A stretch of DNA of 64,000 bases from Pontibacter rufus (lineage in GTDB: Bacteria; Bacteroidota; Bacteroidia; Cytophagales; Hymenobacteraceae). The translations under genes were made by a program, and so were the position numbers. This document shows positions 1 to 64,000 of this stretch, piece after piece. The stretch is from assembly GCF_015694705.1 (NCBI RefSeq), contig NZ_JADQDR010000011.1, positions 124,001-188,000 of the forward strand. Direction: 5' to 3'. The notes beneath the pieces are model-generated. The model ran no database searches, was not told the DNA's origin, and saw nothing but the letters and a program-made list of their open reading frames with translations. How positions within the stretch are numbered: position 1 is the first letter of the stretch; the number at the start of each line of letters is the position of its first letter.

Positions 1-839
1 TCAATAATGAGGAAATATACATTGACGGCATCCTTTACCAGCCAGGCACGGCCACTTACGAAGAAATGCGGCGCCACATGTATGCCATGAAAGCACTGGG
101 CTGTAACCTTGTAAGGGTGCACATCGCCGGGGTAGACCCGCGCATCTATAACCTGGCAGACGAGATTGGCCTTTTGATGTGGGTAGAAGTACCCAGCCCG
201 CACAGCTCCACGCCCAAAAGCCGCGTAAATCACCGGGCAGAGCTGCTGCGCATGCTTGCTTTGATCGAAACAAATCCCTCCATCGTTATCTGGAGCTTGT
301 ACAACGAAGACTGGGGCGCACAGGACATTGCCACTAATCCGAATACACGCCAGTATATTATCGATGCTTATCACTTCATGAAGGTCAAGTACCCGCAATT
401 TCTGGTGGTAGATAATGACGGATGGCAACACATCTCTTTTGAAGGAAAGCTGAAATCGGACATACTAACAGCCCACCTTTACACCCCTGATCTGGAAAGA
501 TGGCAGGAGCTGCTTGATAAAATAACGGCAGGGCAGATGGAAGGCGTAGCGGCCTTTCCGCTTGTAGTGGGCGACCCGTACTTCTACAGTGGCCAAACGC
601 CCATTATCGTGAGCGAATGGGGCGGCTTCGGCTTCTCAGATTACGGTGGCCCGCAGGGATTAGAAGAGCGTACCGAGCGTATTCGTTTATTTAAACAGGA
701 ACTGCGCAAGCGGGCTATCGCCGGAGACATTTATACCCAGGCAACCAACATCGAAGAAGAACGCAACGGCCTTATCAATCCCCTTACAGGAGAGTTATCT
801 GTTCCGGCGGGTTTGCTTCGCTCAGAGGACGATGTATAA
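1..839 (+). CDS. Glycoside hydrolase family 2 protein, C-terminal part (5' end outside window)
   Basis: The reading frame is open from base 3 at the window edge, so the gene starts upstream; about 278 residues are visible. The (beta/alpha)8 catalytic domain of GH2 (beta-galactosidase/glucuronidase/mannosidase type) is recognisable. The acid/base motif WSLYNED has its Glu codon at 306-308, and the nucleophile motif SEWGGFG has its Glu codon at 615-617. Both catalytic glutamates are therefore present. GH2 enzymes release terminal sugars from beta-glycosides; the specificity cannot be read from this fragment. The protein ends soon after the barrel, without the C-terminal domain of long LacZ proteins. 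A strong terminator follows at 928-959. Confidence 0.85.
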   Translation, partial: NNEEIYIDGILYQPGTATYEEMRRHMYAMKALGCNLVRVHIAGVDPRIYNLADEIGLLMWVEVPSPHSSTPKSRVNHRAELLRMLALIETNPSIVIWSLYNEDWGAQDIATNPNTRQYIIDAYHFMKVKYPQFLVVDNDGWQHISFEGKLKSDILTAHLYTPDLERWQELLDKITAGQMEGVAAFPLVVGDPYFYSGQTPIIVSEWGGFGFSDYGGPQGLEERTERIRLFKQELRKRAIAGDIYTQATNIEEERNGLINPLTGELSVPAGLLRSEDDV

Positions 840-927
840 TACCAGCCCGGATGCCGGTTTAGAAGCATTTTTTATTAATTGCCTTAATACCAGCCGGCTA
901 CTGCTGTAAACTATACTTATTGCTGCC

Positions 928-963
928 AAACCCGGTAGGTTTTAAAACCTGCCGGGTTTGTTT
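928..963 (+). terminator. Rho-independent terminator after the GH2 gene
   Basis: Arms AAACCCGGTAGGTTT and AACCTGCCGGGTTT form a stem with a small loop, followed by a T-rich run (TTTGTTTTG). It lies about 90 bases after the GH2 stop codon. The near-symmetry means it could also work on the other strand. Confidence 0.75.
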
Positions 964-1427
964 TGCTATTCATTACTTCAGCGAACCTATCATAAACAAG
1001 TACGTCTTTTAAAATCAGTCTGCTATAAGCTGCTGCAGTTTGTTATACCTGCTTAATTGCCGCATTTTCCCGGAAGTTCCGAATACAAGTAACCGGACGA
1101 AATCAATGATATGATTTAAGCTTTATCAAGTATAAAGGCCTGACATCAAACACAAGCAAACATAAAGACTTGTGCTGAATGACCTGATGCTTATGACTTT
1201 TTACTGATAAAATTGAGGCTGGTACCAGTTTCTCTTCCGGCATGCTGGTACTGGTTTGTGTTAATTCGTTAGGAAATATGTTCAAAGTAAGTTAATTTCG
1301 TCATGCATCCCGAGCCTGCCGGAGCTTTTATTGCCACCCGATAACATTACCTGCTGACGATCCCAGGCGAGTATTGGGTCCGGATAAAGCGAAAAACAAA
1401 ACTGCAGGATGTACAAAATTTATACGC
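964..1427. other. Intergenic region without a recognisable gene
   Basis: Only short open frames without family resemblance occur here. One copy of the AAGTATA motif lies at 1128. The promoter of the beta-helix gene is expected here, but I find no clear TAnnTTTG box. Confidence 0.5.
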
Positions 1428-3359
1428 ATGTTTCGATTTATACTATCCCTGTGGCTCCTGCTACTTACGAGCGGCTCACTGCAGGCCGCCACTTATTATA
1501 TCAGTGCGTTAGGCAAAGACAGCAACTCAGGAACATCTCCGGCGAAAGCCTGGGCAAGTATAGCAAAAGTTAACAGCACGCAGTTTGCACCCGGTGACAC
1601 TATCCTGTTTGAAGGCGGAAAAACTTTTACAGGCGGCATATATTTTGGTACGGCAACAGCCGGAGCCATTGCCAAAGTAAAAGGTACCCCAGCCAACCCC
1701 ATCACCTTAAGTTCTTATGGCACAGACCGCGCCATCATCAGTAGCGGCGCATCTAATGGCTTCAGGGGTTACAATACAGCCGGTTTCAGGATCAAAAATC
1801 TTGTATTCAAGGGGCCTGGGCGAACCAGTGAAAGCCTTAACGGGATAGAGTTTTACACCGATATACCTGATACACTGCTCAGCTATATCTCTATTGCGAA
1901 TGTTGAAATCTATGGCTACAAAAATGCCGGCATTATTATCGGCAGCTGGGATGAGCTGACAGCCGGTTTCGGCAGCGTAACAATCAGCGACAGCAAAGTG
2001 CATGACAATGGAGATGCAGGGATTACGAGCTATGCGCAGGGCAGACTTGTTCACAAAAACTTTATTGTGCGCAACAACAAGGTGTATAACAATGCCGGGC
2101 AGCCGGACAAAACCGAATCGCATAGTGGTAACGGTATTGTTTTGGGTGATGTAGACGGCGCCGTGATAGAATATTGCGAGGCTTACAACAACGGCTGGCT
2201 AAATGCGTCGCCCTCAAACGGCCCGGTAGGTATCTGGGGTTACCGCTGCAACAACCTCGTTATACAATACAATGAATCGCACCACAACAGGACGGGCACT
2301 ACAAAAGATGGCGGCGGGTTTGACCTGGATGGGGGCTGTACGAACAGCATCATGCAGTATAACTACTCGCACGACAATGAGGGCGCCGGTTTTTTGCTGG
2401 CACAGTACAAGGATGCCCCCCTGATGAAGGGAATTACCGTGCGCTACAACATCAGTGAGAACGACGGGCGCAGGAATAATTATGGCGCCATACACCTTTG
2501 GTCTACGGGTGCCAACGGAGGTATACAGGATTTAGATATTTACAACAACACCGTTTACGTCACACCCGCTACCAATGCTTCGCCTAAAGCCATTATGGTA
2601 CAGAGCGGAGGATTTAAAGATGCCCGGATCAGAAACAACATTTTTCAGGTAACCGGCGAACTGGAAATTGTTCGGTTGGATAGCTTAACAGATGTACGTT
2701 TTGAAGGGAACGACTACTGGTCTGCCGACTCAACTTTTAAAATTTACTGGGCAGATACCACGTATAGTTCGCTCGGCGACTGGCGTTCGGCAACAAGACA
2801 GGAACAACACAATGGCGTCGCTTCCGGATATTCTCTTAACCCGGAACTTGCTGATCCGGGTAAAGGCGTTACCATAGGAGATCCCAAACTGCTGCATACA
2901 TTAACCGGTTATACGCTCTTACCTTCCTCTGCCCTGATCGGCAAGGGCCTGGATCTAAAAGAACTGTATGGAATTGACCCAGGAGATCAGGACTTCTTCG
3001 GAAATGATATAACCGGATTGACCTACTTCAGTATTGGCGGGCACCAGCCCGATGCGGATGCCATACTGGGTGTTGACGACACCGCAGCCAATCCTACCAT
3101 TGAACGGATAATCACCTATCCGAACCCGGTTAGAGATCATGCTACCATCAGGTTTTACCTGGACAAGAATACCGCTTTCTCACTGGATGTATACGACCTG
3201 CGCGGAACAAAAATCCGCCGCATCGGAGCGAGTTCAGGCGTGGCCGGGAACATTTACCAGTACAACCTCGATAGCCGCAACTTCGCAGAAGGCATATACC
3301 TGGTCCGGCTGGTAACGGGCAACCGGGTACGCACTGCAAAAGTGCTCGTTCAGAAGTAA
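1428..3359 (+). CDS. Secreted right-handed beta-helix protein with type IX secretion sorting domain
   Basis: The first in-frame ATG (1428) directly precedes a typical signal peptide (MFRFILSLWLLLLTSGSLQA). A TTG further upstream at 1374 would place 18 hydrophilic residues before it, so I choose 1428, giving 643 residues. The mature protein begins with the TYYISALGKDSNSGTSPAKAW stretch common to parallel beta-helix polysaccharide-binding or lyase proteins. It then shows many Asn-rich helix rungs (for example NNAGQPD, HNRTGT). About 90 C-terminal residues form a T9SS type A sorting domain (ITYPNPVRDHATI ... GIYLVRL). Likely a surface or released polysaccharide lyase/hydrolase or binding protein; the substrate is unknown. 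No catalytic residues can be assigned with confidence. The neighbours are also glycosidases. Confidence 0.8.
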   Translation: MFRFILSLWLLLLTSGSLQAATYYISALGKDSNSGTSPAKAWASIAKVNSTQFAPGDTILFEGGKTFTGGIYFGTATAGAIAKVKGTPANPITLSSYGTDRAIISSGASNGFRGYNTAGFRIKNLVFKGPGRTSESLNGIEFYTDIPDTLLSYISIANVEIYGYKNAGIIIGSWDELTAGFGSVTISDSKVHDNGDAGITSYAQGRLVHKNFIVRNNKVYNNAGQPDKTESHSGNGIVLGDVDGAVIEYCEAYNNGWLNASPSNGPVGIWGYRCNNLVIQYNESHHNRTGTTKDGGGFDLDGGCTNSIMQYNYSHDNEGAGFLLAQYKDAPLMKGITVRYNISENDGRRNNYGAIHLWSTGANGGIQDLDIYNNTVYVTPATNASPKAIMVQSGGFKDARIRNNIFQVTGELEIVRLDSLTDVRFEGNDYWSADSTFKIYWADTTYSSLGDWRSATRQEQHNGVASGYSLNPELADPGKGVTIGDPKLLHTLTGYTLLPSSALIGKGLDLKELYGIDPGDQDFFGNDITGLTYFSIGGHQPDADAILGVDDTAANPTIERIITYPNPVRDHATIRFYLDKNTAFSLDVYDLRGTKIRRIGASSGVAGNIYQYNLDSRNFAEGIYLVRLVTGNRVRTAKVLVQK

Positions 3360-3405
3360 GGGGCCCGTCAGATGCTGCGGTTCCGTCTACGGGTTACACA
3401 TTACG

Positions 3406-6135
3406 CTATAGTTTTGTGATGCGCACGTAATCCAGCATGGCTTTGTTTACTTCTCCGTTCATGTTCTCGTTGGCTGGTTCAAATGACAGCGTGATGGTAT
3501 GCGTTCCTTTGTCCAGTTTTACCTGTACCGAATTTGTATAGCCCCAGTCCGACCATTCGTCTGTTCCGCGCTGCGGCAGCACGATTGTTCCGGCAAAAGT
3601 ATTGTCGGTTTTAAGTGTGCGTATGGCGCATTTGTTACTGGTGTTAATGGGCCCCGCGCCGTTGGCATACCTGAAATCGATGGCGTACACCCCTGCCTCC
3701 GGCACTGTTACCTTCATACTTAACGACGTATTTTTCTCTTTGCTTATCTCCACAAAACCATTTCCCGAATAGCCTTTATAAGGCAAAGGCGATTTGCCTG
3801 ATATCTTTTCCAGCTCATATACTTGTATGGCCTCGTCCGTGGCAACTACCACCGGCTCGTTGGCAAATGAGGCCAGACCGCCTGCATCTATGGCAATTAC
3901 CTGGTATTCCACATAGTCATCTGAAGCTGGCACAACGGCTTTTGTGTCTGTGGTTGTTAACAGCTCGACGCCGTTTTTCAGCACTTTATACCTGGCTGCT
4001 CCCTCCACGATTTTCCAGGATAAGGCACCGGCTGTGTAGGTTACCCCCGAAGGTGCCTCGGGCGAGAAAAGTACTTCTACCTGATTTACCTTTCCTTCCT
4101 CCAGCTCCTTATTTGCCAGCTCAATTTTTATTGTGTGGCTGCCTTCCAGGTTACCGGGTATTTCTGCTTTTGCCACGGCTTTATCATCCATGGTGATGGA
4201 TTTTACCTCATTCCCATACCCTGTCATTGCAATATCAAGTATAGCTTTTCTATACCTGAAGTTGGTCAGCTTCCGCTCTCCTTTGAATGCTTCAGGCACA
4301 AAAGGTCTGAACACAAGACTGTTGGCCCGGAAATCCATACCAAAGAGCACCTTGTAAATCATACTCAGGTTACCGGAAAGGCTCCAGAGCATGTTGCTGG
4401 AGTTGATTTGCGTGCCCGCATAATCGCCGTTGCTGGCTACAAAGTTTTCCTTGTTGGTTAAAAACAGCGCGGCCGGACGGTAAATAGCGCTCATACTTTC
4501 CACAAGCGCCTGCTCGTTGCCCACTTTAGCTGCCGCCAGCGACCAGTACGACTGCACAAAAGGCCATACGGCATTGTTGTGATAAGGCGGGATATTGGGA
4601 ATCTGCGGGTAAATATTCGGAATACCGAATGATGTAACCGGTGTGCTGGCCACGATAGTTTTCTGCTTTGCTGCATCGGCCACACCAAACAGCACACTTA
4701 ATGCCTCGCCCAGTGCTTCGGCACGCGGCGAAAGTATTTTGAAGTTTCGGCCGTACAGGTATTGCCCATAGTAGCCTTTTTCAGGTATCCAGAGGTGCTC
4801 ATTTACACCTTTTTTAATATTTTCAGCTATTTGCAGGTGCCGGGTTGCGGCTTCCTTGTCGTGCAGCATCTCTGCCATTTCAGCAAGTATGATGTTGGCC
4901 TGGTAATGCACCGCATTCGTGCCCAGGTTCTCCGATTCATAAATATCTGCCGGTTGCATCCATTCGGGGTACGTCTGCTCACGCCAATCCAGAAAAGAGG
5001 ATTCGCCCCGCACCAGGCCCGTCCTGAAATCATACACGTTCTTTAAATCATCTCCGAGAGAGTTCTTAATAATCTGGTATGATTTCTTCAGCCAGTCCGC
5101 ATCGCCCGTAACTTTGTAAAGCTCCCAGGCCGCAATCGCCCACACAATTCTGTCCGTAGAAACCGGATAGGCGCCGCCGGTGCCGGTATCCTGTATAATC
5201 CGGCCGTTCTCCACTTTGCGCATCAGGCTATACTTTGCTACTTTTGGCTGGAGCATAGCCATAGAAAGTATAATGCTATAGCTGATGTCGCGCGTCCAGA
5301 CGCCGGCCCATTCTTTGCCTGTTCTGAAGGTACTGTCCGGCTCCACGGCATTTATCATCTCCTCCAGCGCCATATTATACAGCGCGTCCGTTATCACGTA
5401 GTCAGATGTATATTGCGGAAAAGCCGAAATGTCTTTCGACAACTGCCAGTGCGTAGCCGTTAGTTTATCTTCTTTGTTCGCATTCAGTACAAGTGCTGCT
5501 TCATAAATGCCATCCCCGTCCGGATCTTTCAGTTCCAGTTCCTGATGGTTGGCCAGGTTATCAAAATCCCAGGTCAGCGGATCAGTATTTCCGGCAATAA
5601 ATACCCCTTTAAAATCTTCCTTGTATATTTTATCACCATTAAAAGCCGTGTAGTATCCCTGCTTTTCAAAGGCATCCAACACGGGTCGCATGTCCAGCCG
5701 GACATTGAACGTGGTATTAGGCGCTAAATAAGTATCAGGCGGAATGCTGGTGGTGTCCGTCAGTTGCTCCCCAAAGCGGATGAGCGGCGTTTCGCAGGTG
5801 CCGCCGCCTGCTATACATGCAAAGTGGTGGTCCTGGCCGGAGGGCATCTCATTGTCTTTGCCGTTGATGCTGAACTTAAACGTTAGCCGGGGGCTTTGGA
5901 ACTCATTGGCCGGGCTCTGGTAATCCGATACTATCTCGGTAGGTGACAGCGCGACAGCGGAAAAAGGTGGCTGCACCACACTATCCGGGTAAAGGATATA
6001 CGCTTCGGATTGCCAGATAGCAGCCTTTAGAGCTGGGTTTTCGCTGATCATATCCATAGGAGACTTGGGCGTTTGGCAGGCGGCGGGTACAAGCAGTACT
6101 AAAATTAAGCCTGATTTGGAAAGAATATGCTTCAT
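3406..6135 (-). CDS. Six-hairpin (alpha/alpha)6 glycosidase lipoprotein with C-terminal CBM6-like domain
   Basis: A 909-residue exported lipoprotein: the signal peptide ends in VPAAC, so Cys20 is the probable lipidation site. An N-terminal beta-rich domain (about 25-240) precedes an (alpha/alpha)6 barrel (about 250-640) with the YPVSTDRIVWAIAAWELYK and LDWREQTYP motifs typical of glycogen-debranching-like or MGH1-like glycosidases. An FN3-like segment (about 690-760) and a CBM6-like carbohydrate-binding domain (about 780-905) follow. Expected at the cell surface or in the periplasm, cleaving an oligosaccharide; the specificity is not readable. It converges with the beta-helix gene, with 46 bases between the stops. 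Family recognition is by overall pattern, so the exact GH number is left open. Confidence 0.75.
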   Translation of the reverse strand: MKHILSKSGLILVLLVPAACQTPKSPMDMISENPALKAAIWQSEAYILYPDSVVQPPFSAVALSPTEIVSDYQSPANEFQSPRLTFKFSINGKDNEMPSGQDHHFACIAGGGTCETPLIRFGEQLTDTTSIPPDTYLAPNTTFNVRLDMRPVLDAFEKQGYYTAFNGDKIYKEDFKGVFIAGNTDPLTWDFDNLANHQELELKDPDGDGIYEAALVLNANKEDKLTATHWQLSKDISAFPQYTSDYVITDALYNMALEEMINAVEPDSTFRTGKEWAGVWTRDISYSIILSMAMLQPKVAKYSLMRKVENGRIIQDTGTGGAYPVSTDRIVWAIAAWELYKVTGDADWLKKSYQIIKNSLGDDLKNVYDFRTGLVRGESSFLDWREQTYPEWMQPADIYESENLGTNAVHYQANIILAEMAEMLHDKEAATRHLQIAENIKKGVNEHLWIPEKGYYGQYLYGRNFKILSPRAEALGEALSVLFGVADAAKQKTIVASTPVTSFGIPNIYPQIPNIPPYHNNAVWPFVQSYWSLAAAKVGNEQALVESMSAIYRPAALFLTNKENFVASNGDYAGTQINSSNMLWSLSGNLSMIYKVLFGMDFRANSLVFRPFVPEAFKGERKLTNFRYRKAILDIAMTGYGNEVKSITMDDKAVAKAEIPGNLEGSHTIKIELANKELEEGKVNQVEVLFSPEAPSGVTYTAGALSWKIVEGAARYKVLKNGVELLTTTDTKAVVPASDDYVEYQVIAIDAGGLASFANEPVVVATDEAIQVYELEKISGKSPLPYKGYSGNGFVEISKEKNTSLSMKVTVPEAGVYAIDFRYANGAGPINTSNKCAIRTLKTDNTFAGTIVLPQRGTDEWSDWGYTNSVQVKLDKGTHTITLSFEPANENMNGEVNKAMLDYVRITKL

Positions 6136-6330
6136 CTGGTTTTGTCGGTGTTGCAGAACAGTATTGTCCTTATAGATACGGACAAAGGAAATAATTCTAT
6201 GCTGCGTTTCATATTTTGTTCCGAGTTAAAAGTATAATCCCTGCGTAGAACCAGAATAAGCTCCTGTGTTGCCCCTGCCTCAGGTTTGTTCCAGTTTCAT
6301 TCCAGAATTTACGTATAGCTTTAGCAGCTT

Positions 6331-7008
6331 ATGAAGATTCTGGTAATTGAAGACGAACCTGACATGCTGGACAACATTGTCCGGTCGCTGGAAGCAGAGA
6401 AGTACGTGGTAGAAACAGCCGCCACTTTTGATGCGGCCCTGGAAAAAATACACCTCTATCAGTACGACTGCATCCTGCTGGATATTTCGCTGCCGGATGG
6501 CAACGGGCTGGCAATATTACAGGAGCTGAAAGAAATGGATGCAGCACAGGGCGTTATCATTGTATCGGCCCGCAACTCTGTAGACGACAAAGTGGCCGGC
6601 CTGAACCTGGGCGCCGACGATTACCTGCCCAAGCCTTTCCATATTGCCGAACTGCACGCGCGGGTAAAATCGGTGCTGCGCAGAAGGAAGTTTGAGGGCA
6701 GCCGCCTCATCGAACTGGGTAACCTGAAAGTAGATCCGGAAGAAAGAACGGTTTACGTAAATGATACGCTGCTGACTTTAAACCGCAAAGAGTATGACAT
6801 CCTTTTATACTTTATCTCCAACAAAAACCGCCTGGTGAGCAAAACTGCGCTGGGTGAGCATGTATGGGGCGATCAGATTGATGAAGCCGATAGCTTTGAT
6901 TTTATTTACTCACAGATAAAGAACCTGCGCAAGAAGCTGAAAGCGCAGGAGGCGCATCTTGAAATACAGGCCATTTACGGCATCGGCTATAAACTGCTGC
7001 TCACATGA
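6331..7008 (+). CDS. OmpR-family response regulator
   Basis: 225 residues. The receiver domain (about 1-115) has the acidic pocket E7/D8, phosphoacceptor Asp51 (LLDISLPDG) and the conserved Lys101 (DDYLPKPF). The C-terminal winged helix (about 128-222) carries the NRKEYDILLYF and SQIKNLRKKL motifs of OmpR/PhoB-type DNA-binding domains. It works with the histidine kinase whose start codon overlaps its stop by four bases. The two downstream lipoprotein genes are natural candidate targets by position. Confidence 0.93.
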   Translation: MKILVIEDEPDMLDNIVRSLEAEKYVVETAATFDAALEKIHLYQYDCILLDISLPDGNGLAILQELKEMDAAQGVIIVSARNSVDDKVAGLNLGADDYLPKPFHIAELHARVKSVLRRRKFEGSRLIELGNLKVDPEERTVYVNDTLLTLNRKEYDILLYFISNKNRLVSKTALGEHVWGDQIDEADSFDFIYSQIKNLRKKLKAQEAHLEIQAIYGIGYKLLLT

Positions 7009-8270
7009 AGCTCCTGAACCACACCCTCTCCTACTTCGCCGCCATCCTGTTTGTCGTTATCACCGGCTGGGCAGCTCTTTTTTACTACAACCTGCTCGAC
7101 GAGATTTACGATAGCCTGGACGATGGCCTCGAAAATTACAAGCTGCTCATTATGCGGCATGCTGCAGCCGATAGCACCATCCTGCATAAAAGCAGCTTTG
7201 GCGAAGACAACTATGCCATCAAGCCCGTCGCTGCGCCGCAAGCCTTGGTTTTCACCGATGTGTACCGGGATACGGCCATGTTCATGGAGAACGAGCAGGA
7301 TTTTGAGCCTGTCAGGATGCTGCAGACCGTGTTCCGGCAAAACGGCCGTTATTATGAGCTCCGTGTGGTAAACTCCATGGTTGAAACAGACGACCTGGTG
7401 GAGGACCTGCTGTATTCTATACTATGGCTGTACCTGGGGCTGCTAGCCAGCATTTTGATAATCAACAATTTACTTCTGAAAAAAATATGGCGGCCTTTTT
7501 ACCTGCTGCTGCACCAACTTAAAGGGTTCCGGCTGGAGGACCAGGGTGCTGTCCGGTTTGAGGAAACAAAAGTGGAGGAGTTCCGGGAACTGAACGATGC
7601 CGTAGCAAAGCTGCTCAGAAACAACATCGATACCTACATCAGCCAGAAACAGTTTATTGAAAATGCCTCGCACGAATTACAAACGCCCCTCGCCATCAGT
7701 CTGAACAAACTGGAGCTTCTGATAGAGCAGAACAAGCTGACTGATGAGCAATTGCAGCTGCTGGCAAGCGTCGTAAACAACCTCGAACGTATGTCGCGGC
7801 TCAACAAGTCGCTCCTGCTCCTCTCTAAGATAGAGAACAGGCAGTTTGAGGATCAGGAAGAGGTTGACCTCAACAGCCTGGCTAAAACGTTGCTGGAGGA
7901 CTTTGCCGATCAGGCTGCTTACAAAGGCGTTGCTGTTTCTCTGAAAGAGGATGGCAGGTGCCGCGTCCGTATGAACCCGGATTTGGCCGGTATCCTGCTT
8001 ACCAACCTCATCAAAAACGCCATTGTGCACAATTACCAGGGAGGCTTTGTGCAGATTACGCTACAACCGTTGCAGTTAACAGTAGAAAACAGCAGCAAAA
8101 GCGGCGCCCTGGATGAACGCCGCATGTTTGCCCGTTTTCAGCGGGAGCACCAGAACGCGAATTCTACAGGTTTGGGGCTGCCTATCGCCAAAGCCATCAC
8201 CGCGCGGTATGGTTTCCGGCTAAAGTATAGTTACCAAGGCAACCATGTGCTGGCAGTTCATTTTCAGTGA
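7005..8270 (+). CDS. Two-component sensor histidine kinase
   Basis: 421 residues; the start overlaps the response regulator stop (ATGA), indicating translational coupling. Two membrane segments (about 8-30 and 133-155) enclose a roughly 100-residue periplasmic sensor region of unrecognised fold. The H box is ASHELQTPL, with the phosphorylated His at residue 223. The N box NLIKNAIVHN and the G box STGLGLPIAKAI show an intact ATPase domain. The signal sensed is unknown. A PepSY-like protein and an SdiA-regulated-family lipoprotein follow downstream. Confidence 0.93.
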   Translation: MKLLNHTLSYFAAILFVVITGWAALFYYNLLDEIYDSLDDGLENYKLLIMRHAAADSTILHKSSFGEDNYAIKPVAAPQALVFTDVYRDTAMFMENEQDFEPVRMLQTVFRQNGRYYELRVVNSMVETDDLVEDLLYSILWLYLGLLASILIINNLLLKKIWRPFYLLLHQLKGFRLEDQGAVRFEETKVEEFRELNDAVAKLLRNNIDTYISQKQFIENASHELQTPLAISLNKLELLIEQNKLTDEQLQLLASVVNNLERMSRLNKSLLLLSKIENRQFEDQEEVDLNSLAKTLLEDFADQAAYKGVAVSLKEDGRCRVRMNPDLAGILLTNLIKNAIVHNYQGGFVQITLQPLQLTVENSSKSGALDERRMFARFQREHQNANSTGLGLPIAKAITARYGFRLKYSYQGNHVLAVHFQ

Positions 8271-8353
8271 ACCGCCCCGCAGGTGCTAATGGCTGGTTGT
8301 TTTATTGACAGGCTTTTGGTTCGGGGTTATCTAGCAGCAGGGCAGCATTAACC

Positions 8354-8413
8354 AAGTATAAACAGCAGCCTTTGCCAGGTATAACATCCCGCTGATCAGC
8401 AGGCTTTATACTT
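8354..8413. repeat. Loose inverted pair of the AAGTATAAA motif
   Basis: AAGTATAAA at 8354-8362 and its complement TTTATACTT at 8405-8413 flank 42 bases, about 84 bases after the kinase stop codon. The arms can be extended only imperfectly. It may act as a transcript end or belong to the genome-wide motif described in the findings. Confidence 0.4.
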
Positions 8414-8561
8414 TGTTCCTTCAGCTTTTGCCCGCCCAAACCTTATGGCCGCCCCTATGTGATGAAACCGTAAAATATTTTTCCATTCCCAATTCTTTCC
8501 AGATTCAGGCCATACTTTAGTATCATAAATTAATTCTTCAATATTAAAATTACTTTCTAAT

Positions 8562-9014
8562 ATGAAACTAATGACGATTTTATGTGCCTCCCTGTTTATG
8601 TCGGTGTCGTTCACTTCCTGCCAGGGCGAGGATGTTGCGCCACAGGATGTGCCTTCGGTTGTAACCAATACTTTAATGAGTGCTTTCCCCAATGCCACAG
8701 ATCTGGATTGGGAAAAAAAGAACGGGAGCTACGAAGCTGACTTTGATATCGACACAGTAGATTACGAGGCGCTGCTGGATGCTTCCGGCAAAATGCTACA
8801 GGTAAAACATGAGATTACAGAAGTGCAATTGCCTGAAACGGTTAAAAACACAATCAGTCAAAATTACAAAGACACGCGTATAGACGATGCGGAGATGGTA
8901 GAAAAAGGAAGCGATAAGTATTACCAGGTAGAACTGGAAAGCAGCGGACCGGATCAGAAACTTGTTTTTTCGGCGGATGGCGTTGTGCAAACAGACATAA
9001 GCTACTGGGATTAA
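8562..9014 (+). CDS. PepSY-like domain lipoprotein (DUF2874 type)
   Basis: 150 residues with a lipoprotein signal peptide (lipobox SFTSC). Two PepSY-like repeats follow, one from the VVTNTLMSAFPNATDLDWEK segment to DASGKMLQVKHE, the other from LPETVKNTISQNYKD to QKLVFSADGVVQ. This is the pattern of putative beta-lactamase-inhibitor-like PepSY proteins found in many Bacteroidota. The function is not established; such proteins are often near two-component systems, as here. The location is the periplasm or outer membrane. Confidence 0.8.
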   Translation: MKLMTILCASLFMSVSFTSCQGEDVAPQDVPSVVTNTLMSAFPNATDLDWEKKNGSYEADFDIDTVDYEALLDASGKMLQVKHEITEVQLPETVKNTISQNYKDTRIDDAEMVEKGSDKYYQVELESSGPDQKLVFSADGVVQTDISYWD

Positions 9015-9106
9015 AGTATCCCTTAAATAAGAGCATTAGCAGAACTTCCTGCTGATGCTTTTATAATTCTGCTACAATATTTTATCTATCTAAAACCGAT
9101 TAAAAC

Positions 9107-10009
9107 ATGAAAACAAACATAATAAGCACCTTTATACTTGCTACGGCTGTAGGTATGGCCGCCTGCAATACAAACCTGGGCGATGAAACAGTAACAGAAA
9201 CGGCCTCCTTTGCCGGTCTCGCTGCCAGCACATTGCCTGATAAAGCAGATATTGTCAGCCCGGCAGCCAAATGGGAATTGCCGAAGGAACTACGCGAAAT
9301 TTCGGGCATTGCCCTGTTGCCAGGCAACATTATGGCCGGTGTGCAGGATGAGGAAGGAATTATATATTTATATGATCTGAGCAAAAAAGCCATTGTTGAT
9401 AAGATAAGTTTTGGCAAGCCCGGCGATTATGAAGGCATCGTAGTTGTGGGCGGCGACGCTTTTATTTTGCGCAGTGATGGCGCTATCCTGGAAGTTGCTG
9501 ATTTCAGGAACGGAAAACCAAAAGCGATAGAACATGAAACCGTGCTGGCATCTTCGCAGAATACAGAGGGCATGGCCTACGACAAAGCCGGCAACCGCCT
9601 CCTGATTGCCTGCAAGGGCCACGACGAAAGGCTGGGTAACAACAAAGGAATTTATGCTTTTACCTTAGCCGATAAAACGATGCATGCCAATCCCGTTATC
9701 ATCATACCGCTGGATCAGTCTAAACTGGCGGATAGCGGCAAAAAACGCAAAAACAAGTATGATGTCCTGCAGCCGTCTTCACTGGAAATACACCCCCTGA
9801 CAGGTGAACTATACTTACTGGATGCAAAGAACTTTTACCTGCTGACCATTGACAAAAAAGGTACTATCAAAAAGCTGGTTAACCTTGACAAATCGTTGCT
9901 TCGGCAGCCCGAAGGATTAACATTTGGCAGCAATGGCGAGATGTATATTGCCAGCGAAGGCAGCAAAAAAGGAAACGGCGTTCTGCTGAAGTATGCTGCA
10001 GGAATCTGA
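9107..10009 (+). CDS. SdiA-regulated-family beta-propeller lipoprotein
   Basis: 300 residues with a lipoprotein signal (lipobox GMAAC). The mature protein has repeating beta-propeller blades, with the signature LREISGIALLPGN, QDEEGIIYLYDL, GDYEGIVVVG, NTEGMAYDKAGNRLLIACKG and LRQPEGLTFGSNGEMYIASEG. This matches the SdiA-regulated family (named after E. coli YjiK). The biochemical role is unknown. It lies 92 bases after the PepSY gene in the same direction and is plausibly controlled by the same two-component system. Confidence 0.8.
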   Translation: MKTNIISTFILATAVGMAACNTNLGDETVTETASFAGLAASTLPDKADIVSPAAKWELPKELREISGIALLPGNIMAGVQDEEGIIYLYDLSKKAIVDKISFGKPGDYEGIVVVGGDAFILRSDGAILEVADFRNGKPKAIEHETVLASSQNTEGMAYDKAGNRLLIACKGHDERLGNNKGIYAFTLADKTMHANPVIIIPLDQSKLADSGKKRKNKYDVLQPSSLEIHPLTGELYLLDAKNFYLLTIDKKGTIKKLVNLDKSLLRQPEGLTFGSNGEMYIASEGSKKGNGVLLKYAAGI

Positions 10010-10052
10010 TAAAGAACTGCAACACCACAAAAGCAAATCCTAGAGCAATCAT

Positions 10053-10073
10053 CAAAGTATAATTTATACTTTG
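10053..10073. repeat. Perfect palindrome built from two AAGTATA motifs
   Basis: CAAAGTATAA, one T, then TTATACTTTG: 10-base arms with a one-base centre, 43 bases after the stop codon of the SdiA-regulated-family gene. The centre is too tight for an ordinary RNA loop, although the inner pairs could open. Confidence 0.7.
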
Positions 10074-10182
10074 GCACCGCTGGGCTATACTTGCCCGGCG
10101 CTCGGCATAAGTATGATTCAGCTGATGAGGCTGCATTAAAGTATAGGATATGCTGACTTTACAGGTAGCACTTCACCTGAAC

Positions 10183-10230
10183 AAAGAAGCGCTGCCGGGA
10201 AATTTGACAATTTCCCGGCAGCGCTTCTTT
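10183..10230. terminator. Bidirectional terminator between converging genes
   Basis: A perfect 22-base stem (arms 10183-10204 and 10209-10230) with loop TGAC. The arms begin AAAGAAGCGC and end GCGCTTCTTT, so each strand has a T tract. It serves the plus-strand gene ending at 10009 and the minus-strand gene ending at 10249. Confidence 0.85.
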
Positions 10231-10248
10231 GTTGATTTAAATGACAAG

Positions 10249-12255
10249 CTATTTAGCTGATGCGCTACCCTTGTCGTTCAGTGAGTTGATCCAGCTAGCT
10301 ATTTTGAGGGCATCCTTCTTGGGCACCTGCGGCATAGGCGGCATTTCTGTCGCATAATCCGGCCAGTTCTGCGGCTGAGGGTTATGGATCAGCTCCACAA
10401 TCTTCTCGTTGGTATAGCCGCGCTTGGCAACGTCGGTATAGGCCGGGCCGATTTGCTTTTTGGTCGGGTTATGGCAGGCCAGACACGTATACTTGGCCAG
10501 CAAGCCCTTTACCTCCTCGTAAGTTGGGGCAGTGGCAGTTGCTTTTGCCGCCGCTTTTTTGGCAGCCGGCTTAGCCGCTGCCGGAGAAGACTTTTTAGCT
10601 GAAGAGGCAGCTGTAGCCTTGCTTTTTGGCGTTGCGGCAGAGTTCCTGGTGCTAACCTCGCTCATAGACAGCTTTTTGCCTTCAGGAATATTGTTCAAAG
10701 TATAATAAGCTGTCGGGTGCACCAGTGAGTAAGAATTCTCTTTGGCACGTACGCCATTAAGCGTAATGTTATGGATGTAGTAGCGGCGCAGGTTGTCAAC
10801 AATCAGGCGTGCCTTCATGCCATCATCCGAAACCTTCACACCCTTAATTACACATTCTTCTGTGTTTACCGGCGGGCTTCCGTAAACCGGGTGGTACTTG
10901 TAGATAAAACTCGACACGTTGTAAGAAGCAATGTCTTCGGCAGATTTTTTATCTACAGGCTTGGTGAATTCTATTTCAAACCCGTCTGGCATGGCGCGAA
11001 CAGCGCGCATCTCGAAAGGCACACTGTTGTTCCATACAACGCGCTGCAGGCCCTGGTTGGCATCGCCGGCTGATCCCCAGCCACGGTTGGTTTCACCCAC
11101 GAACAGGGAGCCATCCTGGGCCCATGCCATGCGCAGTACGCCCGATTTAAAGCCGGTTCTGAATAGGAACGCCGCGCCCTGGTATTCTCCGTTTACTTTT
11201 TCGAGAAACACGCGCGAAATAAGGCTCATGCCCTGATCACCGATTAGTACCTGCCCGCCAAACGGCCCGAAATTACCTTCCGGGATCTGCAGCGGCTCTG
11301 AGTTGGAAATACCCAGGATTCCGTGGGGCAACCAGACAGCTGGTGTCTGCAGCTGGGGGAAGAACTTTTTCATCTCATACAGGGAGACAAAATCCTCATT
11401 TACCACGTTCTCGGGTTTGATATAACGGCCATTCTCGTCTTTCACCTGGCGCGGGTCAACTTTTGCATATAGCTGCTCCGTTGTTAGCTTAACCGGTGAG
11501 TTCGGCATACCGGCCCAGCGCAAGCCAGCCGGGTGACCGGTGAAAGCACCCTTTGGTACATACCAGAGACCACCGGAACCCATCCAGTCGCCCTGGTTGT
11601 CAGTATAAAAGAATTCACCGTTGATCAATCCGGGACCAGCCGGTGAGCGCATACCTGTAGCCCAGGGCTGCATTTTTCCATCCTCCGTAATGTTCATCGT
11701 CCATCCGCGCCAGGGCACACGGCTTTCCCCGCGCCACCATTCCTCATCGCCGAAGGCCACGTTGCCTGTTACGAAAAAGGAACCGTCCGGCGCAATCTTA
11801 GGGCCGAAGCTGTACTCGTGGTAATGGCCGGATAGTGGCCAGGCATATACTGTTTCGTATACATCTGCCTTGCCATCCATGTCGGTATCTACCAGCTTGG
11901 TGAGTTCGCCGCGCTGGGCACAGTACAGGTTGCCGTCTTTGTAGGCCAGGCCCAGGATTTCGTGCAGCCCGGATGCAAACTTGCGGAAGTATGGCCGCTG
12001 GCTGGTCGGGTTCTCCACGATAAATACATCGCCGCGGCGCGTTGAAATTCCCAAATCACCATTCGGCAGCGTAACCAGCCCGCCCACTTCAAGCAGCGCT
12101 CCCTCTGGCGAGCTTACGCCCCTTATACTGAAAAAGTCTTCTTCCATGGGCGATTCCTGCGCTACCGCCGAAGCGCTGAAACCTGTTATCGTTGCTGCAG
12201 CCAGCAGAAACTGCAGGGCGGCATGGCGGTAAGTTTTTATATGCGTATGTTTCAT
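10249..12255 (-). CDS. Periplasmic glucose/sorbosone dehydrogenase-like beta-propeller with C-terminal cytochrome c domain
   Basis: 668 residues with a Sec signal peptide ending near residue 32 (SAVAQ). Residues about 45-400 form a beta-propeller like PQQ-type sugar dehydrogenases and PVC-type membrane-bound dehydrogenases (VGGLVTLPNGDLGISTRRGDV, IAPDGSFFVTGN, DGSLFVGETNRGWG). A Lys/Ala-rich linker (about 535-578) leads to a small cytochrome c domain. Its haem motif CLACH is at 591-595 and the axial Met is likely in MPPMP near 638-641. Probably a periplasmic electron-transfer or sugar-oxidising protein, possibly accepting electrons from the GMC dehydrogenase encoded at 27333-29072. It is the last gene of a three-gene minus-strand operon with the DUF1080-PA14 and GH92 genes (19-base gap upstream). 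The catalytic substrate is not proven. Confidence 0.8.
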   Translation of the reverse strand: MKHTHIKTYRHAALQFLLAAATITGFSASAVAQESPMEEDFFSIRGVSSPEGALLEVGGLVTLPNGDLGISTRRGDVFIVENPTSQRPYFRKFASGLHEILGLAYKDGNLYCAQRGELTKLVDTDMDGKADVYETVYAWPLSGHYHEYSFGPKIAPDGSFFVTGNVAFGDEEWWRGESRVPWRGWTMNITEDGKMQPWATGMRSPAGPGLINGEFFYTDNQGDWMGSGGLWYVPKGAFTGHPAGLRWAGMPNSPVKLTTEQLYAKVDPRQVKDENGRYIKPENVVNEDFVSLYEMKKFFPQLQTPAVWLPHGILGISNSEPLQIPEGNFGPFGGQVLIGDQGMSLISRVFLEKVNGEYQGAAFLFRTGFKSGVLRMAWAQDGSLFVGETNRGWGSAGDANQGLQRVVWNNSVPFEMRAVRAMPDGFEIEFTKPVDKKSAEDIASYNVSSFIYKYHPVYGSPPVNTEECVIKGVKVSDDGMKARLIVDNLRRYYIHNITLNGVRAKENSYSLVHPTAYYTLNNIPEGKKLSMSEVSTRNSAATPKSKATAASSAKKSSPAAAKPAAKKAAAKATATAPTYEEVKGLLAKYTCLACHNPTKKQIGPAYTDVAKRGYTNEKIVELIHNPQPQNWPDYATEMPPMPQVPKKDALKIASWINSLNDKGSASAK

Positions 12256-12274
12256 GAGTAAGAATAATCTGATG

Positions 12275-14146
12275 TTAGAAAAGGATAGAATAGCGCAGCT
12301 TTCCGTTTACCGGCACAATCAGCTCTTTCTGGCCGTTGGCATCCCGTATAACAGGCTTTGCTCCGCCGGTATCATCCAATCTGATATAGTATGATTTGCC
12401 ATCCACCAGGTACATATCTTTGGAGAAAGGCTCAATGGTGCTTCCTTCTGCCAAACGGGCATAAAGGTTCTGACCTGGATTTTGTACCGTAATCTCGCGG
12501 CTGATTCCTTTTCCTCCATCCAGCACCCTGATAGCATCCTGCACAGTTGTGCCGTACAGCAGGTAGCGGAAAGTCGGCTGGTCGTTTTTGTCCATGGCAT
12601 AACCTTTGGGGCGATAGCTGCTGCCGGTGGTGTCTGTTACCCAGGCAGCCTGCGGAGAGGCCAGGCGGGCCAGTGCCAAAGCCGGCAGGCCAAAATTCTG
12701 CACCGTGCCAACCGGGCGGGATGTGCCGTTGCCACGGCTATACCACATCGGTGTTGCATCCAGAAAGCCGCCGCGCCATACCTGTACCACGTTGCCTTTG
12801 TCCATATCATAAGTATAATGTACTTGATCAGGACTTCCGACATTTACCGCATGCACTACCCTGAAACCGGATCTGCCATTGTTCTCGACAGGCAGGTCCA
12901 TAAAGCTGCGCAGGATGGTATTGACAGGCGCATTAACCAGTATCGGGCCCTCCTGATCATTATTACCGCCTACAACCGGATCGCCCATTACGTATTCCCG
13001 GATACCAGGACCGATAACGGCCAGCCCGACCGCCGGCTTGCCCCACTCCACCAGCTTGGTGTACAGCAGCTCAAAAGGCATATCACCGGCAGGCAGCGTT
13101 ATGGTGGCCCGCTGGTTTCTGGCATCTATCGGAATAACAGTTTTGTTGTTGATACGCATCAACCCTCTGCCGCCTGAAGCATTCAGGTTAAAAGTATATT
13201 CTCCCGGCTCTTTTACGCGGAGTGTGCCGGTATAGCGCACAACAAAATTATTGGGGAATGGGCTGATTTCGGAGGTCAGGGCTACAGATGTTCCTTCTGC
13301 TTCTGGCGGAATACTGTCGTACACAGATGCTACATCATACTTGCCTTTAAATACCTGGTACTTCAGGTCTACAAGTTCCGGACGCGGTTTGCCATAGTTG
13401 GTGATTTGTATGTTACGGAAAGCCACGGCGCCATGATCGCCCTGCAGGCGCAGCGGCCCTGTTGCCACCTCGTTGTTGCCGATAGCGCCGCGCGTAGGCC
13501 CGAAAAGCTCCACATTTTCATGTATGAGAACCCCGTTCAGTTCGGCGCGCAATATTTTGGCATTCTCTGTTTTTTTCCCGCTGGCATCAAAGCGCGGCGC
13601 CTGGAACGAGATTTTCAGGTGTTGCCACAAGCCGGGTGCCAGGGTTACGTTCTGGCGGGGCGCATAGCCCTGGTACCCTTTCTGCCCATCGGGGCGGCTT
13701 TCGTCCCAGCGTTCGTAAATGGCGCCATTGCTGGCGGAGGTAGGCGCCTGGTTACCCCAGCTGTCTGCCAGCTGCACTTCGTACCGGCCCTGCAGGTATA
13801 CGCCGGAGTTGGAGCCGGCAGCCATCATGTAATCAAGCTCTATATCAAAGTCACCATACTCCGCTTTGGTGAGCAGGTCAGATCCCTTTGCTCTTCTGCG
13901 CGGCTCGTTTACAAGTATGCCGGTACCATCGGTCAGGTCAAATTCGTTGGTTTCGTCAAGTTCTGCCTGCACGTCTCCGGCAATCTGCCAGCTTTTTCCG
14001 GGATTCTGAAAGGCAGATAGGTTATCGAGCGGAATTGCATCCGGCTGACTTGCTGCAGGCTGCGCCAGGGCAACGCCTGCGCTGCAGATCCAGGCTACAC
14101 CAGCCAGCAGCAAGCTCTTATAGGGTGTGGTTTGATGTTTAATCAT
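12275..14146 (-). CDS. DUF1080 (3-keto-disaccharide hydrolase family) protein fused to a PA14-like domain
   Basis: 623 residues with a signal peptide ending near ALAQ. The concanavalin-like DUF1080 domain occupies about 35-245 (DFDIELDYMMAAGSNSGVYLQGRYEVQLADSWG, ELNGVLIHENVELFGPTRG in shorter blocks, RLQGDHGAVAFRNIQI). A PA14-like carbohydrate-binding domain follows at about 250-395 (PFPNNFVVRYTGTLRVKEPG, LPAGDMPFELLYTK). The final 220 residues are unassigned and beta-rich. Members of the DUF1080 family include hydrolases acting on 3-keto-glycosides. It lies between GH92 and the cytochrome c protein in one operon, which suggests glycan processing outside the cytoplasm. Catalytic activity for this fused member is inferred. 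Confidence 0.75.
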   Translation of the reverse strand: MIKHQTTPYKSLLLAGVAWICSAGVALAQPAASQPDAIPLDNLSAFQNPGKSWQIAGDVQAELDETNEFDLTDGTGILVNEPRRRAKGSDLLTKAEYGDFDIELDYMMAAGSNSGVYLQGRYEVQLADSWGNQAPTSASNGAIYERWDESRPDGQKGYQGYAPRQNVTLAPGLWQHLKISFQAPRFDASGKKTENAKILRAELNGVLIHENVELFGPTRGAIGNNEVATGPLRLQGDHGAVAFRNIQITNYGKPRPELVDLKYQVFKGKYDVASVYDSIPPEAEGTSVALTSEISPFPNNFVVRYTGTLRVKEPGEYTFNLNASGGRGLMRINNKTVIPIDARNQRATITLPAGDMPFELLYTKLVEWGKPAVGLAVIGPGIREYVMGDPVVGGNNDQEGPILVNAPVNTILRSFMDLPVENNGRSGFRVVHAVNVGSPDQVHYTYDMDKGNVVQVWRGGFLDATPMWYSRGNGTSRPVGTVQNFGLPALALARLASPQAAWVTDTTGSSYRPKGYAMDKNDQPTFRYLLYGTTVQDAIRVLDGGKGISREITVQNPGQNLYARLAEGSTIEPFSKDMYLVDGKSYYIRLDDTGGAKPVIRDANGQKELIVPVNGKLRYSILF

Positions 14147-14202
14147 GTTACAGTTTTAAATTAAATAATAGGATTCTTATTAAGCGGCCGTTTAGCCGGT
14201 TT

Positions 14203-16509
14203 CTATTTCTTCGTTAATGGCTTCTCCCAGGAAGAAAATGAGTATGGGAAAGCCTCCGGCTTTGTGCCACGGCTTTTGTTGGGCTCCGGCCCCATTATAA
14301 AGGTGAGCTTGCCGCCTTTCTGAATGTCTTCCTGGGTGATGTAGTTCTTTTCATACTTCCTGCCGTTGAGCTTAGTACGCTGCACATAAAGGTTCTCGGC
14401 ACTGTTTTCCGGGGCTGCTATCACAAACGTTTTGCCGTTCTCCAGCTGCAGGGTCGTTTTGCGGAACAGCGGCGCACCGAGCACGTACTGGTTTGTGGCC
14501 GGGGTAACCGGGTAAAAGCCCATGGCCGAGAACACGTACCAGGCCGATGTCTGCCCGTTGTCCTCGTCCCCTATGTAGCCATCGGGCGTAGGCTTGTACA
14601 TGCGGTTCATGGTCTGGCGTACCCAGTATTGCGTTTTCCAGGGCTCGCCGGCATAGTTGTAAAGGTAAATCATGTGCTGGATAGGCTGGTTGCCGTGCGC
14701 GTACTGTCCCATGTTGGCTATCTGCATCTCGCGTATTTCGTGTATCACGCCGCCATAGTAGCTGTCGTCAAACACCGGCGGCAGCGAAAAGACTGAGTCC
14801 AGCTTGGCCACGAAGTTCTTCCGGCCGCCCATCAAATCTATCAGCCCCTGCACATCATGAAACACCGACCAGCTGTAATGCCAGCTGTTGCCCTCGGTAA
14901 AGGCATCGCCCCACTTAAAGGGATTAAAGGGAGACTGGAAGCTGCCGTCCTTGTTCTTGCCCCGCATCAGGCCGGTGCTCGGGTCAAACAGGTGGCGGTA
15001 GTTCTGGCTGCGCTGCGCGTACAGGTCTATCTCTGCCTGCGGCCGGTGCAGGGCTTTGGCCAGCTGGTAAATAGCAAAGTCATCGTAGGCATACTCCAGG
15101 GTGCGCGCCGCATTTTCGTTGATACCTACATCATAGGGCACATAGCCCAGCTTGTTGTAATAATCCACGCCTTTGCGGCCTACCGCTGAGATAGGGCCTT
15201 CGTTGTTGGCCCCGTGCAGCAGCGCCTCATAAAGGGTGTTGATGTCGTAACCACGCAGGCCTTTGATGTAAGCATCGGCCACAACCGAGGCTGAGTTATT
15301 GCCTACCATGATGTCGGCATAGCCGGGGCTGGACCACTCGGGCAGCCAGCCGCCTTCTTTGTAGTCGTTGATCAACCCTTCTTGCATCTCTTTGTTGATG
15401 GAAGGGTACACCAGGTTCAGAAATGGATAAAGCGCCCGGAAGGTATCCCAGAAGCCGGTGCCGGCAAACATGTAGCCCGGGTGCGTCTGCCCGTCGTAAG
15501 GGCTGTAGTGGACAATCTTTCCGGCGGCATCCAACTCATACAACCGCTGCGGGAAAAAGAGCGTGCGGTAAAGGCAGGAGTAGAAAGTGCGCAGTTGCTC
15601 CAGAGTACCGCCCTCTACTTTGATGCGGCTCAGGGTCTTGTGCCATACATCCTTTGCCTTCTGCTTGGTCTGCTCAAAGCTGTCATTGGCCAGTTCCCGC
15701 TTCAGGTTCAGTTCGGCCTGTTCGTAGCTGATAAAAGAGGAAGCTACTTTCAGGTTTACCTGCTCGCCTTTGGTTGTCTTAAAACCGATAAGGGCGCCGG
15801 CGTGATCGGCCTTCATTTCCAGCGCATTTTTTACCAGCGTGGTGTCGTGCCAGGTATAAGCCAGGGTAAAAGGCTTGTCGAGATAAATGACAAAGTAGTT
15901 TTTGAAGTTTTTGGGGTTGCTGCGGGCATTTTTGGTCGTGTAGCCGATGATTTTGTTTTCTTTGGGCAGCACCTTTACATACGAGCCTTTGTCCAAAGCA
16001 TCCACCACAATAAAGGAGCTGTCGGCCCGCGGAAAGGTAAAGCGGAACTGTGCCGCACGCTCCGTAGGCGTAATTTCCGTGGTTACGTCATGATCAGCCA
16101 GGTAGACGCTGTAGTAGTATGGCTTTACGATTTCGGCTTTGTGAGAGAACCAACTGGCCCGGTCATCCTCGTTGAAGCTGGCTTTGCCTGTAACGGGCAT
16201 AATGGCAAACTGGCCATAGTCGTTCATCCAGGGCGACGGCTGGTGGGTTTGCTTAAAGCCACGGATTTTGTCGGCATCATAAGTATAGGCCCAGCCGCTG
16301 CCCATACTGCCTGTTTGCGGCATCCAGAAGTTCATTCCCCAAGGCAGGGCAATGGCCGGGTAGGTGTTGCCGTTCGACAGGCTCGGTTTCGAGTCTGTGC
16401 CCATCAAAGGGTTCACCAATTCCTCGGGAGCATCAACTTCTGAAACTATCTGTGCGTGGGAGAAGGTATAAATAAACAGCCCCAGCACGGCAATAATAGC
16501 TCTTTTCAT
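14203..16509 (-). CDS. GH92 family alpha-mannosidase
   Basis: 768 residues with a Sec signal peptide (IYTFSHAQ). The start shows VNPLMGTDSKPSLSNGNTYPA and GFKQTHQPSPWMNDYGQF, hallmarks of GH92. The C-terminal half contains MFAGTGFWDTFRALYPFLN, YGGVIHEIREM, GNQPIQHMIYLYNYAG and GDEDNGQTSAWYVFSAMGFYP, the calcium-dependent catalytic region. GH92 enzymes are exo-alpha-mannosidases that trim mannose from N-glycans or yeast mannan. It is the first gene of the operon with the DUF1080-PA14 protein (56-base gap). The adjacent SusCD pair supports a glycan uptake locus. Confidence 0.93.
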   Translation of the reverse strand: MKRAIIAVLGLFIYTFSHAQIVSEVDAPEELVNPLMGTDSKPSLSNGNTYPAIALPWGMNFWMPQTGSMGSGWAYTYDADKIRGFKQTHQPSPWMNDYGQFAIMPVTGKASFNEDDRASWFSHKAEIVKPYYYSVYLADHDVTTEITPTERAAQFRFTFPRADSSFIVVDALDKGSYVKVLPKENKIIGYTTKNARSNPKNFKNYFVIYLDKPFTLAYTWHDTTLVKNALEMKADHAGALIGFKTTKGEQVNLKVASSFISYEQAELNLKRELANDSFEQTKQKAKDVWHKTLSRIKVEGGTLEQLRTFYSCLYRTLFFPQRLYELDAAGKIVHYSPYDGQTHPGYMFAGTGFWDTFRALYPFLNLVYPSINKEMQEGLINDYKEGGWLPEWSSPGYADIMVGNNSASVVADAYIKGLRGYDINTLYEALLHGANNEGPISAVGRKGVDYYNKLGYVPYDVGINENAARTLEYAYDDFAIYQLAKALHRPQAEIDLYAQRSQNYRHLFDPSTGLMRGKNKDGSFQSPFNPFKWGDAFTEGNSWHYSWSVFHDVQGLIDLMGGRKNFVAKLDSVFSLPPVFDDSYYGGVIHEIREMQIANMGQYAHGNQPIQHMIYLYNYAGEPWKTQYWVRQTMNRMYKPTPDGYIGDEDNGQTSAWYVFSAMGFYPVTPATNQYVLGAPLFRKTTLQLENGKTFVIAAPENSAENLYVQRTKLNGRKYEKNYITQEDIQKGGKLTFIMGPEPNKSRGTKPEAFPYSFSSWEKPLTKK

Positions 16510-16984
16510 GTAAGACTTCTTGTGTGATGTATGCAGCTATAAAACAGGCTGCTAAGGTAGTTTTTTGTTGTAACTTGATTCAACTATAATTTCCTGTCAA
16601 TCTGCTATACTACAAGGTATAGACATTGCAAATTACCCTCATCATAGTTCTAATATTTACTCGGGAGCAAATTTCTCTTGTAAACCGGCTCTGGCACATA
16701 CAATAGCTAACAACATCTCAGGCAAAATTCAAAGCATAAACCTTGAACATAACTATCTGTGCAGCATGAGCTTAACCTATTCTATGATCCTGCAAGTATA
16801 CATCCCGGTTTTGTTGCGGAGAGTTTATCAGCGAACGTTATATCCGCATAATCAGCCTACTCATGCTCGCCAACAGGATTCCCGGAATTTTTAACTTTCA
16901 GAAGGACAGCCTCTGTTTATACTTTCAAATTTTTATACAGCTACTTACAAATTCCGATCTGTAAAGGTAAATGTGCTGTTTAGT
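16510..16984. other. Intergenic region between the SusD and GH92 genes
   Basis: It should contain the promoter of the GH92 operon, but no exact TAnnTTTG box is seen on the minus strand. Motif copies lie at 16794 (AAGTATA) and 16918 (TATACTT). No coding potential recognised. Confidence 0.5.
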
Positions 16985-17016
16985 AAAAAGGGGCACTTTC
17001 TGAGGTGCCCCTTTTT
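16985..17016 (-). terminator. Terminator after the SusCD operon
   Basis: A perfect 12-base stem AAAAAGGGGCAC / GTGCCCCTTTTT with an 8-base loop. It lies about 105 bases downstream of the SusD stop on the minus strand and gives a T tract in that direction. Confidence 0.8.
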
Positions 17017-17120
17017 ATAATTGGTAAGCTAAGAGGTAAATTAAAAACGGTGATCAATGCAGTTAAGTATACTAAGTATAAGCTGCTTTAATTATCAGTC
17101 ACCATCTTCTCTCCCGTTCT

Positions 17121-18809
17121 TTAATACCCGTTTGGTTTTAATAATGGGTTAGTATTTAAAGCACGTGTTGGTATAGGAAATACGCTCCTATCTGCTGCAT
17201 CCGCCGGTTTATCCCACCATTCCTGGCCGAACCTGTCCCAGCGAACCAGGTCGGTTCTACGGTGGCGCTCGCCCAGGAACTCACGGCTCAGCTCGTCCAC
17301 AAATTCATCATCTGTCAGCATTCCCGGATTAGCTGCATAACTATGAGCAGGCCATGCTGCATCTGTAAAGTTCCGTCTGCGTACCGCATCGAGCATCTGA
17401 GCCGCAGTTGCCTTGTCGCCGGCACGGTATTTGGCCTCTGCTATGGCATAGTACATCTCTGCCAGGCGGATTTCGGGAGCTGAATTGAACTGGAACTGAC
17501 CCTCGGACTCCGGCAACCACGGGAATTTGATGAATCGCACGCCGGAGTTCTCTTCGCCAGTGCTCACGTGTGAACCTTTAGCAAGACCGCTCGCTCCTTC
17601 AGAAAAGCGGCCAATCTGGTCAACATAAAACAGCGGCTTGCCATTGTACTCTTCGGTGCCGTTCACCATGGTAGTGCTATCGAACCCGAAGCCCTTGTCG
17701 TAGTTGTAAGCATATTGCTGCCCTATGAGGAAGAACCCATCGTACAGGTTGTCTTTATCCGTTGTTCTGAAAGGTTGTTTACGCTTGTCACCATCAGCAT
17801 AGGTTTCATACGGTATGCCCAACTCATAATTGTACAGATTACCTTGTAGGTCACGCGAAGGCGTTAAGGTGATGCCGTTCCATCCACCCCAGTCGTTATC
17901 CAGCGAATACCTGGCCTGGTAGTGCATCATGGCGTTATACATCCAGCTGAACTCATAGATGTTTCTGGCATGCGGGAACTCAAAGATGTTCTCCGGTGAT
18001 CTGTAGCCGTCGATGCCCGATCTGAAAGGGCCTCTGTAATCCGGGTCAAGGCTATAGGTACCATACTTGCCGTCTATAACATCCTGCGCTACCTGGGCAG
18101 CCTGGTCATACATAGGCGTACCAATCCATTTTTCAGCATTCAGATATAGGCGTACCAACAAAGCGGCGGCGCCTCCCTGATCCCAATGCCCCACAACACC
18201 ATTCTGCGGCAGACCCTGTATCGACTCCTTCAGTTCGGTCTCAATAAAGGTAAATACCTCCTGTGGCGACGAGGCAGGCAGGGGCTCCTGCAAAGAGGCA
18301 TCAGTAGAGATCGGCACACTGCGGAACTGGTCAATCAGGAACAGGTAAAACCAGGCACGCAGAGTTCTCAACTCAGAGATATGCTGTGCCTTGTCGACAT
18401 CTGTCATACCAAATTTTGAGTAATCTAGGCCTTCAAAGTCACTGATAAAAACGTTACACTGCCCAATGCCTTGATAGGGACCAGTCCAGCCGCCATAAAT
18501 ATGGTTGTCATCCGCAGTCCATTCGTGGTGGTGCAACCGGATCCAGTCGCCGCCATCATAACCATGCTTTCCTTTTTGTGCCCACACAAAATTATCAGAA
18601 GTCAGCTCCGAAAGTATCCAACGGTCGCCATCCCACCCATTCCAATGGGCATGCTCATAGGGGCGCACTAGCGCCGCCATTACCGAGTTCTTATCCTGGT
18701 AGTAAGTTTCGGTCACTAGTGTACTAAACGCTTCCTCCTCCAGGTCAGTACAGGCCGGCGCTGCAAGCAAAAGAAGCATGGCCGAGCCTAGTATTTTTAT
18801 TTTGTTCAT
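17121..18809 (-). CDS. SusD/RagB family nutrient-binding outer membrane lipoprotein
   Basis: 562 residues with a lipoprotein signal (lipobox LAAPAC). The N-terminal ETYYQDKNSVMAALVRPYEH and YQGIGQCNVFISDFEGL, together with the C-terminal APEIRLAEMYYAIAEAKYRAGD and LSREFLGERHRRTDLVRW, are typical of SusD-like proteins with tetratricopeptide-like helices. It caps the SusC porin at the outer membrane and binds the incoming glycan. The gene starts 31 bases after susC, so the two are co-transcribed. Confidence 0.93.
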   Translation of the reverse strand: MNKIKILGSAMLLLLAAPACTDLEEEAFSTLVTETYYQDKNSVMAALVRPYEHAHWNGWDGDRWILSELTSDNFVWAQKGKHGYDGGDWIRLHHHEWTADDNHIYGGWTGPYQGIGQCNVFISDFEGLDYSKFGMTDVDKAQHISELRTLRAWFYLFLIDQFRSVPISTDASLQEPLPASSPQEVFTFIETELKESIQGLPQNGVVGHWDQGGAAALLVRLYLNAEKWIGTPMYDQAAQVAQDVIDGKYGTYSLDPDYRGPFRSGIDGYRSPENIFEFPHARNIYEFSWMYNAMMHYQARYSLDNDWGGWNGITLTPSRDLQGNLYNYELGIPYETYADGDKRKQPFRTTDKDNLYDGFFLIGQQYAYNYDKGFGFDSTTMVNGTEEYNGKPLFYVDQIGRFSEGASGLAKGSHVSTGEENSGVRFIKFPWLPESEGQFQFNSAPEIRLAEMYYAIAEAKYRAGDKATAAQMLDAVRRRNFTDAAWPAHSYAANPGMLTDDEFVDELSREFLGERHRRTDLVRWDRFGQEWWDKPADAADRSVFPIPTRALNTNPLLKPNGY

Positions 18810-18840
18810 ATCTTCAACTTATTAAAGTTATTTATGAGTA

Positions 18841-21800
18841 TTAAAAAGAGATCACTACGCCAAGTGCATAATTCCTGGCAATAGGATACACATCTAAGCT
18901 ACCGTAACCGGCAGTCAGGCCTGTTACCCCAATTGCCGCCGGGTCAAGGCCACTGTAATTGGTAAGTGTAAATACGTTACGCACGGTGCCGTAAATTCGG
19001 AAGTTTTTAATGCGCTCTACTCCTAGCTTAGGTGTCCAGCCCAGCGTCAGGTTATCCAGCTTAAAGTAGTTACCGCTCTCCAGGAAGTAGTCTGTGATTA
19101 CTTTACCTGACTTGATCTGGCCGTTGCGGGTGTAGGCGTCTTCCAAAAGATTCACACCTGGCTCAGCCTGTAGGCCGTAATACATTTGGTATAGATTCAA
19201 AACGTCATAATCGAAGCGGCCAAGGAAGAACAGCGACAAGTCGAAGCTCTTGTAAGCAATCCTGTTACCCCATGAAAGCTCGTACTTGGGCGTTCCGTTT
19301 CCGATAAAAGTTCTATCTCTGTCTATGTTTCCTTCGGTGGTTGCATCTATTTTCTCGCCGCCTTCTTCCCCATTTTTCCAGATCAGGATGTTACCATCCG
19401 CATCTACGCCGGCATACTTATAGCCATAGAAGCTACCCAACTCGGTGCCTTCGTACAGGCGGTAAGCCGGGCCAGGATTACCAGGTGAAGGCAGGTTTTG
19501 CAAGTCCTGAAAATTGGCTGTATACGGGCCTTTAGACCAGGAAACCAGCCGGGTTTTGGTATAAGAGGCAGTCACATTAGTGCTATAGGTAAAATCGTCA
19601 GTTTCAACAGCATCCCAGTTCACGTACAGTTCCACTCCTTTAGAACTCATCGTCCCGGCATTCACTATCATCTGGTCGTGCAGTTTTGGTGGCACGGGCA
19701 CCGTGTAGCTGGAGATTAAGTCTTTACTCCTGCGGTCGAATAGATCAAAGGTGCCATCTACTTTGTTATTGAACAAGGTAAAGTCCAGGCCTAAGTCATA
19801 GGAGATCGCTTTTTCCCAGCGCAAATCTGGATTCAGGTTATTAGCGGGGCCATATACTCTGATAAATTCCCCATCATAATTGGGATATCTGCCATAGCCT
19901 GTGTACCTGGCCAGCGAAGTATAACGTGGGAAAACTGAACGGCCGGCTACGCCATACGATGCACGAAGCTTTAGCTCGTCAATCGCCTCTATGCCCTCAA
20001 TGGCAGGCAGGCTGGACATGCGCCAGGCGGCTGACAGGGACGGGAAACTTCCCCACTTGTTATTGGCTCCGAACTTGGTATTGCCTTCATAACGGTAAGA
20101 AGCAGTCAGGAAGTAAGTATCTTTGAAATTGTAGTTCAAGCGACCCAGGAAGGCAATAACTTTTTCTTTTTCTCTGTAAGAGTCCATTCCTAAGCGTCCT
20201 TCTTCGAGATTCCAGCTACCGGCATCCAAATTGTTGTAGCCAAAAGCATCAGATGGAAAATCGGCGTTCTCGGCCCAGAAATCTTGATAATTGAACTCCT
20301 GATAAGTATAGCCGCCCATAGCTGTCAGGTTATGCTCACCAATGGAAGTATTATAGTTACCGAGCCATTCAAACGTATAATCCGTCCACTTTTCGTTCTC
20401 TAGGCGGGCTCGCCCTGTGCGGTTACTAGTAATAGACTCTGCCGCCTGGGAAGTATAGTACTCCCTGCCTAAGCGGTCATGCCCTTGGCGCGCCAATTTG
20501 ATCTCAGTGTTCAGGTTATCCAGCAGATTCAATCTAAAAGTGAGATCTACAACAGAGTACTCCTGGTCTGCACCGTTTTCTCTAGCCAGCAAATTCTGTA
20601 CGGGATTGTACGTATCATACCCGAGTAGTGTGTTATACATGCTTGGATCGTTTGGATCCATAATCGGGATAGTCGGATTGAGCTTTACGGCCTGGCTAAA
20701 TGCACCATAGTTGGTATACTCTTCGTTTGCAACTCTGTAAGACATATTGCCGTTCACCTCCAGGAAACCCTGCATAGCGCGCTGAAAGAAACTTGCCCGG
20801 AGGCCGTACTCCTTGCGATCAGAGGCAATATCCAGGCCGGTTTTGGCACGATAGTTTCCGGAAATGCGGAACTGGGTGTTTTCACTTCCACCGCTGACAG
20901 CCAGGTTATGGTTTTGGCCGAAGTTATCTTCTCTAATCAGTTCATCGTACCAGTCCGTTCTGGCCCCAAAATCCTGATCCCGATCATGTGCCAGAAATTC
21001 TTCCGGGGAAAGTATATCAGGCCTGGCCGCCACGACATCGTGTTCCACATAACTGTCGTAGGTTACTGTTACCTCGCCAGCCTTGCCGCGCTTAGTCTGC
21101 ACAAGAATCACACCGTTAGCGCCTCGCGAGCCGTAGATAGCGGATGCGGCCGCATCCTTCAGTACTGTAATGGAGGCTATATCCTGCTGGGCCAGATTGC
21201 GCAGATCGCCGTTCGGCATGCCGTCTATCACTACGAGTGGGCTATTGGCGCCATCATTAGTTAAAATGGTACCTGCCCCCCGTATCTGAATGCCAGCCGT
21301 TGCGCTTGCATTCGGATCGGCAGCGGCAGTACTAGACACAGTCAGACCAGCCACCTTGCCCTGTATCATTTGCAAGGGACTGTTGAAAGCGCCCTGCTGG
21401 AACTCGTCGGCGGTAACCGTGGTAATGGCACTACTCACCTCTTTCTTTTGCATGGTACCGTAGCCTACTACCACTACTTCTTCAAGCGCCTCTGCGTCGG
21501 TACTTAAGGAAACGTCTATTACCGTCTTATTGCCGATAGGCACCTCCTGATCCTTATAGCCAATATAAGAGAACACCAGCGTACCGTTTTCCTGCCCGTC
21601 CGGAATCGTCAGTTCATAGGCACCGTCGGCATTGGTGCTTACGCCTAATGATGTTCCTTTCAGCACTACCGTTACTCCCGGTAGCGGCATACCTTTTTCG
21701 TCTGTTACAGTTCCTCTTACCTGTATCTCATATCTGGAGAGGTAATCAGCAGCAATGCCATTGCCGGAAGCTGGCACCATCGAGGGAATTTCAACAGGCG

Positions 21801-21933
21801 GCTTTACAGCTGCGTGGCTTTGGGTAGCAGTCAGAGCTGCACACATAGTAAAAGAAAGGAAACCGGTACAGAGCATCCGTCCCCTTCCTCTTACATAGCC
21901 ACTATCAAACAAGGTTGTAAATGGTTGTTTCAT
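18841..21933 (-). CDS. SusC/RagA family TonB-linked outer membrane transporter
   Basis: 1030 residues. After a signal region (ALTATQSHA) there is a carboxypeptidase-like regulatory domain (about 70-150; VRGTVTDEKGMPLPGVTVVLKG and GTLVFSYIGYKDQEVPIG). The EEVVVVGYGT TonB-box-like segment follows, then a plug (about 160-275; SPLVVIDGMPNGD, SITVLKDAAASAIYGSRGANG) and a 22-strand barrel ending in the terminal aromatic-rich strand NYALGVVISF. No STN signalling domain is present, so regulation through an anti-sigma factor is unlikely. It imports the substrate bound by SusD. A candidate promoter and a LacI-type operator lie in the 160-base leader. Confidence 0.95.
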   Translation of the reverse strand: MKQPFTTLFDSGYVRGRGRMLCTGFLSFTMCAALTATQSHAAVKPPVEIPSMVPASGNGIAADYLSRYEIQVRGTVTDEKGMPLPGVTVVLKGTSLGVSTNADGAYELTIPDGQENGTLVFSYIGYKDQEVPIGNKTVIDVSLSTDAEALEEVVVVGYGTMQKKEVSSAITTVTADEFQQGAFNSPLQMIQGKVAGLTVSSTAAADPNASATAGIQIRGAGTILTNDGANSPLVVIDGMPNGDLRNLAQQDIASITVLKDAAASAIYGSRGANGVILVQTKRGKAGEVTVTYDSYVEHDVVAARPDILSPEEFLAHDRDQDFGARTDWYDELIREDNFGQNHNLAVSGGSENTQFRISGNYRAKTGLDIASDRKEYGLRASFFQRAMQGFLEVNGNMSYRVANEEYTNYGAFSQAVKLNPTIPIMDPNDPSMYNTLLGYDTYNPVQNLLARENGADQEYSVVDLTFRLNLLDNLNTEIKLARQGHDRLGREYYTSQAAESITSNRTGRARLENEKWTDYTFEWLGNYNTSIGEHNLTAMGGYTYQEFNYQDFWAENADFPSDAFGYNNLDAGSWNLEEGRLGMDSYREKEKVIAFLGRLNYNFKDTYFLTASYRYEGNTKFGANNKWGSFPSLSAAWRMSSLPAIEGIEAIDELKLRASYGVAGRSVFPRYTSLARYTGYGRYPNYDGEFIRVYGPANNLNPDLRWEKAISYDLGLDFTLFNNKVDGTFDLFDRRSKDLISSYTVPVPPKLHDQMIVNAGTMSSKGVELYVNWDAVETDDFTYSTNVTASYTKTRLVSWSKGPYTANFQDLQNLPSPGNPGPAYRLYEGTELGSFYGYKYAGVDADGNILIWKNGEEGGEKIDATTEGNIDRDRTFIGNGTPKYELSWGNRIAYKSFDLSLFFLGRFDYDVLNLYQMYYGLQAEPGVNLLEDAYTRNGQIKSGKVITDYFLESGNYFKLDNLTLGWTPKLGVERIKNFRIYGTVRNVFTLTNYSGLDPAAIGVTGLTAGYGSLDVYPIARNYALGVVISF

Positions 21934-21966
21934 AGAATTACATTATTAAATACTAATTGAGAATTA

Positions 21967-21980
21967 CTAAACCGTTTTAG
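21967..21980. promoter_or_regulatory. Candidate LacI-family operator in the SusC leader
   Basis: CTAAACCGTTTTAG has two-fold symmetry (six of seven pairs) around a central CG, the usual architecture of LacI-family operators. It lies 34 bases before the SusC start codon. A LacI regulator is encoded at 29428-30465 in the same cluster. Two direct GTTACCG copies 12 bases apart (22002-22008 and 22014-22020) lie just upstream. Binding is inferred only. Confidence 0.4.
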
Positions 21981-22092
21981 CAGAAATTAACAACAGACAC
22001 CGTTACCGGGTTTGTTACCGAAATGTAGAAAAACTTTAATCCTGAATACTTAAGCAAGCTAAATTTCATTGCGAAGGTATTAAATAGATTAA

Positions 22093-22126
22093 CAAAATTA
22101 TTTATACCCACTGCAGGTGGTCAAAA
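22093..22126 (-). promoter_or_regulatory. Candidate Bacteroidota promoter for SusCD
   Basis: On the minus strand, TTTTG (22126-22122) is followed after 21 bases by TAATTTTG (22100-22093). This fits the TTG / TAnnTTTG primary sigma pattern of Bacteroidota. It would give a leader of about 150 bases containing the candidate operator. Confidence 0.45.
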
Positions 22127-22736
22127 ACTTAATGCTTAAAGAATAAACACAAAAGCTTTGATAAAAACTTACAACTTAAGAAACCCTTTAATAAGCCTCT
22201 ATTATTAGCCTAAATTTAGGAACATAAATGAAAAACAAAAAACTTTATCCATAATTCTTCTTAAAGCGTGTGTTTCGCCGGTATAACTTCTTAGCGGCTA
22301 CGGTCTGATAAATAAGTGCAGCAGCAAGTCTAATTGGGACACAACGGTTAAAGTAAGCACCATGAAGAAAATTTCTAAACCTTTGAAACACGTTGTGCTT
22401 GTTAAAACATGCCAATGATTTAAAGCCGCAGAGATGGGAAAGTGAACCTTGACGATTATGTAATGCTGCTGCCTCCTTTTCGTCCCAACCTTAGGGTTAG
22501 AGATGAGAAGTAAAACAATGTCTCACCTCCCGACCAGGAGCATTTTATACTTATACAGCAAAGCGCTTCCGTCAATTTATTAGTTGCTACAACCTAGGGA
22601 AGATTCGCTGCTTTTAACGGCAATTTATACTTTATATAAAGGCACAGGTATCAAGTGGGGCATCCCAAGTATAGACAGCTCATGCCGAACCGATAAAAGC
22701 TTAAAGTATCATACAACTTTGTCTCTATATCTATAC
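22127..22736. other. Long AT-rich intergenic region upstream of SusC
   Basis: No gene is supported. Motif copies occur at 22546, 22626, 22667 and 22732. The region separates the secreted GH-like gene from the SusCD operon, so the two are probably transcribed independently. Confidence 0.5.
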
Positions 22737-24938
22737 TTACCAGGATAAACTTACCTTAATACCATCAGGACTATTCTCAAAACTTAAATAACAAGTTCCT
22801 GATGCTGCATCCCATGCGGTTTTCACATCGCTTATCTGCTCTCCTTTGCTATTAGTAAGCTTAATATCTTTAGGGGATGCTGGTAGCAGTATGCGCATGC
22901 TGTTTATCGTTTTAGCAGGGCTTTTTGCAGTAAATTTGTAACTACCGCTATTTGCTTTTTCATCATAAATTCTTGAGGCTGAAGCTAAAACCTGAGGTTT
23001 CTTTTTATCCTGAATTCTGCTGATGTTATATAGAAAAGCCTGACTGCCGGGGTTTATAACCTTTTGAGTCAAGACTGGTAGCGCCGGATCAAAAAGGTCA
23101 ATTACCGGCCCTTTAACTGTATAGGATTTATTACTTATACTTTCATCCATTACTGAGACAATATCATAAGGGCCTCTTTCTAAGTATAAATTATTCTTAA
23201 AAGTTAAATCTCCTCCCCTGGCATCGGTTTCATAAGCTTCTTTTATAGTTGCGATATACCCCGATGCGGCATTTGGTTCCATCACAAATTTTTTTGGATT
23301 TTGCCTGATCACATACACAGCACCTTTCCCAACGGTGAATTTTTCCTTTGTTGCAGCAGGATTTATACCTAATCGTTTAAATAAATCCTCGGAAGGCGCC
23401 TTATATTTATTTTCTTTCGTGTTCCACCATTCCATTACAGTTTGGTAAGGGTCATCATCCCGGCCGCAATACACCAGCACCCCACCTTTCTTTACCCACT
23501 CAGCAAGACTTTTATGCACATCCGGCGACATGGGCTTCATATTGGAATAACTCATCACCAAAACCTTGATATCTTTTAAAGAAGCGTCGAGCCCCAGATT
23601 TTCCATATGCACTGTCTGCACCGGCACGCCCCGCTTCAGCAACGGCAGTGTTTGTCCGTAAAAGTTGGAGAATTGCGGATCTTCAAATCCGTTATGTGTC
23701 GGAAAGCGCTGAAACATCAACGAATTGCCCATCAGCACGCCAATTCCATTCACGCCCGACACACGATTATCTGATAAAGGCATATCATTTAATGCATTTA
23801 TCATTACCTGCATTTGTGTTGAATAATATTTCGGTATCAACACGCTGCTATCGCTGTTTGCCACTTTATAAGGCTTGGTATAAATGCGCTCCGGCCACGG
23901 CATTACTTCATAATCAGCTACCATCGGGTATAATAATTGCGCTGTGAACGTGGCTTCATAATTACGTTTATAATCGCTCCAGTCGCGTCGCCTGTCCTCT
24001 ATAGGGTCGGTCAGGAAAAATACTTTGCGACCGGTTGGTGCCGTCATCGAGACCATAGAGCCATATTCCAGAAAAGCATTCTCAAATACTCTTTCTTTAG
24101 ATAGCCCGTTAAAATACGTTGGCTCTCTCGAAGTACCGGTCCAAACCTGGGCTATATAGCCATCTATACCCGGCAATGAGGCGAGACAGGCTTCAGGGCT
24201 GACGATTTGCCAGGATGAGTAATTTACCAGCGAATGTGTGGGGACATAAAATTTAATATCCATGCCTTTACTTTTGCCATACGCTTTCCCATAAGATGAG
24301 ACCTCCTTCAGGGCATTGTAATACAAATGATATTTTAGCTTGCTTGAGAGATAAGTATTTTCAGGTGACAAGTGCTGCGCTTTCCAGGGGAAGCCATAAT
24401 ATTTCTGCCATTCATCTTTAAAAGCCGAGCTATACCCTGCTCTTGCCCAGAACTCAGGTTCTTCCAGGTAAATTGAGCTGATTCCTGCATCAATAACTTT
24501 TTTGATGACAGCAGTTTTCATGTACTCAATAAATGATTGTACAGGCACAATATAGGGTATGTTCCTGCCATGCCAGATGGTGTCTCCATCCATTTCAACC
24601 TGCCCTTCGCCAAGGTGGTTCTTACCATCCCATTTACCTAAAAAGTAATCCTGATAGGAACCCCATGCTATTCCAGTCATGAAATGCGTATTATATCCAT
24701 GATCTCTCCAGGATTTTACGCGCTCTTCAAATGTCATTCTCTGGCGGCCGTCAGATGGATTCCCATTGACGCCATAAACAATAGCAACATCCGACCGAAT
24801 ATCAATCTCGGGCATCCATGGACTGCTTGTCTGGAATGCTGTCTTTTCTTTTAGAACAGGCGCGTCCTCCTTTCTTTGCTGCGCATTTACAGTATAAGCT
24901 ATACAAAGGATATAGAAAAAAATTATAGTTTTTTTCAT
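22737..24938 (-). CDS. Secreted GH-like protein of unrecognised family (TIM-barrel plus GATase-like domain)
   Basis: 733 residues with a signal peptide (YTVNAQ). I do not recognise a named family. Residues about 40-400 look like a TIM-barrel glycosidase: WMPEIDIRSDVAIVYGVNG, a possible catalytic loop SSIYLEEPEFWARAGYS with acidic residues, and a second polar region FYVPTHSLVNYSSWQ. Residues about 420-560 resemble the Rossmann-like trimerisation/GATase domain of GH42-type beta-galactosidases (VPVQTVHMENLGLD, IKVLVMSYSNMKPMSPDVHK, WVKKGGVLVYCGRDDDPY). A beta-sandwich ends the protein. The export signal and the position beside SusCD suggest a glycan-active enzyme; this is inference. The coding region is noticeably more AT-rich than its neighbours. 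Confidence 0.6.
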   Translation of the reverse strand: MKKTIIFFYILCIAYTVNAQQRKEDAPVLKEKTAFQTSSPWMPEIDIRSDVAIVYGVNGNPSDGRQRMTFEERVKSWRDHGYNTHFMTGIAWGSYQDYFLGKWDGKNHLGEGQVEMDGDTIWHGRNIPYIVPVQSFIEYMKTAVIKKVIDAGISSIYLEEPEFWARAGYSSAFKDEWQKYYGFPWKAQHLSPENTYLSSKLKYHLYYNALKEVSSYGKAYGKSKGMDIKFYVPTHSLVNYSSWQIVSPEACLASLPGIDGYIAQVWTGTSREPTYFNGLSKERVFENAFLEYGSMVSMTAPTGRKVFFLTDPIEDRRRDWSDYKRNYEATFTAQLLYPMVADYEVMPWPERIYTKPYKVANSDSSVLIPKYYSTQMQVMINALNDMPLSDNRVSGVNGIGVLMGNSLMFQRFPTHNGFEDPQFSNFYGQTLPLLKRGVPVQTVHMENLGLDASLKDIKVLVMSYSNMKPMSPDVHKSLAEWVKKGGVLVYCGRDDDPYQTVMEWWNTKENKYKAPSEDLFKRLGINPAATKEKFTVGKGAVYVIRQNPKKFVMEPNAASGYIATIKEAYETDARGGDLTFKNNLYLERGPYDIVSVMDESISNKSYTVKGPVIDLFDPALPVLTQKVINPGSQAFLYNISRIQDKKKPQVLASASRIYDEKANSGSYKFTAKSPAKTINSMRILLPASPKDIKLTNSKGEQISDVKTAWDAASGTCYLSFENSPDGIKVSLSW

Positions 24939-25173
24939 GTTAAAGATTTTAAAGGACGAATGTATAGATGCTTTTTCATTTAAGGGATCTTAATCTTTAA
25001 GCTTTATTATAATTATAATTTTAAACCATAATCAATACAGACACCTCCTGTAAGGCAAGTATAGAAACAGCAGGAATCAGGTATGGAACCGTATGCATGG
25101 TAGCTGAGGCATGAGATCTGTTCCTTTTAACTCCTGACGCGTATACTTTATTTGTTTAACAAAGCAATCTGGT

Positions 25174-25371
25174 ATGAAAAAGATAATGAAGTTAAGCCTT
25201 TTGGTATTTCTATTAACCGCTTTTACCGCCTGTGGCAGCCAGAATGGCAACACAGCAGAACAGGCAGGAACCGGAGCAGAAGCGGATACTACCCTGAATT
25301 CAACTATAGATGCAGACACATCTGTGACACTGGACCCCGATACAGCGCTGTACCATGACATGACGCTATAG
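25174..25371 (+). CDS. Small secreted lipoprotein of unknown function
   Basis: 65 residues: a lipoprotein signal peptide with lipobox FTACG, then a short mature part that is Thr/Asp-rich and contains no recognisable domain. ATG at 25174 gives the longest form; ATG at 25186 is a close alternative. It is the only plus-strand gene inside the 10-30 kb minus-strand block and is followed by a strong terminator at 25472-25533. The lipobox and terminator argue that it is real despite its size. Confidence 0.6.
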   Translation: MKKIMKLSLLVFLLTAFTACGSQNGNTAEQAGTGAEADTTLNSTIDADTSVTLDPDTALYHDMTL

Positions 25372-25471
25372 CTTATAGCCGAAGAAAAAGCTCCGCCTGT
25401 AAACGCAGCAAGTGAATGGGAACCACGGACTACGCGCAGCTATGCCAGATGTTCGGTACCGGCACTACACA

Positions 25472-25533
25472 AAACAGCCTTCTTTATGCGCAGGAAAGAT
25501 TTTTATTTTTTCTGCGCATAAAGAAGGCTGTTT
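25472..25533. terminator. Large bidirectional terminator
   Basis: A perfect 22-base stem (25472-25493 with 25512-25533) and an 18-base T-rich loop. The arms start AAACAGCC and end GGCTGTTT. It lies between the converging small lipoprotein gene and the DUF1080 gene. The T-rich loop strand is unusual for a terminator. Confidence 0.75.
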
Positions 25534-25577
25534 ATACTGTCTCTTATAGAGAACCAACAACTGCTTACGTTTGCCTG

Positions 25578-26348
25578 TTATAGTTCTCTTACCCAGATGT
25601 TGCGGTAGCTTATGGGTTCGCTTTTATCGCCGTGGGCCTGTAGCTTTATAGGAGCCGGTCCATGTTTTTTGTAAGATGGTTTGCCGATATACTGGGTTGG
25701 CCCCAGCAGTTCCACATTGTTTTCAACGAGCACACCGTTAAATAAAACGGTTACCCGCGCAGGTGTTTTCACTGAGCCATCCTCTTTGAAAGTAGGCGCT
25801 TTCCAGAACACGTCATAGCTTTGCCATTCGCCCGGCTTTTTGGCAGGGTTTGACAGGGGTATAAACTGCTTGTAAATGCTGCCGGCCATGCCGTTCACAT
25901 AGGTCTTGTTGTTGTAAGAATCCAGCACCTGCAGTTCGTAACCCGCATCGCCTTTGCCTGTTGAAGCCAGAAAAACACCGCTGTTGCCGCGCGCCTGCCC
26001 TTCGCCCGTAATGTTTTCCGGAATGCGCCATTCCAAATGCAATTGGTAATCCTTGAAATCCTGTTTGGTCTCGATGTTACCGGTTTCTTTATTTACTGTA
26101 AGTATACCGTTGGCCACTGTCCATTTTGCCGGCTTGGTCCTGTCGTCCGTCATCACCCATTTATCCAGGTTCTTGCCATCAAACAAAACAATGGCATCCG
26201 AGGGCGCCTCAATAACTACTTTGCCGGGTGTTACAACTTCGGGTACGGGTTCCCATACTTCTGTATCTTCTGGTTTTGCTTTTTGCTGTGCTTTTGCCAT
26301 AAAAAAACTGCCGGCCAACAGGGCGGTTAATACTAGTTTGTAGGTCAT
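25578..26348 (-). CDS. Secreted DUF1080 protein (3-keto-disaccharide hydrolase family)
   Basis: 256 residues with a signal peptide (FFMAKAQ). One DUF1080 lectin-like domain fills the protein: DAIVLFDGKNLDKWV, LHLEWRIPENITGEGQARGNSG, AGYELQVLDSYNNKTY, EWQSYDVFWKAP and APIKLQAHGDKSEPISYRNI. The family includes hydrolases that cleave 3-keto-glycosides generated by GMC-type dehydrogenases. The two genes for such a dehydrogenase lie directly upstream (26631-29072), so an oxidation-then-hydrolysis route is likely. It is a stand-alone version of the domain seen fused to PA14 at 12275-14146. Confidence 0.88.
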   Translation of the reverse strand: MTYKLVLTALLAGSFFMAKAQQKAKPEDTEVWEPVPEVVTPGKVVIEAPSDAIVLFDGKNLDKWVMTDDRTKPAKWTVANGILTVNKETGNIETKQDFKDYQLHLEWRIPENITGEGQARGNSGVFLASTGKGDAGYELQVLDSYNNKTYVNGMAGSIYKQFIPLSNPAKKPGEWQSYDVFWKAPTFKEDGSVKTPARVTVLFNGVLVENNVELLGPTQYIGKPSYKKHGPAPIKLQAHGDKSEPISYRNIWVREL

Positions 26349-26630
26349 GGTATGATGATTTGATGATTATAAAATAGGCTTGTAGATCCGTAGCTGTGCT
26401 CTTTAATGAAAAAGGTTCAGGCAAAATATACCTTGCATCTCGTTCGCTGTTATACCAGGCGTAATTTGCGCTGAAACAAAGTATAAGCTTTAAATATTAA
26501 GTAGCTGTACAAAGATAGTTTTAAAGTATAAACACATGCAGTCCTTCTCCTGTCTTTCCAGAGAATAACGAACATAAAGTTTTATACTTGTGATTCATCC
26601 GCTATTTTGTTCAGTTTCAGAACTCCCGGA

Positions 26631-27311
26631 TTATGCCTGCCGGTCAAATGTAATGCACTCCCGCAATTCTTTGTCTGTATAAGCCAGGTTGTGCTTTTTT
26701 AACACATCTTCCGGTACGCCTTTCCACTGGTTCGGGCGGTTGCCCATGTAACCGATATCTTCCACACCCATTTCAGACGTGAAAAAGCCGGTTGCCGTCA
26801 GGTTGCGCATCAGGTTAAAGAAAGCTACACCTTTCTGCATTTCCGGCTTAGCTCTTTCAGGATAAGCAATGGCATCCACCATTTCCAGTTGCTGTTTTTC
26901 GCTGCAATCGGTAAATGGTTTGTCATAACGGTTCTGGCATTGTATGTCAAGCCATCGCAGGCCGCTGCGCATAGGTGTCTTGTTCTCCGGTTTGTCCTTC
27001 ACGATAAATTCAATAAAATCCGGCACGCCGGCGTCGGACGCACTGCCGCTTACCTCATCTTTCGGAATGATGATGTCGCCCAGTACCGTTATGGTGGCCA
27101 TCTCATGCTCGGTGAAGAAGTCTTCAGATCTTATTTTCTTTAAACGCGCAATCTCCTCTTTCATCCGGCCAGCTTTGGAGGCATCGGGCGTTTTTACAAC
27201 TTCTGCAACTGTTTGCTCTTCAGTTTTGGTGTTGCTGTCGCAGGATTCTAAAAGAAAAGTGGAGGAAACAGTAGTCAGCACAAGGGCTTTCAGGGATTCT
27301 CTTCTGTCCAT
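26631..27311 (-). CDS. Gluconate 2-dehydrogenase subunit 3 family protein
   Basis: 226 residues. The N-terminus MDRRESLKALVLTTVSSTF resembles a twin-arginine-type signal, and a Cys in the LLESC context suggests lipidation. The body matches gluconate 2-dehydrogenase subunit 3 (FFTEHEMATITVLGDIIIPKDE, GVPDFIEFIV, QQLEMVDAIAYP, GFFTSEMGVEDIGYMGNRPNQW in parts). This small subunit helps export and stabilise GMC flavoprotein dehydrogenases. It starts 21 bases after the GMC gene and forms an operon with it. Confidence 0.88.
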   Translation of the reverse strand: MDRRESLKALVLTTVSSTFLLESCDSNTKTEEQTVAEVVKTPDASKAGRMKEEIARLKKIRSEDFFTEHEMATITVLGDIIIPKDEVSGSASDAGVPDFIEFIVKDKPENKTPMRSGLRWLDIQCQNRYDKPFTDCSEKQQLEMVDAIAYPERAKPEMQKGVAFFNLMRNLTATGFFTSEMGVEDIGYMGNRPNQWKGVPEDVLKKHNLAYTDKELRECITFDRQA

Positions 27312-27332
27312 AAGCTAGTATGTTAAACCTGA

Positions 27333-29072
27333 TTAGAGATTTTGCTTTTTCATTTCATCAATAATATACTCCGAAGCCCGCATAGACAAGGCCATGATGG
27401 TCCAGGTGATATTTTTATCACCCTGCGACACAAACTGGCCGCCATCCACGCAAAACAGGTTCTTGCAATCATGCGCCTGGCTCCATTTGTTCAGGGCCGA
27501 TTTTTTAGGGTCATTTCCCATCCGCACCGTGCCCGCTTCGTGTATGATTTTGCCCGGCACCTGCAAGCCCCAGTTATTATGCGGCCCGGCATCGCCGCCA
27601 GAGGTAATGATAGCGCCCATTTCGTGCAGAATCTCTTTGAAGGTCTGGTTCATGTGTTTCGCCTGGTTGATCTCGTAATCAGAATACTTCACGTTAAACC
27701 GCAGCACAGGGATGCCATATATATCGACCACGTTGGGATCAATTTCGCAGTAATTACTTTCTAAAGCAAGGGCTTCGCCGCGACCGGCCATGCCGACACC
27801 TGCGCCATACATAAACCGGTAATCTTCTTTCAGTGATTTGCCATAGCCGCCTGCTTCCTTGGTTTTGCCATGCATCTCAAGTTTCCCGTTCAATCCTTCT
27901 ATACCCCATCCGAAGCCATAGGCAGGTTGCTGCATACCGCCCCAATACTCAATGTGATAGCCCCTCGGGAAATCGAGTTTTTTGTTATCCAGCCACCAGG
28001 GTGTGTACACGTGCATGCCGCCTACGCCATCTTCGTTGTAACGTTTGCGGCCCATCAGTTCGGGCAATACGCCGCTCACAGAGGCACCGGTTGAGTCGTG
28101 TAAATATTTACCCACTACATCGCTAGAGTTGGCCAGTCCGTTCTGGTGACGGCGCGAAACGGAGTTGAGCAATAACCGGGCGCTTTCGCAGGCACTGGCG
28201 GCAAGTATCACCACCCGCCCATCTACCTGGTACTCCATCATATCATCCTTATCGACATAAGATACGCCTGTTGCCAGCCCATCGGCATTGGTTACAACCT
28301 CGCGTGCCATGGCATTGGGTATCACATCCACATTTCCGGTGGCTACGGCAGGCTTTACCAGGCAGGACGATGAAGAGAAGTCAGCGTATACTTTGCAGCT
28401 GCGGCCGCACTGCGCGCAGTAAAAACACTGCCCGCGCTCGTCGTTTATTTTTTTGGTGAGAATAGATAAGCGCGAAGGAATAACCGGAATGCCAATTCCG
28501 TTCGCGGCCTTTTTTATTTTCAGTTCGTGCAGGCGCGGCAGCGGGGGTGGCAGGAAAATACCATCAGGCTCATTTTCCAGCCCTTCGTTGGTACCGAATA
28601 CGCCTATCAGCCTGTCTACTTTGTCATAGAATGGCTTTACATCCTCATAGCCGATTGGCCAGTCCTCGCCCAGGCCGTCTATACTTTTATGCTTGAAATC
28701 CTTAGGCCCGAAGCGGAGCGAGATGCGCCCCCAGTGGTTGGTTCTTCCGCCCAGCATTCTGGCGCGCCACCAGTCCCACTCGGTGCCTTCTGCTTTTGTA
28801 TAAGGCTCTCCGTCTATTTCCCATCCCCAGTAGCAACCGTCAAAGTCGCCGAAAGGACGGAACTTGGTGGAGGCACCCCTTCGCGGAGATTCCCAGGGGT
28901 TTTTCAGCTGCGCTGAATCAGTAGCCGGATCAAACATGGGCCCGGCTTCGAGCAGGCATACCTTTAAGCCCGACTTAGCCAATGTATAAGCCGCCATGCC
29001 GCCGCCGGCGCCGGAGCCTACTATAACTGCATCATACTTCTTTGGTTGTTCTTTAATCTGGAAAGCTGCCAT
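27333..29072 (-). CDS. GMC family FAD-dependent oxidoreductase (probable sugar 3-dehydrogenase large subunit)
   Basis: 579 residues from the ATG at 29072; an upstream ATG at 29090 would add six unlikely residues. The FAD-binding motif VIVGSGAGGGMAAYTLAKSG starts near residue 15. The middle has a Cys cluster QCFYCAQCGRSCK, possibly holding an Fe-S centre as in related FAD glucose dehydrogenases. The GMC C-terminal domain has IIHEAGTVRMG (catalytic His) and NLFCVDGGQFVS with GDKNITWTIMAL (Asn). With subunit 3 it probably oxidises the 3-hydroxyl of sugars or glycosides and passes electrons to a cytochrome c. The actual substrate is not shown by sequence. A TAGATTTG box (29170-29177, minus strand) is a weak promoter candidate. 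Confidence 0.88.
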   Translation of the reverse strand: MAAFQIKEQPKKYDAVIVGSGAGGGMAAYTLAKSGLKVCLLEAGPMFDPATDSAQLKNPWESPRRGASTKFRPFGDFDGCYWGWEIDGEPYTKAEGTEWDWWRARMLGGRTNHWGRISLRFGPKDFKHKSIDGLGEDWPIGYEDVKPFYDKVDRLIGVFGTNEGLENEPDGIFLPPPLPRLHELKIKKAANGIGIPVIPSRLSILTKKINDERGQCFYCAQCGRSCKVYADFSSSSCLVKPAVATGNVDVIPNAMAREVVTNADGLATGVSYVDKDDMMEYQVDGRVVILAASACESARLLLNSVSRRHQNGLANSSDVVGKYLHDSTGASVSGVLPELMGRKRYNEDGVGGMHVYTPWWLDNKKLDFPRGYHIEYWGGMQQPAYGFGWGIEGLNGKLEMHGKTKEAGGYGKSLKEDYRFMYGAGVGMAGRGEALALESNYCEIDPNVVDIYGIPVLRFNVKYSDYEINQAKHMNQTFKEILHEMGAIITSGGDAGPHNNWGLQVPGKIIHEAGTVRMGNDPKKSALNKWSQAHDCKNLFCVDGGQFVSQGDKNITWTIMALSMRASEYIIDEMKKQNL

Positions 29073-29090
29073 AAAAACTATGCGAATCAA

Positions 29091-29427
29091 GGGTGAAAGG
29101 AGGACAGATACAGCATTAAACTATTGTGGCTCAGCGTATCAAGTATAAAGCATTTGCCACAGTTTTTGCCAAATCTACCATTTGCCACTGCTATAATATA
29201 TATTTACAGCATCAAAAGCAATGTTTCAACAGCAATTTACTTCCTGCCAGTACCACAAACTAAAATTACAGGCCCGTTTATGCCTCAGGCAGCAGCTTCG
29301 ATCGTGGCCGTTTACAAGGCGTAAATCATCCATGCACATCTGGGAAAACGCACAAAATATCTTCCGGGCAGCATAATCGCTGGACGGCTTCAGCTCTTTT
29401 TCCGCTTCCGGCCGCTATACTTAAAAA
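29091..29427. other. Intergenic region between the LacI and GMC genes
   Basis: No gene supported. It holds a possible -7 box (TAGATTTG, minus strand, 29177-29170) without a well-placed -33 element, and motif copies at 29141 and 29416. No clear LacI-type operator is visible. Confidence 0.4.
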
Positions 29428-30465
29428 TCAAAGAGAAACAGGGTTGCGATGCAACTCGGAGGACTCCCTGATGATTAATTTAGCAGGCAGAACAATCTCC
29501 TGGATGTTGCTTCCGATATCAGATCCATCCAAAGAATTTAACATCAGGCGGATAATTTGCCTGGAGATTTCTTCTACCGGCTGGGCAATTGCCGTAATTG
29601 GCGGGTTGTGCAGCTTAAAGAGATCATGATCATCAAAAGATACCACCCCAATATCAGACGGGATATGCAGGTTCAGGGTTTTGAGGGCCTGCAATCCCCA
29701 GATGCCGATGTAATTGGTGCCAAACAATACAGCATCGGTTTCTCTATGCGCTTTCAGGTAGGAGGCTATCCGGGTAATGTTCTGTGTGGCAGAATCATCA
29801 AAGTTCAGTTTCAGCACCGAAACGGGCAGGCCCTGCGCCTCCATGGCTTGCTCGTAGCCCCGCAGGCGATCCACCATCTGGGTTTGTTCTGAATCCAGGG
29901 TAACAAAGGCCACGTGCCGGAAACCCTGCGCAGTGAGGTGACTAACGGCGTGATGTGTGCTGTTGGCATTATCAATCACCACGTAACTGGATTTCAGCGC
30001 AGGCAGAAAACGGTCAGCCAGTATTACAGGAATATTGTCGTCTATCAGCAGTTTAATGTCCTCCTCCACTCCCTCTGGCGGCGTTATGATATATCCGTCG
30101 ATAAGCCTGTCTCTGAACATCCTGATCAGATCACGGGTTTTTTCCACTTTGTTTTCTGTGCTGCAGTAAAGAATGCGGTAACCTTTGTTGTGGGCTTCTT
30201 CTTCGATAAGGCGGGCTACCTGCGCAAAAAAAACATTTGAAATATCCTCCACCATCAGGCAGATAATTTTAGACTTACCCGTTCTTAAGCCCTGCGCAAT
30301 TGAGTTTGGCTTAAAACCAACTTCTTCCACAAAAGCCAGCACTTTCCTGGTTAGGCTTTCACTGATTCTTTTCTCCTTTGCTTTTCCGTTCAGTATAAAA
30401 GAAACCGTTGTAACTGAAACACCCAACTGATTCCCAATGTCGCGGATTGAAAGCTTCTTACTCAT
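29428..30465 (-). CDS. LacI-family transcriptional regulator
   Basis: 345 residues. The N-terminal helix-turn-helix (SIRDIGNQLGVSVTTVSFILNGK) and hinge region (KPNSIAQGLRTGKS) are followed by a periplasmic-binding-protein-like sensor domain (IICLMVEDISNVFFAQVARLIE through FGTNYIGIWGLQAL and DIGVVSFDDHDLFKLHNPPIT). It probably senses a sugar and controls the neighbouring carbohydrate genes. The candidate operator before SusC (21967-21980) is the best local target. It is divergent from the glycosylasparaginase gene. Confidence 0.93.
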   Translation of the reverse strand: MSKKLSIRDIGNQLGVSVTTVSFILNGKAKEKRISESLTRKVLAFVEEVGFKPNSIAQGLRTGKSKIICLMVEDISNVFFAQVARLIEEEAHNKGYRILYCSTENKVEKTRDLIRMFRDRLIDGYIITPPEGVEEDIKLLIDDNIPVILADRFLPALKSSYVVIDNANSTHHAVSHLTAQGFRHVAFVTLDSEQTQMVDRLRGYEQAMEAQGLPVSVLKLNFDDSATQNITRIASYLKAHRETDAVLFGTNYIGIWGLQALKTLNLHIPSDIGVVSFDDHDLFKLHNPPITAIAQPVEEISRQIIRLMLNSLDGSDIGSNIQEIVLPAKLIIRESSELHRNPVSL

Positions 30466-30732
30466 GCTCTGTTCTTCAGAAAGTCCTTTAAAAATATTTG
30501 CACCAGCGCAGCAGGCAAGTATAGATATATTATTTCAACTATTTATACATATTTTTACGGCAATAGTTGTGGCCTATCCTGCCCATCTGAAGTATAAAGG
30601 CAGCAATATTTCTGCGCCAATTTTAAGTATGGCTTTTAAATATGCCACATAAGCGTTAAATAGTGCTTTGTTAGCATCTGTCGGAGCGTTTACCCTCTCC
30701 TTCATTAAACAGCACATACCGGATAAATACTT

Positions 30733-31710
30733 ATGAACAGCAGAAGAAATTTTCTCAGATTGTCGGCCTGGGGCGCCACCATGGCAAGCGGCCTCTACCC
30801 TATTGGCAAAGCGTTTGCCGGCTCTCCGGGAAAAGGAAAAATGAACAAGCCCGTGGTTATCTCTACCTGGAACCACGGCATTCCGGCCAATGCGGCCGCC
30901 TGGGAAATCTTATCGCAGGGCGGGCAGGCGCTGGATGCCGTAGAAGCAGGCGTGCGGGTGCCCGAAGGAGACCCGAATGTAAGAACCGTAGGTTATGGCG
31001 GCTTCCCCGATCGGGAAGGCCATGTAACGTTGGATGCCTGCATTATGGACAAAGACAGCAACTGCGGCTCGGTCGCCTTTCTGGAGCACATCAAACACCC
31101 GATATCGGTTGCCCGCAAGGTAATGGAAGAAACGCCACACGTCATGCTGGTCGGCGAAGGTGCTTTGCAGTTTGCTCTGGCACAGGGTTTTCAGAAAGAA
31201 GACCTCCTGACGCCCGAATCTTATAAAGACTGGCAACAATGGCTGAAGGAATCGAAGTATAAACCGGTCATCAACATCGAAAACCACGACACCATCGGGA
31301 TGCTGGCGCTGGATGCGCAGGGTAACCTGGCGGGCGCCTGCACTACCAGCGGCGCCGCTTACAAAATGCACGGCCGCGTAGGAGACTCGCCCATTATCGG
31401 TGCCGGTCTGTTTGTTGATAACGAAGTAGGAGCCGCCACAGCCACAGGCTTGGGAGAAGCCGTGATCCGGATGGTCGGCAGCCACTTGGTGGTGGAACTG
31501 ATGCGCCAGGGCAACTCGCCGGAGCAGGCCTGCAAACTGGCGGTAGAGCGCATTATTGCCAAACAAAAGGATGTAAAGGATCTGCAGGTCGGGTTTATTG
31601 CCCTCAACAAGCAGGGCGAGTATGGCGGCTACTGCATACAAAAAGGATTCGATTACGCCGTTCGCGACAAATCCGGCAGCACATTAACAAACGCCAAAAG
31701 CAAGTTGTAA
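30733..31710 (+). CDS. Glycosylasparaginase (N4-(beta-N-acetylglucosaminyl)-L-asparaginase), Ntn-hydrolase family
   Basis: 325 residues with a twin-arginine signal (NSRRNFLRLSAWGATM). The start of the alpha chain KPVVISTWNHGIPANAAAW and the EGDPNVRTVGYGGFPDREG segment are typical. The autoprocessing site is NHDTIGMLALD, where the Thr becomes the N-terminal nucleophile of the beta chain. The substrate loop GVRVP / GDSPIIGAGLFVDNEVGAA also fits. The enzyme splits the GlcNAc-Asn bond left after N-glycoprotein degradation, which matches the nearby GH92 mannosidase. Isoaspartyl peptidase is a less likely alternative. Confidence 0.88.
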   Translation: MNSRRNFLRLSAWGATMASGLYPIGKAFAGSPGKGKMNKPVVISTWNHGIPANAAAWEILSQGGQALDAVEAGVRVPEGDPNVRTVGYGGFPDREGHVTLDACIMDKDSNCGSVAFLEHIKHPISVARKVMEETPHVMLVGEGALQFALAQGFQKEDLLTPESYKDWQQWLKESKYKPVINIENHDTIGMLALDAQGNLAGACTTSGAAYKMHGRVGDSPIIGAGLFVDNEVGAATATGLGEAVIRMVGSHLVVELMRQGNSPEQACKLAVERIIAKQKDVKDLQVGFIALNKQGEYGGYCIQKGFDYAVRDKSGSTLTNAKSKL

Positions 31711-31740
31711 GCAGGCAGTTAGTTGTAGGGAATAGGAATT

Positions 31741-32304
31741 ATGAAAGTAGAGACTTTTCATATTGCTGCATGGGGAGAGCCAGAAACAGGTCTCGTCATT
31801 GACGAAAATGACGAATGGGTTCTGGTCAAGTATATACCAGTGGATTATCAGATAGACGGCTATAAAATCTATAAGAAAATCTTCATTGAAGAAAGAAAGC
31901 ATTCGTCTAAAGAAGCAGCCATAGATAAAGAAGCAGCCATAGAAAAAGTTCTACAGCTTAAAGAAGTTAAAGCAGAATACCCAGAAGGATTCAACTTCGG
32001 CTCCAACATTAATCTGTTTGGCTCAACTGTTCACCTATTGAGATGGTCAGAGCAAAAGTATGGTCTGTTCGAGTTTCAAGACAACAACGAAGCAGAAGTC
32101 TTCTATGGCAAAATATCAGAGGTAACAGATAGTCTTTTAAGAATAGATATGGTTAAATCAGATGGTTCTGTGGAAAAAAAGTATGACTATGAATTTGAAG
32201 TAGATGAAATTAGAGCCATTGCTTTTGAGTCAGATTACTTCCTGTCTATGAAGTTGCTATGGCAAGATAAAATGAAGAACAACTCGCTACAACAAAACCT
32301 ATAA
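31741..32304 (+). CDS. Hypothetical protein
   Basis: 187 residues, no family recognised. It is acidic, with no signal peptide or membrane segment, so it is probably cytoplasmic. It contains an 18-base tandem duplication (31909-31944) coding KEAAID then KEAAIE. The codon use is more AT-rich than that of the flanking glycosylasparaginase and cutC genes, suggesting later insertion between them. ATG at 31741 lies 30 bases after the preceding stop. Confidence 0.65.
   Translation: MKVETFHIAAWGEPETGLVIDENDEWVLVKYIPVDYQIDGYKIYKKIFIEERKHSSKEAAIDKEAAIEKVLQLKEVKAEYPEGFNFGSNINLFGSTVHLLRWSEQKYGLFEFQDNNEAEVFYGKISEVTDSLLRIDMVKSDGSVEKKYDYEFEVDEIRAIAFESDYFLSMKLLWQDKMKNNSLQQNL
31909..31944 (+). repeat. 18-base tandem duplication inside a coding region
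   Basis: AAAGAAGCAGCCATAGAT is followed immediately by a copy differing at the last base. It keeps the frame and repeats KEAAI(D/E). Confidence 0.9.
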
Positions 32305-32419
32305 GTTAGCTGTGACACCTTAAAGCAGAGACGATTAAAACGATGGCCTTCTATTTAGCAAGACCCTGTATACCAGCGTTTCAAATTTATACATCTTCAA
32401 TTTTCAAATTAACTTAAGT

Positions 32420-33184
32420 ATGGCCGGGCAGAAACTAGTGGCAGAGATTTGTGTTGATTCGGCACACGCTGCCATCGCGGCCGAACAGGGCGGTGCGCAG
32501 CGTGTGGAGTTATGCGACAGCCTGATAGAAGGAGGCACCACGCCCAGCGCAGGTATGATAGCCCTGACGCGGGCGCATATAAGTATTGGGCTGCACGTGC
32601 TCATCCGGCCCCGGCGAGGTGATTTTTTATACTCTGATCTGGAGTTCGACATCATGAAGCATGATATAGAAGTGGCTAAGAAGCTCGGGGCCGACGGGGT
32701 CGTGCTTGGCATCTTAAAAGCCGATGGCAACATAGATACAGCCAGAACGGGCGAGCTGATGACGCTTGCTTATCCGCTCAGCATCACCTTTCACCGGGCT
32801 TTTGATTTAACGCCTGATCCGTTCCGGGCACTCGATGATTTGCTGCAGCTAAAAGCAGACCGGCTGCTGACTTCCGGCCAGCAGCCCACGGCGCTTGCGG
32901 GCGCGCAACTTATCAGCGAACTGGTAAAAAAAGCAAACGACCGGATAATCATTATGCCCGGCGCAGGTATAAATGAGCAGAACGTACAGCAGCTTATCAC
33001 CCAAACGGGCGCAGGCGAATACCATACTTCGGCCCGCAGCAGGACGGATGGTGACATGCTTTTCCGGCGAAACGATCTTTTTATGGCCAGCGCGACGCCC
33101 TTGTCGGAGTATGAGCATTTTGCTGCAGATGCTGCTAAAGTATCTGCCATCCGGGCTGCTGCCGAAGCGGCCCTGCAGCCCTGA
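32420..33184 (+). CDS. cutC: CutC family protein
   Basis: 254 residues, a TIM barrel of the CutC family: AEICVDSAHAAIAAEQGGAQRVELC, EGGTTPSAGMI, LIRPRRGDFLYSDLEFDIM (split here), GADGVVLGILKADGNID, ITFHRAFDLTPDP and RIIIMPGAGINEQN. The length is normal for the family. CutC was first linked to copper tolerance, but its biochemical role is not settled. In this cluster it follows a glycosylasparaginase, so a role linked to glycan breakdown is conceivable (inference). Confidence 0.92.
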   Translation: MAGQKLVAEICVDSAHAAIAAEQGGAQRVELCDSLIEGGTTPSAGMIALTRAHISIGLHVLIRPRRGDFLYSDLEFDIMKHDIEVAKKLGADGVVLGILKADGNIDTARTGELMTLAYPLSITFHRAFDLTPDPFRALDDLLQLKADRLLTSGQQPTALAGAQLISELVKKANDRIIIMPGAGINEQNVQQLITQTGAGEYHTSARSRTDGDMLFRRNDLFMASATPLSEYEHFAADAAKVSAIRAAAEAALQP

Positions 33185-33661
33185 CAAGTACAGGCAGGTA
33201 TAAAATCAGCTTACAAATTCCTTTCTCTTATTATACCGGCAAGCGGCGCCTATTTTGGTTACTGCGGCTTGCCGGTGCGCCTGCTGCTTTGGCACAAAAT
33301 ATCAATGTTCATTCCGTACGCCGGTGTTGTGCCGCTAAGTAGCCGACGCTTCGGGCATTTGTCCGCTTCACTCCTGATATACAGGCGCTGCTGATTTGCA
33401 AAAGAAATCAGGAGTCGGCTACGCCTTTTTCCGGGCGCGCAATCATGTATGGTTGTGTCCTCTATGCTGCAACCTTTATCCCTCCGGAAAACAGCTACTG
33501 TATTATTCCGTTAAAGTAAACAGTTGTGTACCAACCTGCAGGGCAGGCTGCCGAATATGTTTCTTTCAGGCAAAGTACAGCCCTGCCTGCAGGTCTCCAG
33601 AGTAGGCACGGTATACTTATACAGGTATATTTTTATCAGATTAACTTAAACCAACCGAGGA
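33185..33661. other. Intergenic region with nested inverted repeats
   Basis: No convincing gene. It contains the nested structure at 33339-33422, an imperfect long hairpin at 33534-33594 (arms starting ACCTGCAGG and ending CCTGCAGGT) and one motif copy at 33612. Confidence 0.5.
33339..33422. repeat. Nested inverted repeat of attC-like appearance
   Basis: Outer arms GTAGCCGAC (33339-33347) and GTCGGCTAC (33414-33422) and inner arms ACTCCTGAT (33370-33378) and ATCAGGAGT (33407-33415) pair perfectly. A 22-base unpaired segment sits on the left side only. The CGCTTCGGGC...CCGCTTCACTCCTG part resembles the centre of the palindromes at 36328, 36981 and 37391. Confidence 0.45.
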
Positions 33662-34213
33662 ATGAATAAGATAACGGAACAGGATAAACAGTATGAACTG
33701 GCAACTTTTGCAGGCGGGTGCTTCTGGTGTATGGTAAAACCTTTTGACACCTGGCCCGGTGTTATAAAAGTGGTGTCGGGCTATACCGGCGGAGAGGTAG
33801 AAAACCCGACCTATGAGCAGGTATGCTCCGATACAACAGGCCATTATGAGGCTGTGCAAATCACCTTTGACCCGGCTATTATACCCTACACCGAGTTGCT
33901 GTCGGTATTCTGGGAGCAGATTGACCCGACAGATGCCGGTGGACAGTTTGCCGATCGTGGCTCTTCCTACCAGACTGCTATTTTTTACCACAATGAAGCG
34001 CAAAAAAAGATGGCAGAGCAATCAAAGCAGGAGCTGGCACAAAGCGGTAAATTTAATGCTCCCATCGTAACACCCATACTTCCGGCCAGGCCCTTTTATC
34101 CTGCAGAAACTTATCATCAGGATTATTACAAGAAAAACCCGCTGCACTACCAGCGCTACAGCATCGGCTCCGGCCGGGCGGCTTTTGTGGAAAGAAACCG
34201 GAAAAGAACATAG
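33662..34213 (+). CDS. msrA: Peptide methionine (S)-S-oxide reductase MsrA
   Basis: 183 residues. The catalytic motif GGCFWC places the nucleophilic Cys at residue 20, and [19 protein letters not shown] and [21 protein letters not shown] are all present. It repairs methionine-S-sulfoxide in proteins. There is no signal peptide, so it is cytoplasmic, unlike the lipoprotein MsrB at 37644-38198. The start follows a short leader with a purine-rich GAGGA before the ATG. Confidence 0.95.
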
Positions 34214-34283
34214 TAGCCACAAGGCTCCTGTTTATACGCTGCTCCCCAACACCTGAATAAATGTTTAACTAAATAGAGGTAAC

Positions 34284-35747
34284 ATGCGCAAACATACTTT
34301 TAATCTCTTCCTGATTTCTGTTTTTCTCCTGTTTAACTCCTGCGCCACCAACCCGGTAACAGGCGGAAGGGATTTCATACTTGTATCCGAAGAGCAGGAA
34401 ATTGCCATGGGCCGGGAGGCAGATCCGCAGATTGTCGCACAATTCGGACTTTATGAGGATCCGGAACTGCAAAAGTTTATTCAGGAAAAAGGACAGCAGA
34501 TGGCTGCCATCTCGCACCGGCCCAACATCAAGTATGAATTTAAGATCCTCGATTCGCCCGTGATTAATGCTTTTGCTGTGCCGGGCGGCTACGTATACTT
34601 TACGCGGGGCATCATGGCGTATTTCAACAACGAAGCCCAGTTTGCCGGTGTGCTGGGCCACGAAATAGGCCATATTGCCGCCCGCCATTCGGCGCAGCAG
34701 CAAAGCAAAGCCGTACTGGCGCAGGTCGGGCTGATTGCCGGGATGGTGATATCACCTGAATTTGCGCAGTTTGCTGACGCCGCCTCACAGGGCGTGAGCC
34801 TGTTGTTTCTGAAATTCGGGCGGGATGATGAGCGTGAGTCGGATTTGCTGGGCGTAGAATATTCTACCAAAATAGGCTACGACGCCACCGAAATGGCCGA
34901 CTTCTTCCTGACGCTGCAACGACAGCAGGAACAAAGCGGTGCAGCCCCCATTCCTGATTTCCTTTCCACACACCCAAACCCAGGCGACAGGTATGTGCGG
35001 GTGCATGAACTGGCAGCCGAATGGAAACTAAAGGAAAATGTAACCAAGGCAGAGATAAACAGGAACGATTACCTCAGAATGATAGATGGAATAATTTATG
35101 GTGAAGATCCAAAGCAGGGTTTCGTCGAAAATAACGTTTTCTATCATCCGGTGCTCAAATTCCAGTTCCAGATACCGCCCACCTGGAGCCACATGAACAG
35201 CCCGCAGCAGGTACAACTGGCGCCAAAAGATGGCAAGGCCGTGATGATACTAACACTGGCACCGGGCGAAACACTGGAAGCAGCGGCACAGCAGATGCTG
35301 CAACAATACAAGTTGCAGCCTGTAGATTCTAAAAGCGTAACCGTAAACGGGCTTCCTGCACTGGCCATCGTTGCTGATCAGCAGCCGGAGCAGCAGCAGG
35401 GACAACAACAGCAACAGCCAGCTGTCCGGACGCTTACGTACCTGATACAGTATGGCGGCAATATTTACAGCGTGATGGGCATTACGAGCGCCGCAGATTT
35501 CGATGCCTATTTCCAGACCTTTAGCAACACCATGCAAAGCTTTAAATCCCTGACAGATCCTGCTAAGCTCAACAAGCAGGCCGAACGTGTACAGATAAAG
35601 ACAATACAGCAAAGCGGCACATTGGCACAGGCGCTAAAAACGTTTAAAGTGCCGGATGCCAGAATGGAAGAACTGGCCATACTTAACGGCATGGAACTTA
35701 CCGACAAGGTAGAAAAAGGAATGCTAATCAAAGTAATCGGGACTTAG
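34284..35747 (+). CDS. M48 family metalloprotease lipoprotein with C-terminal LysM-like domain
   Basis: 487 residues with a lipoprotein signal (lipobox LFNSC). The zinc motif HEIGH is at residues 126-130, and the third ligand is in RESDLLGVEY near residue 185. The M48 domain (about 25-270) resembles BepA/YfgC-type envelope quality-control proteases (EEQEIAMGREADPQI, GGYVYFTRGIM, STHPNPGDRYVRV). A middle beta domain with a Gln-rich stretch (QQQGQQQQQP) follows. The last 60 residues look LysM-like (GTLAQALKTFKVPDARM ... KGMLIKVIG). Likely periplasmic, acting on misfolded outer-membrane proteins. Confidence 0.9.
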   Translation: MRKHTFNLFLISVFLLFNSCATNPVTGGRDFILVSEEQEIAMGREADPQIVAQFGLYEDPELQKFIQEKGQQMAAISHRPNIKYEFKILDSPVINAFAVPGGYVYFTRGIMAYFNNEAQFAGVLGHEIGHIAARHSAQQQSKAVLAQVGLIAGMVISPEFAQFADAASQGVSLLFLKFGRDDERESDLLGVEYSTKIGYDATEMADFFLTLQRQQEQSGAAPIPDFLSTHPNPGDRYVRVHELAAEWKLKENVTKAEINRNDYLRMIDGIIYGEDPKQGFVENNVFYHPVLKFQFQIPPTWSHMNSPQQVQLAPKDGKAVMILTLAPGETLEAAAQQMLQQYKLQPVDSKSVTVNGLPALAIVADQQPEQQQGQQQQQPAVRTLTYLIQYGGNIYSVMGITSAADFDAYFQTFSNTMQSFKSLTDPAKLNKQAERVQIKTIQQSGTLAQALKTFKVPDARMEELAILNGMELTDKVEKGMLIKVIGT

Positions 35748-36011
35748 GAAATAGCTGATTTTATTGAATACAGCTATAACCAGCAAGTATAAGAAGCTCT
35801 TTGTTAAACGGAGGTATGATTGTGAATTCCTGATGCTAGATGGTGTCCGATAAGAGAAGGCTTGTTATGTTATAGGAACCAGTAAAATTCTGATGAGAAA
35901 ACAGGCAGTTATTCTCCGTACAAAAGCGTAGGTTTATGTTTAGCAGATAGTTAGTGGGCAAATTGCAAGTTAAGAATGCTTTCCAAATGACTAAAAAGAA
36001 TAACTAAAACG

Positions 36012-36299
36012 ATGAAAGACGCACCAGACATAGTTGGTGGAGCAAAGGTTATACTTTATGCTTTTGTAGAAGGAAGAAGGGCTACGGGAAAAATTGTACA
36101 CATCCATATCGGAAAATCAGTAAACCCCACTGTTGGACTTGCTATCTGTAAATATGAAAATGAAGAAGGCTTTTACCTGTTCGGTTGTGATTCGAATTGG
36201 GAATCTGTAACCGATACGTGGCATGAAACAATAGATGATGCGATAGAGCAAGCAGAATGGGAGTATGAAGATTTATCAGGGGCTTGGGTAAAGAAATAA
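36012..36299 (+). CDS. Small hypothetical protein (cassette-like gene 1)
   Basis: 95 residues, acidic in its second half, no domain recognised and no export signal. The Trp/Glu-rich C-terminus (SNWESVTDTWHETIDDAIEQAEW) may be a compact alpha-beta fold. The gene is AT-rich relative to its surroundings and stands alone. It is followed after 28 bases by an attC-like palindrome (36328-36378). This is the arrangement of an integron gene cassette, which is why I report it as one of three cassette-like units. Confidence 0.65.
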   Translation: MKDAPDIVGGAKVILYAFVEGRRATGKIVHIHIGKSVNPTVGLAICKYENEEGFYLFGCDSNWESVTDTWHETIDDAIEQAEWEYEDLSGAWVKK

Positions 36300-36327
36300 A
36301 AGAAAAACATGTAACAACACAATGCAT

Positions 36328-36378
36328 GCCCAACCTTCGCTATCGCTTCAGGCTCAGCATGCACGCGGCTCGTTGGGG
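36328..36378 (+). repeat. attC-like palindrome A
   Basis: Starts with GCCCAAC (fits RYYYAAC) and ends with GTTGGGG (fits GTTRRRY except for the last base). The inside holds CTTCGCTATCGCTTCAGGCTCA, split here as CTTCGCTATC and GCTTCAGGCTCA, typical of attC central regions. A GCATGC copy lies at each side (36324 and 36357). Its length of 51 bases is at the short end for attC sites. Confidence 0.4.
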
Positions 36379-36450
36379 CTTATACTGAATAAAATAAACT
36401 AACTTCATTCTTATAGATTCAGTACATTTATACTGATAATTTAGTAAACC

Positions 36451-36687
36451 ATGGAAGCTAATAATCTAAAAAATATACTTATCCAGCGCATCCAAGCTAT
36501 CAATGATGAAGCTTTTTTAAATGCGCTTAAAATACTCACGGACGCTAAAGTCGCAACAGATTATTATAGTCTTAGCCAATTTGAGCAAGAGAAAATAAAC
36601 AAAGCAAGACAGCAATACACAAACGGTGAAACCTATTCTCAGGAAGAAATAAAGCGAGATATAGATTCATGGCTAAAAAGCGCATAG
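36451..36687 (+). CDS. Antitoxin of a type II toxin-antitoxin pair
   Basis: 78 residues, helical and charged: LKNILIQRIQAINDEAFLNALKIL and the C-terminal FEQEKINKARQQYTNGETYSQEEIKRDIDSW in parts. This matches small antitoxins that partner ParE/RelE toxins in Bacteroidota. The stop codon overlaps the toxin start by 19 bases, the usual coupled arrangement. It neutralises the toxin and probably represses its own operon, though no clear DNA-binding fold is visible. Confidence 0.8.
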   Translation: MEANNLKNILIQRIQAINDEAFLNALKILTDAKVATDYYSLSQFEQEKINKARQQYTNGETYSQEEIKRDIDSWLKSA

Positions 36688-36974
36688 TCTGGTCTAAAGA
36701 AGCCCGGCTTGATTTCAAAGCAACTTTAGAATTCTACAACGAAAGGAACGGGAGCAGTACCTATAGTAGAAAGCTGGCAGACGAGATTGTCAATATTATA
36801 GAAAAGCTTCAAATTAATAATTTCTTGGGCTCCAAGACATCTGAACCTCAAGTGCGTGTTCTGGTGAAGGGCACCTTTTCCATCTTTTACGAATTGAAAG
36901 AAGAAGAAATATTAATTTTGGTAATCTGGGACACCAGAAGAAATCCTGATGAATTGGAAAAGTACCTGCTCTAG
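36669..36974 (+). CDS. ParE/RelE family toxin
   Basis: 101 residues of the RelE/ParE fold: IVWSKEARLDFKATLEFYNERNGSSTYSRKL at the start (shown in two parts: IVWSKEARLDFKA and TLEFYNERNG) and VRVLVKGTFSIFYELKEEEI with LVIWDTRRNPDEL at the end. Such toxins inhibit DNA gyrase (ParE) or cleave mRNA at the ribosome (RelE); which one applies here cannot be told. The pair sits between attC-like palindromes, where toxin-antitoxin genes often occur in integron arrays. Confidence 0.88.
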   Translation: MAKKRIVWSKEARLDFKATLEFYNERNGSSTYSRKLADEIVNIIEKLQINNFLGSKTSEPQVRVLVKGTFSIFYELKEEEILILVIWDTRRNPDELEKYLL

Positions 36975-36980
36975 GCTAGT

Positions 36981-37035
36981 GCAACCTTAACCCCCGCTCC
37001 GCTGCAGGCTTCAGCTGCACAAATCCGTTACTTGC
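36981..37035 (+). repeat. attC-like palindrome B
   Basis: It begins just after the toxin stop: GTGCAACC ... CGCTCCGCTGCAGGCTTCAG, then CTGCACAAATCCGTTACTTGC. GTGCA and TGCAC pair, and GCTGCA is repeated. The centre resembles palindromes A and C. The left consensus end is not clear, so it may be partly decayed. Confidence 0.35.
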
Positions 37036-37083
37036 AATTAAAATTTTAATATTGATTGAATAGTTAGTCATAAAATTTAGGCA

Positions 37084-37368
37084 ATGTATTCAAGGGAGCT
37101 TTCTGAGAACCTTCATGAAGCACATGAATTAATGGAGAATATTATCAATACAAACAAAAGTATCATTGATGATGGACAGCTTAATGTATTTAAAGTAATG
37201 ACATTAACATTAAAAGAAATAAGAGACAAGGTAGATAATCAGCAGTCTTTAGATAGACAGCTATTAAACGATTTTGGCAAGGCTTTGTCAATATCAGTTA
37301 AAGTGTTTGACGGCACTCGTATTGATGATTTGTTATGGAACATCAACACAGAGCTTAAGAAGAGATAA
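37084..37368 (+). CDS. Small hypothetical protein (cassette-like gene 3)
   Basis: 94 residues, helical throughout (SENLHEAHELMENIINTNKS, VMTLTLKEIRDKVDNQQSLD), no signal peptide or known domain. It is AT-rich. It lies 49 bases after palindrome B and is followed by palindrome C at 37391-37441, completing a third ORF-plus-palindrome unit. The function is unknown. Confidence 0.65.
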   Translation: MYSRELSENLHEAHELMENIINTNKSIIDDGQLNVFKVMTLTLKEIRDKVDNQQSLDRQLLNDFGKALSISVKVFDGTRIDDLLWNINTELKKR

Positions 37369-37390
37369 AATTTTAATGAAAATCATCTAC

Positions 37391-37441
37391 TAACAAGGCA
37401 CATAAATCAAGCTTCGGCTATGCTTTGCTCACTTTATGTAC
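37391..37441 (+). repeat. attC-like palindrome C
   Basis: CTAACAAGGCACATAAA, then TCAAGCTTCGGCTATGC and TTTGCTCACTTTATGT. The arms ACATAAA and TTTATGT pair perfectly, and CAAGC pairs with GCTTTG with one bulged base. The left end CTAACAA looks like an attC R site; a GTTRRRY right end is missing. Confidence 0.4.
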
Positions 37442-37643
37442 TAACCATAGGGGATATTAGAAGTAATAACAGTGACAGCGATATTTCATTAATTTGGATA
37501 AAAGAAAATTACGGTCTTGCCTCTTAAATCTATAAAACACCTCCCCGTCCATTCTCCCGCACAATTTTTGTATAAGAAAGTATGGCAATGGCAATCTGCT
37601 CCTGCCGCTACATCGTTAGTTAAACACAGCTTTACAAAACACC

Positions 37644-38198
37644 ATGATCAAGCAATTCATACTTATACTTGCCCTGTCAGTCTTTTTGCTGCCAGGTTGC
37701 CAGAGCCAGAGCAAGCCGCTCCCGGTAAACCAAAAGCAAACCACCGCGCAGGCACAACACCCGAAGAATCCCTACTATTCCCGCACCGACACCACAAAGC
37801 TGAACCTGCCGGACGCCACCTGGAAAAAGGTGCTGCCAAATGATGTATACCAGGTAGCGCGGAACAAGGCCACCGAGCGGGCCTTTACCGGAAAGTACTG
37901 GAACGCCACAGGCATCGGCACTTATTATTGCGCTGCCTGCGGAAACGCCCTGTTCCGCTCCGATGCCAAGTTCGCGAGCGAGTGCGGCTGGCCCAGCTTC
38001 TTTGAGCCAATCAGGAAAAACGGCGTCATCTACCAGCCCGACCATTCGTACGGCATGGACAGAACGGAAGTGTTGTGCGGCCGTTGCGAGGCGCACCTGG
38101 GCCATTTATTCGATGATGGGCCGCCGCCCACCGGCAAGCGCTTCTGCATGAACTCGCTTGTGCTGGATTTTGAACCCGGCAAGCCGCTCGGCTTCTAG
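37644..38198 (+). CDS. msrB: Peptide methionine (R)-S-oxide reductase MsrB, lipoprotein form
   Basis: 184 residues with a lipoprotein signal (lipobox LLPGC), so it acts in the envelope. Zinc-binding pairs are CAAC (residues 96-99) and CGRC (near 143-146). The catalytic Cys168 lies in GKRFCMNSLVL. The SECGWPSFF and THLGH-like AHLGHLFDDGPPPTGKR motifs are intact. It reduces methionine-R-sulfoxide in exported proteins. MsrA is encoded 3.4 kb upstream on the same strand, with the M48 protease and cassette-like genes in between. Confidence 0.93.
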   Translation: MIKQFILILALSVFLLPGCQSQSKPLPVNQKQTTAQAQHPKNPYYSRTDTTKLNLPDATWKKVLPNDVYQVARNKATERAFTGKYWNATGIGTYYCAACGNALFRSDAKFASECGWPSFFEPIRKNGVIYQPDHSYGMDRTEVLCGRCEAHLGHLFDDGPPPTGKRFCMNSLVLDFEPGKPLGF

Positions 38199-38239
38199 TC
38201 TAAATTTCTTTGCCGCGGCAGCGTATCGGCAGAATTTGT

Positions 38240-38247
38240 TATTTTTG
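38240..38247 (+). promoter_or_regulatory. TAnnTTTG -7 box of a probable leaderless transcript
   Basis: TATTTTTG ends five bases before the ATG at 38253. Transcription would then start at or very near the start codon, a layout common in Bacteroidota. No TTG is at the ideal -33 distance, which lowers confidence. Confidence 0.45.
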
Positions 38248-38252
38248 CACCG

Positions 38253-38471
38253 ATGGCAGAAGAACAGAAAAATAACCCGCTGCACGGCAAAACACTCCAG
38301 GCGATACTCGAACACCTGGTGGATTATTATGGCTGGGAACACCTGGGCTATAAAATTAACATCAACTGCTTTAAGCACGACCCAAGTATAAAATCGAGCC
38401 TGACATTTTTGCGTAAAACACCCTGGGCACGCCAGAAAGTGGAAGAACTATACCTGAAAACTATCCGCTGA
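38253..38471 (+). CDS. VF530 family protein
   Basis: 72 residues matching the small VF530 family: [41 protein letters not shown] (split in text), [17 protein letters not shown]. The fold is a small helical DNA-binding-like domain, but the role is unknown. It starts 54 bases after msrB and may also be read through from it. Confidence 0.85.
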
Positions 38472-38744
38472 GGCAAAACAAGGCAGGGAATTTTGCAAAA
38501 GAATGGAACACCTCCTATGAAGTATGTTCGTGAGCCTAGTGCCGCCGCTTCGGTGCTTTGCCTGCAACTCTAAACCTCCCGCGTCAGGCTCTCCTCCAGG
38601 AGAGATTTCCCGTGTTTCGAACCATATGGATTTATAATCCAGTTAGTTTACTTTTATATGATATAAAAGTATAGCTGCCATACATCCGCATATCTGCCTG
38701 ATTTCCTTATCTTGCTATACTATTTATCCGAAATATTAAATCTA

Positions 38745-40190
38745 ATGCAACTACAAAAGCCGCCATACCTCCTATTGCTTTTTTTGCTGAGTGCCTGCCT
38801 TTGTAGCTGCAATGCGCTCAGGCAAACCCATAGCTATGATTTGCTGCTGACGCACGCCAATGTAGTGGATGTGGAACAGGGCCAGGTGCTGAAAAATAAA
38901 ACTGTCGTAATCGACAAAGGCACCATCGTGGAGATAGCTGATGGCGGCGAAGCTAAAAAGTATAGAGCTGCCACCACTCTGGAGGCAAAAGGCAAGTACC
39001 TGATCCCCGGCCTCTGGGACAACCACGTGCACCTGCGCGGCGGTGAGGCGCTGGAGGCTGAAAACAGAAACCTGCTGCCCCTTTATATCGCCAATGGCAT
39101 TACGACCGTGCGCGACGCGGGCGGCGATTTATACCCTGCTGTGCGGGAATGGCGCCGGCAGATAGAGGCCGGCAAGCTGGCCGGTCCCCATATTATTTCT
39201 GCCGGGCCTAAGCTGGATGGGCCCAAGCCGACCTGGGCCGGCTCTATCGAAGTAGCGACTGTCGCCGAAGTGCCTGCCGCCCTCGACTCACTGCAAAAAC
39301 TGGGGGTAGACTTTGTGAAGATCTATGATAGCACGATTTCAGGAGATGTTTTCCAGGCGATTGTAAAGGAGGCGGAGGCAAGGGGCATGCTTACAGCAGG
39401 ACACATGCCGTTTACGGCCAAACTCGGCGAAGCCATCGACAACGGCCTTGATATAACAGAGCATCTATACTACGCTTTCAAAGCGGGATCTCCCCGGGAA
39501 GACAGCATCACGAGCGTTATCCGGGCCAGCGCCAAAACCGATAAACCCGTTGGCTTTTACACAGCCCTTCACTGGCTTTACGATACCTACGCCCCGGCTA
39601 CGGCACAACAGCTCTTCCGGAAAATGGCTGCGCACCACACCGCCGTTACGCCGACTTTATACATCAGCCGCGTGCTCAACCACCTGCAGCAGGACGACCA
39701 CAGCCACGATGATTACCTGGCTTATATAGGTGATGGCATTATCAAAACCTATGACGGCAGAATCAACAGCGCCAAGCGGCAATCGCCGGAAGCCGTAGCT
39801 TTTGCGCGCAATCTGAATGCAAAGTTTCAAGGTATGGTTCCGGCCATGCAGGCCGCAGGCGTAACCATTCTGGCAGGCTCCGATGCCGGCGCTTTCAACT
39901 CGTATATATACCCCGGGCCGTCACTGCACAAAGAACTGGAACTGCTGCAGGAGGCCGGCCTTACTCCTGCCCAGTCTTTAAGAACAGCTACCATTAATGG
40001 CGCAAACGTGATGGGCAAAGCGGATAAGTATGGCACCGTTGCCACCGGCAAAGCGGCCGATCTGGTGCTGCTGGACAAGAACCCCCTGGAAGACATCCGG
40101 AATACACAGGCCATACATGCTGTAATCTTCGACGGCAAAGTATATACTTCCGCAGAACTGAAACAGCTGCTGGAATGGCTGAAAAAATAA
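38745..40190 (+). CDS. Exported amidohydrolase family lipoprotein
   Basis: 481 residues from the ATG at 38745, which directly precedes the signal peptide; an upstream in-frame ATG at 38712 would put 11 extra residues before it. The lipobox region is LSACLCSC. The amidohydrolase barrel has the metal motif GLWDNHVHLRGG (HxH), a Lys in GVDFVKIYDSTISG, His in TAGHMPF and ITEHLYYAF, and Asp in ILAGSDAGAF. The composite beta domain VVDVEQGQVLKNKTVVIDKG starts the mature protein. Related enzymes act as prolidases or imidazolonepropionase-like hydrolases; the substrate is unknown. Confidence 0.88.
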   Translation: MQLQKPPYLLLLFLLSACLCSCNALRQTHSYDLLLTHANVVDVEQGQVLKNKTVVIDKGTIVEIADGGEAKKYRAATTLEAKGKYLIPGLWDNHVHLRGGEALEAENRNLLPLYIANGITTVRDAGGDLYPAVREWRRQIEAGKLAGPHIISAGPKLDGPKPTWAGSIEVATVAEVPAALDSLQKLGVDFVKIYDSTISGDVFQAIVKEAEARGMLTAGHMPFTAKLGEAIDNGLDITEHLYYAFKAGSPREDSITSVIRASAKTDKPVGFYTALHWLYDTYAPATAQQLFRKMAAHHTAVTPTLYISRVLNHLQQDDHSHDDYLAYIGDGIIKTYDGRINSAKRQSPEAVAFARNLNAKFQGMVPAMQAAGVTILAGSDAGAFNSYIYPGPSLHKELELLQEAGLTPAQSLRTATINGANVMGKADKYGTVATGKAADLVLLDKNPLEDIRNTQAIHAVIFDGKVYTSAELKQLLEWLKK

Positions 40191-40239
40191 GCAGCCTGTT
40201 AATCCAGCTTATACCTGATATTATGCCCAGTTTACTTTT

Positions 40240-40410
40240 GTCCCCCTTTAAAATGGGCAGGGGGATGATTTACTTCTGCGGGCAGGTATTTATACTTCAA
40301 CATGAAGTATAAATGAGGTGTATTTTTAAGTGTGTAAGTATGAAGACAAGTATAAGCTGTGCAAGTATAGCTCGGGTAGTGATTATCTCCTGCCTCCTTC
40401 AAAGGGAGAC
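40240..40410. repeat. MITE-like element with imperfect 30-base inverted ends
   Basis: The segment from 40240 (GTCCCCCTTT ... GGGCAGGGGGATGATT) and the reverse complement of 40381-40410 (GTCTCCCTTT ... GGCAGGAGATAATC) match at about 70 percent of positions. Between them lie AAGTATA copies at 40305, 40348, 40363 and TATACTT at 40291. No transposase is present. Confidence 0.45.
40288..40314. repeat. Perfect inverted pair of the motif, tail-in orientation
   Basis: ATTTATACTTC (40288-40298) and GAAGTATAAAT (40304-40314) pair perfectly over 11 bases with a five-base loop. It lies 98 bases after the amidohydrolase stop codon. Confidence 0.7.
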
Positions 40411-41005
40411 TTTTTGGAATGCGGCACTTGAAGGCAGCAATAGTAAGCATGCATAAAGTTGGTGAAGACTTTTAATATCAATGTTGCTACATTATTCCTG
40501 GTGCAAAACTTGTTTTTGTCAACTTTGGCAGCCAATTTTGCATCTGTAAAGTCAATTACCCTCACAGTAGTTGGTTTATAAAGAAGAAGGGAGAGATCAG
40601 GCTCTGTGAACTTCTAGCAACCAGTTAAAAAACCAGGTGCTACATCCTGCCTAAATAGTTTAGGGCCTATAAATTACGAAAATGCAACACACCACTATCT
40701 CTTTTTCTGCCGCTCCGGCAGATCGGTTTACCCGGGTTCTCAACGGTAACACTTCATTTTATACTTCTCCGGCACACTGTTGTTTCTGCTAATGCTGCGT
40801 TGGTTTCAGGCGGATGGTGCGTAATTTATTCCTTCTGCCAGTTTTTACCCCGTGCAGCTAAGGAACAAACTATCGCCTGTTTGCAACCGTATACCTTGTT
40901 CCTTCCTGCTTTAACCTATATAAGGCTAAACCCTCACCATAGTTATTTAACACAACCTGTAGCGCGTTATACTTCCGCTGCTTTTAACATATAAAACAAA
41001 CATTT

Positions 41006-41989
41006 ATGTCGACATACAACTCCAATAAACCCATAGCTATTTTCCATGAGCACCCGGACTGGTTCCGCCCCTTGTTCAACGAACTGGATGCCCGTGGCAT
41101 CGCCTACGAGCGCCTGAACGCCGCCGCCCATACCTATGACCCGGCGCAGCAGGAAGTGCCTTACAGCCTCTTTTTTAACCGCATGAGCCCTTCGGCTTAC
41201 CTGCGCAACAACGAAAACGGCATTTTTTATACTTTAAACCTGCTGGCATACTTAGAATCTACGGGCGTGCCGGTCATAAACGGCTACAAAGCGTTTCAAT
41301 ACGAAACCTCCAAAGCGCTGCAAATAACGTTGCTCGAAAAATTGGGCCTGCCTTACCCGAAAGCCCGCATCATCAACCATGCATCGCAGGCGGTAAAGGC
41401 TTCTGAAGGTCTGCGCTTTCCGGTGGTGGTGAAGGCCAATATCGGCGGCAGCGGCGCCGGCATTGTGCGCTACGATTCTGCGGAGGAACTGGAACAAGCA
41501 GTAGCTGCTGGCGAAGTAAAGCTCGGCATCGACCACACGGCCCTGGTGCAGGAGTACATTCAGGCCCGCGAGGGGCACATTACGCGCGTAGAAACGCTGG
41601 GTGGCAAGTACCTGTACGGCATCAATGTGTATACTTCCGGCGAAAGTTTTAACCTCTGCCCTGCCGACATCTGCCAGACGACCAACGGCAAAGAGCTGGC
41701 CCGCAATGCCTGCGCCCTGGATGCCCCGAAGAACGGCATGCGCGTGGAGGCTTATACGCCGCCGCAAGAGGTGATTAATAACATAGAGCGCATTATGCAG
41801 GAAGCGGGGATTGATGTAGGCGGCATCGAGTACATGGTAGACGACCGCGACGGCCAGATTTACTACTACGACATCAACGCCCTGTCTAACTTTGTGGCGG
41901 ATGCCGTGAATGTGATTGGCTTTAACCCGCACGCGCGTCTGGTGGATTTCCTGGAGAAGAAAGCGCAACTTAAACTACAGGAGGTATAG
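41006..41989 (+). CDS. RimK-like ATP-grasp ligase
   Basis: 327 residues of the ATP-grasp fold: SLFFNRMSPSAYLRNNENGI, LLEKLGLPYPKARIINHASQ, FPVVVKANIGGSGAGIVRYDS (ATP loop, split here), ALVQEYIQAREGHITRVETL and the metal-binding end IEYMVDDRDGQIYYYDINALS. Such enzymes join a carboxylate to an amine, as in glutamate ligation or peptide-like natural products. The two-base gap to the flavin monooxygenase gene indicates a dedicated two-enzyme pathway. The substrate is unknown. No signal peptide; cytoplasmic. Confidence 0.85.
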   Translation: MSTYNSNKPIAIFHEHPDWFRPLFNELDARGIAYERLNAAAHTYDPAQQEVPYSLFFNRMSPSAYLRNNENGIFYTLNLLAYLESTGVPVINGYKAFQYETSKALQITLLEKLGLPYPKARIINHASQAVKASEGLRFPVVVKANIGGSGAGIVRYDSAEELEQAVAAGEVKLGIDHTALVQEYIQAREGHITRVETLGGKYLYGINVYTSGESFNLCPADICQTTNGKELARNACALDAPKNGMRVEAYTPPQEVINNIERIMQEAGIDVGGIEYMVDDRDGQIYYYDINALSNFVADAVNVIGFNPHARLVDFLEKKAQLKLQEV

Positions 41990-41991
41990 CT

Positions 41992-43032
41992 ATGGAGTTC
42001 GGATATTGGTTACCTGTTTTTGGCGGATGGCTCCGCAATGTTCCGGATGAGGGCATGGATACCTCCTGGAATTACATTAAAAAGCTGGCGCAGAAGAGCG
42101 AAGACTGGGGCTATAGTCTGTCCCTGATTGCTGAATTATACTTAAACGACATCAAAGGCCAGGAAGCGCCCGCTCTGGATGCCTGGTCTACGGCAGCGGC
42201 CCTGGCAGCTGTAACCGAGCAACTGGAGATAATGGTGGCCGTGCGCCCCACGTTCCACAACCCGGCGCTGCTGGCCAAACAAGCCGCCAACATCGACCTC
42301 ATCAGCAACGGCCGTCTGTCGCTGAATGTGGTGTCGAGCTGGTGGCGCGATGAAGCAACCAAGTATGGCATCCAGTTTGAACAGCACGACGACCGCTACG
42401 CCCGCACCAGCGAATGGCTGGACATTGTAACCAGCGTGTGGGAGCGCGACCATGTTACCTACAATGGCAAATACTATAAAGTAGAAGACAACGTGCTGCA
42501 GCCCAAGCCCGCCAGAAAGCCCTTTATTTATGCCGGAGGCGAGTCGGAAGCAGCTAAAACCATGATCAGCACCCAGTGTGACGGCTACGTGATGCACGGC
42601 GATACCCCGGAGAAAATCGGGGAACGCATAGCCGACATGCGTCGTCGTCGCGAAGCGCTGGGCCTCCCGCCGATGAAGTTCGGCGTGGCCGCTTACAGTA
42701 TTGTGCGCGACTCGGAAGCAGAAGTAAAAGCCGAATTGGATCGCATCACAAACGTGCAGGCCTCCGCCGCCGGTTATGATAATTACCAGCAATGGCTGGC
42801 GGGCACACAGCTGGAACAGCAGGTATCGCTGCAGGATTATTCGGTATCGAACCGTGGCCTGCGCACCGGCCTGGCAGGTACACCTGCCCAGATTCAGGAC
42901 CGCATTGCCGCATTTGAAGCAGTCGGCGTAGACTTTTTCCTGCTGCAATGCAGTCCGCAGTTAGAGGAGATGGAGCGATTTTCTGATTCTGTGATCAAAG
43001 CGTTCTCTGCTGAAAAACAACAAACGGCTTAA
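41992..43032 (+). CDS. LLM-class flavin-dependent monooxygenase (SfnG/SsuD-like)
   Basis: 346 residues of the bacterial luciferase-like fold: FGYWLPVFGGWL at the start, SEDWGYSLSLIAELYL, LEIMVAVRPTFHNPALLAKQAA, NGRLSLNVVSSWWRDEATKYG (split here), HDDRYARTSEWLDIV and KPFIYAGGESEAAKTM. It most resembles dimethylsulfone and alkanesulfonate monooxygenases, which use reduced FMN and oxygen to split C-S bonds. No ssuABC transporter or flavin reductase is adjacent. The partner is the ATP-grasp gene two bases upstream. The physiological substrate may not be a sulfonate. Confidence 0.88.
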   Translation: MEFGYWLPVFGGWLRNVPDEGMDTSWNYIKKLAQKSEDWGYSLSLIAELYLNDIKGQEAPALDAWSTAAALAAVTEQLEIMVAVRPTFHNPALLAKQAANIDLISNGRLSLNVVSSWWRDEATKYGIQFEQHDDRYARTSEWLDIVTSVWERDHVTYNGKYYKVEDNVLQPKPARKPFIYAGGESEAAKTMISTQCDGYVMHGDTPEKIGERIADMRRRREALGLPPMKFGVAAYSIVRDSEAEVKAELDRITNVQASAAGYDNYQQWLAGTQLEQQVSLQDYSVSNRGLRTGLAGTPAQIQDRIAAFEAVGVDFFLLQCSPQLEEMERFSDSVIKAFSAEKQQTA

Positions 43033-43069
43033 CAAGCAAACAACTATATATACCTAACTAACCCGACCT

Positions 43070-43104
43070 GAACCCCGTTGCCCAAAGCTGCGGGGTTCTT
43101 TTTT
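43070..43104 (+). terminator. Terminator of the ATP-grasp/monooxygenase operon
   Basis: GAACCCCG (43070-43077) and CGGGGTTC (43091-43098) form an 8-base stem with a 13-base loop, followed by TTTTTT. It starts 37 bases after the monooxygenase stop. Confidence 0.85.
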
Positions 43105-43282
43105 GTGCAAGTAGCAGCGATATAAGTTTTATCGGCAACCTCTTTGGCCTTTAAACCAGTACAAACACTGCTTTATAGGCTAAAGAAGTATAACGCAACA
43201 CATCCTGACGAAAACCACCTCACCCTAATCATGCCATACATGAAAAACTGCTGCGATGTCAGGCTGTTAGGGGCGGATACCT

Positions 43283-43324
43283 ATAACAGAAAAGCCCTTC
43301 TGGTTAGAAGGGCTTTTCTGTTAT
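43283..43324. terminator. Terminator overlapping the stop codon of the metalloprotease gene
   Basis: A perfect 19-base stem (43283-43301 with 43306-43324) and a GGTT loop. The arms start ATAACAGAAAAG and end CTTTTCTGTTAT. The minus-strand stop codon (43321-43323) lies inside one arm. Confidence 0.8.
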
Positions 43325-45813
43325 GCCGGGTTGTGCTTCGGATTCAGAATATTTTCAATCCTCACTATCGCATCATCTATATGATACCTGGTGAGGTCGC
43401 TGGAATAATGGCTCCGGGCGCTCTTTAACTGGCTTTGCAGTTTCACCAGCTCTCCGCGCACAATAGAGCGTATGTCAGACTGGCTGAGATCTACGGGTGT
43501 TCCGTTACGGCTGCTTCTGGTTTCTGATTTCGGTTCTTCGTTTAGCAGGTAATCCATCCTGTCCAGGTAAGCCTTTTGCAGGTTTCTGCGGAAGATGTCT
43601 ACCTGCGCGCCGCTATAGATTTCGCTCCAGATACCATGCTGCAGCTGGCGCACCATATCAAGGGCGTTGTAGTCTACATGATTCACTTCATTCTCCATCA
43701 GGCGGGTCATTCTGTCTGCCGATAGCAGGTTGTTGAGATGGCGGACCTGCAGGCTGCGGATGTTCTCTACGTAGCTGGCATGGTGAATATTCCTGCTGAT
43801 TTTTGACTGATGGAGCCAATCAGGTGAAGAAAAGGCGTTCTTCAGCAGCCAATCCAGCGAGGCTGTTTGCTCTTTGGCAGCAACCGGTGTATAAACAAAC
43901 CCCTCCTGGTTGGGCTTCAGGCGGTTTTCGTTCACACCACCCACATTGGTTACCACATGGCCAATGTAGCGGCTCCATACGCCTAACAGCTCGTCATACA
44001 GCTCTTCCAGATCGTCATAGTTGTTGGTTTCGGCAGCCGTCCAGTCATACAGGTTCGGCGCAACACGCTTCAGGTTCTTCATGCCGTAGGTGCTGGCTTT
44101 TACGATATCAGCGCCTATACCTTCTGTCTGGCTTCCGGGGTCGTAACCGCCGCTGCCGCTGCCAAACTGGTAAATCGGATTGCCGGACTTGTCGTTTATC
44201 CATTTGGAAAGTACCGGCACTTCTGCTTCCGGCGTTTTGGCTTCTGGCAGATAGCGGTAGCCCCAGTTAATGGCATAATGGTCGTAAGGGCCTAACTGGC
44301 GGACAAAGCGGATATTCTTATCGCCCGGCTGAGCCACATAGTTATAGCGCGCATAATCCATGATGGTAGCAGCAATACCATACTTTTGCGTAAACCTGCC
44401 CGAACGCAGGGAATCGGTTGGGTAGGCGGAGCTGGCCTTCATGTTGTGCGGCAAACCCAGGGCGTGGCCAACTTCGTGCGTAATCACCTCTTTCATCATT
44501 TCACCCAAATCATCCATAGGCGTATCCAAGGTGCGGGCACTTGGGTTAGCAGCTCCGGTCTCCAGCAGGTACCGATTTCTGTAGGAGCGCAGGTGGTTGT
44601 GGTACCAGATAATGTCACTTTCGATAATCTCACCTGAACGCGGATCAGACACGCTCGGGCCCATGGCGTTGCGGGTAGTGCTGGCTACGTAGCGTATTAC
44701 AGAGTAGCGCACATCTTCGGGGCTGAAATCAGGGTCTTCCTCCGGCGAAGGTGGATCTTTGGCAATGATGGCGTTCTTAAAACCAGCCGTCTCGAAAGCC
44801 TGCTGCCACTGCTCCACGCCGGCTTTAATGTAGGGCCGCAGCTTTTCAGGTGTGGCCGGGTCGAGATAGTATACAATAGGCTTCACCGGCTCTACAAGTT
44901 CGCCTCTTTTATAAGCTTCTATATCTTTCGGCACCAGGTTCCAGCGGCGGATGTAAGTCTTCTCGTCGGCCTTCAGCGCTTCAGAACCATAATCGTACTG
45001 GCTGATATTGAAGTACCCGACGCGGTAATCGTTGATACGGGGCTGCATCGGCACTTTCGGCAACAATACCATCGACTGGTTCATCATCAGGCTGATAGAA
45101 CCGGTGGCGGCATTAGAGGGTGGCTCGGCAGCATCATAAGTAAAATCCTGCTTCACCTCTATGTTCAGCGGAAAGCTTTTGGCGCTGTGAATAAAACTCC
45201 TGTCATTGTCCAGTTTGCTGACTTTGTATGTTTTTCGCATTTCAGCATCGAGGCCGCTGAACGCTTTCACATCACTCTGCAAAAGTTTAGTAACATCAAT
45301 CACATAACCTGCTGAATCCTTAGACAGCGCCGCGATATCAAAGGCATAAATCGTAGGCTGATAATTGTTCGCCTTCACAGAAAGGCTGATCGGCAGAGAG
45401 TCGGCGGCATAGGCATTATAGGATTTTGTTTTCAGGACGATCTTGTCCTCAAACTTTTGCCACACCACCATTTGCTCGTTTACCGAAGAACCTGCGTTTA
45501 CATACCCACCGCCAAGTCCGGATGGCAGATCGGCAAAGCGGCTTATCCAAAGGAAGTCGCGCTGCAGCAGGGAGTCCGGTATTTCGTAGTAATATTTATC
45601 GTTGACCCTGTGGATGGTGAAAACACCTTTGTCTGACACAGCGTCTTTTGTAATTACCTCATCGTAGCTCCTGATACCACTTTTGGAGGCAGGTTTGGGC
45701 TTTTCTGTTTTTGCGGTTTCGCTCTGTGGCTGTGCAGCTTTTGTACTGGAGCAGGAGGTTTGGGTGAGGGCCACAAGCAGGGCCATACTGATGACCTGGT
45801 AGATTTTTAGCAT
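43321..45813 (-). CDS. Zinc-dependent metalloprotease lipoprotein (DUF5117/DUF4953 type)
   Basis: 830 residues with a lipoprotein signal (lipobox TQTSC). The N-terminal DUF5117/DUF5118-like region (KGVFTIHRVNDKYYYEIPDSLLQRDFLWI in two blocks) leads to a zincin domain with HEVGHALGLPHNM, the extended HExxHxxGxxH zinc motif with a later Met, and a DUF4953-type C-terminus (YTPVAAKEQTASLDWLL). Probably cell-surface proteolysis; the substrate is unknown. It converges with the monooxygenase operon. Confidence 0.9.
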   Translation of the reverse strand: MLKIYQVISMALLVALTQTSCSSTKAAQPQSETAKTEKPKPASKSGIRSYDEVITKDAVSDKGVFTIHRVNDKYYYEIPDSLLQRDFLWISRFADLPSGLGGGYVNAGSSVNEQMVVWQKFEDKIVLKTKSYNAYAADSLPISLSVKANNYQPTIYAFDIAALSKDSAGYVIDVTKLLQSDVKAFSGLDAEMRKTYKVSKLDNDRSFIHSAKSFPLNIEVKQDFTYDAAEPPSNAATGSISLMMNQSMVLLPKVPMQPRINDYRVGYFNISQYDYGSEALKADEKTYIRRWNLVPKDIEAYKRGELVEPVKPIVYYLDPATPEKLRPYIKAGVEQWQQAFETAGFKNAIIAKDPPSPEEDPDFSPEDVRYSVIRYVASTTRNAMGPSVSDPRSGEIIESDIIWYHNHLRSYRNRYLLETGAANPSARTLDTPMDDLGEMMKEVITHEVGHALGLPHNMKASSAYPTDSLRSGRFTQKYGIAATIMDYARYNYVAQPGDKNIRFVRQLGPYDHYAINWGYRYLPEAKTPEAEVPVLSKWINDKSGNPIYQFGSGSGGYDPGSQTEGIGADIVKASTYGMKNLKRVAPNLYDWTAAETNNYDDLEELYDELLGVWSRYIGHVVTNVGGVNENRLKPNQEGFVYTPVAAKEQTASLDWLLKNAFSSPDWLHQSKISRNIHHASYVENIRSLQVRHLNNLLSADRMTRLMENEVNHVDYNALDMVRQLQHGIWSEIYSGAQVDIFRRNLQKAYLDRMDYLLNEEPKSETRSSRNGTPVDLSQSDIRSIVRGELVKLQSQLKSARSHYSSDLTRYHIDDAIVRIENILNPKHNPA

Positions 45814-45963
45814 TTTGCGGAAATGGTATCAGACTTAAAACAAACGCAGCACACCCGGCTTTAGAGCGGACATGCCCTTAAAGATAAGCCTAAATTCAGG
45901 AATTCTCTAACAGGCGCAGGAGCCGGATGTATTTTCCGACCTGAAAGCTGCCCGGCTGCGGGC

Positions 45964-46479
45964 TTAAGCGCCTTGCAGTACGCGCGCTGTTACTAGCAGT
46001 TGCCCCACATGCCGCTGTGTATGCTCCGCGGCATGCACCAGTAACACTAAAACCGTGGAAGGAATCTTCGCCCGCCCGACACCGCGTGGTGCCAGCAGTT
46101 GCTGATCATCCGTATGTCGAAGTTGATCCAGGGCTTTGCTCACCTGCCGGTCAAACGCCCGCACCAAATCCTGCACATTCCCCTCCTGCTCCGGCACTTT
46201 TCCTTCTGCTCTCAACGCCACAAGCTGCTCCTCCGTGAGTTGTTCGCCACGCGCATAGGTGAACAGCCTGTCCAGTACGCCACGCAAATGTTGTAAGTGA
46301 AAGCCAGGCGATGCCACACCGACAGGCTTTTCCCACAGCAGATCATCCGGGAAGCCCTGCATCAGCTTTTCTACTTCCTCGCGTGCCTGCAGCAGCGCAT
46401 GTGCCACAGGTTGCAATAGTCCGGGTATGCCGGGTATTGGTCCGCGCAGCCATACTTCTTGTTTCTCAGGTGTTGCCAT
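45964..46479 (-). CDS. DinB family protein
   Basis: 171 residues, four-helix DinB/YfiT-like bundle: HALLQAREEVEKLMQGFPDD, GFHLQHLRGVLDRLFTYARG (metal-binding His) and LVLLVHAAEHTQRHVGQLL (the second and third His ligands). Related proteins are metal-dependent hydrolases or thiol transferases; the role here is unknown. It lies 44 bases after the quinone reductase gene on the same strand. Confidence 0.88.
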   Translation of the reverse strand: MATPEKQEVWLRGPIPGIPGLLQPVAHALLQAREEVEKLMQGFPDDLLWEKPVGVASPGFHLQHLRGVLDRLFTYARGEQLTEEQLVALRAEGKVPEQEGNVQDLVRAFDRQVSKALDQLRHTDDQQLLAPRGVGRAKIPSTVLVLLVHAAEHTQRHVGQLLVTARVLQGA

Positions 46480-46523
46480 ACTTGCTATTTGTTCCGGGTA
46501 TAGGTAGAGCCGGTTGTCTTCAG

Positions 46524-47468
46524 CTATCCGACTGTTACCACTACCTTGCCTATGGTTTTCCGAGTTTCTACCTGTTTGTGTGCTTCGGCCATATCCTCAA
46601 AACTAAAAACATGCGAGACATGCGACCGGATGATGCCCGCTTCCAGCAGTTCTGCCAGCTTGGTTTCATCCTCGCCACTCGAGTGCACAAGGTAGTTCCT
46701 GGCTTCAATGTTCCGCGCCTTCGCTGCTGCCTGCACGGCCTCGGTGGCTCCTCCTAAAATGGATATTATCTTTCCGCCGTCTTTGAGCGTTGCCAGCGAT
46801 CTGCGCGTATTCTCCTCTCCCAACGAATCAAGCACGATGTCCGCGTCCATTACCACATCTTCTACCTTATACTTATGGTAATCAATCTGCTCATCGGCGC
46901 CCATCGTTCTCAGGAAATCATGGTTCTCTTCAGAGGCAGTACCTATTACAGTAGCCTGAAAATACTTGGCAATCTGAACCGCAAAATGGCCTACACCACC
47001 TGCTGCGGCATGTATGAGCACCCGCTGCCCTGCCTTTATTCCGGCTTCATGCACCAGCACCTGCCATGCGGTGAGAGCGGCCAGGGTGGCAGCGGCCGCT
47101 TCATGGTGCGAAACATTGGCCGGCTTGTGCGCCAGGTGCTTTTCCGGCGCTGCCACGTATTCGGCATAGGCCTTACCGCTCCCCGGAAAATTCACCATGC
47201 CGAACACCTCATCTCCTTCTTTAAAATAATTTACCTCCTCGCCCACTGCCACCACTTCACCTAAAATATCCCAGCCCACAATTACCGGCGGGTTTTCTTT
47301 CAGGGTATTGTAAAAGGCTTTCCCTTCGCGGGTTTTCGTATCCACGGGATTAATGCTGATAGCCCGTACCTTTACCAGCACTTCGCCTGCCTGAGGGATT
47401 GGTTTATCTGTTTCCTGTAGTTGCAGGTTTTCCGGTGCGCCTGGCTCGTTTAAAACTAATGCTTTCAT
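46524..47468 (-). CDS. NADP-dependent quinone oxidoreductase-like MDR protein
   Basis: 314 residues of the zinc-independent medium-chain reductase family: MKALVLNEPGAPENLQLQET at the start, VKVRAISINPVDTKTREGK, VIVGWDILGEVVAVGEEV and the NADPH motif VLIHAAAGGVGHFAVQIAKY. There are no structural zinc Cys residues. It likely reduces quinones or enones using NADPH. Confidence 0.9.
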   Translation of the reverse strand: MKALVLNEPGAPENLQLQETDKPIPQAGEVLVKVRAISINPVDTKTREGKAFYNTLKENPPVIVGWDILGEVVAVGEEVNYFKEGDEVFGMVNFPGSGKAYAEYVAAPEKHLAHKPANVSHHEAAAATLAALTAWQVLVHEAGIKAGQRVLIHAAAGGVGHFAVQIAKYFQATVIGTASEENHDFLRTMGADEQIDYHKYKVEDVVMDADIVLDSLGEENTRRSLATLKDGGKIISILGGATEAVQAAAKARNIEARNYLVHSSGEDETKLAELLEAGIIRSHVSHVFSFEDMAEAHKQVETRKTIGKVVVTVG

Positions 47469-47596
47469 AGTATAAATCTTTCTGATACATCCGTAATCTA
47501 TACTTATACAAACCTGTACAAACGCAAAAGGTTACCTGTAGCCGTCATCGTATTCCGGCTTGTTTAAGCTATGCTTGTGCCGGCAGCAGGAACGGA

Positions 47597-49516
47597 TCAG
47601 GGGTTCTGACTTTCTACGACAAGCCTTCCGCTTTCCTTATACTTCAGCCTGCCCAGATCCAGCAACTCCCGGATCAGTTGCGTGATGGTATCGGCGTGTT
47701 TCGGCTCAAACCGCTGCACCAGCTCCTTTGGTAAGTATGGCTTCTGTTGTGCCACTACCAGCAGCTCTTTCCGTAACTTTTCCTGTTGCTCCGTTTCGCG
47801 CTCCTTTTTACGCTCGGCCAGACAATAATCGCAGATGCGGCAGCGGGTGTCCGATATCTCGCCGAAGTAGGCCAGCAACAGCTGGGTGCGGCAACGATCA
47901 GTTGTTGCTACATAGCGGCCCATCTCTTTCGCCTGATGCTGTGCCTGCTCGCGCAGTGTTTTCAGCCTTTTTATATCCAGGTTCAAGGTGCCGGAATCCT
48001 GGCGGGGTGCCGTAAATACCAGTTGGGGCGCATCGTGCTGCGGCTCATACATGAGCACCTGCAGTTTGTGCAGGTAGGCCAGCTTCTGCCGCACTTCTGC
48101 TTCCGGCTCCTGTAGCTGCTGCGCCAGCCGGTGCTCCGATATTTTAATAAAATTGGTAAAAACCTCGCCGCCATACATGCGCAAGATCATGCGGATAAGC
48201 GCATCGTGTGCGGGGTTGGCCAGCTGGAAATCGTAGAGCGCTGTATTGTCTGTTGTGATGAAAACCCGCGAAGGCGTGTAATACCCTTCATTCAGCTGCA
48301 GATATCCTTCCTGCTCCAGGCGCTTGATAGCATGATGCACTTCCAGCGCCTGCAGCTTATAGGTTTTGGAAAATGCTGCCAGGTCAAAGTCAAAGCTGCT
48401 CATCAAGCCGCTGCCCACGGCGAGCTGGTAATAATTGGCCAGGCACTGGTATACCCTCCGGATAAATTCTACAGGCGGGTGCGCTTCCGCCACTTTCTGC
48501 AACAGCGCAGCGGCATCGTTCGGGGCACACAAAATAACGGCATACGCATACCGCTCATCACGGCCGGCGCGGCCTGCTTCCTGGTAATAGGCTTCCAGGC
48601 TTTCAGGCAAATCCAGGTGCACCACCAGCCGCACATCCGGCTTGTCGATGCCCATTCCGAACGCATTGGTGGCTACGATTACACGCACTTTGTCGCTTAT
48701 CCAGAGCTGCTGCGCCTGGCTGCGTTCTTCAAATTTGAGCCCAGCGTGGTAAGCCGCGGCCGCAATACGGTGCTGTTGCAGCAATTTTGCTATCTCTACG
48801 GTTTGCCGGCGACTGCGCACATAAACAATACTTTGGCCCGACATGCGTTGCAGAATCTCGAGCAGGCGGCCGGTTTTGTTTTCGGTATAAAGGCAGGAGT
48901 ACGACAGGTTGGCGCGGGCAAAGCTTTTCTGAAAAACGTTCGGCTTTGGGAAAAGGAGCTTTTTCTGGATGTCTTGCTTTACTTTTTCAGTAGCGGTGGC
49001 GGTAAGGGCGATGACGGGCACGCCGGGCAGCTTTTCACGCAATTCGGCGAGCTGCAGGTAAGGCGGCCTGAAATCGTAGCCCCACTGCGAAATGCAATGC
49101 GCCTCATCTACGGCCAGCAGGCTAACCTTCATCCGTTTTACCCGCTCCTGAAACAGGTCCGTGAGCAGCCGCTCCGGCGACAAGTATAAAAACCGAACGT
49201 TGCCATACACACAGTTATCCAGGACAATATCTATCTCGCGGCGGTGCATGCCCGAGTAGACCGCCACCGCTGCAATGCCCCGCTTATGCAGCTGCTCTAC
49301 CTGGTCTTTCATCAGGGCTATCAGCGGTGTAATTACCAGGCAAAGGCCATCCAGCGCCAGGGCAGGCACCTGGAAGCAGATCGATTTTCCGCCCCCGGTA
49401 GGCAGCAGCGCCAGCGTGTCCTGCCCGGCCAGCACCGACCGGATAATATCCTCCTGCAACGGCCGGAACTGGTCGTAGCCCCAGTAGGTTTTAAGTATAT
49501 GGTGGATGTCCGGCAA
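47597..49516 (-). CDS. RecQ-family ATP-dependent DNA helicase without HRDC domain
   Basis: 639 residues starting from TTG at 49516 (no earlier ATG; the first residues PDIHHILKTYWGYDQFRPLQ match RecQ N-termini). Motif 0 is FRPLQ, Walker A TGGGKS (in LLPTGGGKSICFQ), the DEAH box is VDEAHCISQWGYDFR and motif VI is QEAGRAGRDE. The RecQ zinc site CRTQLLLAYFGE ... CRICDYC is intact. The C-terminal winged helix is present but the HRDC domain is missing, as in many Bacteroidota RecQ paralogues. It unwinds DNA in recombination and repair. A second, HRDC-bearing RecQ elsewhere in the genome is likely. Confidence 0.92.
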   Translation of the reverse strand: MPDIHHILKTYWGYDQFRPLQEDIIRSVLAGQDTLALLPTGGGKSICFQVPALALDGLCLVITPLIALMKDQVEQLHKRGIAAVAVYSGMHRREIDIVLDNCVYGNVRFLYLSPERLLTDLFQERVKRMKVSLLAVDEAHCISQWGYDFRPPYLQLAELREKLPGVPVIALTATATEKVKQDIQKKLLFPKPNVFQKSFARANLSYSCLYTENKTGRLLEILQRMSGQSIVYVRSRRQTVEIAKLLQQHRIAAAAYHAGLKFEERSQAQQLWISDKVRVIVATNAFGMGIDKPDVRLVVHLDLPESLEAYYQEAGRAGRDERYAYAVILCAPNDAAALLQKVAEAHPPVEFIRRVYQCLANYYQLAVGSGLMSSFDFDLAAFSKTYKLQALEVHHAIKRLEQEGYLQLNEGYYTPSRVFITTDNTALYDFQLANPAHDALIRMILRMYGGEVFTNFIKISEHRLAQQLQEPEAEVRQKLAYLHKLQVLMYEPQHDAPQLVFTAPRQDSGTLNLDIKRLKTLREQAQHQAKEMGRYVATTDRCRTQLLLAYFGEISDTRCRICDYCLAERKKERETEQQEKLRKELLVVAQQKPYLPKELVQRFEPKHADTITQLIRELLDLGRLKYKESGRLVVESQNP

Positions 49517-49656
49517 AGCGTGCTGTTTTACTGCGAAGATAATACGCAGAACCCAGATTCAGGAGCCGGCAGCAAGAAATCACCCGGACAGGTACAAACA
49601 AAGCAGCAATAAGAAAAGCACCTGTAACAGATAGATGCTTACCAGGTGCCCCCTTG

Positions 49657-49725
49657 CTGGTGCGAGCTTGCAGCTCGTACCTTTACATCAGCAGGAATAA
49701 GGTACGAGCTACAAGCTCGCACCAG
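49657..49725. repeat. REP-like long palindrome
   Basis: 27-base arms (49657-49683 and 49699-49725), with one mismatch, flank a 15-base loop. The arms read CTGGTGCGAGCTTGCAGCTC plus GTACCTT and the complement. The size, near-perfect symmetry and intergenic location (between converging... in fact tandem comEC and recQ genes) match REP elements mobilised by REP-associated transposases; a remnant of such a transposase lies at 58599. Confidence 0.7.
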
Positions 49726-49776
49726 CCTCATAGGCTTCGTCTTCCCTACAAGATGAGGTTTATAGAGGCTTCTTTG

Positions 49777-51900
49777 TCAGTACTGGCTACCAAGTTCCAG
49801 CACGAAGGCGCCGGAATCCGCCACATCATAGTATGCAATGCCGAGTGTGTCGAGTTGCCGGTGCAGGCGCTGCCGGTACCAGAGACTGTTGGAAGCATCC
49901 AGAATTACCTTTTCAGAAGTATAACTTTGCAGATCTTCCGACCTTAGGCGAACGTTGTTGCGCAGCAGGATATAATCGAGCGGCAGCCGGGATTTAGGCT
50001 GTAGTTTGGGAGGGTGAGAAAGTATAAGCAGCCTTTGGCCCTGCCATACCACCAGCCGGTTGCTATCGGGTAAGGCCGTGATAGCCGGATCAGCAACAGG
50101 CGTTCCCTCCAGGCTGACGAACTGCGGTTGCGGCACGCCCAGGTGCCACAGGTGGGGTTGGATGTTATATGTATAGTTACCTTCATCGTGCAGCAAAACT
50201 GAATCGGCCAGCATGGTAGCCTGTTGCCCCTGCACCAGCGCAATGCCGGTTGCCCGGCGCACATTGTAAATGGCCAAGGTCTGCTGTTGTTTCTGCTGCA
50301 GCACTTCCGCTATCTCCTGCCCTGCCAGTATCGCCACTACCACGGTAGCGAGTGCCAGGTAACGCAGCTTTTTCAGCGACAGGAAAAGTATAACGAGTAT
50401 GAGCAGCACATACAACAGCACCGTTTGCAAAAGTGAAATATCGATGCCGTTGATGAGCGCCAACGGCAGGTGCGTCAGCCCCGTGTTCAGCTCGTTCATG
50501 CACCAAATGACGCCAAAATGAAGCTTAAATAGAAGCGGCCCTATAACCGGAATCCAGACCAGGGCCAGCGCTGTCAGGCCGGTGTACAATGCCAGTGTAG
50601 ACAGCGGCACCACCACCATGTTAGCCAGCCAGAAGTATACCGGAAACTGGTGGAAGTATAGCAGACCGAGCGGCAGCGTAACCAGTTGCGCTGCCAGCGA
50701 AACTGTGAAGAATAGCCATAATTTGTTAAGCAGTTGGTTATCGAATGCCAGCAAGCGGTAGAAGCGTGGCTGAAAGTATACAATGCCCAGCACCGCCAGA
50801 AACGATAACTGGAAACCGACATTCAGCAGGAAATAGGGATTGTAGAGCAGCAGGGCAAAGGCTGCAATCGCCAGCGTGTTGTAAATATTTGTGCGCCGCC
50901 CAGAAGCCAGCGCCACGGTTACGAGCGTAAACATCACCACAGAACGAAGCACCGAAGGTGACAGGCCCGTCATGAAAGCGTAAAACCAAAGGCCAAGTAT
51001 AGCCACAATGGCGGCCAGCAGGCGCTGCCGCGGCGTGCGCCTGAAATGAACCAGCACCAGCATCATCACGCCATAAATCAGTCCTACGTGCAACCCCGAT
51101 ACCGAAAGCACATGCATGGTGCCCGTGTTGATGTATGCTGCTTTGATGGCATTGTCCAGTTCGTCGGTTACGCCAAGTATGAGCGCTGAGGAAATAGCAT
51201 ACTCTCTGCGCGCCGGTATCTTTTCCCGAAGGAGTTGTTCCAGTTGCCGCCGCCACCGGATGCTCAGGTATAAAACAGGATTACCCGGTTCGGAGCCTAA
51301 TTTCACATACTCGTGCGCCTGCAGAAATTGCCGGTAAAAGATATTTCGGTTTGCCAAATAAGCGCCATAATCAAACTGGTTCGGGTTTTGGGCGGCGGGC
51401 ACAGGTTGCGGCGCACCTTTCACCAGCAGCCTGTCGCCATAGGTGAGTTCATACGGCTGCTCCGAATCATGCGGCACCGACAGTTGTACTTTGCCTGTTG
51501 CGGGTTGCCAGATCCCGTTCACCTGTACCTGCTCCAGTTCCAGCACGGTGCGCTGGTAGCCGGGCTTCTGTACCACGTAATCGTCCACCACACCGACATA
51601 GTAGGCTAGCGGGTTTTGCAGATGAAGAAGATGATTCGGCGCATGTAATTCGGTGTGCAGGTGCGTTGCCCACAGGCCGCCTGCCACAAAGCACAGCAAG
51701 CCTAGTATACCGGCCACATCGGTTACAGAGCCCGATTTATACCTGCGCGCCAGCAGAAAAGCCACCAAGTATGCGGCCACAAAAAAAGCAAGGACTTCAG
51801 CGCTGTAACTGAAATCCCTGCCTGAATTAAGGTATAGCAGAATGCCTGCTATAAAACCCAGCGTAATGCGAACGAAGGGGTATGGCGCCCACCGCAGCAT
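49777..51900 (-). CDS. comEC: ComEC/Rec2 family DNA-uptake channel protein
   Basis: 707 residues, polytopic membrane protein. An N-terminal DUF4131 region with an OB-like segment (about 90-220) precedes the Competence domain with the signature MHVLSVSGLHVGLIYGV and several helices (about 240-520). The C-terminal part (about 540-707) is a reduced domain without the HxHxDH metal motif of the beta-lactamase-like nuclease domain found in other ComEC proteins. It probably carries single-stranded DNA across the inner membrane in natural transformation. The start overlaps the stop of the GNAT gene by one base (TGATG), so the two are coupled. Confidence 0.9.
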   Translation of the reverse strand: MLRWAPYPFVRITLGFIAGILLYLNSGRDFSYSAEVLAFFVAAYLVAFLLARRYKSGSVTDVAGILGLLCFVAGGLWATHLHTELHAPNHLLHLQNPLAYYVGVVDDYVVQKPGYQRTVLELEQVQVNGIWQPATGKVQLSVPHDSEQPYELTYGDRLLVKGAPQPVPAAQNPNQFDYGAYLANRNIFYRQFLQAHEYVKLGSEPGNPVLYLSIRWRRQLEQLLREKIPARREYAISSALILGVTDELDNAIKAAYINTGTMHVLSVSGLHVGLIYGVMMLVLVHFRRTPRQRLLAAIVAILGLWFYAFMTGLSPSVLRSVVMFTLVTVALASGRRTNIYNTLAIAAFALLLYNPYFLLNVGFQLSFLAVLGIVYFQPRFYRLLAFDNQLLNKLWLFFTVSLAAQLVTLPLGLLYFHQFPVYFWLANMVVVPLSTLALYTGLTALALVWIPVIGPLLFKLHFGVIWCMNELNTGLTHLPLALINGIDISLLQTVLLYVLLILVILFLSLKKLRYLALATVVVAILAGQEIAEVLQQKQQQTLAIYNVRRATGIALVQGQQATMLADSVLLHDEGNYTYNIQPHLWHLGVPQPQFVSLEGTPVADPAITALPDSNRLVVWQGQRLLILSHPPKLQPKSRLPLDYILLRNNVRLRSEDLQSYTSEKVILDASNSLWYRQRLHRQLDTLGIAYYDVADSGAFVLELGSQY

Positions 51901-52328
51901 CAGCCTATGTAAATCATTTTATAGTGCTGAATAGCACACTCCGTAAACATATCGCCTTCGGTGGCAAAGCCGTGGCGCTTGTAAAAGTTTACGGCAGGAA
52001 GCTGCGCGTGCAGGTATATTTTGCTTCCGGCATGCGCTTGCTGCACATCCGCCAGCACCGCCTGCAGTACTTTAGCACCCACATTCTTGTTGCGGTATTC
52101 CGGTAGCACGGCAAAGCGCTCCAGCTTAATGCCTTTGTCCGTTACCCGCCAGCGGGCAGCGCCGCAGGGCACACCGCCATAGGTAGCCAGGTAATGGCTA
52201 GCTTCCGGCTCATGCGCATCATACTCCGCCTCGCGGGGCACCTGCTGCTCCTGCACAAACACCTTCTCCCTGATAGCAAAAGCAGTGCTTAAATCCTGCT
52301 CATCTTCTATTCTTTTCAGCTCAATCAT
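51900..52328 (-). CDS. GNAT family N-acetyltransferase
   Basis: 142 residues from the ATG at 52328 (MIELKRIEDEQDLSTAFAIR), preferred over an upstream ATG at 52367 because family members begin there. GNAT motifs include EKVFVQEQQVPREAEYD, GAARWRVTDKGIKLERFAVLP and the acetyl-CoA loop EYRNKNVGAKVLQ, with FYKRHGF near the end. It resembles the ElaA/YjcF type. The substrate is unknown. It is translationally coupled to comEC. Confidence 0.88.
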   Translation of the reverse strand: MIELKRIEDEQDLSTAFAIREKVFVQEQQVPREAEYDAHEPEASHYLATYGGVPCGAARWRVTDKGIKLERFAVLPEYRNKNVGAKVLQAVLADVQQAHAGSKIYLHAQLPAVNFYKRHGFATEGDMFTECAIQHYKMIYIG

Positions 52329-52671
52329 GTGCGTAAAAAGGGACGTTAGTATGTAGACGTTAGACACAAGACTTTTTAATTCAGGTGCAGGTGTAATATC
52401 CGTTTCGGCCAGCCTCTTAGTTTGTTATCCTGAAAGGATATTGTTTAAAGAGAGCCCCTACCTCCGCAGGCCGCAAAGGCTTAACCTCCCGGCAACCAAG
52501 CTTCTTCCAGAATGACAAAGATGTAGTATGGTTTAAGATAATGTTGTACCCATAACCAGATACTTAGCCGCTGCCAAAGTATAAACTTTGGGCTTTATCA
52601 TGCCACAAAGTATAAAATTATACTTTGTGACATCCGGTTTATCACACCCAAAGCCGCCCCACATGGCGTCC
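52329..52671. other. Intergenic region between phoH and the GNAT gene
   Basis: No gene supported. It carries three motif copies (52577, 52608, 52619), two of which form the palindrome at 52604-52629. No classical terminator with a GC-rich stem is seen. Confidence 0.5.
52604..52629. repeat. Perfect inverted pair of the AAGTATA motif
   Basis: CACAAAGTATAA and TTATACTTTGTG pair over 12 bases around a two-base centre AA. It lies 43 bases beyond the PhoH stop codon on the minus strand, the same distance as the 10053-10073 palindrome from its gene. Confidence 0.75.
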
Positions 52672-53706
52672 CTACGAAGTGGCCTGCTCCTTTTTGCTTC
52701 GGCCGTTCTGGGAGGCTCCTTCTCCTATGGCTTTCGTCTCCTCACGGGTAGCGTTGCGATCTTCTTCCAGCTTGTTATAGGCGTTGATGATGTCGCGCAC
52801 CAGCCTGTGGCGCACCACGTCTTCAGAGTTCATTTCCACAAAGCCGATGCCTTTTACGCCGCGAAGTATCTTAATGACCTCCATTAAACCGGAACGCTGG
52901 TTGCGGGGCAAGTCTATCTGCGACCAGTCGCCGTTTACCATTACTTTGGCATTGGGGCCCATACGTGTCAGGAACATCTTCATCTGGGCCGGCGTGGTAT
53001 TCTGCGCCTCATCCAGCAGCACAAAAGCATTGTTCAGCGTGCGGCCACGCATGTAGGCCAGCGGCGCAATTTCAATTATCTTGTTCTCCTGGTAGTACTT
53101 CAGCTTCTCCACCGGAATCATATCTTCCAGCGCATCGTAAATCGGGCGCAGGTACGGATCAACTTTTTCCTTCATGTCGCCGGGCAAAAAGCCAAGGCTT
53201 TCGCCTGCTTCTACTACCGGCCGCGAGATAATGATTTTCTTGACTTCCTTGTTTTTGAGCGCACGCACCGCCATCGCTACCGACACGTATGTTTTGCCTG
53301 TACCGGCCGGGCCGAGTGCAAAGGTCAGGTCGTTTTTCTCAACGGCGTCTATGAGTTTCTGCTGGTTGGGTGTGCGGGCTTTTATCACGCCGCCCTTGCT
53401 GCCATACACAATTACATCCGGCGAAGTAACAATAACCTCCTCATCCGTAAAAGAATCGGAAGAAAGGTACCTATTTACACTATTATGCGTAATTTTCCCA
53501 AACTTGTGGTAGTGGTCTATCAGAGAAGCGAAAACCTCGTGAATTTTCGTGATTTCGGGTGTCTGGCCCTGGATTTTGATTTCGTTTCCGCGGGATATGA
53601 TTTTGCTGCTCGGGAAAGCGGCGGCCAGTTGCTTGATATTCTGATTCTCTGTCCCCAGAAAATCAATCAGAGAGATGTTCTCTAAGGTTATTACTTTTTC
53701 GACCAA
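52672..53706 (-). CDS. phoH: PhoH family ATPase
   Basis: 344 residues beginning with TTG at 53706 (VEKVITLENISLIDFLG is the usual PhoH-like N-terminus and no ATG is available). An N-terminal KH-like part (about 1-90) is followed by the PhoH ATPase with Walker A GPAGTGKTYVSVA and Walker B AFVLLDEAQNTT, and RQRSGL-like NQRSGLMEVIKIL. Such proteins bind nucleotides and are linked to RNA metabolism. It is divergent from the SAM hydrolase gene across 102 bases. Confidence 0.93.
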   Translation of the reverse strand: MVEKVITLENISLIDFLGTENQNIKQLAAAFPSSKIISRGNEIKIQGQTPEITKIHEVFASLIDHYHKFGKITHNSVNRYLSSDSFTDEEVIVTSPDVIVYGSKGGVIKARTPNQQKLIDAVEKNDLTFALGPAGTGKTYVSVAMAVRALKNKEVKKIIISRPVVEAGESLGFLPGDMKEKVDPYLRPIYDALEDMIPVEKLKYYQENKIIEIAPLAYMRGRTLNNAFVLLDEAQNTTPAQMKMFLTRMGPNAKVMVNGDWSQIDLPRNQRSGLMEVIKILRGVKGIGFVEMNSEDVVRHRLVRDIINAYNKLEEDRNATREETKAIGEGASQNGRSKKEQATS

Positions 53707-53808
53707 ATGCTTATTCCTTAAATTATAGTTAGATGGGATAATTTTCCCCTTAATTTAGCTAAATATTATATATATCATGACAAATCTACTTAAATTATAG
53801 TTCGCGAT

Positions 53809-54585
53809 ATGGCTGTAATTACGTTTACCTCTGATTTTGGATATGCCGACCAGTATGTGGCCGCGGTGAAAGCCAAAATCCTCTCCCAGGATCTGCAGGC
53901 AACTATCGTAGATGTGTCGCATGCCATAGGGCCTTATAACATTGCGCAGGCCGAGTATGTACTGGGTTCTGTTTTCGATGAGTTTCCGGAAGGCACTGTG
54001 CACCTGGTGGCGGTGGATACCTACGGCAGCAAGGATGGCAAATTTCATGCGGCCAGGTACAAAGGGCACTATTTCCTGCTGGCCGACAATGGCCTGCTCT
54101 CGCTGCTGACCGACGAGGAGCCGGAGATGGTGGTGGAAATCAAGACCGACAACCCGCTGATGCCTTCGCCGGTGAAAGATTTGCTGGCGCCTGCTGCCGT
54201 GTTTCTGGCCAAAGGCGGCAACCTGGAAGTGCTGGGCGATCGCACCTATAATTTCCGCCAGCTCCTGAACCGGCAGCTGCGCCTGGGCGACCATTCCATT
54301 TCTGGGCACGTGATACACGTGGATCGCTATGGCAACCTGATCACCAACATCACCCGCGACAGCATCGACACCATTGCGCATGGCCGCACCTTTACCATAC
54401 ATTTTGCCCGCGAAACTGTTGGCCGCATCCGGCCAAACTATGCCCAGGTAAACGACGGCGAGAGCTGCTGCATCTACAACAGCCAGGGCCGCCTCTGCAT
54501 CGGCATCAACAAAGGCCGCGCCGCCGACCTGCTCCACCTCGGCTTCGACTCGCAGGTAGACGTTCGCTTTTACCCGGGCAGTTAA
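53809..54585 (+). CDS. SAM hydrolase (DUF62 / SAM hydroxide adenosyltransferase) family protein
   Basis: 258 residues: ITFTSDFGYADQYVAAVKA, VDVSHAIGPYNIAQAEYVL, GTVHLVAVDTYGS and VIHVDRYGNLITNI are typical of the SAM-dependent halogenase/hydrolase family. Members without a halide loop hydrolyse S-adenosylmethionine to adenosine and methionine. The HVDRYGNLITNI motif supports the hydrolase type. Cytoplasmic. Confidence 0.9.
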   Translation: MAVITFTSDFGYADQYVAAVKAKILSQDLQATIVDVSHAIGPYNIAQAEYVLGSVFDEFPEGTVHLVAVDTYGSKDGKFHAARYKGHYFLLADNGLLSLLTDEEPEMVVEIKTDNPLMPSPVKDLLAPAAVFLAKGGNLEVLGDRTYNFRQLLNRQLRLGDHSISGHVIHVDRYGNLITNITRDSIDTIAHGRTFTIHFARETVGRIRPNYAQVNDGESCCIYNSQGRLCIGINKGRAADLLHLGFDSQVDVRFYPGS

Positions 54586-54588
54586 TTT

Positions 54589-54726
54589 TGAATTTTGAAT
54601 ACCTGAATGATTGAATGACGATTTGTAGATTTGGGAATGTGCAGATTTGAAGATGGGAAACCTATTTAATGCTGCTTATGACCCGTGCGGCTATTCTTCA
54701 TTTGATATTCAGTTATTCAAAATTCA
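54589..54726. repeat. Short direct and inverted repeats around an intergenic element
   Basis: TGAATTTTGAAT (54589-54600) is inversely repeated as ATTCAAAATTCA (54715-54726). ATTCAGTTATTCAAA is also duplicated in tandem at 54707-54721 and 54722-54736, directly before the ABM gene. No coding potential inside. Confidence 0.7.
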
Positions 54727-54745
54727 GTTATTCAAAATTAAATTT

Positions 54746-55036
54746 ATGTTAATACGCATTGTCCGGATGACGTTTCGGGAGGACCGCACGGCGGAGTTTC
54801 TGGAGATTTTCAGACATTCGAAGGATAAGATACGGGCTTTTGACGGCTGCCACCACGTAGAGTTGCTGCAGGACATTAACCGGCCTAACGTGTATAGCAC
54901 CTACAGCCTCTGGGAATCGGAAGCGCACCTGAACAACTACCGCGACTCGCCCCTGTTCGGGCAGGTATGGAAAGCCACCAAAGTACTTTTCGCCGACAAA
55001 CCGCAGGCCTGGTCCAACGTGGTTGTTGCTGTTTAA
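54746..55036 (+). CDS. Antibiotic biosynthesis monooxygenase (ABM) domain protein
   Basis: 96 residues from the ATG at 54746 (MLIRIVRMTFREDRTAEFLEI). An upstream in-frame ATG exists at 54647, but it would run through the tandem repeat and is rejected. The ferredoxin-like ABM fold is shown by FRHSKDKIRAFDGCHHVELLQD and YSLWESEAHLNNYRDSPLF. Such proteins are small oxygenases or haem/quinol-binding enzymes; the substrate is unknown. Confidence 0.88.
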   Translation: MLIRIVRMTFREDRTAEFLEIFRHSKDKIRAFDGCHHVELLQDINRPNVYSTYSLWESEAHLNNYRDSPLFGQVWKATKVLFADKPQAWSNVVVAV

Positions 55037-55177
55037 CCTTATACTTTGCAGGTATACCTGAGCGCAGCACCGCACGAGGGCAGCCATACTTAAAACAATC
55101 CTGCTGCTTTTGCTGTACCTTTACAAGTATAAAATGCCGTGCAAAGCGGTTTATACCTGTTACCTGACACCTGAACG

Positions 55178-55708
55178 ATGAATTACTTCGAATTTTATAC
55201 CTTACCGGAAAGTTTCCTGCCCGACGAAAAGGCGCTGAAAGCCAAATATTACGAGCTGAGCCGCGCCTACCATCCTGACTTTCACGCCAACGAGCCACAG
55301 GAAAAGCAGCAGGAAATCTTACAGCTCTCTACCCAGAACACCAACGCTTACCGCACCCTCTCCGATGCTGACCTGCGCATGCAGTATATTTTAAAGGAAT
55401 ACGGATTGCTGGAAGAAGGCAAAAACGAGCTGCCGGCCGCGTTCCTGATGGAAATGATGGAGCTGAACGAGGAACTGATGGAACTGGAATTTGATTTTGA
55501 TGCTGCCAAACTGCACGAGATAGGCGAAAAAAGCGCCGGCGTGATGGCGCAACTCGAAAACGATGTGCTGCCGGTACTGCAACGCTACCCCGAACTGCAC
55601 GGCATTACCAAAGACGAGGCCCTGCAGCAGGTAAAAACATACTACCTGAAGAAGAAATACCTGTTGCGAATTCAGGAAACATTATCTAAGTTTGCAGCAC
55701 GTTCCTGA
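55178..55708 (+). CDS. hscB: Fe-S cluster co-chaperone HscB
   Basis: 176 residues. An N-terminal J domain with the HPD tripeptide at residues 32-34 (SRAYHPDFHAN) and a C-terminal helical HscB oligomerisation domain (ELNEELMELEFDFDAAKLHE). It delivers IscU to the HscA chaperone. No iscU or hscA is adjacent. The promoter of tRNA-Leu lies inside its last codons. Confidence 0.92.
   Translation: MNYFEFYTLPESFLPDEKALKAKYYELSRAYHPDFHANEPQEKQQEILQLSTQNTNAYRTLSDADLRMQYILKEYGLLEEGKNELPAAFLMEMMELNEELMELEFDFDAAKLHEIGEKSAGVMAQLENDVLPVLQRYPELHGITKDEALQQVKTYYLKKKYLLRIQETLSKFAARS
55664..55694 (+). promoter_or_regulatory. Promoter of tRNA-Leu
   Basis: TTG (55664-55666), a 20-base spacer and TAAGTTTG (55687-55694) match the Bacteroidota consensus. 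The expected start is near 55701, about 19 bases before the tRNA. The element overlaps the 3' end of hscB. Confidence 0.65.
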
Positions 55709-55719
55709 CAACGGAACAT

Positions 55720-55803
55720 GCCTTGGTGGCGGAATTGGTAGACGCGTTGGTCTCAAACACCAATGAGGTTACACTCGTGCCGGTTCGACTCCGGCCCAAG
55801 GTA
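55720..55803 (+). tRNA. tRNA-Leu (anticodon CAA)
   Basis: 84 bases with a type II long variable arm. The acceptor stem GCCTTGG pairs with CCAAGGT (one G-U). The anticodon stem TTGGT/ACCAA encloses the loop CTCAAAC with anticodon CAA. The T loop is GGTTCGACTCC. CCA is not encoded. Confidence 0.97.
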
Positions 55804-55814
55804 CAGTTAAAAAC

Positions 55815-55852
55815 AAAAAGCCCTGCAGCTGAAAAGTTGCAGGGCTTTTTTG
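55815..55852 (+). terminator. Terminator after tRNA-Leu
   Basis: AAAAAGCCCTGCAGCT and AGTTGCAGGGCTTTTT form a 16-base stem with a GAAA loop, then further T residues. It also gives a T tract for the minus strand, so it may serve the PIN gene too. Confidence 0.88.
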
Positions 55853-55919
55853 TTTTGGGGAATTGTTGAGGGGACGGAGTATACTTTGCTTTTAACTCTA
55901 ATAACGAGTTAAAAAAATC

Positions 55920-57227
55920 TTAATCGAATATTTCACTTGATTCTGCTAAACTTAAAGCTTTATAAATTTTAGTTGACTGATGATTAGTAGTATGACTGTT
56001 TACATCTAATCGCAATATATCCTTTTCAATAATACCTTTATAATACACACTTCCATAATCACTCAGAATAGTGAACTCTATTTGATTATCTACAATTGAG
56101 TATTGGCCATTCGTTCTATACCCACTATTAAACCATTTTTGTACATTTGTTAGAGTTCCAGGCTTATTAAGATTCCCCATTAATGAAACATTAATAACTT
56201 TACCGTCTTCAAAAAACCTAAGGCAGCTTTGATTACTAGGATTACTAGGATTACCAGAATAATAAATAGCATCATATCTTAAAAGAGAGCTATTAGTTAA
56301 TTCTTCTATTTCAGCAAGAATACCTTCCTCAATTTTTAATGAATTATATTTTTCTAAATTAGTAATAAACTGTCCTAAAGTATACATCCAAAAATGAGTT
56401 TTAGTAGAATCTGTAAATTCTTGAACTAATTCTTCTTTCGGTCGAATAATTCTTGTTTCACCACCTTTCTTTTCTACGTGACACCAATCTTGTTTGACAT
56501 CATCAGTAATTAGCACAATGGGTTTTGATGTATGTGAAGCATAATCTATAATTTGTTTCCACACAATTAAGTCCCCATATCTTTGGATACCGTCTTTAGA
56601 ATTGTAATCTTCGAAACCAGGTGCTATTTTATTTCTATACCTAAACTCCCCTTGCGCAGATATTTCCATCATTCTATCAAAGTCATAGGCTTTACCAACT
56701 TCAAAGAAGTTATCAATAGCAAGTTTTACGTCATCATTATCTGCAGTATTAGAAATTTCAGCCTTTCTTAGATCTATTTCTTTATTAAAATCTGTATTGA
56801 GCAATATAAGCTCCTTACTCAAATCATCAAGAGTAGAGTCAAAAGATTCAAAAATTATATGGTTAACGTATGGATGGGAGAGCTTTTTCTTAGTCTTGTT
56901 CTTAATGTTTTCTAACTGATTTTTTACTTTTGATATATTGGAATTCAATTGAGCGAACTCATCTAGAATAGTTCCATATTTTTCTCTAATTGGTTTTTTA
57001 AGAGTTTCTTTTCTATTCTTTAAGTATTCAAATTCCACATGATTAGGAATCCATAGTCTACCTTTCAGAAACGGAAATACTTTATCAAAAAGATGTAGTT
57101 TTGTTTGTTGTGAATAATAATAGAAATTTAGCAAAGCAGAAGTATCAAAAACAAACACACAATTAGACCAGGTTGATTTTTCAATTTCTTCATCAAAATA
57201 GTAATTCCTAATTCTGTTTTCCTTCAT
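55920..57227 (-). CDS. PIN-like domain protein, possible RNase of a defence islet
   Basis: 435 residues. The N-terminal PIN-like domain (about 25-290) has the first acidic motif FVFDTSALLNFYYYS and later acids in LVLITDDVKQDW, the PIN_8/DUF4935 pattern. A coiled-coil insertion (about 85-150, LNSNISKVKNQLENIKNKTKKK in two parts) separates them. The remaining 140 residues (about 300-435) are beta-rich and unassigned. PIN enzymes cut RNA. The gene is strongly AT-rich compared with its neighbours, starts far from any operon partner and abuts tRNA-Leu, suggesting horizontal gain. No antitoxin is adjacent, so it is not an ordinary VapC. A defence role is an inference. Confidence 0.78.
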   Translation of the reverse strand: MKENRIRNYYFDEEIEKSTWSNCVFVFDTSALLNFYYYSQQTKLHLFDKVFPFLKGRLWIPNHVEFEYLKNRKETLKKPIREKYGTILDEFAQLNSNISKVKNQLENIKNKTKKKLSHPYVNHIIFESFDSTLDDLSKELILLNTDFNKEIDLRKAEISNTADNDDVKLAIDNFFEVGKAYDFDRMMEISAQGEFRYRNKIAPGFEDYNSKDGIQRYGDLIVWKQIIDYASHTSKPIVLITDDVKQDWCHVEKKGGETRIIRPKEELVQEFTDSTKTHFWMYTLGQFITNLEKYNSLKIEEGILAEIEELTNSSLLRYDAIYYSGNPSNPSNQSCLRFFEDGKVINVSLMGNLNKPGTLTNVQKWFNSGYRTNGQYSIVDNQIEFTILSDYGSVYYKGIIEKDILRLDVNSHTTNHQSTKIYKALSLAESSEIFD

Positions 57228-57480
57228 ACTATATTAATTATGCTAGAATTTACAATTTAATGACTTTATTTCATTATTATAATATAATAATGAAATAAAG
57301 ATGCATAACATGCTGCTAGATAAACAAAAATCCGGCATTACCCGGTTCTTTCTTTTAGAACTCTTCCTTATCAAATATCGCTGAATAGTCTTTACAACTA
57401 GGACAACTGAGTAAGCAATCTGTAAAAGCCAACATTCAAGCAAGCCTGCTGCTCATTTATTAGCAGCTCCTCACCTCTCC
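57228..57480. other. AT-rich intergenic region upstream of the PIN gene
   Basis: It contains the 17-base perfect palindrome (57264-57300). A small open frame at 57243-57443 has no recognisable content and is probably not a gene. Confidence 0.5.
57264..57300. promoter_or_regulatory. Perfect AT-rich palindrome upstream of the PIN gene
   Basis: CTTTATTTCATTATTAT (57264-57280), centre AAT, then the exact complement ATAATAATGAAATAAAG (57284-57300). It lies 37-73 bases before the PIN start. It may be a binding site for an autoregulator, a terminator or an element border. Confidence 0.55.
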
Positions 57481-58371
57481 TTAGGACTTCAGTTTCTCAT
57501 TAAAAAAATCGATGGTACGTTTCCAGGCAAGTTCTGCCGCAGCTCTGTCGTAGCGGGGCGTGGTATCGTTATGGAAGCCATGGTTGGCATTGGCATACAT
57601 GTAAGCGGTGTATGCTTTATGCTGCTCTTTTAAAGCAGCTTCGTAAGCAGGCCAGCCTTCGTTAACGCGTGTATCCAGTGCTGCATAATGCAGCAGGAGC
57701 GGCGCCTGTATGTTGGGAACATCTTCTATAGGCGGCTGGCCTCCATAAAACGGAACAGCTGCCGACAAATCCAGAATCCGGACAGCCATCATGTTGGCGA
57801 TCCACCCGCCAAAGCAAAAGCCTACCACGCCCACTTTGCCATTACAAGCCTTGTAGTCTTTCAGGTAGTGATAAGCCGCTATAAAGTCTTCCAGCATTTC
57901 ATCCCTGTCCCGCTTACTTTGCAGTTCACGCCCTTCATCGTCGGTACCGGGGTAGCCGCCCAAGGGTGTCAGCGCATCAGGAGCCAGTGAAATAAACCCT
58001 GCCAGCGCGGCCCTTCTGGCCACATCTTCAATGTGCGGGTTCAGCCCCCTGTTTTCATGGACAACCACAATGCCGCCGAGCTTCTTTTCCGCATCCGCAG
58101 GCATTGTCAGCAAAGCTTTTATCTTTCCGCCACCTTTCGGAGACTGGTAGTAAATGTATTCCGATTTTAAGCGCGGATCATCTGACTTCACCTGGATTTT
58201 GCCCTGGTAGTCGGGCATCAGAAAACTCATCAGTGAGGCTACAGTAAGGCCACCCACCGCATAGAGGGATAGCTTTTGCACAAACTCGCGCCTGTTCACC
58301 CGGTTGTGGGCATAGTCATCATACAGGTCGAACACTTCCTGTTTGATGTTTTCTCTTTTGATTTCGTCCAT
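57481..58371 (-). CDS. Dienelactone hydrolase family protein with twin-arginine-like signal
   Basis: 296 residues from the ATG at 58371 ([20 protein letters not shown]); an upstream ATG at 58479 would add 36 unrelated residues. An [21 protein letters not shown] segment (shown in two parts) resembles a Tat signal anchor at residues about 20-45. The alpha/beta hydrolase has the nucleophile Cys in [12 protein letters not shown], the acid in AALDTRVN and the catalytic His in NHGFHNDT. It hydrolyses lactone-type or ester substrates in the envelope. Confidence 0.9.
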
Positions 58372-58598
58372 GTTAAGCCTGCCGTTTGTTTCTACTCTGA
58401 ATGTAAGCAATTTTACATCAAACAGGTATTTTTCTGGCAGCTTTTCTTTTATATGATTGGCCTGCCCGTTCTGGCGCAAGCGTCCGCTTGTGCTATGTAT
58501 GCTAAGGATTGGTATGTTTTTGTTTTGAGGACCACAGGTTCTTTATGAACCTAAAGCCCTGTTGCCAGGTATGGAAAGGTAAAACAAGCCAACCACTC

Positions 58599-58711
58599 AT
58601 GAGCAGGAAGTATAAATTCCGGGATCAGGATAAACTACACTTCGTGAGCTTTTCAGTGGTATACCGGAGAGACGTGTTTACCCGGGATGAATACAGGCAG
58701 GTGCTGCCCGA
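58599..58711 (+). pseudogene. Truncated REP-associated tyrosine transposase (RAYT) fragment
   Basis: MSRKYKFRDQDKLHFVSFSV, then VYRRDVFTRDEYRQVL, is the N-terminus of IS200/RAYT-type Y1 transposases. The similarity ends near 58711, where the frame runs on into unrelated sequence and stops at 58769. The HUH motif and catalytic Tyr are lost, so it is inactive. Confidence 0.8.
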
Positions 58712-58777
58712 TTGTACCTTGATGGATATTACAAACCTATTCTCTCCTCCTTTGCACTTTTTAGTTTAATTTGCTTT

Positions 58778-59665
58778 ATGAAGCTCACCGGAACAGAACG
58801 GCTCCCCATCCAGGACTTGCTCCAGCAAAAGGCGCTTACTATTGTGCCCCTGGAGACTTATGCCAGTGCGCTGTCGGAAGTGCCGCATAGCCATGATGCC
58901 TACATGATCATGTATGTGCAGGAAACAAAGGGCGGAGACAACCTCATCGATTTTCAGCGCTACCCCTTACAGGCGGGCAGGGTATTTTTGTTACGCCCCG
59001 GGCAGGCGCATCAACGGCGATCACGACAGGAGAAGGGCGTGCTGGTGTCTTTCTCGGAAAGCTTTCTGCAGACCACGGGCATGAGCGCGCACGATGCCTT
59101 TGTTATTTTCAGTTCTGTGTACCAGCACCCATACCTGGACCTGCCCGATAAGCTAAAAATTATATTTGAGGAACTGGTAAACCTCATGGCAAAAGAGCTG
59201 CAGGAGCCACAACCCGGAATGGACATACTTTCGCGTTACCTCTATATTCTTTTACAATACCTGCTCCGGGAGTGCCAGGCGCAGATTGAAAAACTTACGC
59301 CGGCGCGGTACAGTGAGCGCCTGTTTCGGCTTAGCAGCCTGGTAGAGGCACATTACCATGAGCACAAAAGTGTAAGCTTTTATGCAAGCGCCCTCGACAT
59401 TACACCCAAACACCTGAATAGCCTCTGCCGGCAATACCTACACACAAGCGTCGCCGATATGCAGCACGAACGCCTTATAGTAGAAAGTAAGCGCTTGCTG
59501 CTCTTCAGCAGCTTGTCTGTTAAAGAAATTGCTTACCAGCTTGGCTTTGAGGACGCATCATACTTTGTGCGCTTCTTTAAAAGAATAACAGGGCAAACGC
59601 CAACGCAATTAAGAAGCGGAGGTTCTGAAAGTACCGTTCATGCCGCAGAAAATCCTGTGAGCTGA
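58778..59665 (+). CDS. AraC-family transcriptional regulator
   Basis: 295 residues from the ATG at 58778 (MKLTGTERLPIQDLLQQKAL); an earlier ATG at 58712 lies inside the transposase remnant. An N-terminal cupin-like sensing domain (about 20-130; PHSHDAYMIMYVQ, LRPGQAHQR) precedes two AraC helix-turn-helix units (about 185-285; SFYASALDITPKHLNSLCRQ and VKEIAYQLGFEDASYFVRFF). It is located 38 bases before the EmrE transporter gene, which is its likely target. Confidence 0.92.
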   Translation: MKLTGTERLPIQDLLQQKALTIVPLETYASALSEVPHSHDAYMIMYVQETKGGDNLIDFQRYPLQAGRVFLLRPGQAHQRRSRQEKGVLVSFSESFLQTTGMSAHDAFVIFSSVYQHPYLDLPDKLKIIFEELVNLMAKELQEPQPGMDILSRYLYILLQYLLRECQAQIEKLTPARYSERLFRLSSLVEAHYHEHKSVSFYASALDITPKHLNSLCRQYLHTSVADMQHERLIVESKRLLLFSSLSVKEIAYQLGFEDASYFVRFFKRITGQTPTQLRSGGSESTVHAAENPVS

Positions 59666-59678
59666 ACCGGGGCTGCTG

Positions 59679-59686
59679 TAGTTTTG
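59679..59686 (+). promoter_or_regulatory. TAnnTTTG -7 box before the EmrE transporter gene
   Basis: TAGTTTTG ends 16 bases before the ATG at 59703. No TTG is at the expected -33 distance. The transcript would have a very short leader. Confidence 0.4.
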
Positions 59687-59702
59687 CAGAAATAATTTTT
59701 AC

Positions 59703-60656
59703 ATGCAGTCTAACAGCAACTTAAAAGCGATTGCCCTGGGCTCTTTGGCCTGTGCGTTTTTCAGCTCTACCTATATTCTCAACAGTTTCCTGTCTTCCAG
59801 AGGCGGGCACTGGGCCTGGACCGTGGGCTTGCGCTCTTTCTTCCTGATGCTCCTGCTCGCAGCCATACTTTCGGCAAGGGGGCAGCTAAGGCACCTGCTG
59901 CAGGTGATGCGCCAGGACCTGCAGGTATGGCTTGTGTGGGGTGGCGTAGCTTTTGGCCTGTCTTATTATTTCCTGACGTTTGCTGCCTCCTTTGGTCCCG
60001 GCTGGCTGGTGGCGGGTGTTTTTCAGTTTACGATAGTTGCGGGTATACTGCTCTCCCCTTTTCTGTATAAAGATCGCCGTGCAAGGATACCTATCAAAGC
60101 ACTGCTCCTCTCTTTACTGATTATGGCGGGCATTGCCTGTATGCAGTGGAGCCAAAAAGACGGCAGCTCTTATCAGCATTTGTGGTGGTGCATTGGTCTG
60201 GTAATGCTGGCAGCTTTTTGCTGGCCGCTCGCTAACCGAAAGCTTTTGCTGCACATAGAAGAACGCGGCCACCAGCTTAATGCTATTCAGCGCGTGGCCG
60301 GCACGGCTATCGGTAGCTTTCCGGTGCAGCTTGTGATGATGCTCTACGGCTATTCCCAGGCTGGCCTGCCCGGCCAGGAGCAGCTCCTGGCGGTGCTTGT
60401 TATCTCTATAAGCTCCGGCGTAATAGGCGGCATCCTGTTCTTCAAAGCCATGCACCTGGCCCGTTTCGATGCTGCCTCGCTGGCTGCTGTGGAGGCCACG
60501 CAATCCATAGAAATGCTGTTCACCGTGATAGGCGAAGTATTACTCCTGGGCATTGCCTGGCCTAACGGGCTTGGCAGCCTGGGCATGCTGCTTATCATCA
60601 GCGGGTTGGTGCTTTACAGTTTGCCTGCCCGGCAGAAAGCGCTGCACGTTACCTAA
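59703..60656 (+). CDS. Multidrug resistance efflux transporter (EmrE/DMT superfamily)
   Basis: 317 residues with about ten hydrophobic helices in two repeats: ALGSLACAFFSSTYILNSFL, LIIMAGIACMQWSQ-type segments, and FWPLANRKLLL. This is the larger EmrE-type family of the drug/metabolite transporter superfamily. It sits in the inner membrane and exports an unknown compound. Its neighbour is an AraC regulator. Confidence 0.88.
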   Translation: MQSNSNLKAIALGSLACAFFSSTYILNSFLSSRGGHWAWTVGLRSFFLMLLLAAILSARGQLRHLLQVMRQDLQVWLVWGGVAFGLSYYFLTFAASFGPGWLVAGVFQFTIVAGILLSPFLYKDRRARIPIKALLLSLLIMAGIACMQWSQKDGSSYQHLWWCIGLVMLAAFCWPLANRKLLLHIEERGHQLNAIQRVAGTAIGSFPVQLVMMLYGYSQAGLPGQEQLLAVLVISISSGVIGGILFFKAMHLARFDAASLAAVEATQSIEMLFTVIGEVLLLGIAWPNGLGSLGMLLIISGLVLYSLPARQKALHVT

Positions 60657-60739
60657 ACCTTGTGTATCACCAGATTCACCCTGGTATTTGCCACGCAATT
60701 ATTCAGGTAAATCTAGCATATCGTTAACAGACCTTGCGC

Positions 60740-63103
60740 TTACTTTAAGAGCCGGATGTAGTAAATGCCTCCTGCCACAGAGCCATCATGGGCAACAAAT
60801 TTCACCTGCAGCACATCAGGATCGCTACTGGTAATGGCTTTGGGAAGATCATAATCCACATCAAAGAACCGGTCTCCTTTTGAGCCATCGAGGTTTACTG
60901 TGGCTACCAGCTGCCCGTTCACCAGAATGTCAAAATTGCGGTTCTGGTCTTTGCCGTAGTACGTAACGCGCAGCTTGCGGGCCTCGTGGCTGGTGTTCTT
61001 AAGCTCGTAGCCAAACCAGCCTGAGGCATGCCGCCAGTGGCGGTCGTTGTAAATGCCTGCTTCCGTTCGCTCACCCCGGAACTTGTGGTCAGACTCCGGT
61101 TGCTGCTCTCCCGGAGCCACCTGGTCTACAGTCGCCTTGTCCAGCACCAGTTTTGCCTCATCCGCCGCATGCATCGACTGCCTGAGGCTGTCGAGCCCCG
61201 CAGGCGTTGTAACGGGCCAGTATACCATGTAGCGTGCATCATGAATCTGGTAAAAAGGCACCAGCTTTACCTGTTTATACTTATCGGACGAGATAATCCC
61301 CGCCGCAGAAAAGACAAGCGGCTGCCCGGCAACAGGCTTCACACCGGCAGCATAGGCGCTGTCTGCCGACACGAGCAGGGGCGCTTCTTCTACCGGGTAC
61401 AGCGGGCCGTTGGCAATATGGCCCATGCGGCTGCTGTCGGCCCACAGTCCTGTCAAATCGGTAGTGTCGGTGGCGGCGGCCAGCACCATGGGGCCATGCA
61501 CAAACGATACCCAGGGCGAGTGGTCGGGCAGGTATTCCGCTTTGGTTTCCATGGGTAAGGAAACAGTGACTTTATCACCTGACTTCCATTTACGCGATAC
61601 CGTTACATACGAGGAAGGAACGGAGCTGACAGCCATTTCTTTGCCGTTCACGCGCACCTTCAGTTGTCCCGCTTTCACCCATTCAGGATGCCTGATGTGC
61701 AGCGCGAACTTCGCCGGCTTTTTCAGTTTAAGCTCGATGTCAGTTGACTCCTGGTAAGGGAACTTTGTGTGCTGCACCAGCGAAACGCCTTTCTCCTGCC
61801 AGTTGAGGGTGGAGGCGATAAACAGGTTTACAAAAAGATCTTTGTCGTTGTGCGCGTAAATCAGCTCGCCATACTTGCCGTGGTTTTCGAGGCCGGAGCC
61901 CACGCAGCACCAGAAACCCTGTTGCGGCTGTGAGTAAACGCGGTAGTGCCTGGGGCGCATAGGTGTAAAGTACACGAAACCGCCCTTGCCCGGGTGCTGG
62001 GACGAGAGGATGTGGTTATACATAGCTCTTTCATAGTAATCCATGTAGGCGCATGCAGCACTATCCAGAAACAGGCTTTTCGTGAGCTTGAGCATGTTAT
62101 AGGTGTTGCAGGTCTCAGGCCCTTCCTTCGATTCGACCATAGAGGAAAAATCGTTGGCCGGATGGAAGTGTTCTCTTACGCTGTTCCCCCCAATAGACAC
62201 CGTCCGGTTATGCACTACCGTGTTCCAGAAGAAATCTGCAGCACCGGCCCAGGACTTGTCTTTATCAAGTTCGGCAATCCGTAAATACCCGATAACTTTA
62301 GGTATCTGTGTGTTGGCGTGCAGGCCGTTCAGCTCATCTTTCCGGGCAAGGAGCGGCTTTAGAATAGAACGGTCAGAGAACCGTTGCGCCAGCCGGAGGT
62401 ATTTCTGATCACCCGTAATAGCCGCTACATCAGCAAATACTTCATTCAGGCCGCCATGTTCGCTCTTCAGCATTTCCTGCATCTGATCCTCAGAGAGCTC
62501 TGCTGTAAGGTTTATACACCAATCCGTAAGCTTTACCAGGATATCCCGTGCTTTCTCATTTCCTGCAAAAACATAAGCATCGCGCAGCCCGGCATACAGC
62601 TTGTGCAGGTTATACCAAGGCACCCATTTGCCATTTAAAGAAAAGCTGCCCGCATCTATTTTACCTTGCGCAATTTCCTGCCACATCGCCCGTCCGCCGG
62701 GTACGCCGCCCACATAGCCGTTGCCGCTGCGCTGCTGGCAGGTATCTAACCAGCTCACCATGTAATTAAGCCTTTGCAGCAGTTCCGGGTTTCCTGTTGC
62801 CGCATACATCAAAGACAAAGCAGAAAGGTAATGGCCGCCGATGTGCCCGTCAAGGCCTGTGTCCTCCCAGTTGCCATAGTTCGCAGCCTTTGGCGGAATA
62901 CCCGCTTCCGTCAGGTAAGGCGCCAGCAACCTGTCAGGGTCAAGGGCCAGCATGTAACGCATGTCCGTCTGCTGCGCCTCTTTAAAAGGGCTGTCCAGCA
63001 ACCGCACCGAGGATAAGGGAAATGCTTCCGGTTGCAGGTGCTGGCAAATGCCAGGGACTGATATCAGCAGAAAGGTTGCCAGGCTTAGAAGAGGAAGTTT
63101 CAT
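60740..63103 (-). CDS. GH127 beta-L-arabinofuranosidase family protein (DUF1680)
   Basis: 787 residues with a signal peptide (SVPGICQ). The (alpha/alpha)6 barrel (about 30-440) has GLDGHIGGHYLSALSLMYA, VPWYNLHKLYAGLRDAY, GGLNEVFADVAAITGD and the catalytic zinc-Cys site. Glu330, Cys332 (in EGPETCNTYNMLKL) and Cys399/Cys400 (FWCCVGSGLENHG) match the E-x-C and CC arrangement of the studied GH127 enzyme. Beta-sandwich domains follow. It removes beta-L-arabinofuranose from plant glycans. No other arabinose genes are in view. GH146 is a possible alternative subfamily. Confidence 0.9.
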   Translation of the reverse strand: MKLPLLSLATFLLISVPGICQHLQPEAFPLSSVRLLDSPFKEAQQTDMRYMLALDPDRLLAPYLTEAGIPPKAANYGNWEDTGLDGHIGGHYLSALSLMYAATGNPELLQRLNYMVSWLDTCQQRSGNGYVGGVPGGRAMWQEIAQGKIDAGSFSLNGKWVPWYNLHKLYAGLRDAYVFAGNEKARDILVKLTDWCINLTAELSEDQMQEMLKSEHGGLNEVFADVAAITGDQKYLRLAQRFSDRSILKPLLARKDELNGLHANTQIPKVIGYLRIAELDKDKSWAGAADFFWNTVVHNRTVSIGGNSVREHFHPANDFSSMVESKEGPETCNTYNMLKLTKSLFLDSAACAYMDYYERAMYNHILSSQHPGKGGFVYFTPMRPRHYRVYSQPQQGFWCCVGSGLENHGKYGELIYAHNDKDLFVNLFIASTLNWQEKGVSLVQHTKFPYQESTDIELKLKKPAKFALHIRHPEWVKAGQLKVRVNGKEMAVSSVPSSYVTVSRKWKSGDKVTVSLPMETKAEYLPDHSPWVSFVHGPMVLAAATDTTDLTGLWADSSRMGHIANGPLYPVEEAPLLVSADSAYAAGVKPVAGQPLVFSAAGIISSDKYKQVKLVPFYQIHDARYMVYWPVTTPAGLDSLRQSMHAADEAKLVLDKATVDQVAPGEQQPESDHKFRGERTEAGIYNDRHWRHASGWFGYELKNTSHEARKLRVTYYGKDQNRNFDILVNGQLVATVNLDGSKGDRFFDVDYDLPKAITSSDPDVLQVKFVAHDGSVAGGIYYIRLLK

Positions 63104-64000
63104 TAATCAGGCTGTTTTAAGTAGTAAATTATCTAAGAGCAAGTTTAAAATTCGTGCTTTGCGCTGCAAATTGCCCATAAAGGAACCTGTCTTCACGCTT
63201 TTATCGCCACGTAGCGCTGCTATGCGGCTCAAAAACCATTTCGCCAGAACCCTTTCTGAACACTTTTCGCTTGCAAAAACGAAATTTAAACATGCTCTAA
63301 AAGTACGAACTGGCGCTAAAGAAAATAAACACCTTTTATTATAAATTTATAAATAACTATACAACGCAACGTGTAGTTTACGCGCACGATGATAATTCAA
63401 AGGTATTTTCACGCAACACCAGCCCTTCCTCCGGTGCTCATCTTGCAGGGAAAAAAGGGATTTTGCGGAGGATTTGTTGTGGAAGGAACAAGAGGATTAT
63501 GCAGGCAGCCCTTGCCGTTCTTCAAAAGGGTAAACCTACAGGTGCTGCACGATAGCCTTGCCTGCATGCCGCTCCTGCTCTTCGAGGAACGACAACTCCT
63601 CACTCATAACTGATCCATACACCATCTTTTGCTATGCGTACAACTCAGTTTAATATGGTATCAGTTCAATATGGTAGTAACTGCATTCCCCCGCATTATT
63701 GTTAAAACTTCTACGCGGTGCCCTTCTAAAGCCGGGAAACAGGCATAACATAAGTTTATTGCGCCAATCAGCCTAACGATGTTAATGCTGATAGTGGCAA
63801 ACGGCTTATACTTCACAACCCGTGACGCAATGGAATCAAAAGAAGGAATTACCTTGAGTTAAAACTCAGGATAATTCCGGGCAGGCCTGCATCAAAGAAG
63901 AAGCCTGACATGAAATTCAGTTATACCAAGTTTGCATCATCTACATTAAGTATAACAATCTTCTTATCATTTGGATCTGTTTTCAGGGAGGCTTTAAAGA
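63104..64000. other. Intergenic region at the window end
   Basis: No gene with recognisable content. Small open frames on both strands at about 63389-63613 mirror each other and look non-coding. Motif copies lie at 63807 and 63948. The next gene probably starts just outside the window. Confidence 0.5.

Follow-up and report, generated by a model that had tools for sequence, protein, structure and literature searches.

A lineage-variable NNN-TATAR motif in Pontibacter genomes as a candidate self-recognition tag for natural transformation

Results

We analysed a 64,000-nt stretch of the Pontibacter rufus genome, referred to as the window, in which the heptamer AAGTATA recurs throughout and which contains comEC, as already noted in the first-pass annotation and borne out by a Pfam match. 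The window contains the following features:

1..64000, no strand assigned: whole motif set, consensus AAGTATAR, 95 scattered copies of AAGTATA
10055..10145, no strand assigned: intergenic cluster of four AAGTATA copies (10055+, 10065-, 10086-, 10139+)
22546..22738, no strand assigned: mostly intergenic cluster of four AAGTATA copies (22546-, 22626-, 22667+, 22732-)
40138..40369, no strand assigned: mostly intergenic cluster of six AAGTATA copies (40138+, 40143-, 40291-, 40305+, 40348+, 40363+)
43186..46874, no strand assigned: longest AAGTATA-free stretch of the window (3.7 kb, between the end copies)
49777..51900, minus strand: comEC, 707 aa, Competence (PF03772) and DUF4131 domains, Pfam E=7e-61

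The first cluster lies between an ORF ending at 10009 and another starting at 10249, and the second is flanked by the ORFs 18841-21933 and 22737-24938. The ORF 38712-40190 terminates within the third cluster, the following ORF beginning at 41006.

The 95 exact copies of AAGTATA, 55 on the plus and 40 on the minus strand, agree with the approximately 94 copies counted before, and 14 of the 15 example positions given at that time are exact, the remaining one, 38394, being wrong, with the copy located at 38384. One hundred dinucleotide shuffles of the window resulted in a mean of 7.07 and a maximum of 13 copies and a second-order Markov model gives an expectation of 11.2, confirming the earlier claim of a roughly tenfold excess; under the same model AAGTATA has the highest z of all 7-mers in the window. 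The core indeed extends further, as AAGTATAA (51 copies versus 3.1 expected) and AAGTATAG (23 versus 1.7) are both in excess, and the consensus is therefore AAGTATAR. According to the gene calls of the window, 48 copies are located inside ORFs (0.90/kb) and 46 between them (4.39/kb).

In the whole 5.03 Mb genome AAGTATA occurs 7,427 times (3623+3804), as compared to 590 occurrences (276+314) of the reversed pattern. The motif thus exceeds the second-order Markov expectation and its excess spans the genome, so that neither of the outcomes named in advance as speaking against it, no Markov excess or an excess confined to the window, was obtained. AGG-TATAR is the second most enriched NNN-TATAR form of this genome (123 versus 37) and predominates in a sister clade, in line with the earlier remark that GGTATA is common. 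The preference for intergenic DNA recurred in 445 kb of the same genome (3.25/kb between and 1.01/kb within ORFs) and in genome G013 (6.58/kb and 1.77/kb, respectively), and in both data sets AAGTATA had no preferred direction relative to the genes. As genes were called here simply as the longest ORFs, their boundaries are approximate. Sites inside genes fall in all reading frames. With both strands and all frames occupied and no bias towards the gene strand, we rejected a promoter or codon effect, as had been anticipated for either of them alone. We also rejected a repeat element because conservation around the motif does not reach beyond approximately AAGTATA[A/G][A], i.e. 8-9 bases. Using GC skew as proxy for the replication strand in 53 windows, no significant bias was observable (Spearman rho -0.21, P=0.13). 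The sites are not evenly spaced in any of nine stretches, the spacing CV never falling below the mean of simulations and the sites being slightly clustered, and there is no excess of inverted pairs, as 101 of the pairs 8-40 bp apart have the same direction and 64 are inverted.

Motif density also varies with the kind of gene. The longest motif-free tract of the sampled genome, 9.1 kb in length, is occupied by a SusC/SusD locus for sugar utilisation, and genes of the SusC/D-like type carry half as many sites per kb as usual (P=0.04). Widely shared genes carry 2.58 sites/kb and genes without homologues in other windows 1.23/kb, a contrast confounded in part by the make-up of the widely shared set, which consists of few families and includes comEC. 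Across 28 gene families the density drops as protein identity rises (rho -0.52).

Comparison with related genomes, a check proposed in the first-pass annotation, revealed that 214 of 313 same-dialect sites (68%) are kept between species, as compared to 1753 of 4391 permuted 8-mers (40%; odds ratio 3.25, P=1.4e-22); the species pairs share ancestry and references, so that not all sites are independent, and almost every pair shows a difference in the same direction. In G000 and G019 sites in the comEC region have no retention advantage, indicating that maintenance is not uniform. When genomes of different dialects were aligned, AAC-type words stood opposite AAG-type sites in 17 of 114 cases (1 of 2190 controls) and AGG-type words in 4 of 33 (0 of 655 controls).

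Throughout the genus the motif has the form NNN-TATAR, with TATAR being constant and NNN differing among dialects. AAG-TATAR is found in most species, with up to 9,637 copies per genome and a 54-fold excess over control in whole-genome counts; in another species AAGTATA reaches 11,818 copies (333 in controls). AAC-TATAR characterises the group of G060, G018, G065, G066 and G030 (9,803 to 11,475 copies per genome), AGG-TATAG a clade of 12 species (4,161 to 6,653 copies of GGTATAG per genome), and NTA-TATAR the single species G069 (8,955 copies of TATATAR, control 2,087), whose sister G036 has weak GGTATAG and TATATAR signals. G026, G032 and G065 are mixed, containing AAG and AAC forms together. 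Ten of the 50 species have no motif or only a weak one: the signal is weak in G002, G007 and G036, and no NNN-TATAR form was found in G027, G068, G025, G033, G023, G064 and G024, where the NNN profiles of several species rest on 12-22 kb and whole-genome counts agree for four words. A simple loss model for the low-count species was rejected, k-mer discovery having yielded other words in most of them.

The dialects largely track a tree built from few genes (ComEC and PhoH, plus RecQ where present). AAG species occur in every main branch of this tree, and the simplest reading of these sequences is therefore that an AAG-type motif was present early in the genus and that switches and losses came later. 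Outside Pontibacter, AACTATAR was at or below control in approximately 100 genomes from five further Hymenobacteraceae genera, and samples of 20-120 kb from each of these genera gave no comparable dominant word among those listed. Plasmids of Pontibacter, sought as a control for foreign DNA, were absent from the records listed.

The mean genome size is 4.60 Mb in dialect-bearing species and 5.78 Mb in species without or with weak signal (Mann-Whitney P=5e-6), and motif status correlated with genome size in independent contrasts as well (r=-0.59, P=5e-6), the result being a correlation between groups that were defined after the motif data had been seen. Smaller genomes in dialect-bearing species would fit a restriction of foreign DNA by the tag.

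The comEC gene of the window contains seven AAGTATA copies (at 49917, 50020, 50386, 50633, 50654, 50774 and 50995). In 38 dialect-bearing species representing three dialects comEC is the most motif-rich of 28 families, with 4.13 sites/kb (reversed control 0.09/kb, median of the families 1.27/kb), a ranking that is not genome-wide because the families come mostly from comEC neighbourhoods. Among 121 sampled ORFs of at least 1.2 kb from the window genome comEC ranks fifth, and the PhoH gene two places from comEC is almost motif-free. ComEC, DprA and a ComEA-like protein with three HHH motifs are present in 50/50 Pontibacter species, and so is a ComF-like protein, its matches lying under the curated cut-off of TIGR00201.

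G021 carries disrupted copies of comEC, dprA, comF and the HHH gene, which lie at four loci far from one another, whereas GNAT and PhoH adjoining comEC are intact; the four genes thus behave as one functional module. Sequencing error could account for one break, less so for four at distant loci. Further lesions are found in G009 (comEC and dprA broken, a stop reported within comF) and G018 (frameshift in comEC). G021 has the lowest motif excess of its clade (11.5), and its site retention ratio of 1.64 falls inside the span seen in species whose genes are intact, i.e. there is no clear decay. Loss of competence genes as cause of motif loss is unsupported, as the motif-free species keep comEC, dprA, comF and the HHH gene intact.

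A search for candidate receptors yielded none. A search of the 50 genomes for the ATPase of type IV pili and T2SS (PF00437) gave short partial matches only, 3/50 being marginally over the cut-off. A type IV pilus receptor was therefore rejected, the motor ATPase not having been found, and a ComP-like pilin receptor is unlikely for the same reason. A homologue of the Riemerella surface protein, sought via DUF5689, was discarded too, since the matches are unrelated to motif status across species; they comprise proteins of approximately 430 aa and a large protein that, judged from its translation, reads as an extracellular nuclease.

Discussion

In Pontibacter, NNN-TATAR probably serves natural transformation as a self-recognition tag, similar to a DNA uptake sequence (DUS) and read by a putative receptor, and from the genome comparisons we estimate the probability of this reading at about 0.65. 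It is favoured by the constant core of the dialects, by the way sites are preserved or switched in place, by the lack of strand preference and by the lower density in less-shared DNA, and a competence module is present as well. The uptake sequence proposed in the first-pass annotation thus stands as far as the comparative pattern, which is tag-like, is concerned, and we infer the step from the motif to DNA uptake as well as a receptor with shifting specificity. In such a scheme a putative cell-surface or periplasmic receptor would bind tagged DNA, which would pass by way of the ComEA-like triple-HHH protein to ComEC, with DprA, ComF, and RecA responsible for recombination. Preferential uptake and recombination of tagged fragments would let tags accumulate by molecular drive wherever sequence constraint permits, and drift of receptor specificity would slowly rewrite the genome to a new dialect by in-place substitution and new sites. 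More tentatively, and with slightly less than even confidence, we suggest that uptake is pilus-independent in these Bacteroidota, that the receptor changed specificity at least three times in the genus, each change rewriting whole genomes, and that loss of the receptor accompanied genome growth of approximately 1 Mb.

The main rival to an uptake tag is a protein that binds the chromosome and varies in specificity. NNN-TATAR would then be the binding site of an abundant chromosome-organising or regulatory protein that needs a minimum site density and whose specificity shifted between lineages, which we regard as unlikely. A nucleoid-type protein fits one site per 400-700 bp on both strands, in genic and intergenic DNA, and it fits conserved sites and dialect switching; a role in chromosome structure is, however, awkward to reconcile with the complete absence of the motif from several congeneric species, and neither the inverse relation to genome size nor the enrichment in comEC is predicted by it.

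That the motif marks self DNA inside the cell, being linked to methylation or restriction or, like HIP1, to repair, seems improbable. A methyltransferase of shifting specificity could yield lineage-specific variants, but targets of methylation are as a rule not found at tenfold excess, sites under restriction normally become rarer, and the AAG, AAC, and AGG words are non-palindromic. HIP1 of cyanobacteria (GCGATCGC) is likewise a hyper-abundant short word that varies between species and whose function is debated; it is a palindromic octamer, in contrast to AAGTATAR, AACTATAR and AGGTATAG of Pontibacter. An AT-rich motif whose excess is greatest between genes might also be a by-product of mutation bias or a dispersed repeat family, but this is very improbable given the lack of conserved sequence past 8-9 bases, the retention of sites above permuted controls and the missing counterpart among the dominant words of the other family genera (20-120 kb sampled per genus), and a mutational process would be required that generates the 8-mer and shields it as well; for the transposon target that had been considered earlier we found no supporting evidence. 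A Chi-like recombination or replication-orientation signal, the latter also raised before, is hardly credible since the motif, although a short non-palindromic word at high genome-wide count, is far denser than known Chi sites and has no strand preference with either GC skew or gene direction.

To our knowledge, sequence-tagged uptake is established only in two proteobacterial families, both using type IV pili, and in the open-access literature we found neither an earlier report of such a tag in Pontibacter or Bacteroidota nor an experiment on DNA uptake or transformation in Pontibacter. If true, a dialect tag in Bacteroidota would have arisen independently and be read by a different receptor. 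Pontibacter would allow gain, switching and loss of the motif to be compared with gene content, making the evolution of uptake tags and their effects on gene flow and genome size testable. It would also offer a practical handle, as donor DNA carrying the tag (AAGTATAA, AACTATAG or AGGTATAG) could be used for laboratory transformation of these bacteria.

The Pontibacter motif resembles the DUS of Neisseriaceae, whose dialects follow phylogeny (PMC3630211), in comprising thousands of short non-palindromic words on both strands with a conserved core and variable positions, in having dialects that follow phylogeny, and in the presence of competence genes. It differs in belonging to Bacteroidota, in its shorter word of 8 bases and higher density, and in that neither a type IV pilus ATPase nor the frequent inverted pairs that serve as terminators in Neisseriaceae were found. 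Because no pilus motor was found, we do not class the Pontibacter tag with the ComP-type DUS, although it would act in the same manner if the uptake reading is correct. With the USS of Pasteurellaceae it shares the character of a genome-wide tag with variants in coding and non-coding DNA that is rarer in more conserved proteins, whereas sequence similarity, even spacing, and a detected pilus system are lacking. Riemerella, also a member of the Bacteroidota, has ComEC, DprA, ComF, and the HHH protein in common with Pontibacter, and Riemerella anatipestifer cannot be transformed without them (PMC8459023). As a further parallel, R. columbina shows a preference for its own DNA (PMC7965970). The k-mers put forward as candidates in Riemerella are different, being putative, A-rich words, and no dialect system has been described there.

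Competence genes and a candidate extracellular nuclease

In one Pontibacter species (genome G021) comEC, dprA, comF and the gene for the triple-HHH ComEA-like protein are all disrupted (4/4), with the loci lying far apart on contig C1:

G021 C1, 2.77 Mb: broken comEC
G021 C1, 4.16 Mb: broken dprA
G021 C1, 2.08 Mb: broken HHH gene
G021 C1, 1.50 Mb: broken comF

Judged from these four broken competence genes, G021 is a putative natural loss of transformation. Several Pontibacter encode a protein of ~1,290 aa with a DUF5689 match (sampled stretches L142 and L137-L146), whose translation reads as lamin-tail-like repeats and an endonuclease/exonuclease/phosphatase-like domain followed by a sorting-like C-terminus; it is possibly an extracellular nuclease.

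Motif arrays and other enriched words

Head-to-tail motif repeats span at least 70 bases at the end of contig C2 of the Pontibacter genome G000, and this array probably caused the assembly break there. The six-copy motif cluster of the window (40138-40369) is followed a short way downstream by a SAM riboswitch.

L016 (G000:C2:208001-208696), about 612-696: perfect AAGTAT tandem array, at the contig end
Window 40573-40675: SAM riboswitch, match to RF00162

Overlapping words around AATTAGGA/TTCCTAATT occur 15 times versus 0.3 expected in the comEC region of Rufibacter glacialis (L158), probably reflecting a local repeat, and the over-represented GAGGTAGA/GGTAGAGA words in the comEC region of the motif-free Pontibacter G027 (L100, 20 kb) may likewise be one. 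In a genus of the same family other than Pontibacter (G074; L175, 1-20000) the palindrome CCTAGG is strongly over-represented, being counted 56 times in 20 kb, as compared to 8 expected.

Follow-up and report, generated by a model that had tools for sequence, protein, structure and literature searches.

A PIN_8 nuclease gene behind tRNA-Leu(CAA) in Pontibacter rufus as the probable surviving cargo of a small integrating element

Leucine tRNA genes as landmarks and the islet of P. rufus

Leucine tRNA genes are a usual landmark of Bacteroidota IMEs such as NBU1, which use a MobP relaxase, and both NBU1 and MTnPi4 integrate at the tRNA-Leu 3' end (PMC5704250). Small defence islands made of an integrase and one or two defence genes, with no known transfer genes and with unexplained mobility, were described in E. 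coli (PMC10121019), and many hotspots are devoid of any mobile genes (PMC5635113). The locus presented here lies in a 64,000-nt stretch of Pontibacter rufus (contig NZ_JADQDR010000011.1, positions 124,001 to 188,000, referred to as the window), where 115 bp separate the end of tRNA-Leu(CAA) from an ORF coding for a PIN_8 nuclease. The joint explanation that we consider best, with a probability of about 0.6, is that this islet is the surviving cargo of an integrating element of ~6 kb and that the cargo is a single-gene RNase defence protein.

The original prediction of an islet with one long PIN-like ORF adjoining a tRNA-Leu gene was borne out, and so was the sharp difference in composition (Table 1). 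The islet has a GC content of 0.287, compared with 0.514 and 0.521 on its two sides, and GC3 is 0.206 for the PIN_8 gene but 0.556 for the neighbouring DLH gene and 0.627 for HscB. In agreement with the predicted lack of an antitoxin, the ORF list contained no convincing antitoxin-like ORF between tRNA-Leu and the right flank; the sole small ORF of the islet (57243-57443) is an out-of-frame overlap with a zinc-ribbon gene remnant, which lies 46 bp from the stop codon of the DLH-like gene. The description as a single-gene islet holds for the long ORF but had passed over this remnant. Similarly, integrase and repeats of the tRNA end are absent from the islet as stated, but relatives carry a full integrating element at the site, and an att-like sequence directly after the terminator had been missed. 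The terminator hairpin is also present at that position in relatives. The hairpin at the cargo/zinc-ribbon boundary is not significant when taken alone (z -1.23).

Table 1. Features of the islet and its borders in the window
Feature	Position	Strand	Evidence
HscB-like J-domain gene, host, conserved left neighbour of the site	55178..55708	+	beside tRNA-Leu in 18/18 relatives compared
tRNA-Leu(CAA), host landmark of the insertion hotspot	55720..55804	+	ARAGORN
Intrinsic terminator of tRNA-Leu, hairpin and U run	55810..55857	+	MFE -30.3 kcal/mol, z -6.45
Degenerate attL-like sequence GGGGAATTGTTGAGGGGACGGAGTA	55857..55881	.	score 17 vs control 99th percentile 13
Cargo gene: PIN_8 nuclease with beta-barrel-like C-terminus, 435 aa	55920..57227	-	Pfam PIN_8 E 1.8e-50; model pLDDT 83
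PIN_8 domain, residues 24-258; acids D28, E67, D165, D207, D219, D243, D247	56454..57158	-	residue conservation
Long helical hairpin insert, residues 62-163	56739..57044	-	predicted helices 62-111 and 123-163
Probable sensor: beta-rich domain at the C-terminus, residues 314-425	55953..56288	-	homologues and weak fold match
Weak terminator: conserved GC hairpin between cargo and zinc-ribbon gene	57326..57354	-	aligned with AACCGGTGTTACCCGGTT in relatives
Truncated zinc-ribbon gene remnant of the element, MLAFTDCLLSCPSCKDYSAIFDKEEF*	57355..57435	-	profile match E 1.8e-6; DNA match too
Dienelactone-hydrolase-like (DLH) gene, host sequence resumes on the right	57481..58479	-	GC 0.52

To the right of the DLH-like gene, a truncated ORF (58509-58769) looks like the beginning of the IS200-type (Y1_Tnp) proteins that are encoded on the right side of the slot in L037, L045, L052 and L067 (L numbers designate loci, G numbers genomes). 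Pfam gave no match for the window ORF and Y1_Tnp for the L045 protein.

A variable slot behind tRNA-Leu(CAA)

The site was compared across 50 genomes of the genus, including that of the window. All of them possess tRNA-Leu and the upstream HscB gene, and a 157-bp stretch from the HscB end through the tRNA was recovered in 50/50, in several of them as two separate matches, one to the tRNA and one to the end of HscB; the gene order PhoH, SAM54, abm, HscB, tRNA is kept in most relatives inspected. Only in the window genome (1/50) is the site occupied by the PIN_8 gene. It is missing there from the 49 others, mostly with other AT-rich genes instead, which upholds the predicted foreign nature of the islet. 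One congener has a PIN_8 gene elsewhere (31% identical); in two others, all that was found is a small protein resembling the C-terminus of the window protein. In 37 genomes, the window included, GC is below 0.40 over the 1.2 kb past the tRNA terminator; the mean over all 50 is 0.374 in this 1.2 kb versus 0.483 further on. That the islet could be ordinary host DNA, AT-rich by chance, is ruled out by the absence from the site in 49/50, to which the GC3 contrast with both neighbours adds; only a negligible chance is left to it.

The slot genes differ from genome to genome, with a different, often defence-like gene in nearly every related species. Among the cargo domains are GmrSD_N (two cases), KAP NTPase (L042 and L047, with L063 and L077 sharing DNA of L047), OLD/AbiEii-type AAA (four cases), NACHT with SNaCT8, DUF4238, DUF2971, HSDR_N, Sel1, BNR and Reg_prop, and about a dozen genes gave no confident Pfam match. 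The PADLOC profiles AbiLi, AriA, PtuA, GajA and OLD each match at most four slot members. In G047, a gene pair AAA_15 + DUF4435, the make-up of PARIS, precedes another copy of the zinc-ribbon gene. Since GNAT and EamA genes (L256) and Sel1, BNR and Reg_prop genes (elsewhere) are no defence cargos, the slot is not restricted to defence. It offers a practical trap for new defence genes. The unnamed cargos of L087, L082, L050, L051, L064, L071, L079, L081, L037 and L040 are candidate defence genes.

Separate elements with large serine recombinases were observed at the tRNA-Leu 3' end in L046, L053 and L058, and distally in L038/L088. They carry two-gene cargos, three of which consist of an SMC-like ATPase and a partner of 364-369 aa. 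In L038, the tRNA end CGGCCCAAGGTAC is repeated, and in G047 a serine-recombinase element is stacked with a tyrosine-integrase element.

The parent element and its decay

Many genomes have the sequence TTTTcGGGGGACGGtgtAGGGGACGGAATT in common at a distance of about 55 nt downstream of the tRNA. Scored against control windows of the same genome, the att-like sequence exceeded the 99th percentile in 23 of the 50 genomes, among them that of the window, where ~0.5 would be expected. Searching whole genomes with the double GGGGACGG pattern and one mismatch gave nine hits, all at the tRNA-Leu locus, versus two hits for the reversed control. A dispersed REP-like repeat was discarded, the double pattern being confined to the locus; the single, looser pattern (two mismatches) returned mostly background, with fewer hits than its reversed control.

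The double pattern flanks two intact elements, found at tRNA-Leu in L038 (G047) and, in another genus, L256 (G187), the only two among 204 genomes of the bacterial family. With lengths of 6,009 and 6,229 bp, they share the order att, cargo, zinc-ribbon gene, Rep, ~100-aa ORF, Xis-like gene, gene for a ~305-aa protein, tyrosine integrase, att. In G047, the att pattern recurs 6 kb downstream with the complete element between both copies. Its cargo is GmrSD, its zinc-ribbon protein (88 aa) has two CxxC pairs, its Rep belongs to REP_ORF2-G2P (47 bits), its Xis-like protein is HTH_17, and its integrase comprises Arm, SAM-like and catalytic domains. Each end of the G187 element bears a copy of the direct att repeat TCAGGGGACnnnTTAGGGGACGGTTTTA, and its cargo was judged by eye as GNAT-like and EamA-like. 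Between the two elements, the integrases are 69% and the Rep proteins 80% identical.

These elements share with NBU1-type IMEs the tyrosine integrase, the accessory excision gene and the leucine tRNA landmark; integrase and direct att repeats occur in L038 and L256 but not in the window copy. They differ by a REP_ORF2-G2P rolling-circle Rep in place of a MobP relaxase above the Pfam cut-off (PF03432, 16.1 bits against 24.6), by a size of only ~6 kb with one cargo slot, and by an att located after the terminator, unlike NBU1, which sits in the tRNA 3' end. An att inside tRNA-Leu was thus rejected for the tyrosine-integrase element, although it holds for the serine-recombinase elements. Among the element core genes scanned, all but the ~100-aa ORF, no packaging or capsid-interference genes were recognised, and the ~305-aa protein received no assignment. 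Like the integrase-only islands of E. coli, the elements are small, combine an integrase with one or two defence genes and lack known transfer genes. Here, in contrast, different species and genera share the same att and core genes, the elements encode a rolling-circle Rep, and most copies are stripped of all mobility genes. Searches with the Rep retrieved the parent element neither from plasmid and phage collections nor from IMG/VR, and the 305-aa protein gave no hit in 390 genomes of the order, a draw that possibly lacks its two carriers. No paper on the parent element or on PIN_8 in defence was found in a literature search of partial coverage.

Decay of the element can be followed at the same site. 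Pieces of Rep were detected in 12 congeneric genomes, in nine of them at the tRNA-Leu locus, many with stop codons. Of the 50 genomes, 18, that of the window among them, have the zinc-ribbon gene, or at least its 3' end, at the site. What is left in the window is a single, degraded left att-like sequence, the cargo and, of the zinc-ribbon gene, the final 26 codons, which host sequence follows immediately. Among 2,339 window frames, the next best match to the zinc-ribbon profile had an E value of 0.9. The Rep family and the integrase are absent from the window genome. This series from intact through partial to bare cargo explains why the original prediction, based on the window, saw neither integrase nor tRNA repeat: the right part is deleted, and the att lies past the terminator, outside the tRNA gene, so that no repeat of the tRNA is made. 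The locus is a worked case in which an intact vehicle, a decay series and a bare cargo are aligned at one site across a genus.

It is therefore well supported that the AT-rich PIN_8 gene came to lie beside tRNA-Leu by delivery with an element that later decayed, and we regard the mobile-element origin of the islet as very likely. The integrase and Xis-like protein would excise and insert the element between GGGGACGG-type sites past the tRNA-Leu(CAA) terminator, and Rep would copy the excised circle by rolling circle. Later deletion from the right may have stripped the zinc-ribbon, Rep, Xis and Int genes in most hosts, leaving the cargo alone fixed beside the tRNA.

The slot could alternatively turn over by homologous recombination between conserved flanks, the islet being swapped as a DNA block without any site-specific integration. 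Most slot copies indeed have no integrase, the shared left anchor (tRNA and terminator) and often the zinc-ribbon gene could serve as arms, and integrase-less hotspots that recombine at flanking core genes are documented (PMC5635113). Nevertheless, both intact elements, complete with tyrosine integrase and att repeats, sit exactly at the site, and the zinc-ribbon anchor itself belongs to the element. Moreover, the right-hand host genes vary between subclades, so that no conserved right arm exists beyond the islet. We consider this alternative improbable.

The PIN_8 protein and its family

The PIN_8 assignment was confirmed by profile search: the window protein matches PF18476 with 172.5 bits (gathering cut-off 26.1) over profile positions 1-222 of 227. 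The catalytic acids, whose loss would have spoken against the proposed RNase module, are all kept. Residues D28, E67, D207, D219 and W223 are invariant in 126/126 PIN_8 relatives, and D247 is kept in 125/126. These relatives were recovered only by using an alignment, plain patterns derived from the window protein giving no close ones. The closest full-length relative is from Azohydromonas, in line with a foreign origin of the gene. In the structure model, the PIN half and the helical hairpin have block-mean pLDDT values mostly above 87, and up to residue 310 the pLDDT is mostly above 90. The coiled-coil insert noticed earlier corresponds to two long helices of high pLDDT. The beta-rich C-terminus, also noticed earlier, was located at residues 333-424, where the strands are modelled with moderate to low pLDDT (43-83). 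The top Foldseek matches, none with E <= 0.001, fall mainly on this C-terminal part, which has a weak likeness to calycin-type barrels (nitrobindin, FABP, lipocalin; best E 0.02-0.03). It lies outside Pfam, setting the protein apart from PF18476 as described. VapC-type PIN toxins (~130 aa, with an antitoxin partner) have the PIN domain and acidic active site in common with the window protein, which differs by its length of 435 aa, the lack of an antitoxin, the long helical insert and the extra C-terminal domain.

The window C-terminal domain is clearly present in one other PIN_8 protein only, the betaproteobacterial one of Azohydromonas (L102), and was weakly matched in two more (L103 and L182). 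Stand-alone proteins of 135-143 aa homologous to this domain exist within the bacterial family. Small secreted or lipoprotein-like homologues were observed in L097, L098 (without confident Pfam match), L004 and L005; two stand-alone homologues have lipobox-like starts by eye.

Across the family at large, the N-terminal halves of PIN_8 proteins form one homology group, and the C-terminal parts fall into 69 groups at E 1e-3, a number that represents the upper end of a range since the looser threshold of E 0.1 merges them into 25. As a control, clustering a PIN segment of similar median length left a single group at either threshold. One nuclease half combined with unrelated C-terminal halves fits an effector with exchangeable sensors. 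Together with the defence-like genes that occupy the slot in relatives, these swappable C-termini make a single-gene, abortive-type RNase defence protein plausible, and we lean moderately towards a defence function of the PIN_8 cargo. The PIN_8 half would be a metal-dependent RNase that stays inactive as long as the barrel-like domain at the C-terminus has not sensed a signal associated with phage; once activated, it might cleave tRNA or mRNA, and the resulting dormancy or cell death would stop the infection. As control would then reside within the PIN_8 protein, an antitoxin would be unnecessary.

Two other functions were weighed against defence. Toxin-type cargo stabilises many mobile elements, and PIN domains are common toxins; the gene might thus serve the maintenance of its element, or superinfection exclusion, rather than the host. 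The islet is however without an antitoxin gene, the cargo varies in nearly every copy while the element core genes are shared, and PIN_8 genes are spread over many phyla in unrelated settings, which renders this role doubtful. A house-keeping or regulatory RNase, acting in RNA turnover or stress and receiving different regulatory inputs through its various C-termini, would agree with the stand-alone C-terminal homologues being small proteins with signal or lipobox-like starts, and with a literature in which no experimental record of PIN_8 was found: within partial coverage, the term 'PIN_8' gave only plant auxin carriers of the same name and PF18476 gave nothing. It is unlikely in view of the patchy distribution (any match in 16 of 204 family genomes), the occurrence of PIN_8 on 50 viral or proviral contigs and the lack of conserved neighbours, no constant partner gene appearing among 104 neighbours.

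Returning to the defence function, the defence libraries contain no PIN_8 family, and the window protein matched no family of PADLOC-DB even at E 1; in PHROGs it best matches a family of unknown function. Elsewhere, the neighbours of PIN_8 genes are only lightly mobile- or defence-related. Tentatively, PIN_8 proteins may make up a large, as yet uncatalogued class of anti-phage RNases encoded by single genes, combining one nuclease half with dozens of exchangeable sensors. In this bacterial family, they would be among the cargos of ~6-kb Rep/integrase elements that form a new family and typically deliver one defence gene at a time to the fixed slot behind tRNA-Leu(CAA), the vehicle being lost later. 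PIN_8 is offered here as a testable modular family of putative RNases.

The PIN_8 gene of L095 (G107) is split into two ORFs in a neighbourhood resembling that of L094, and looks like a decayed copy.
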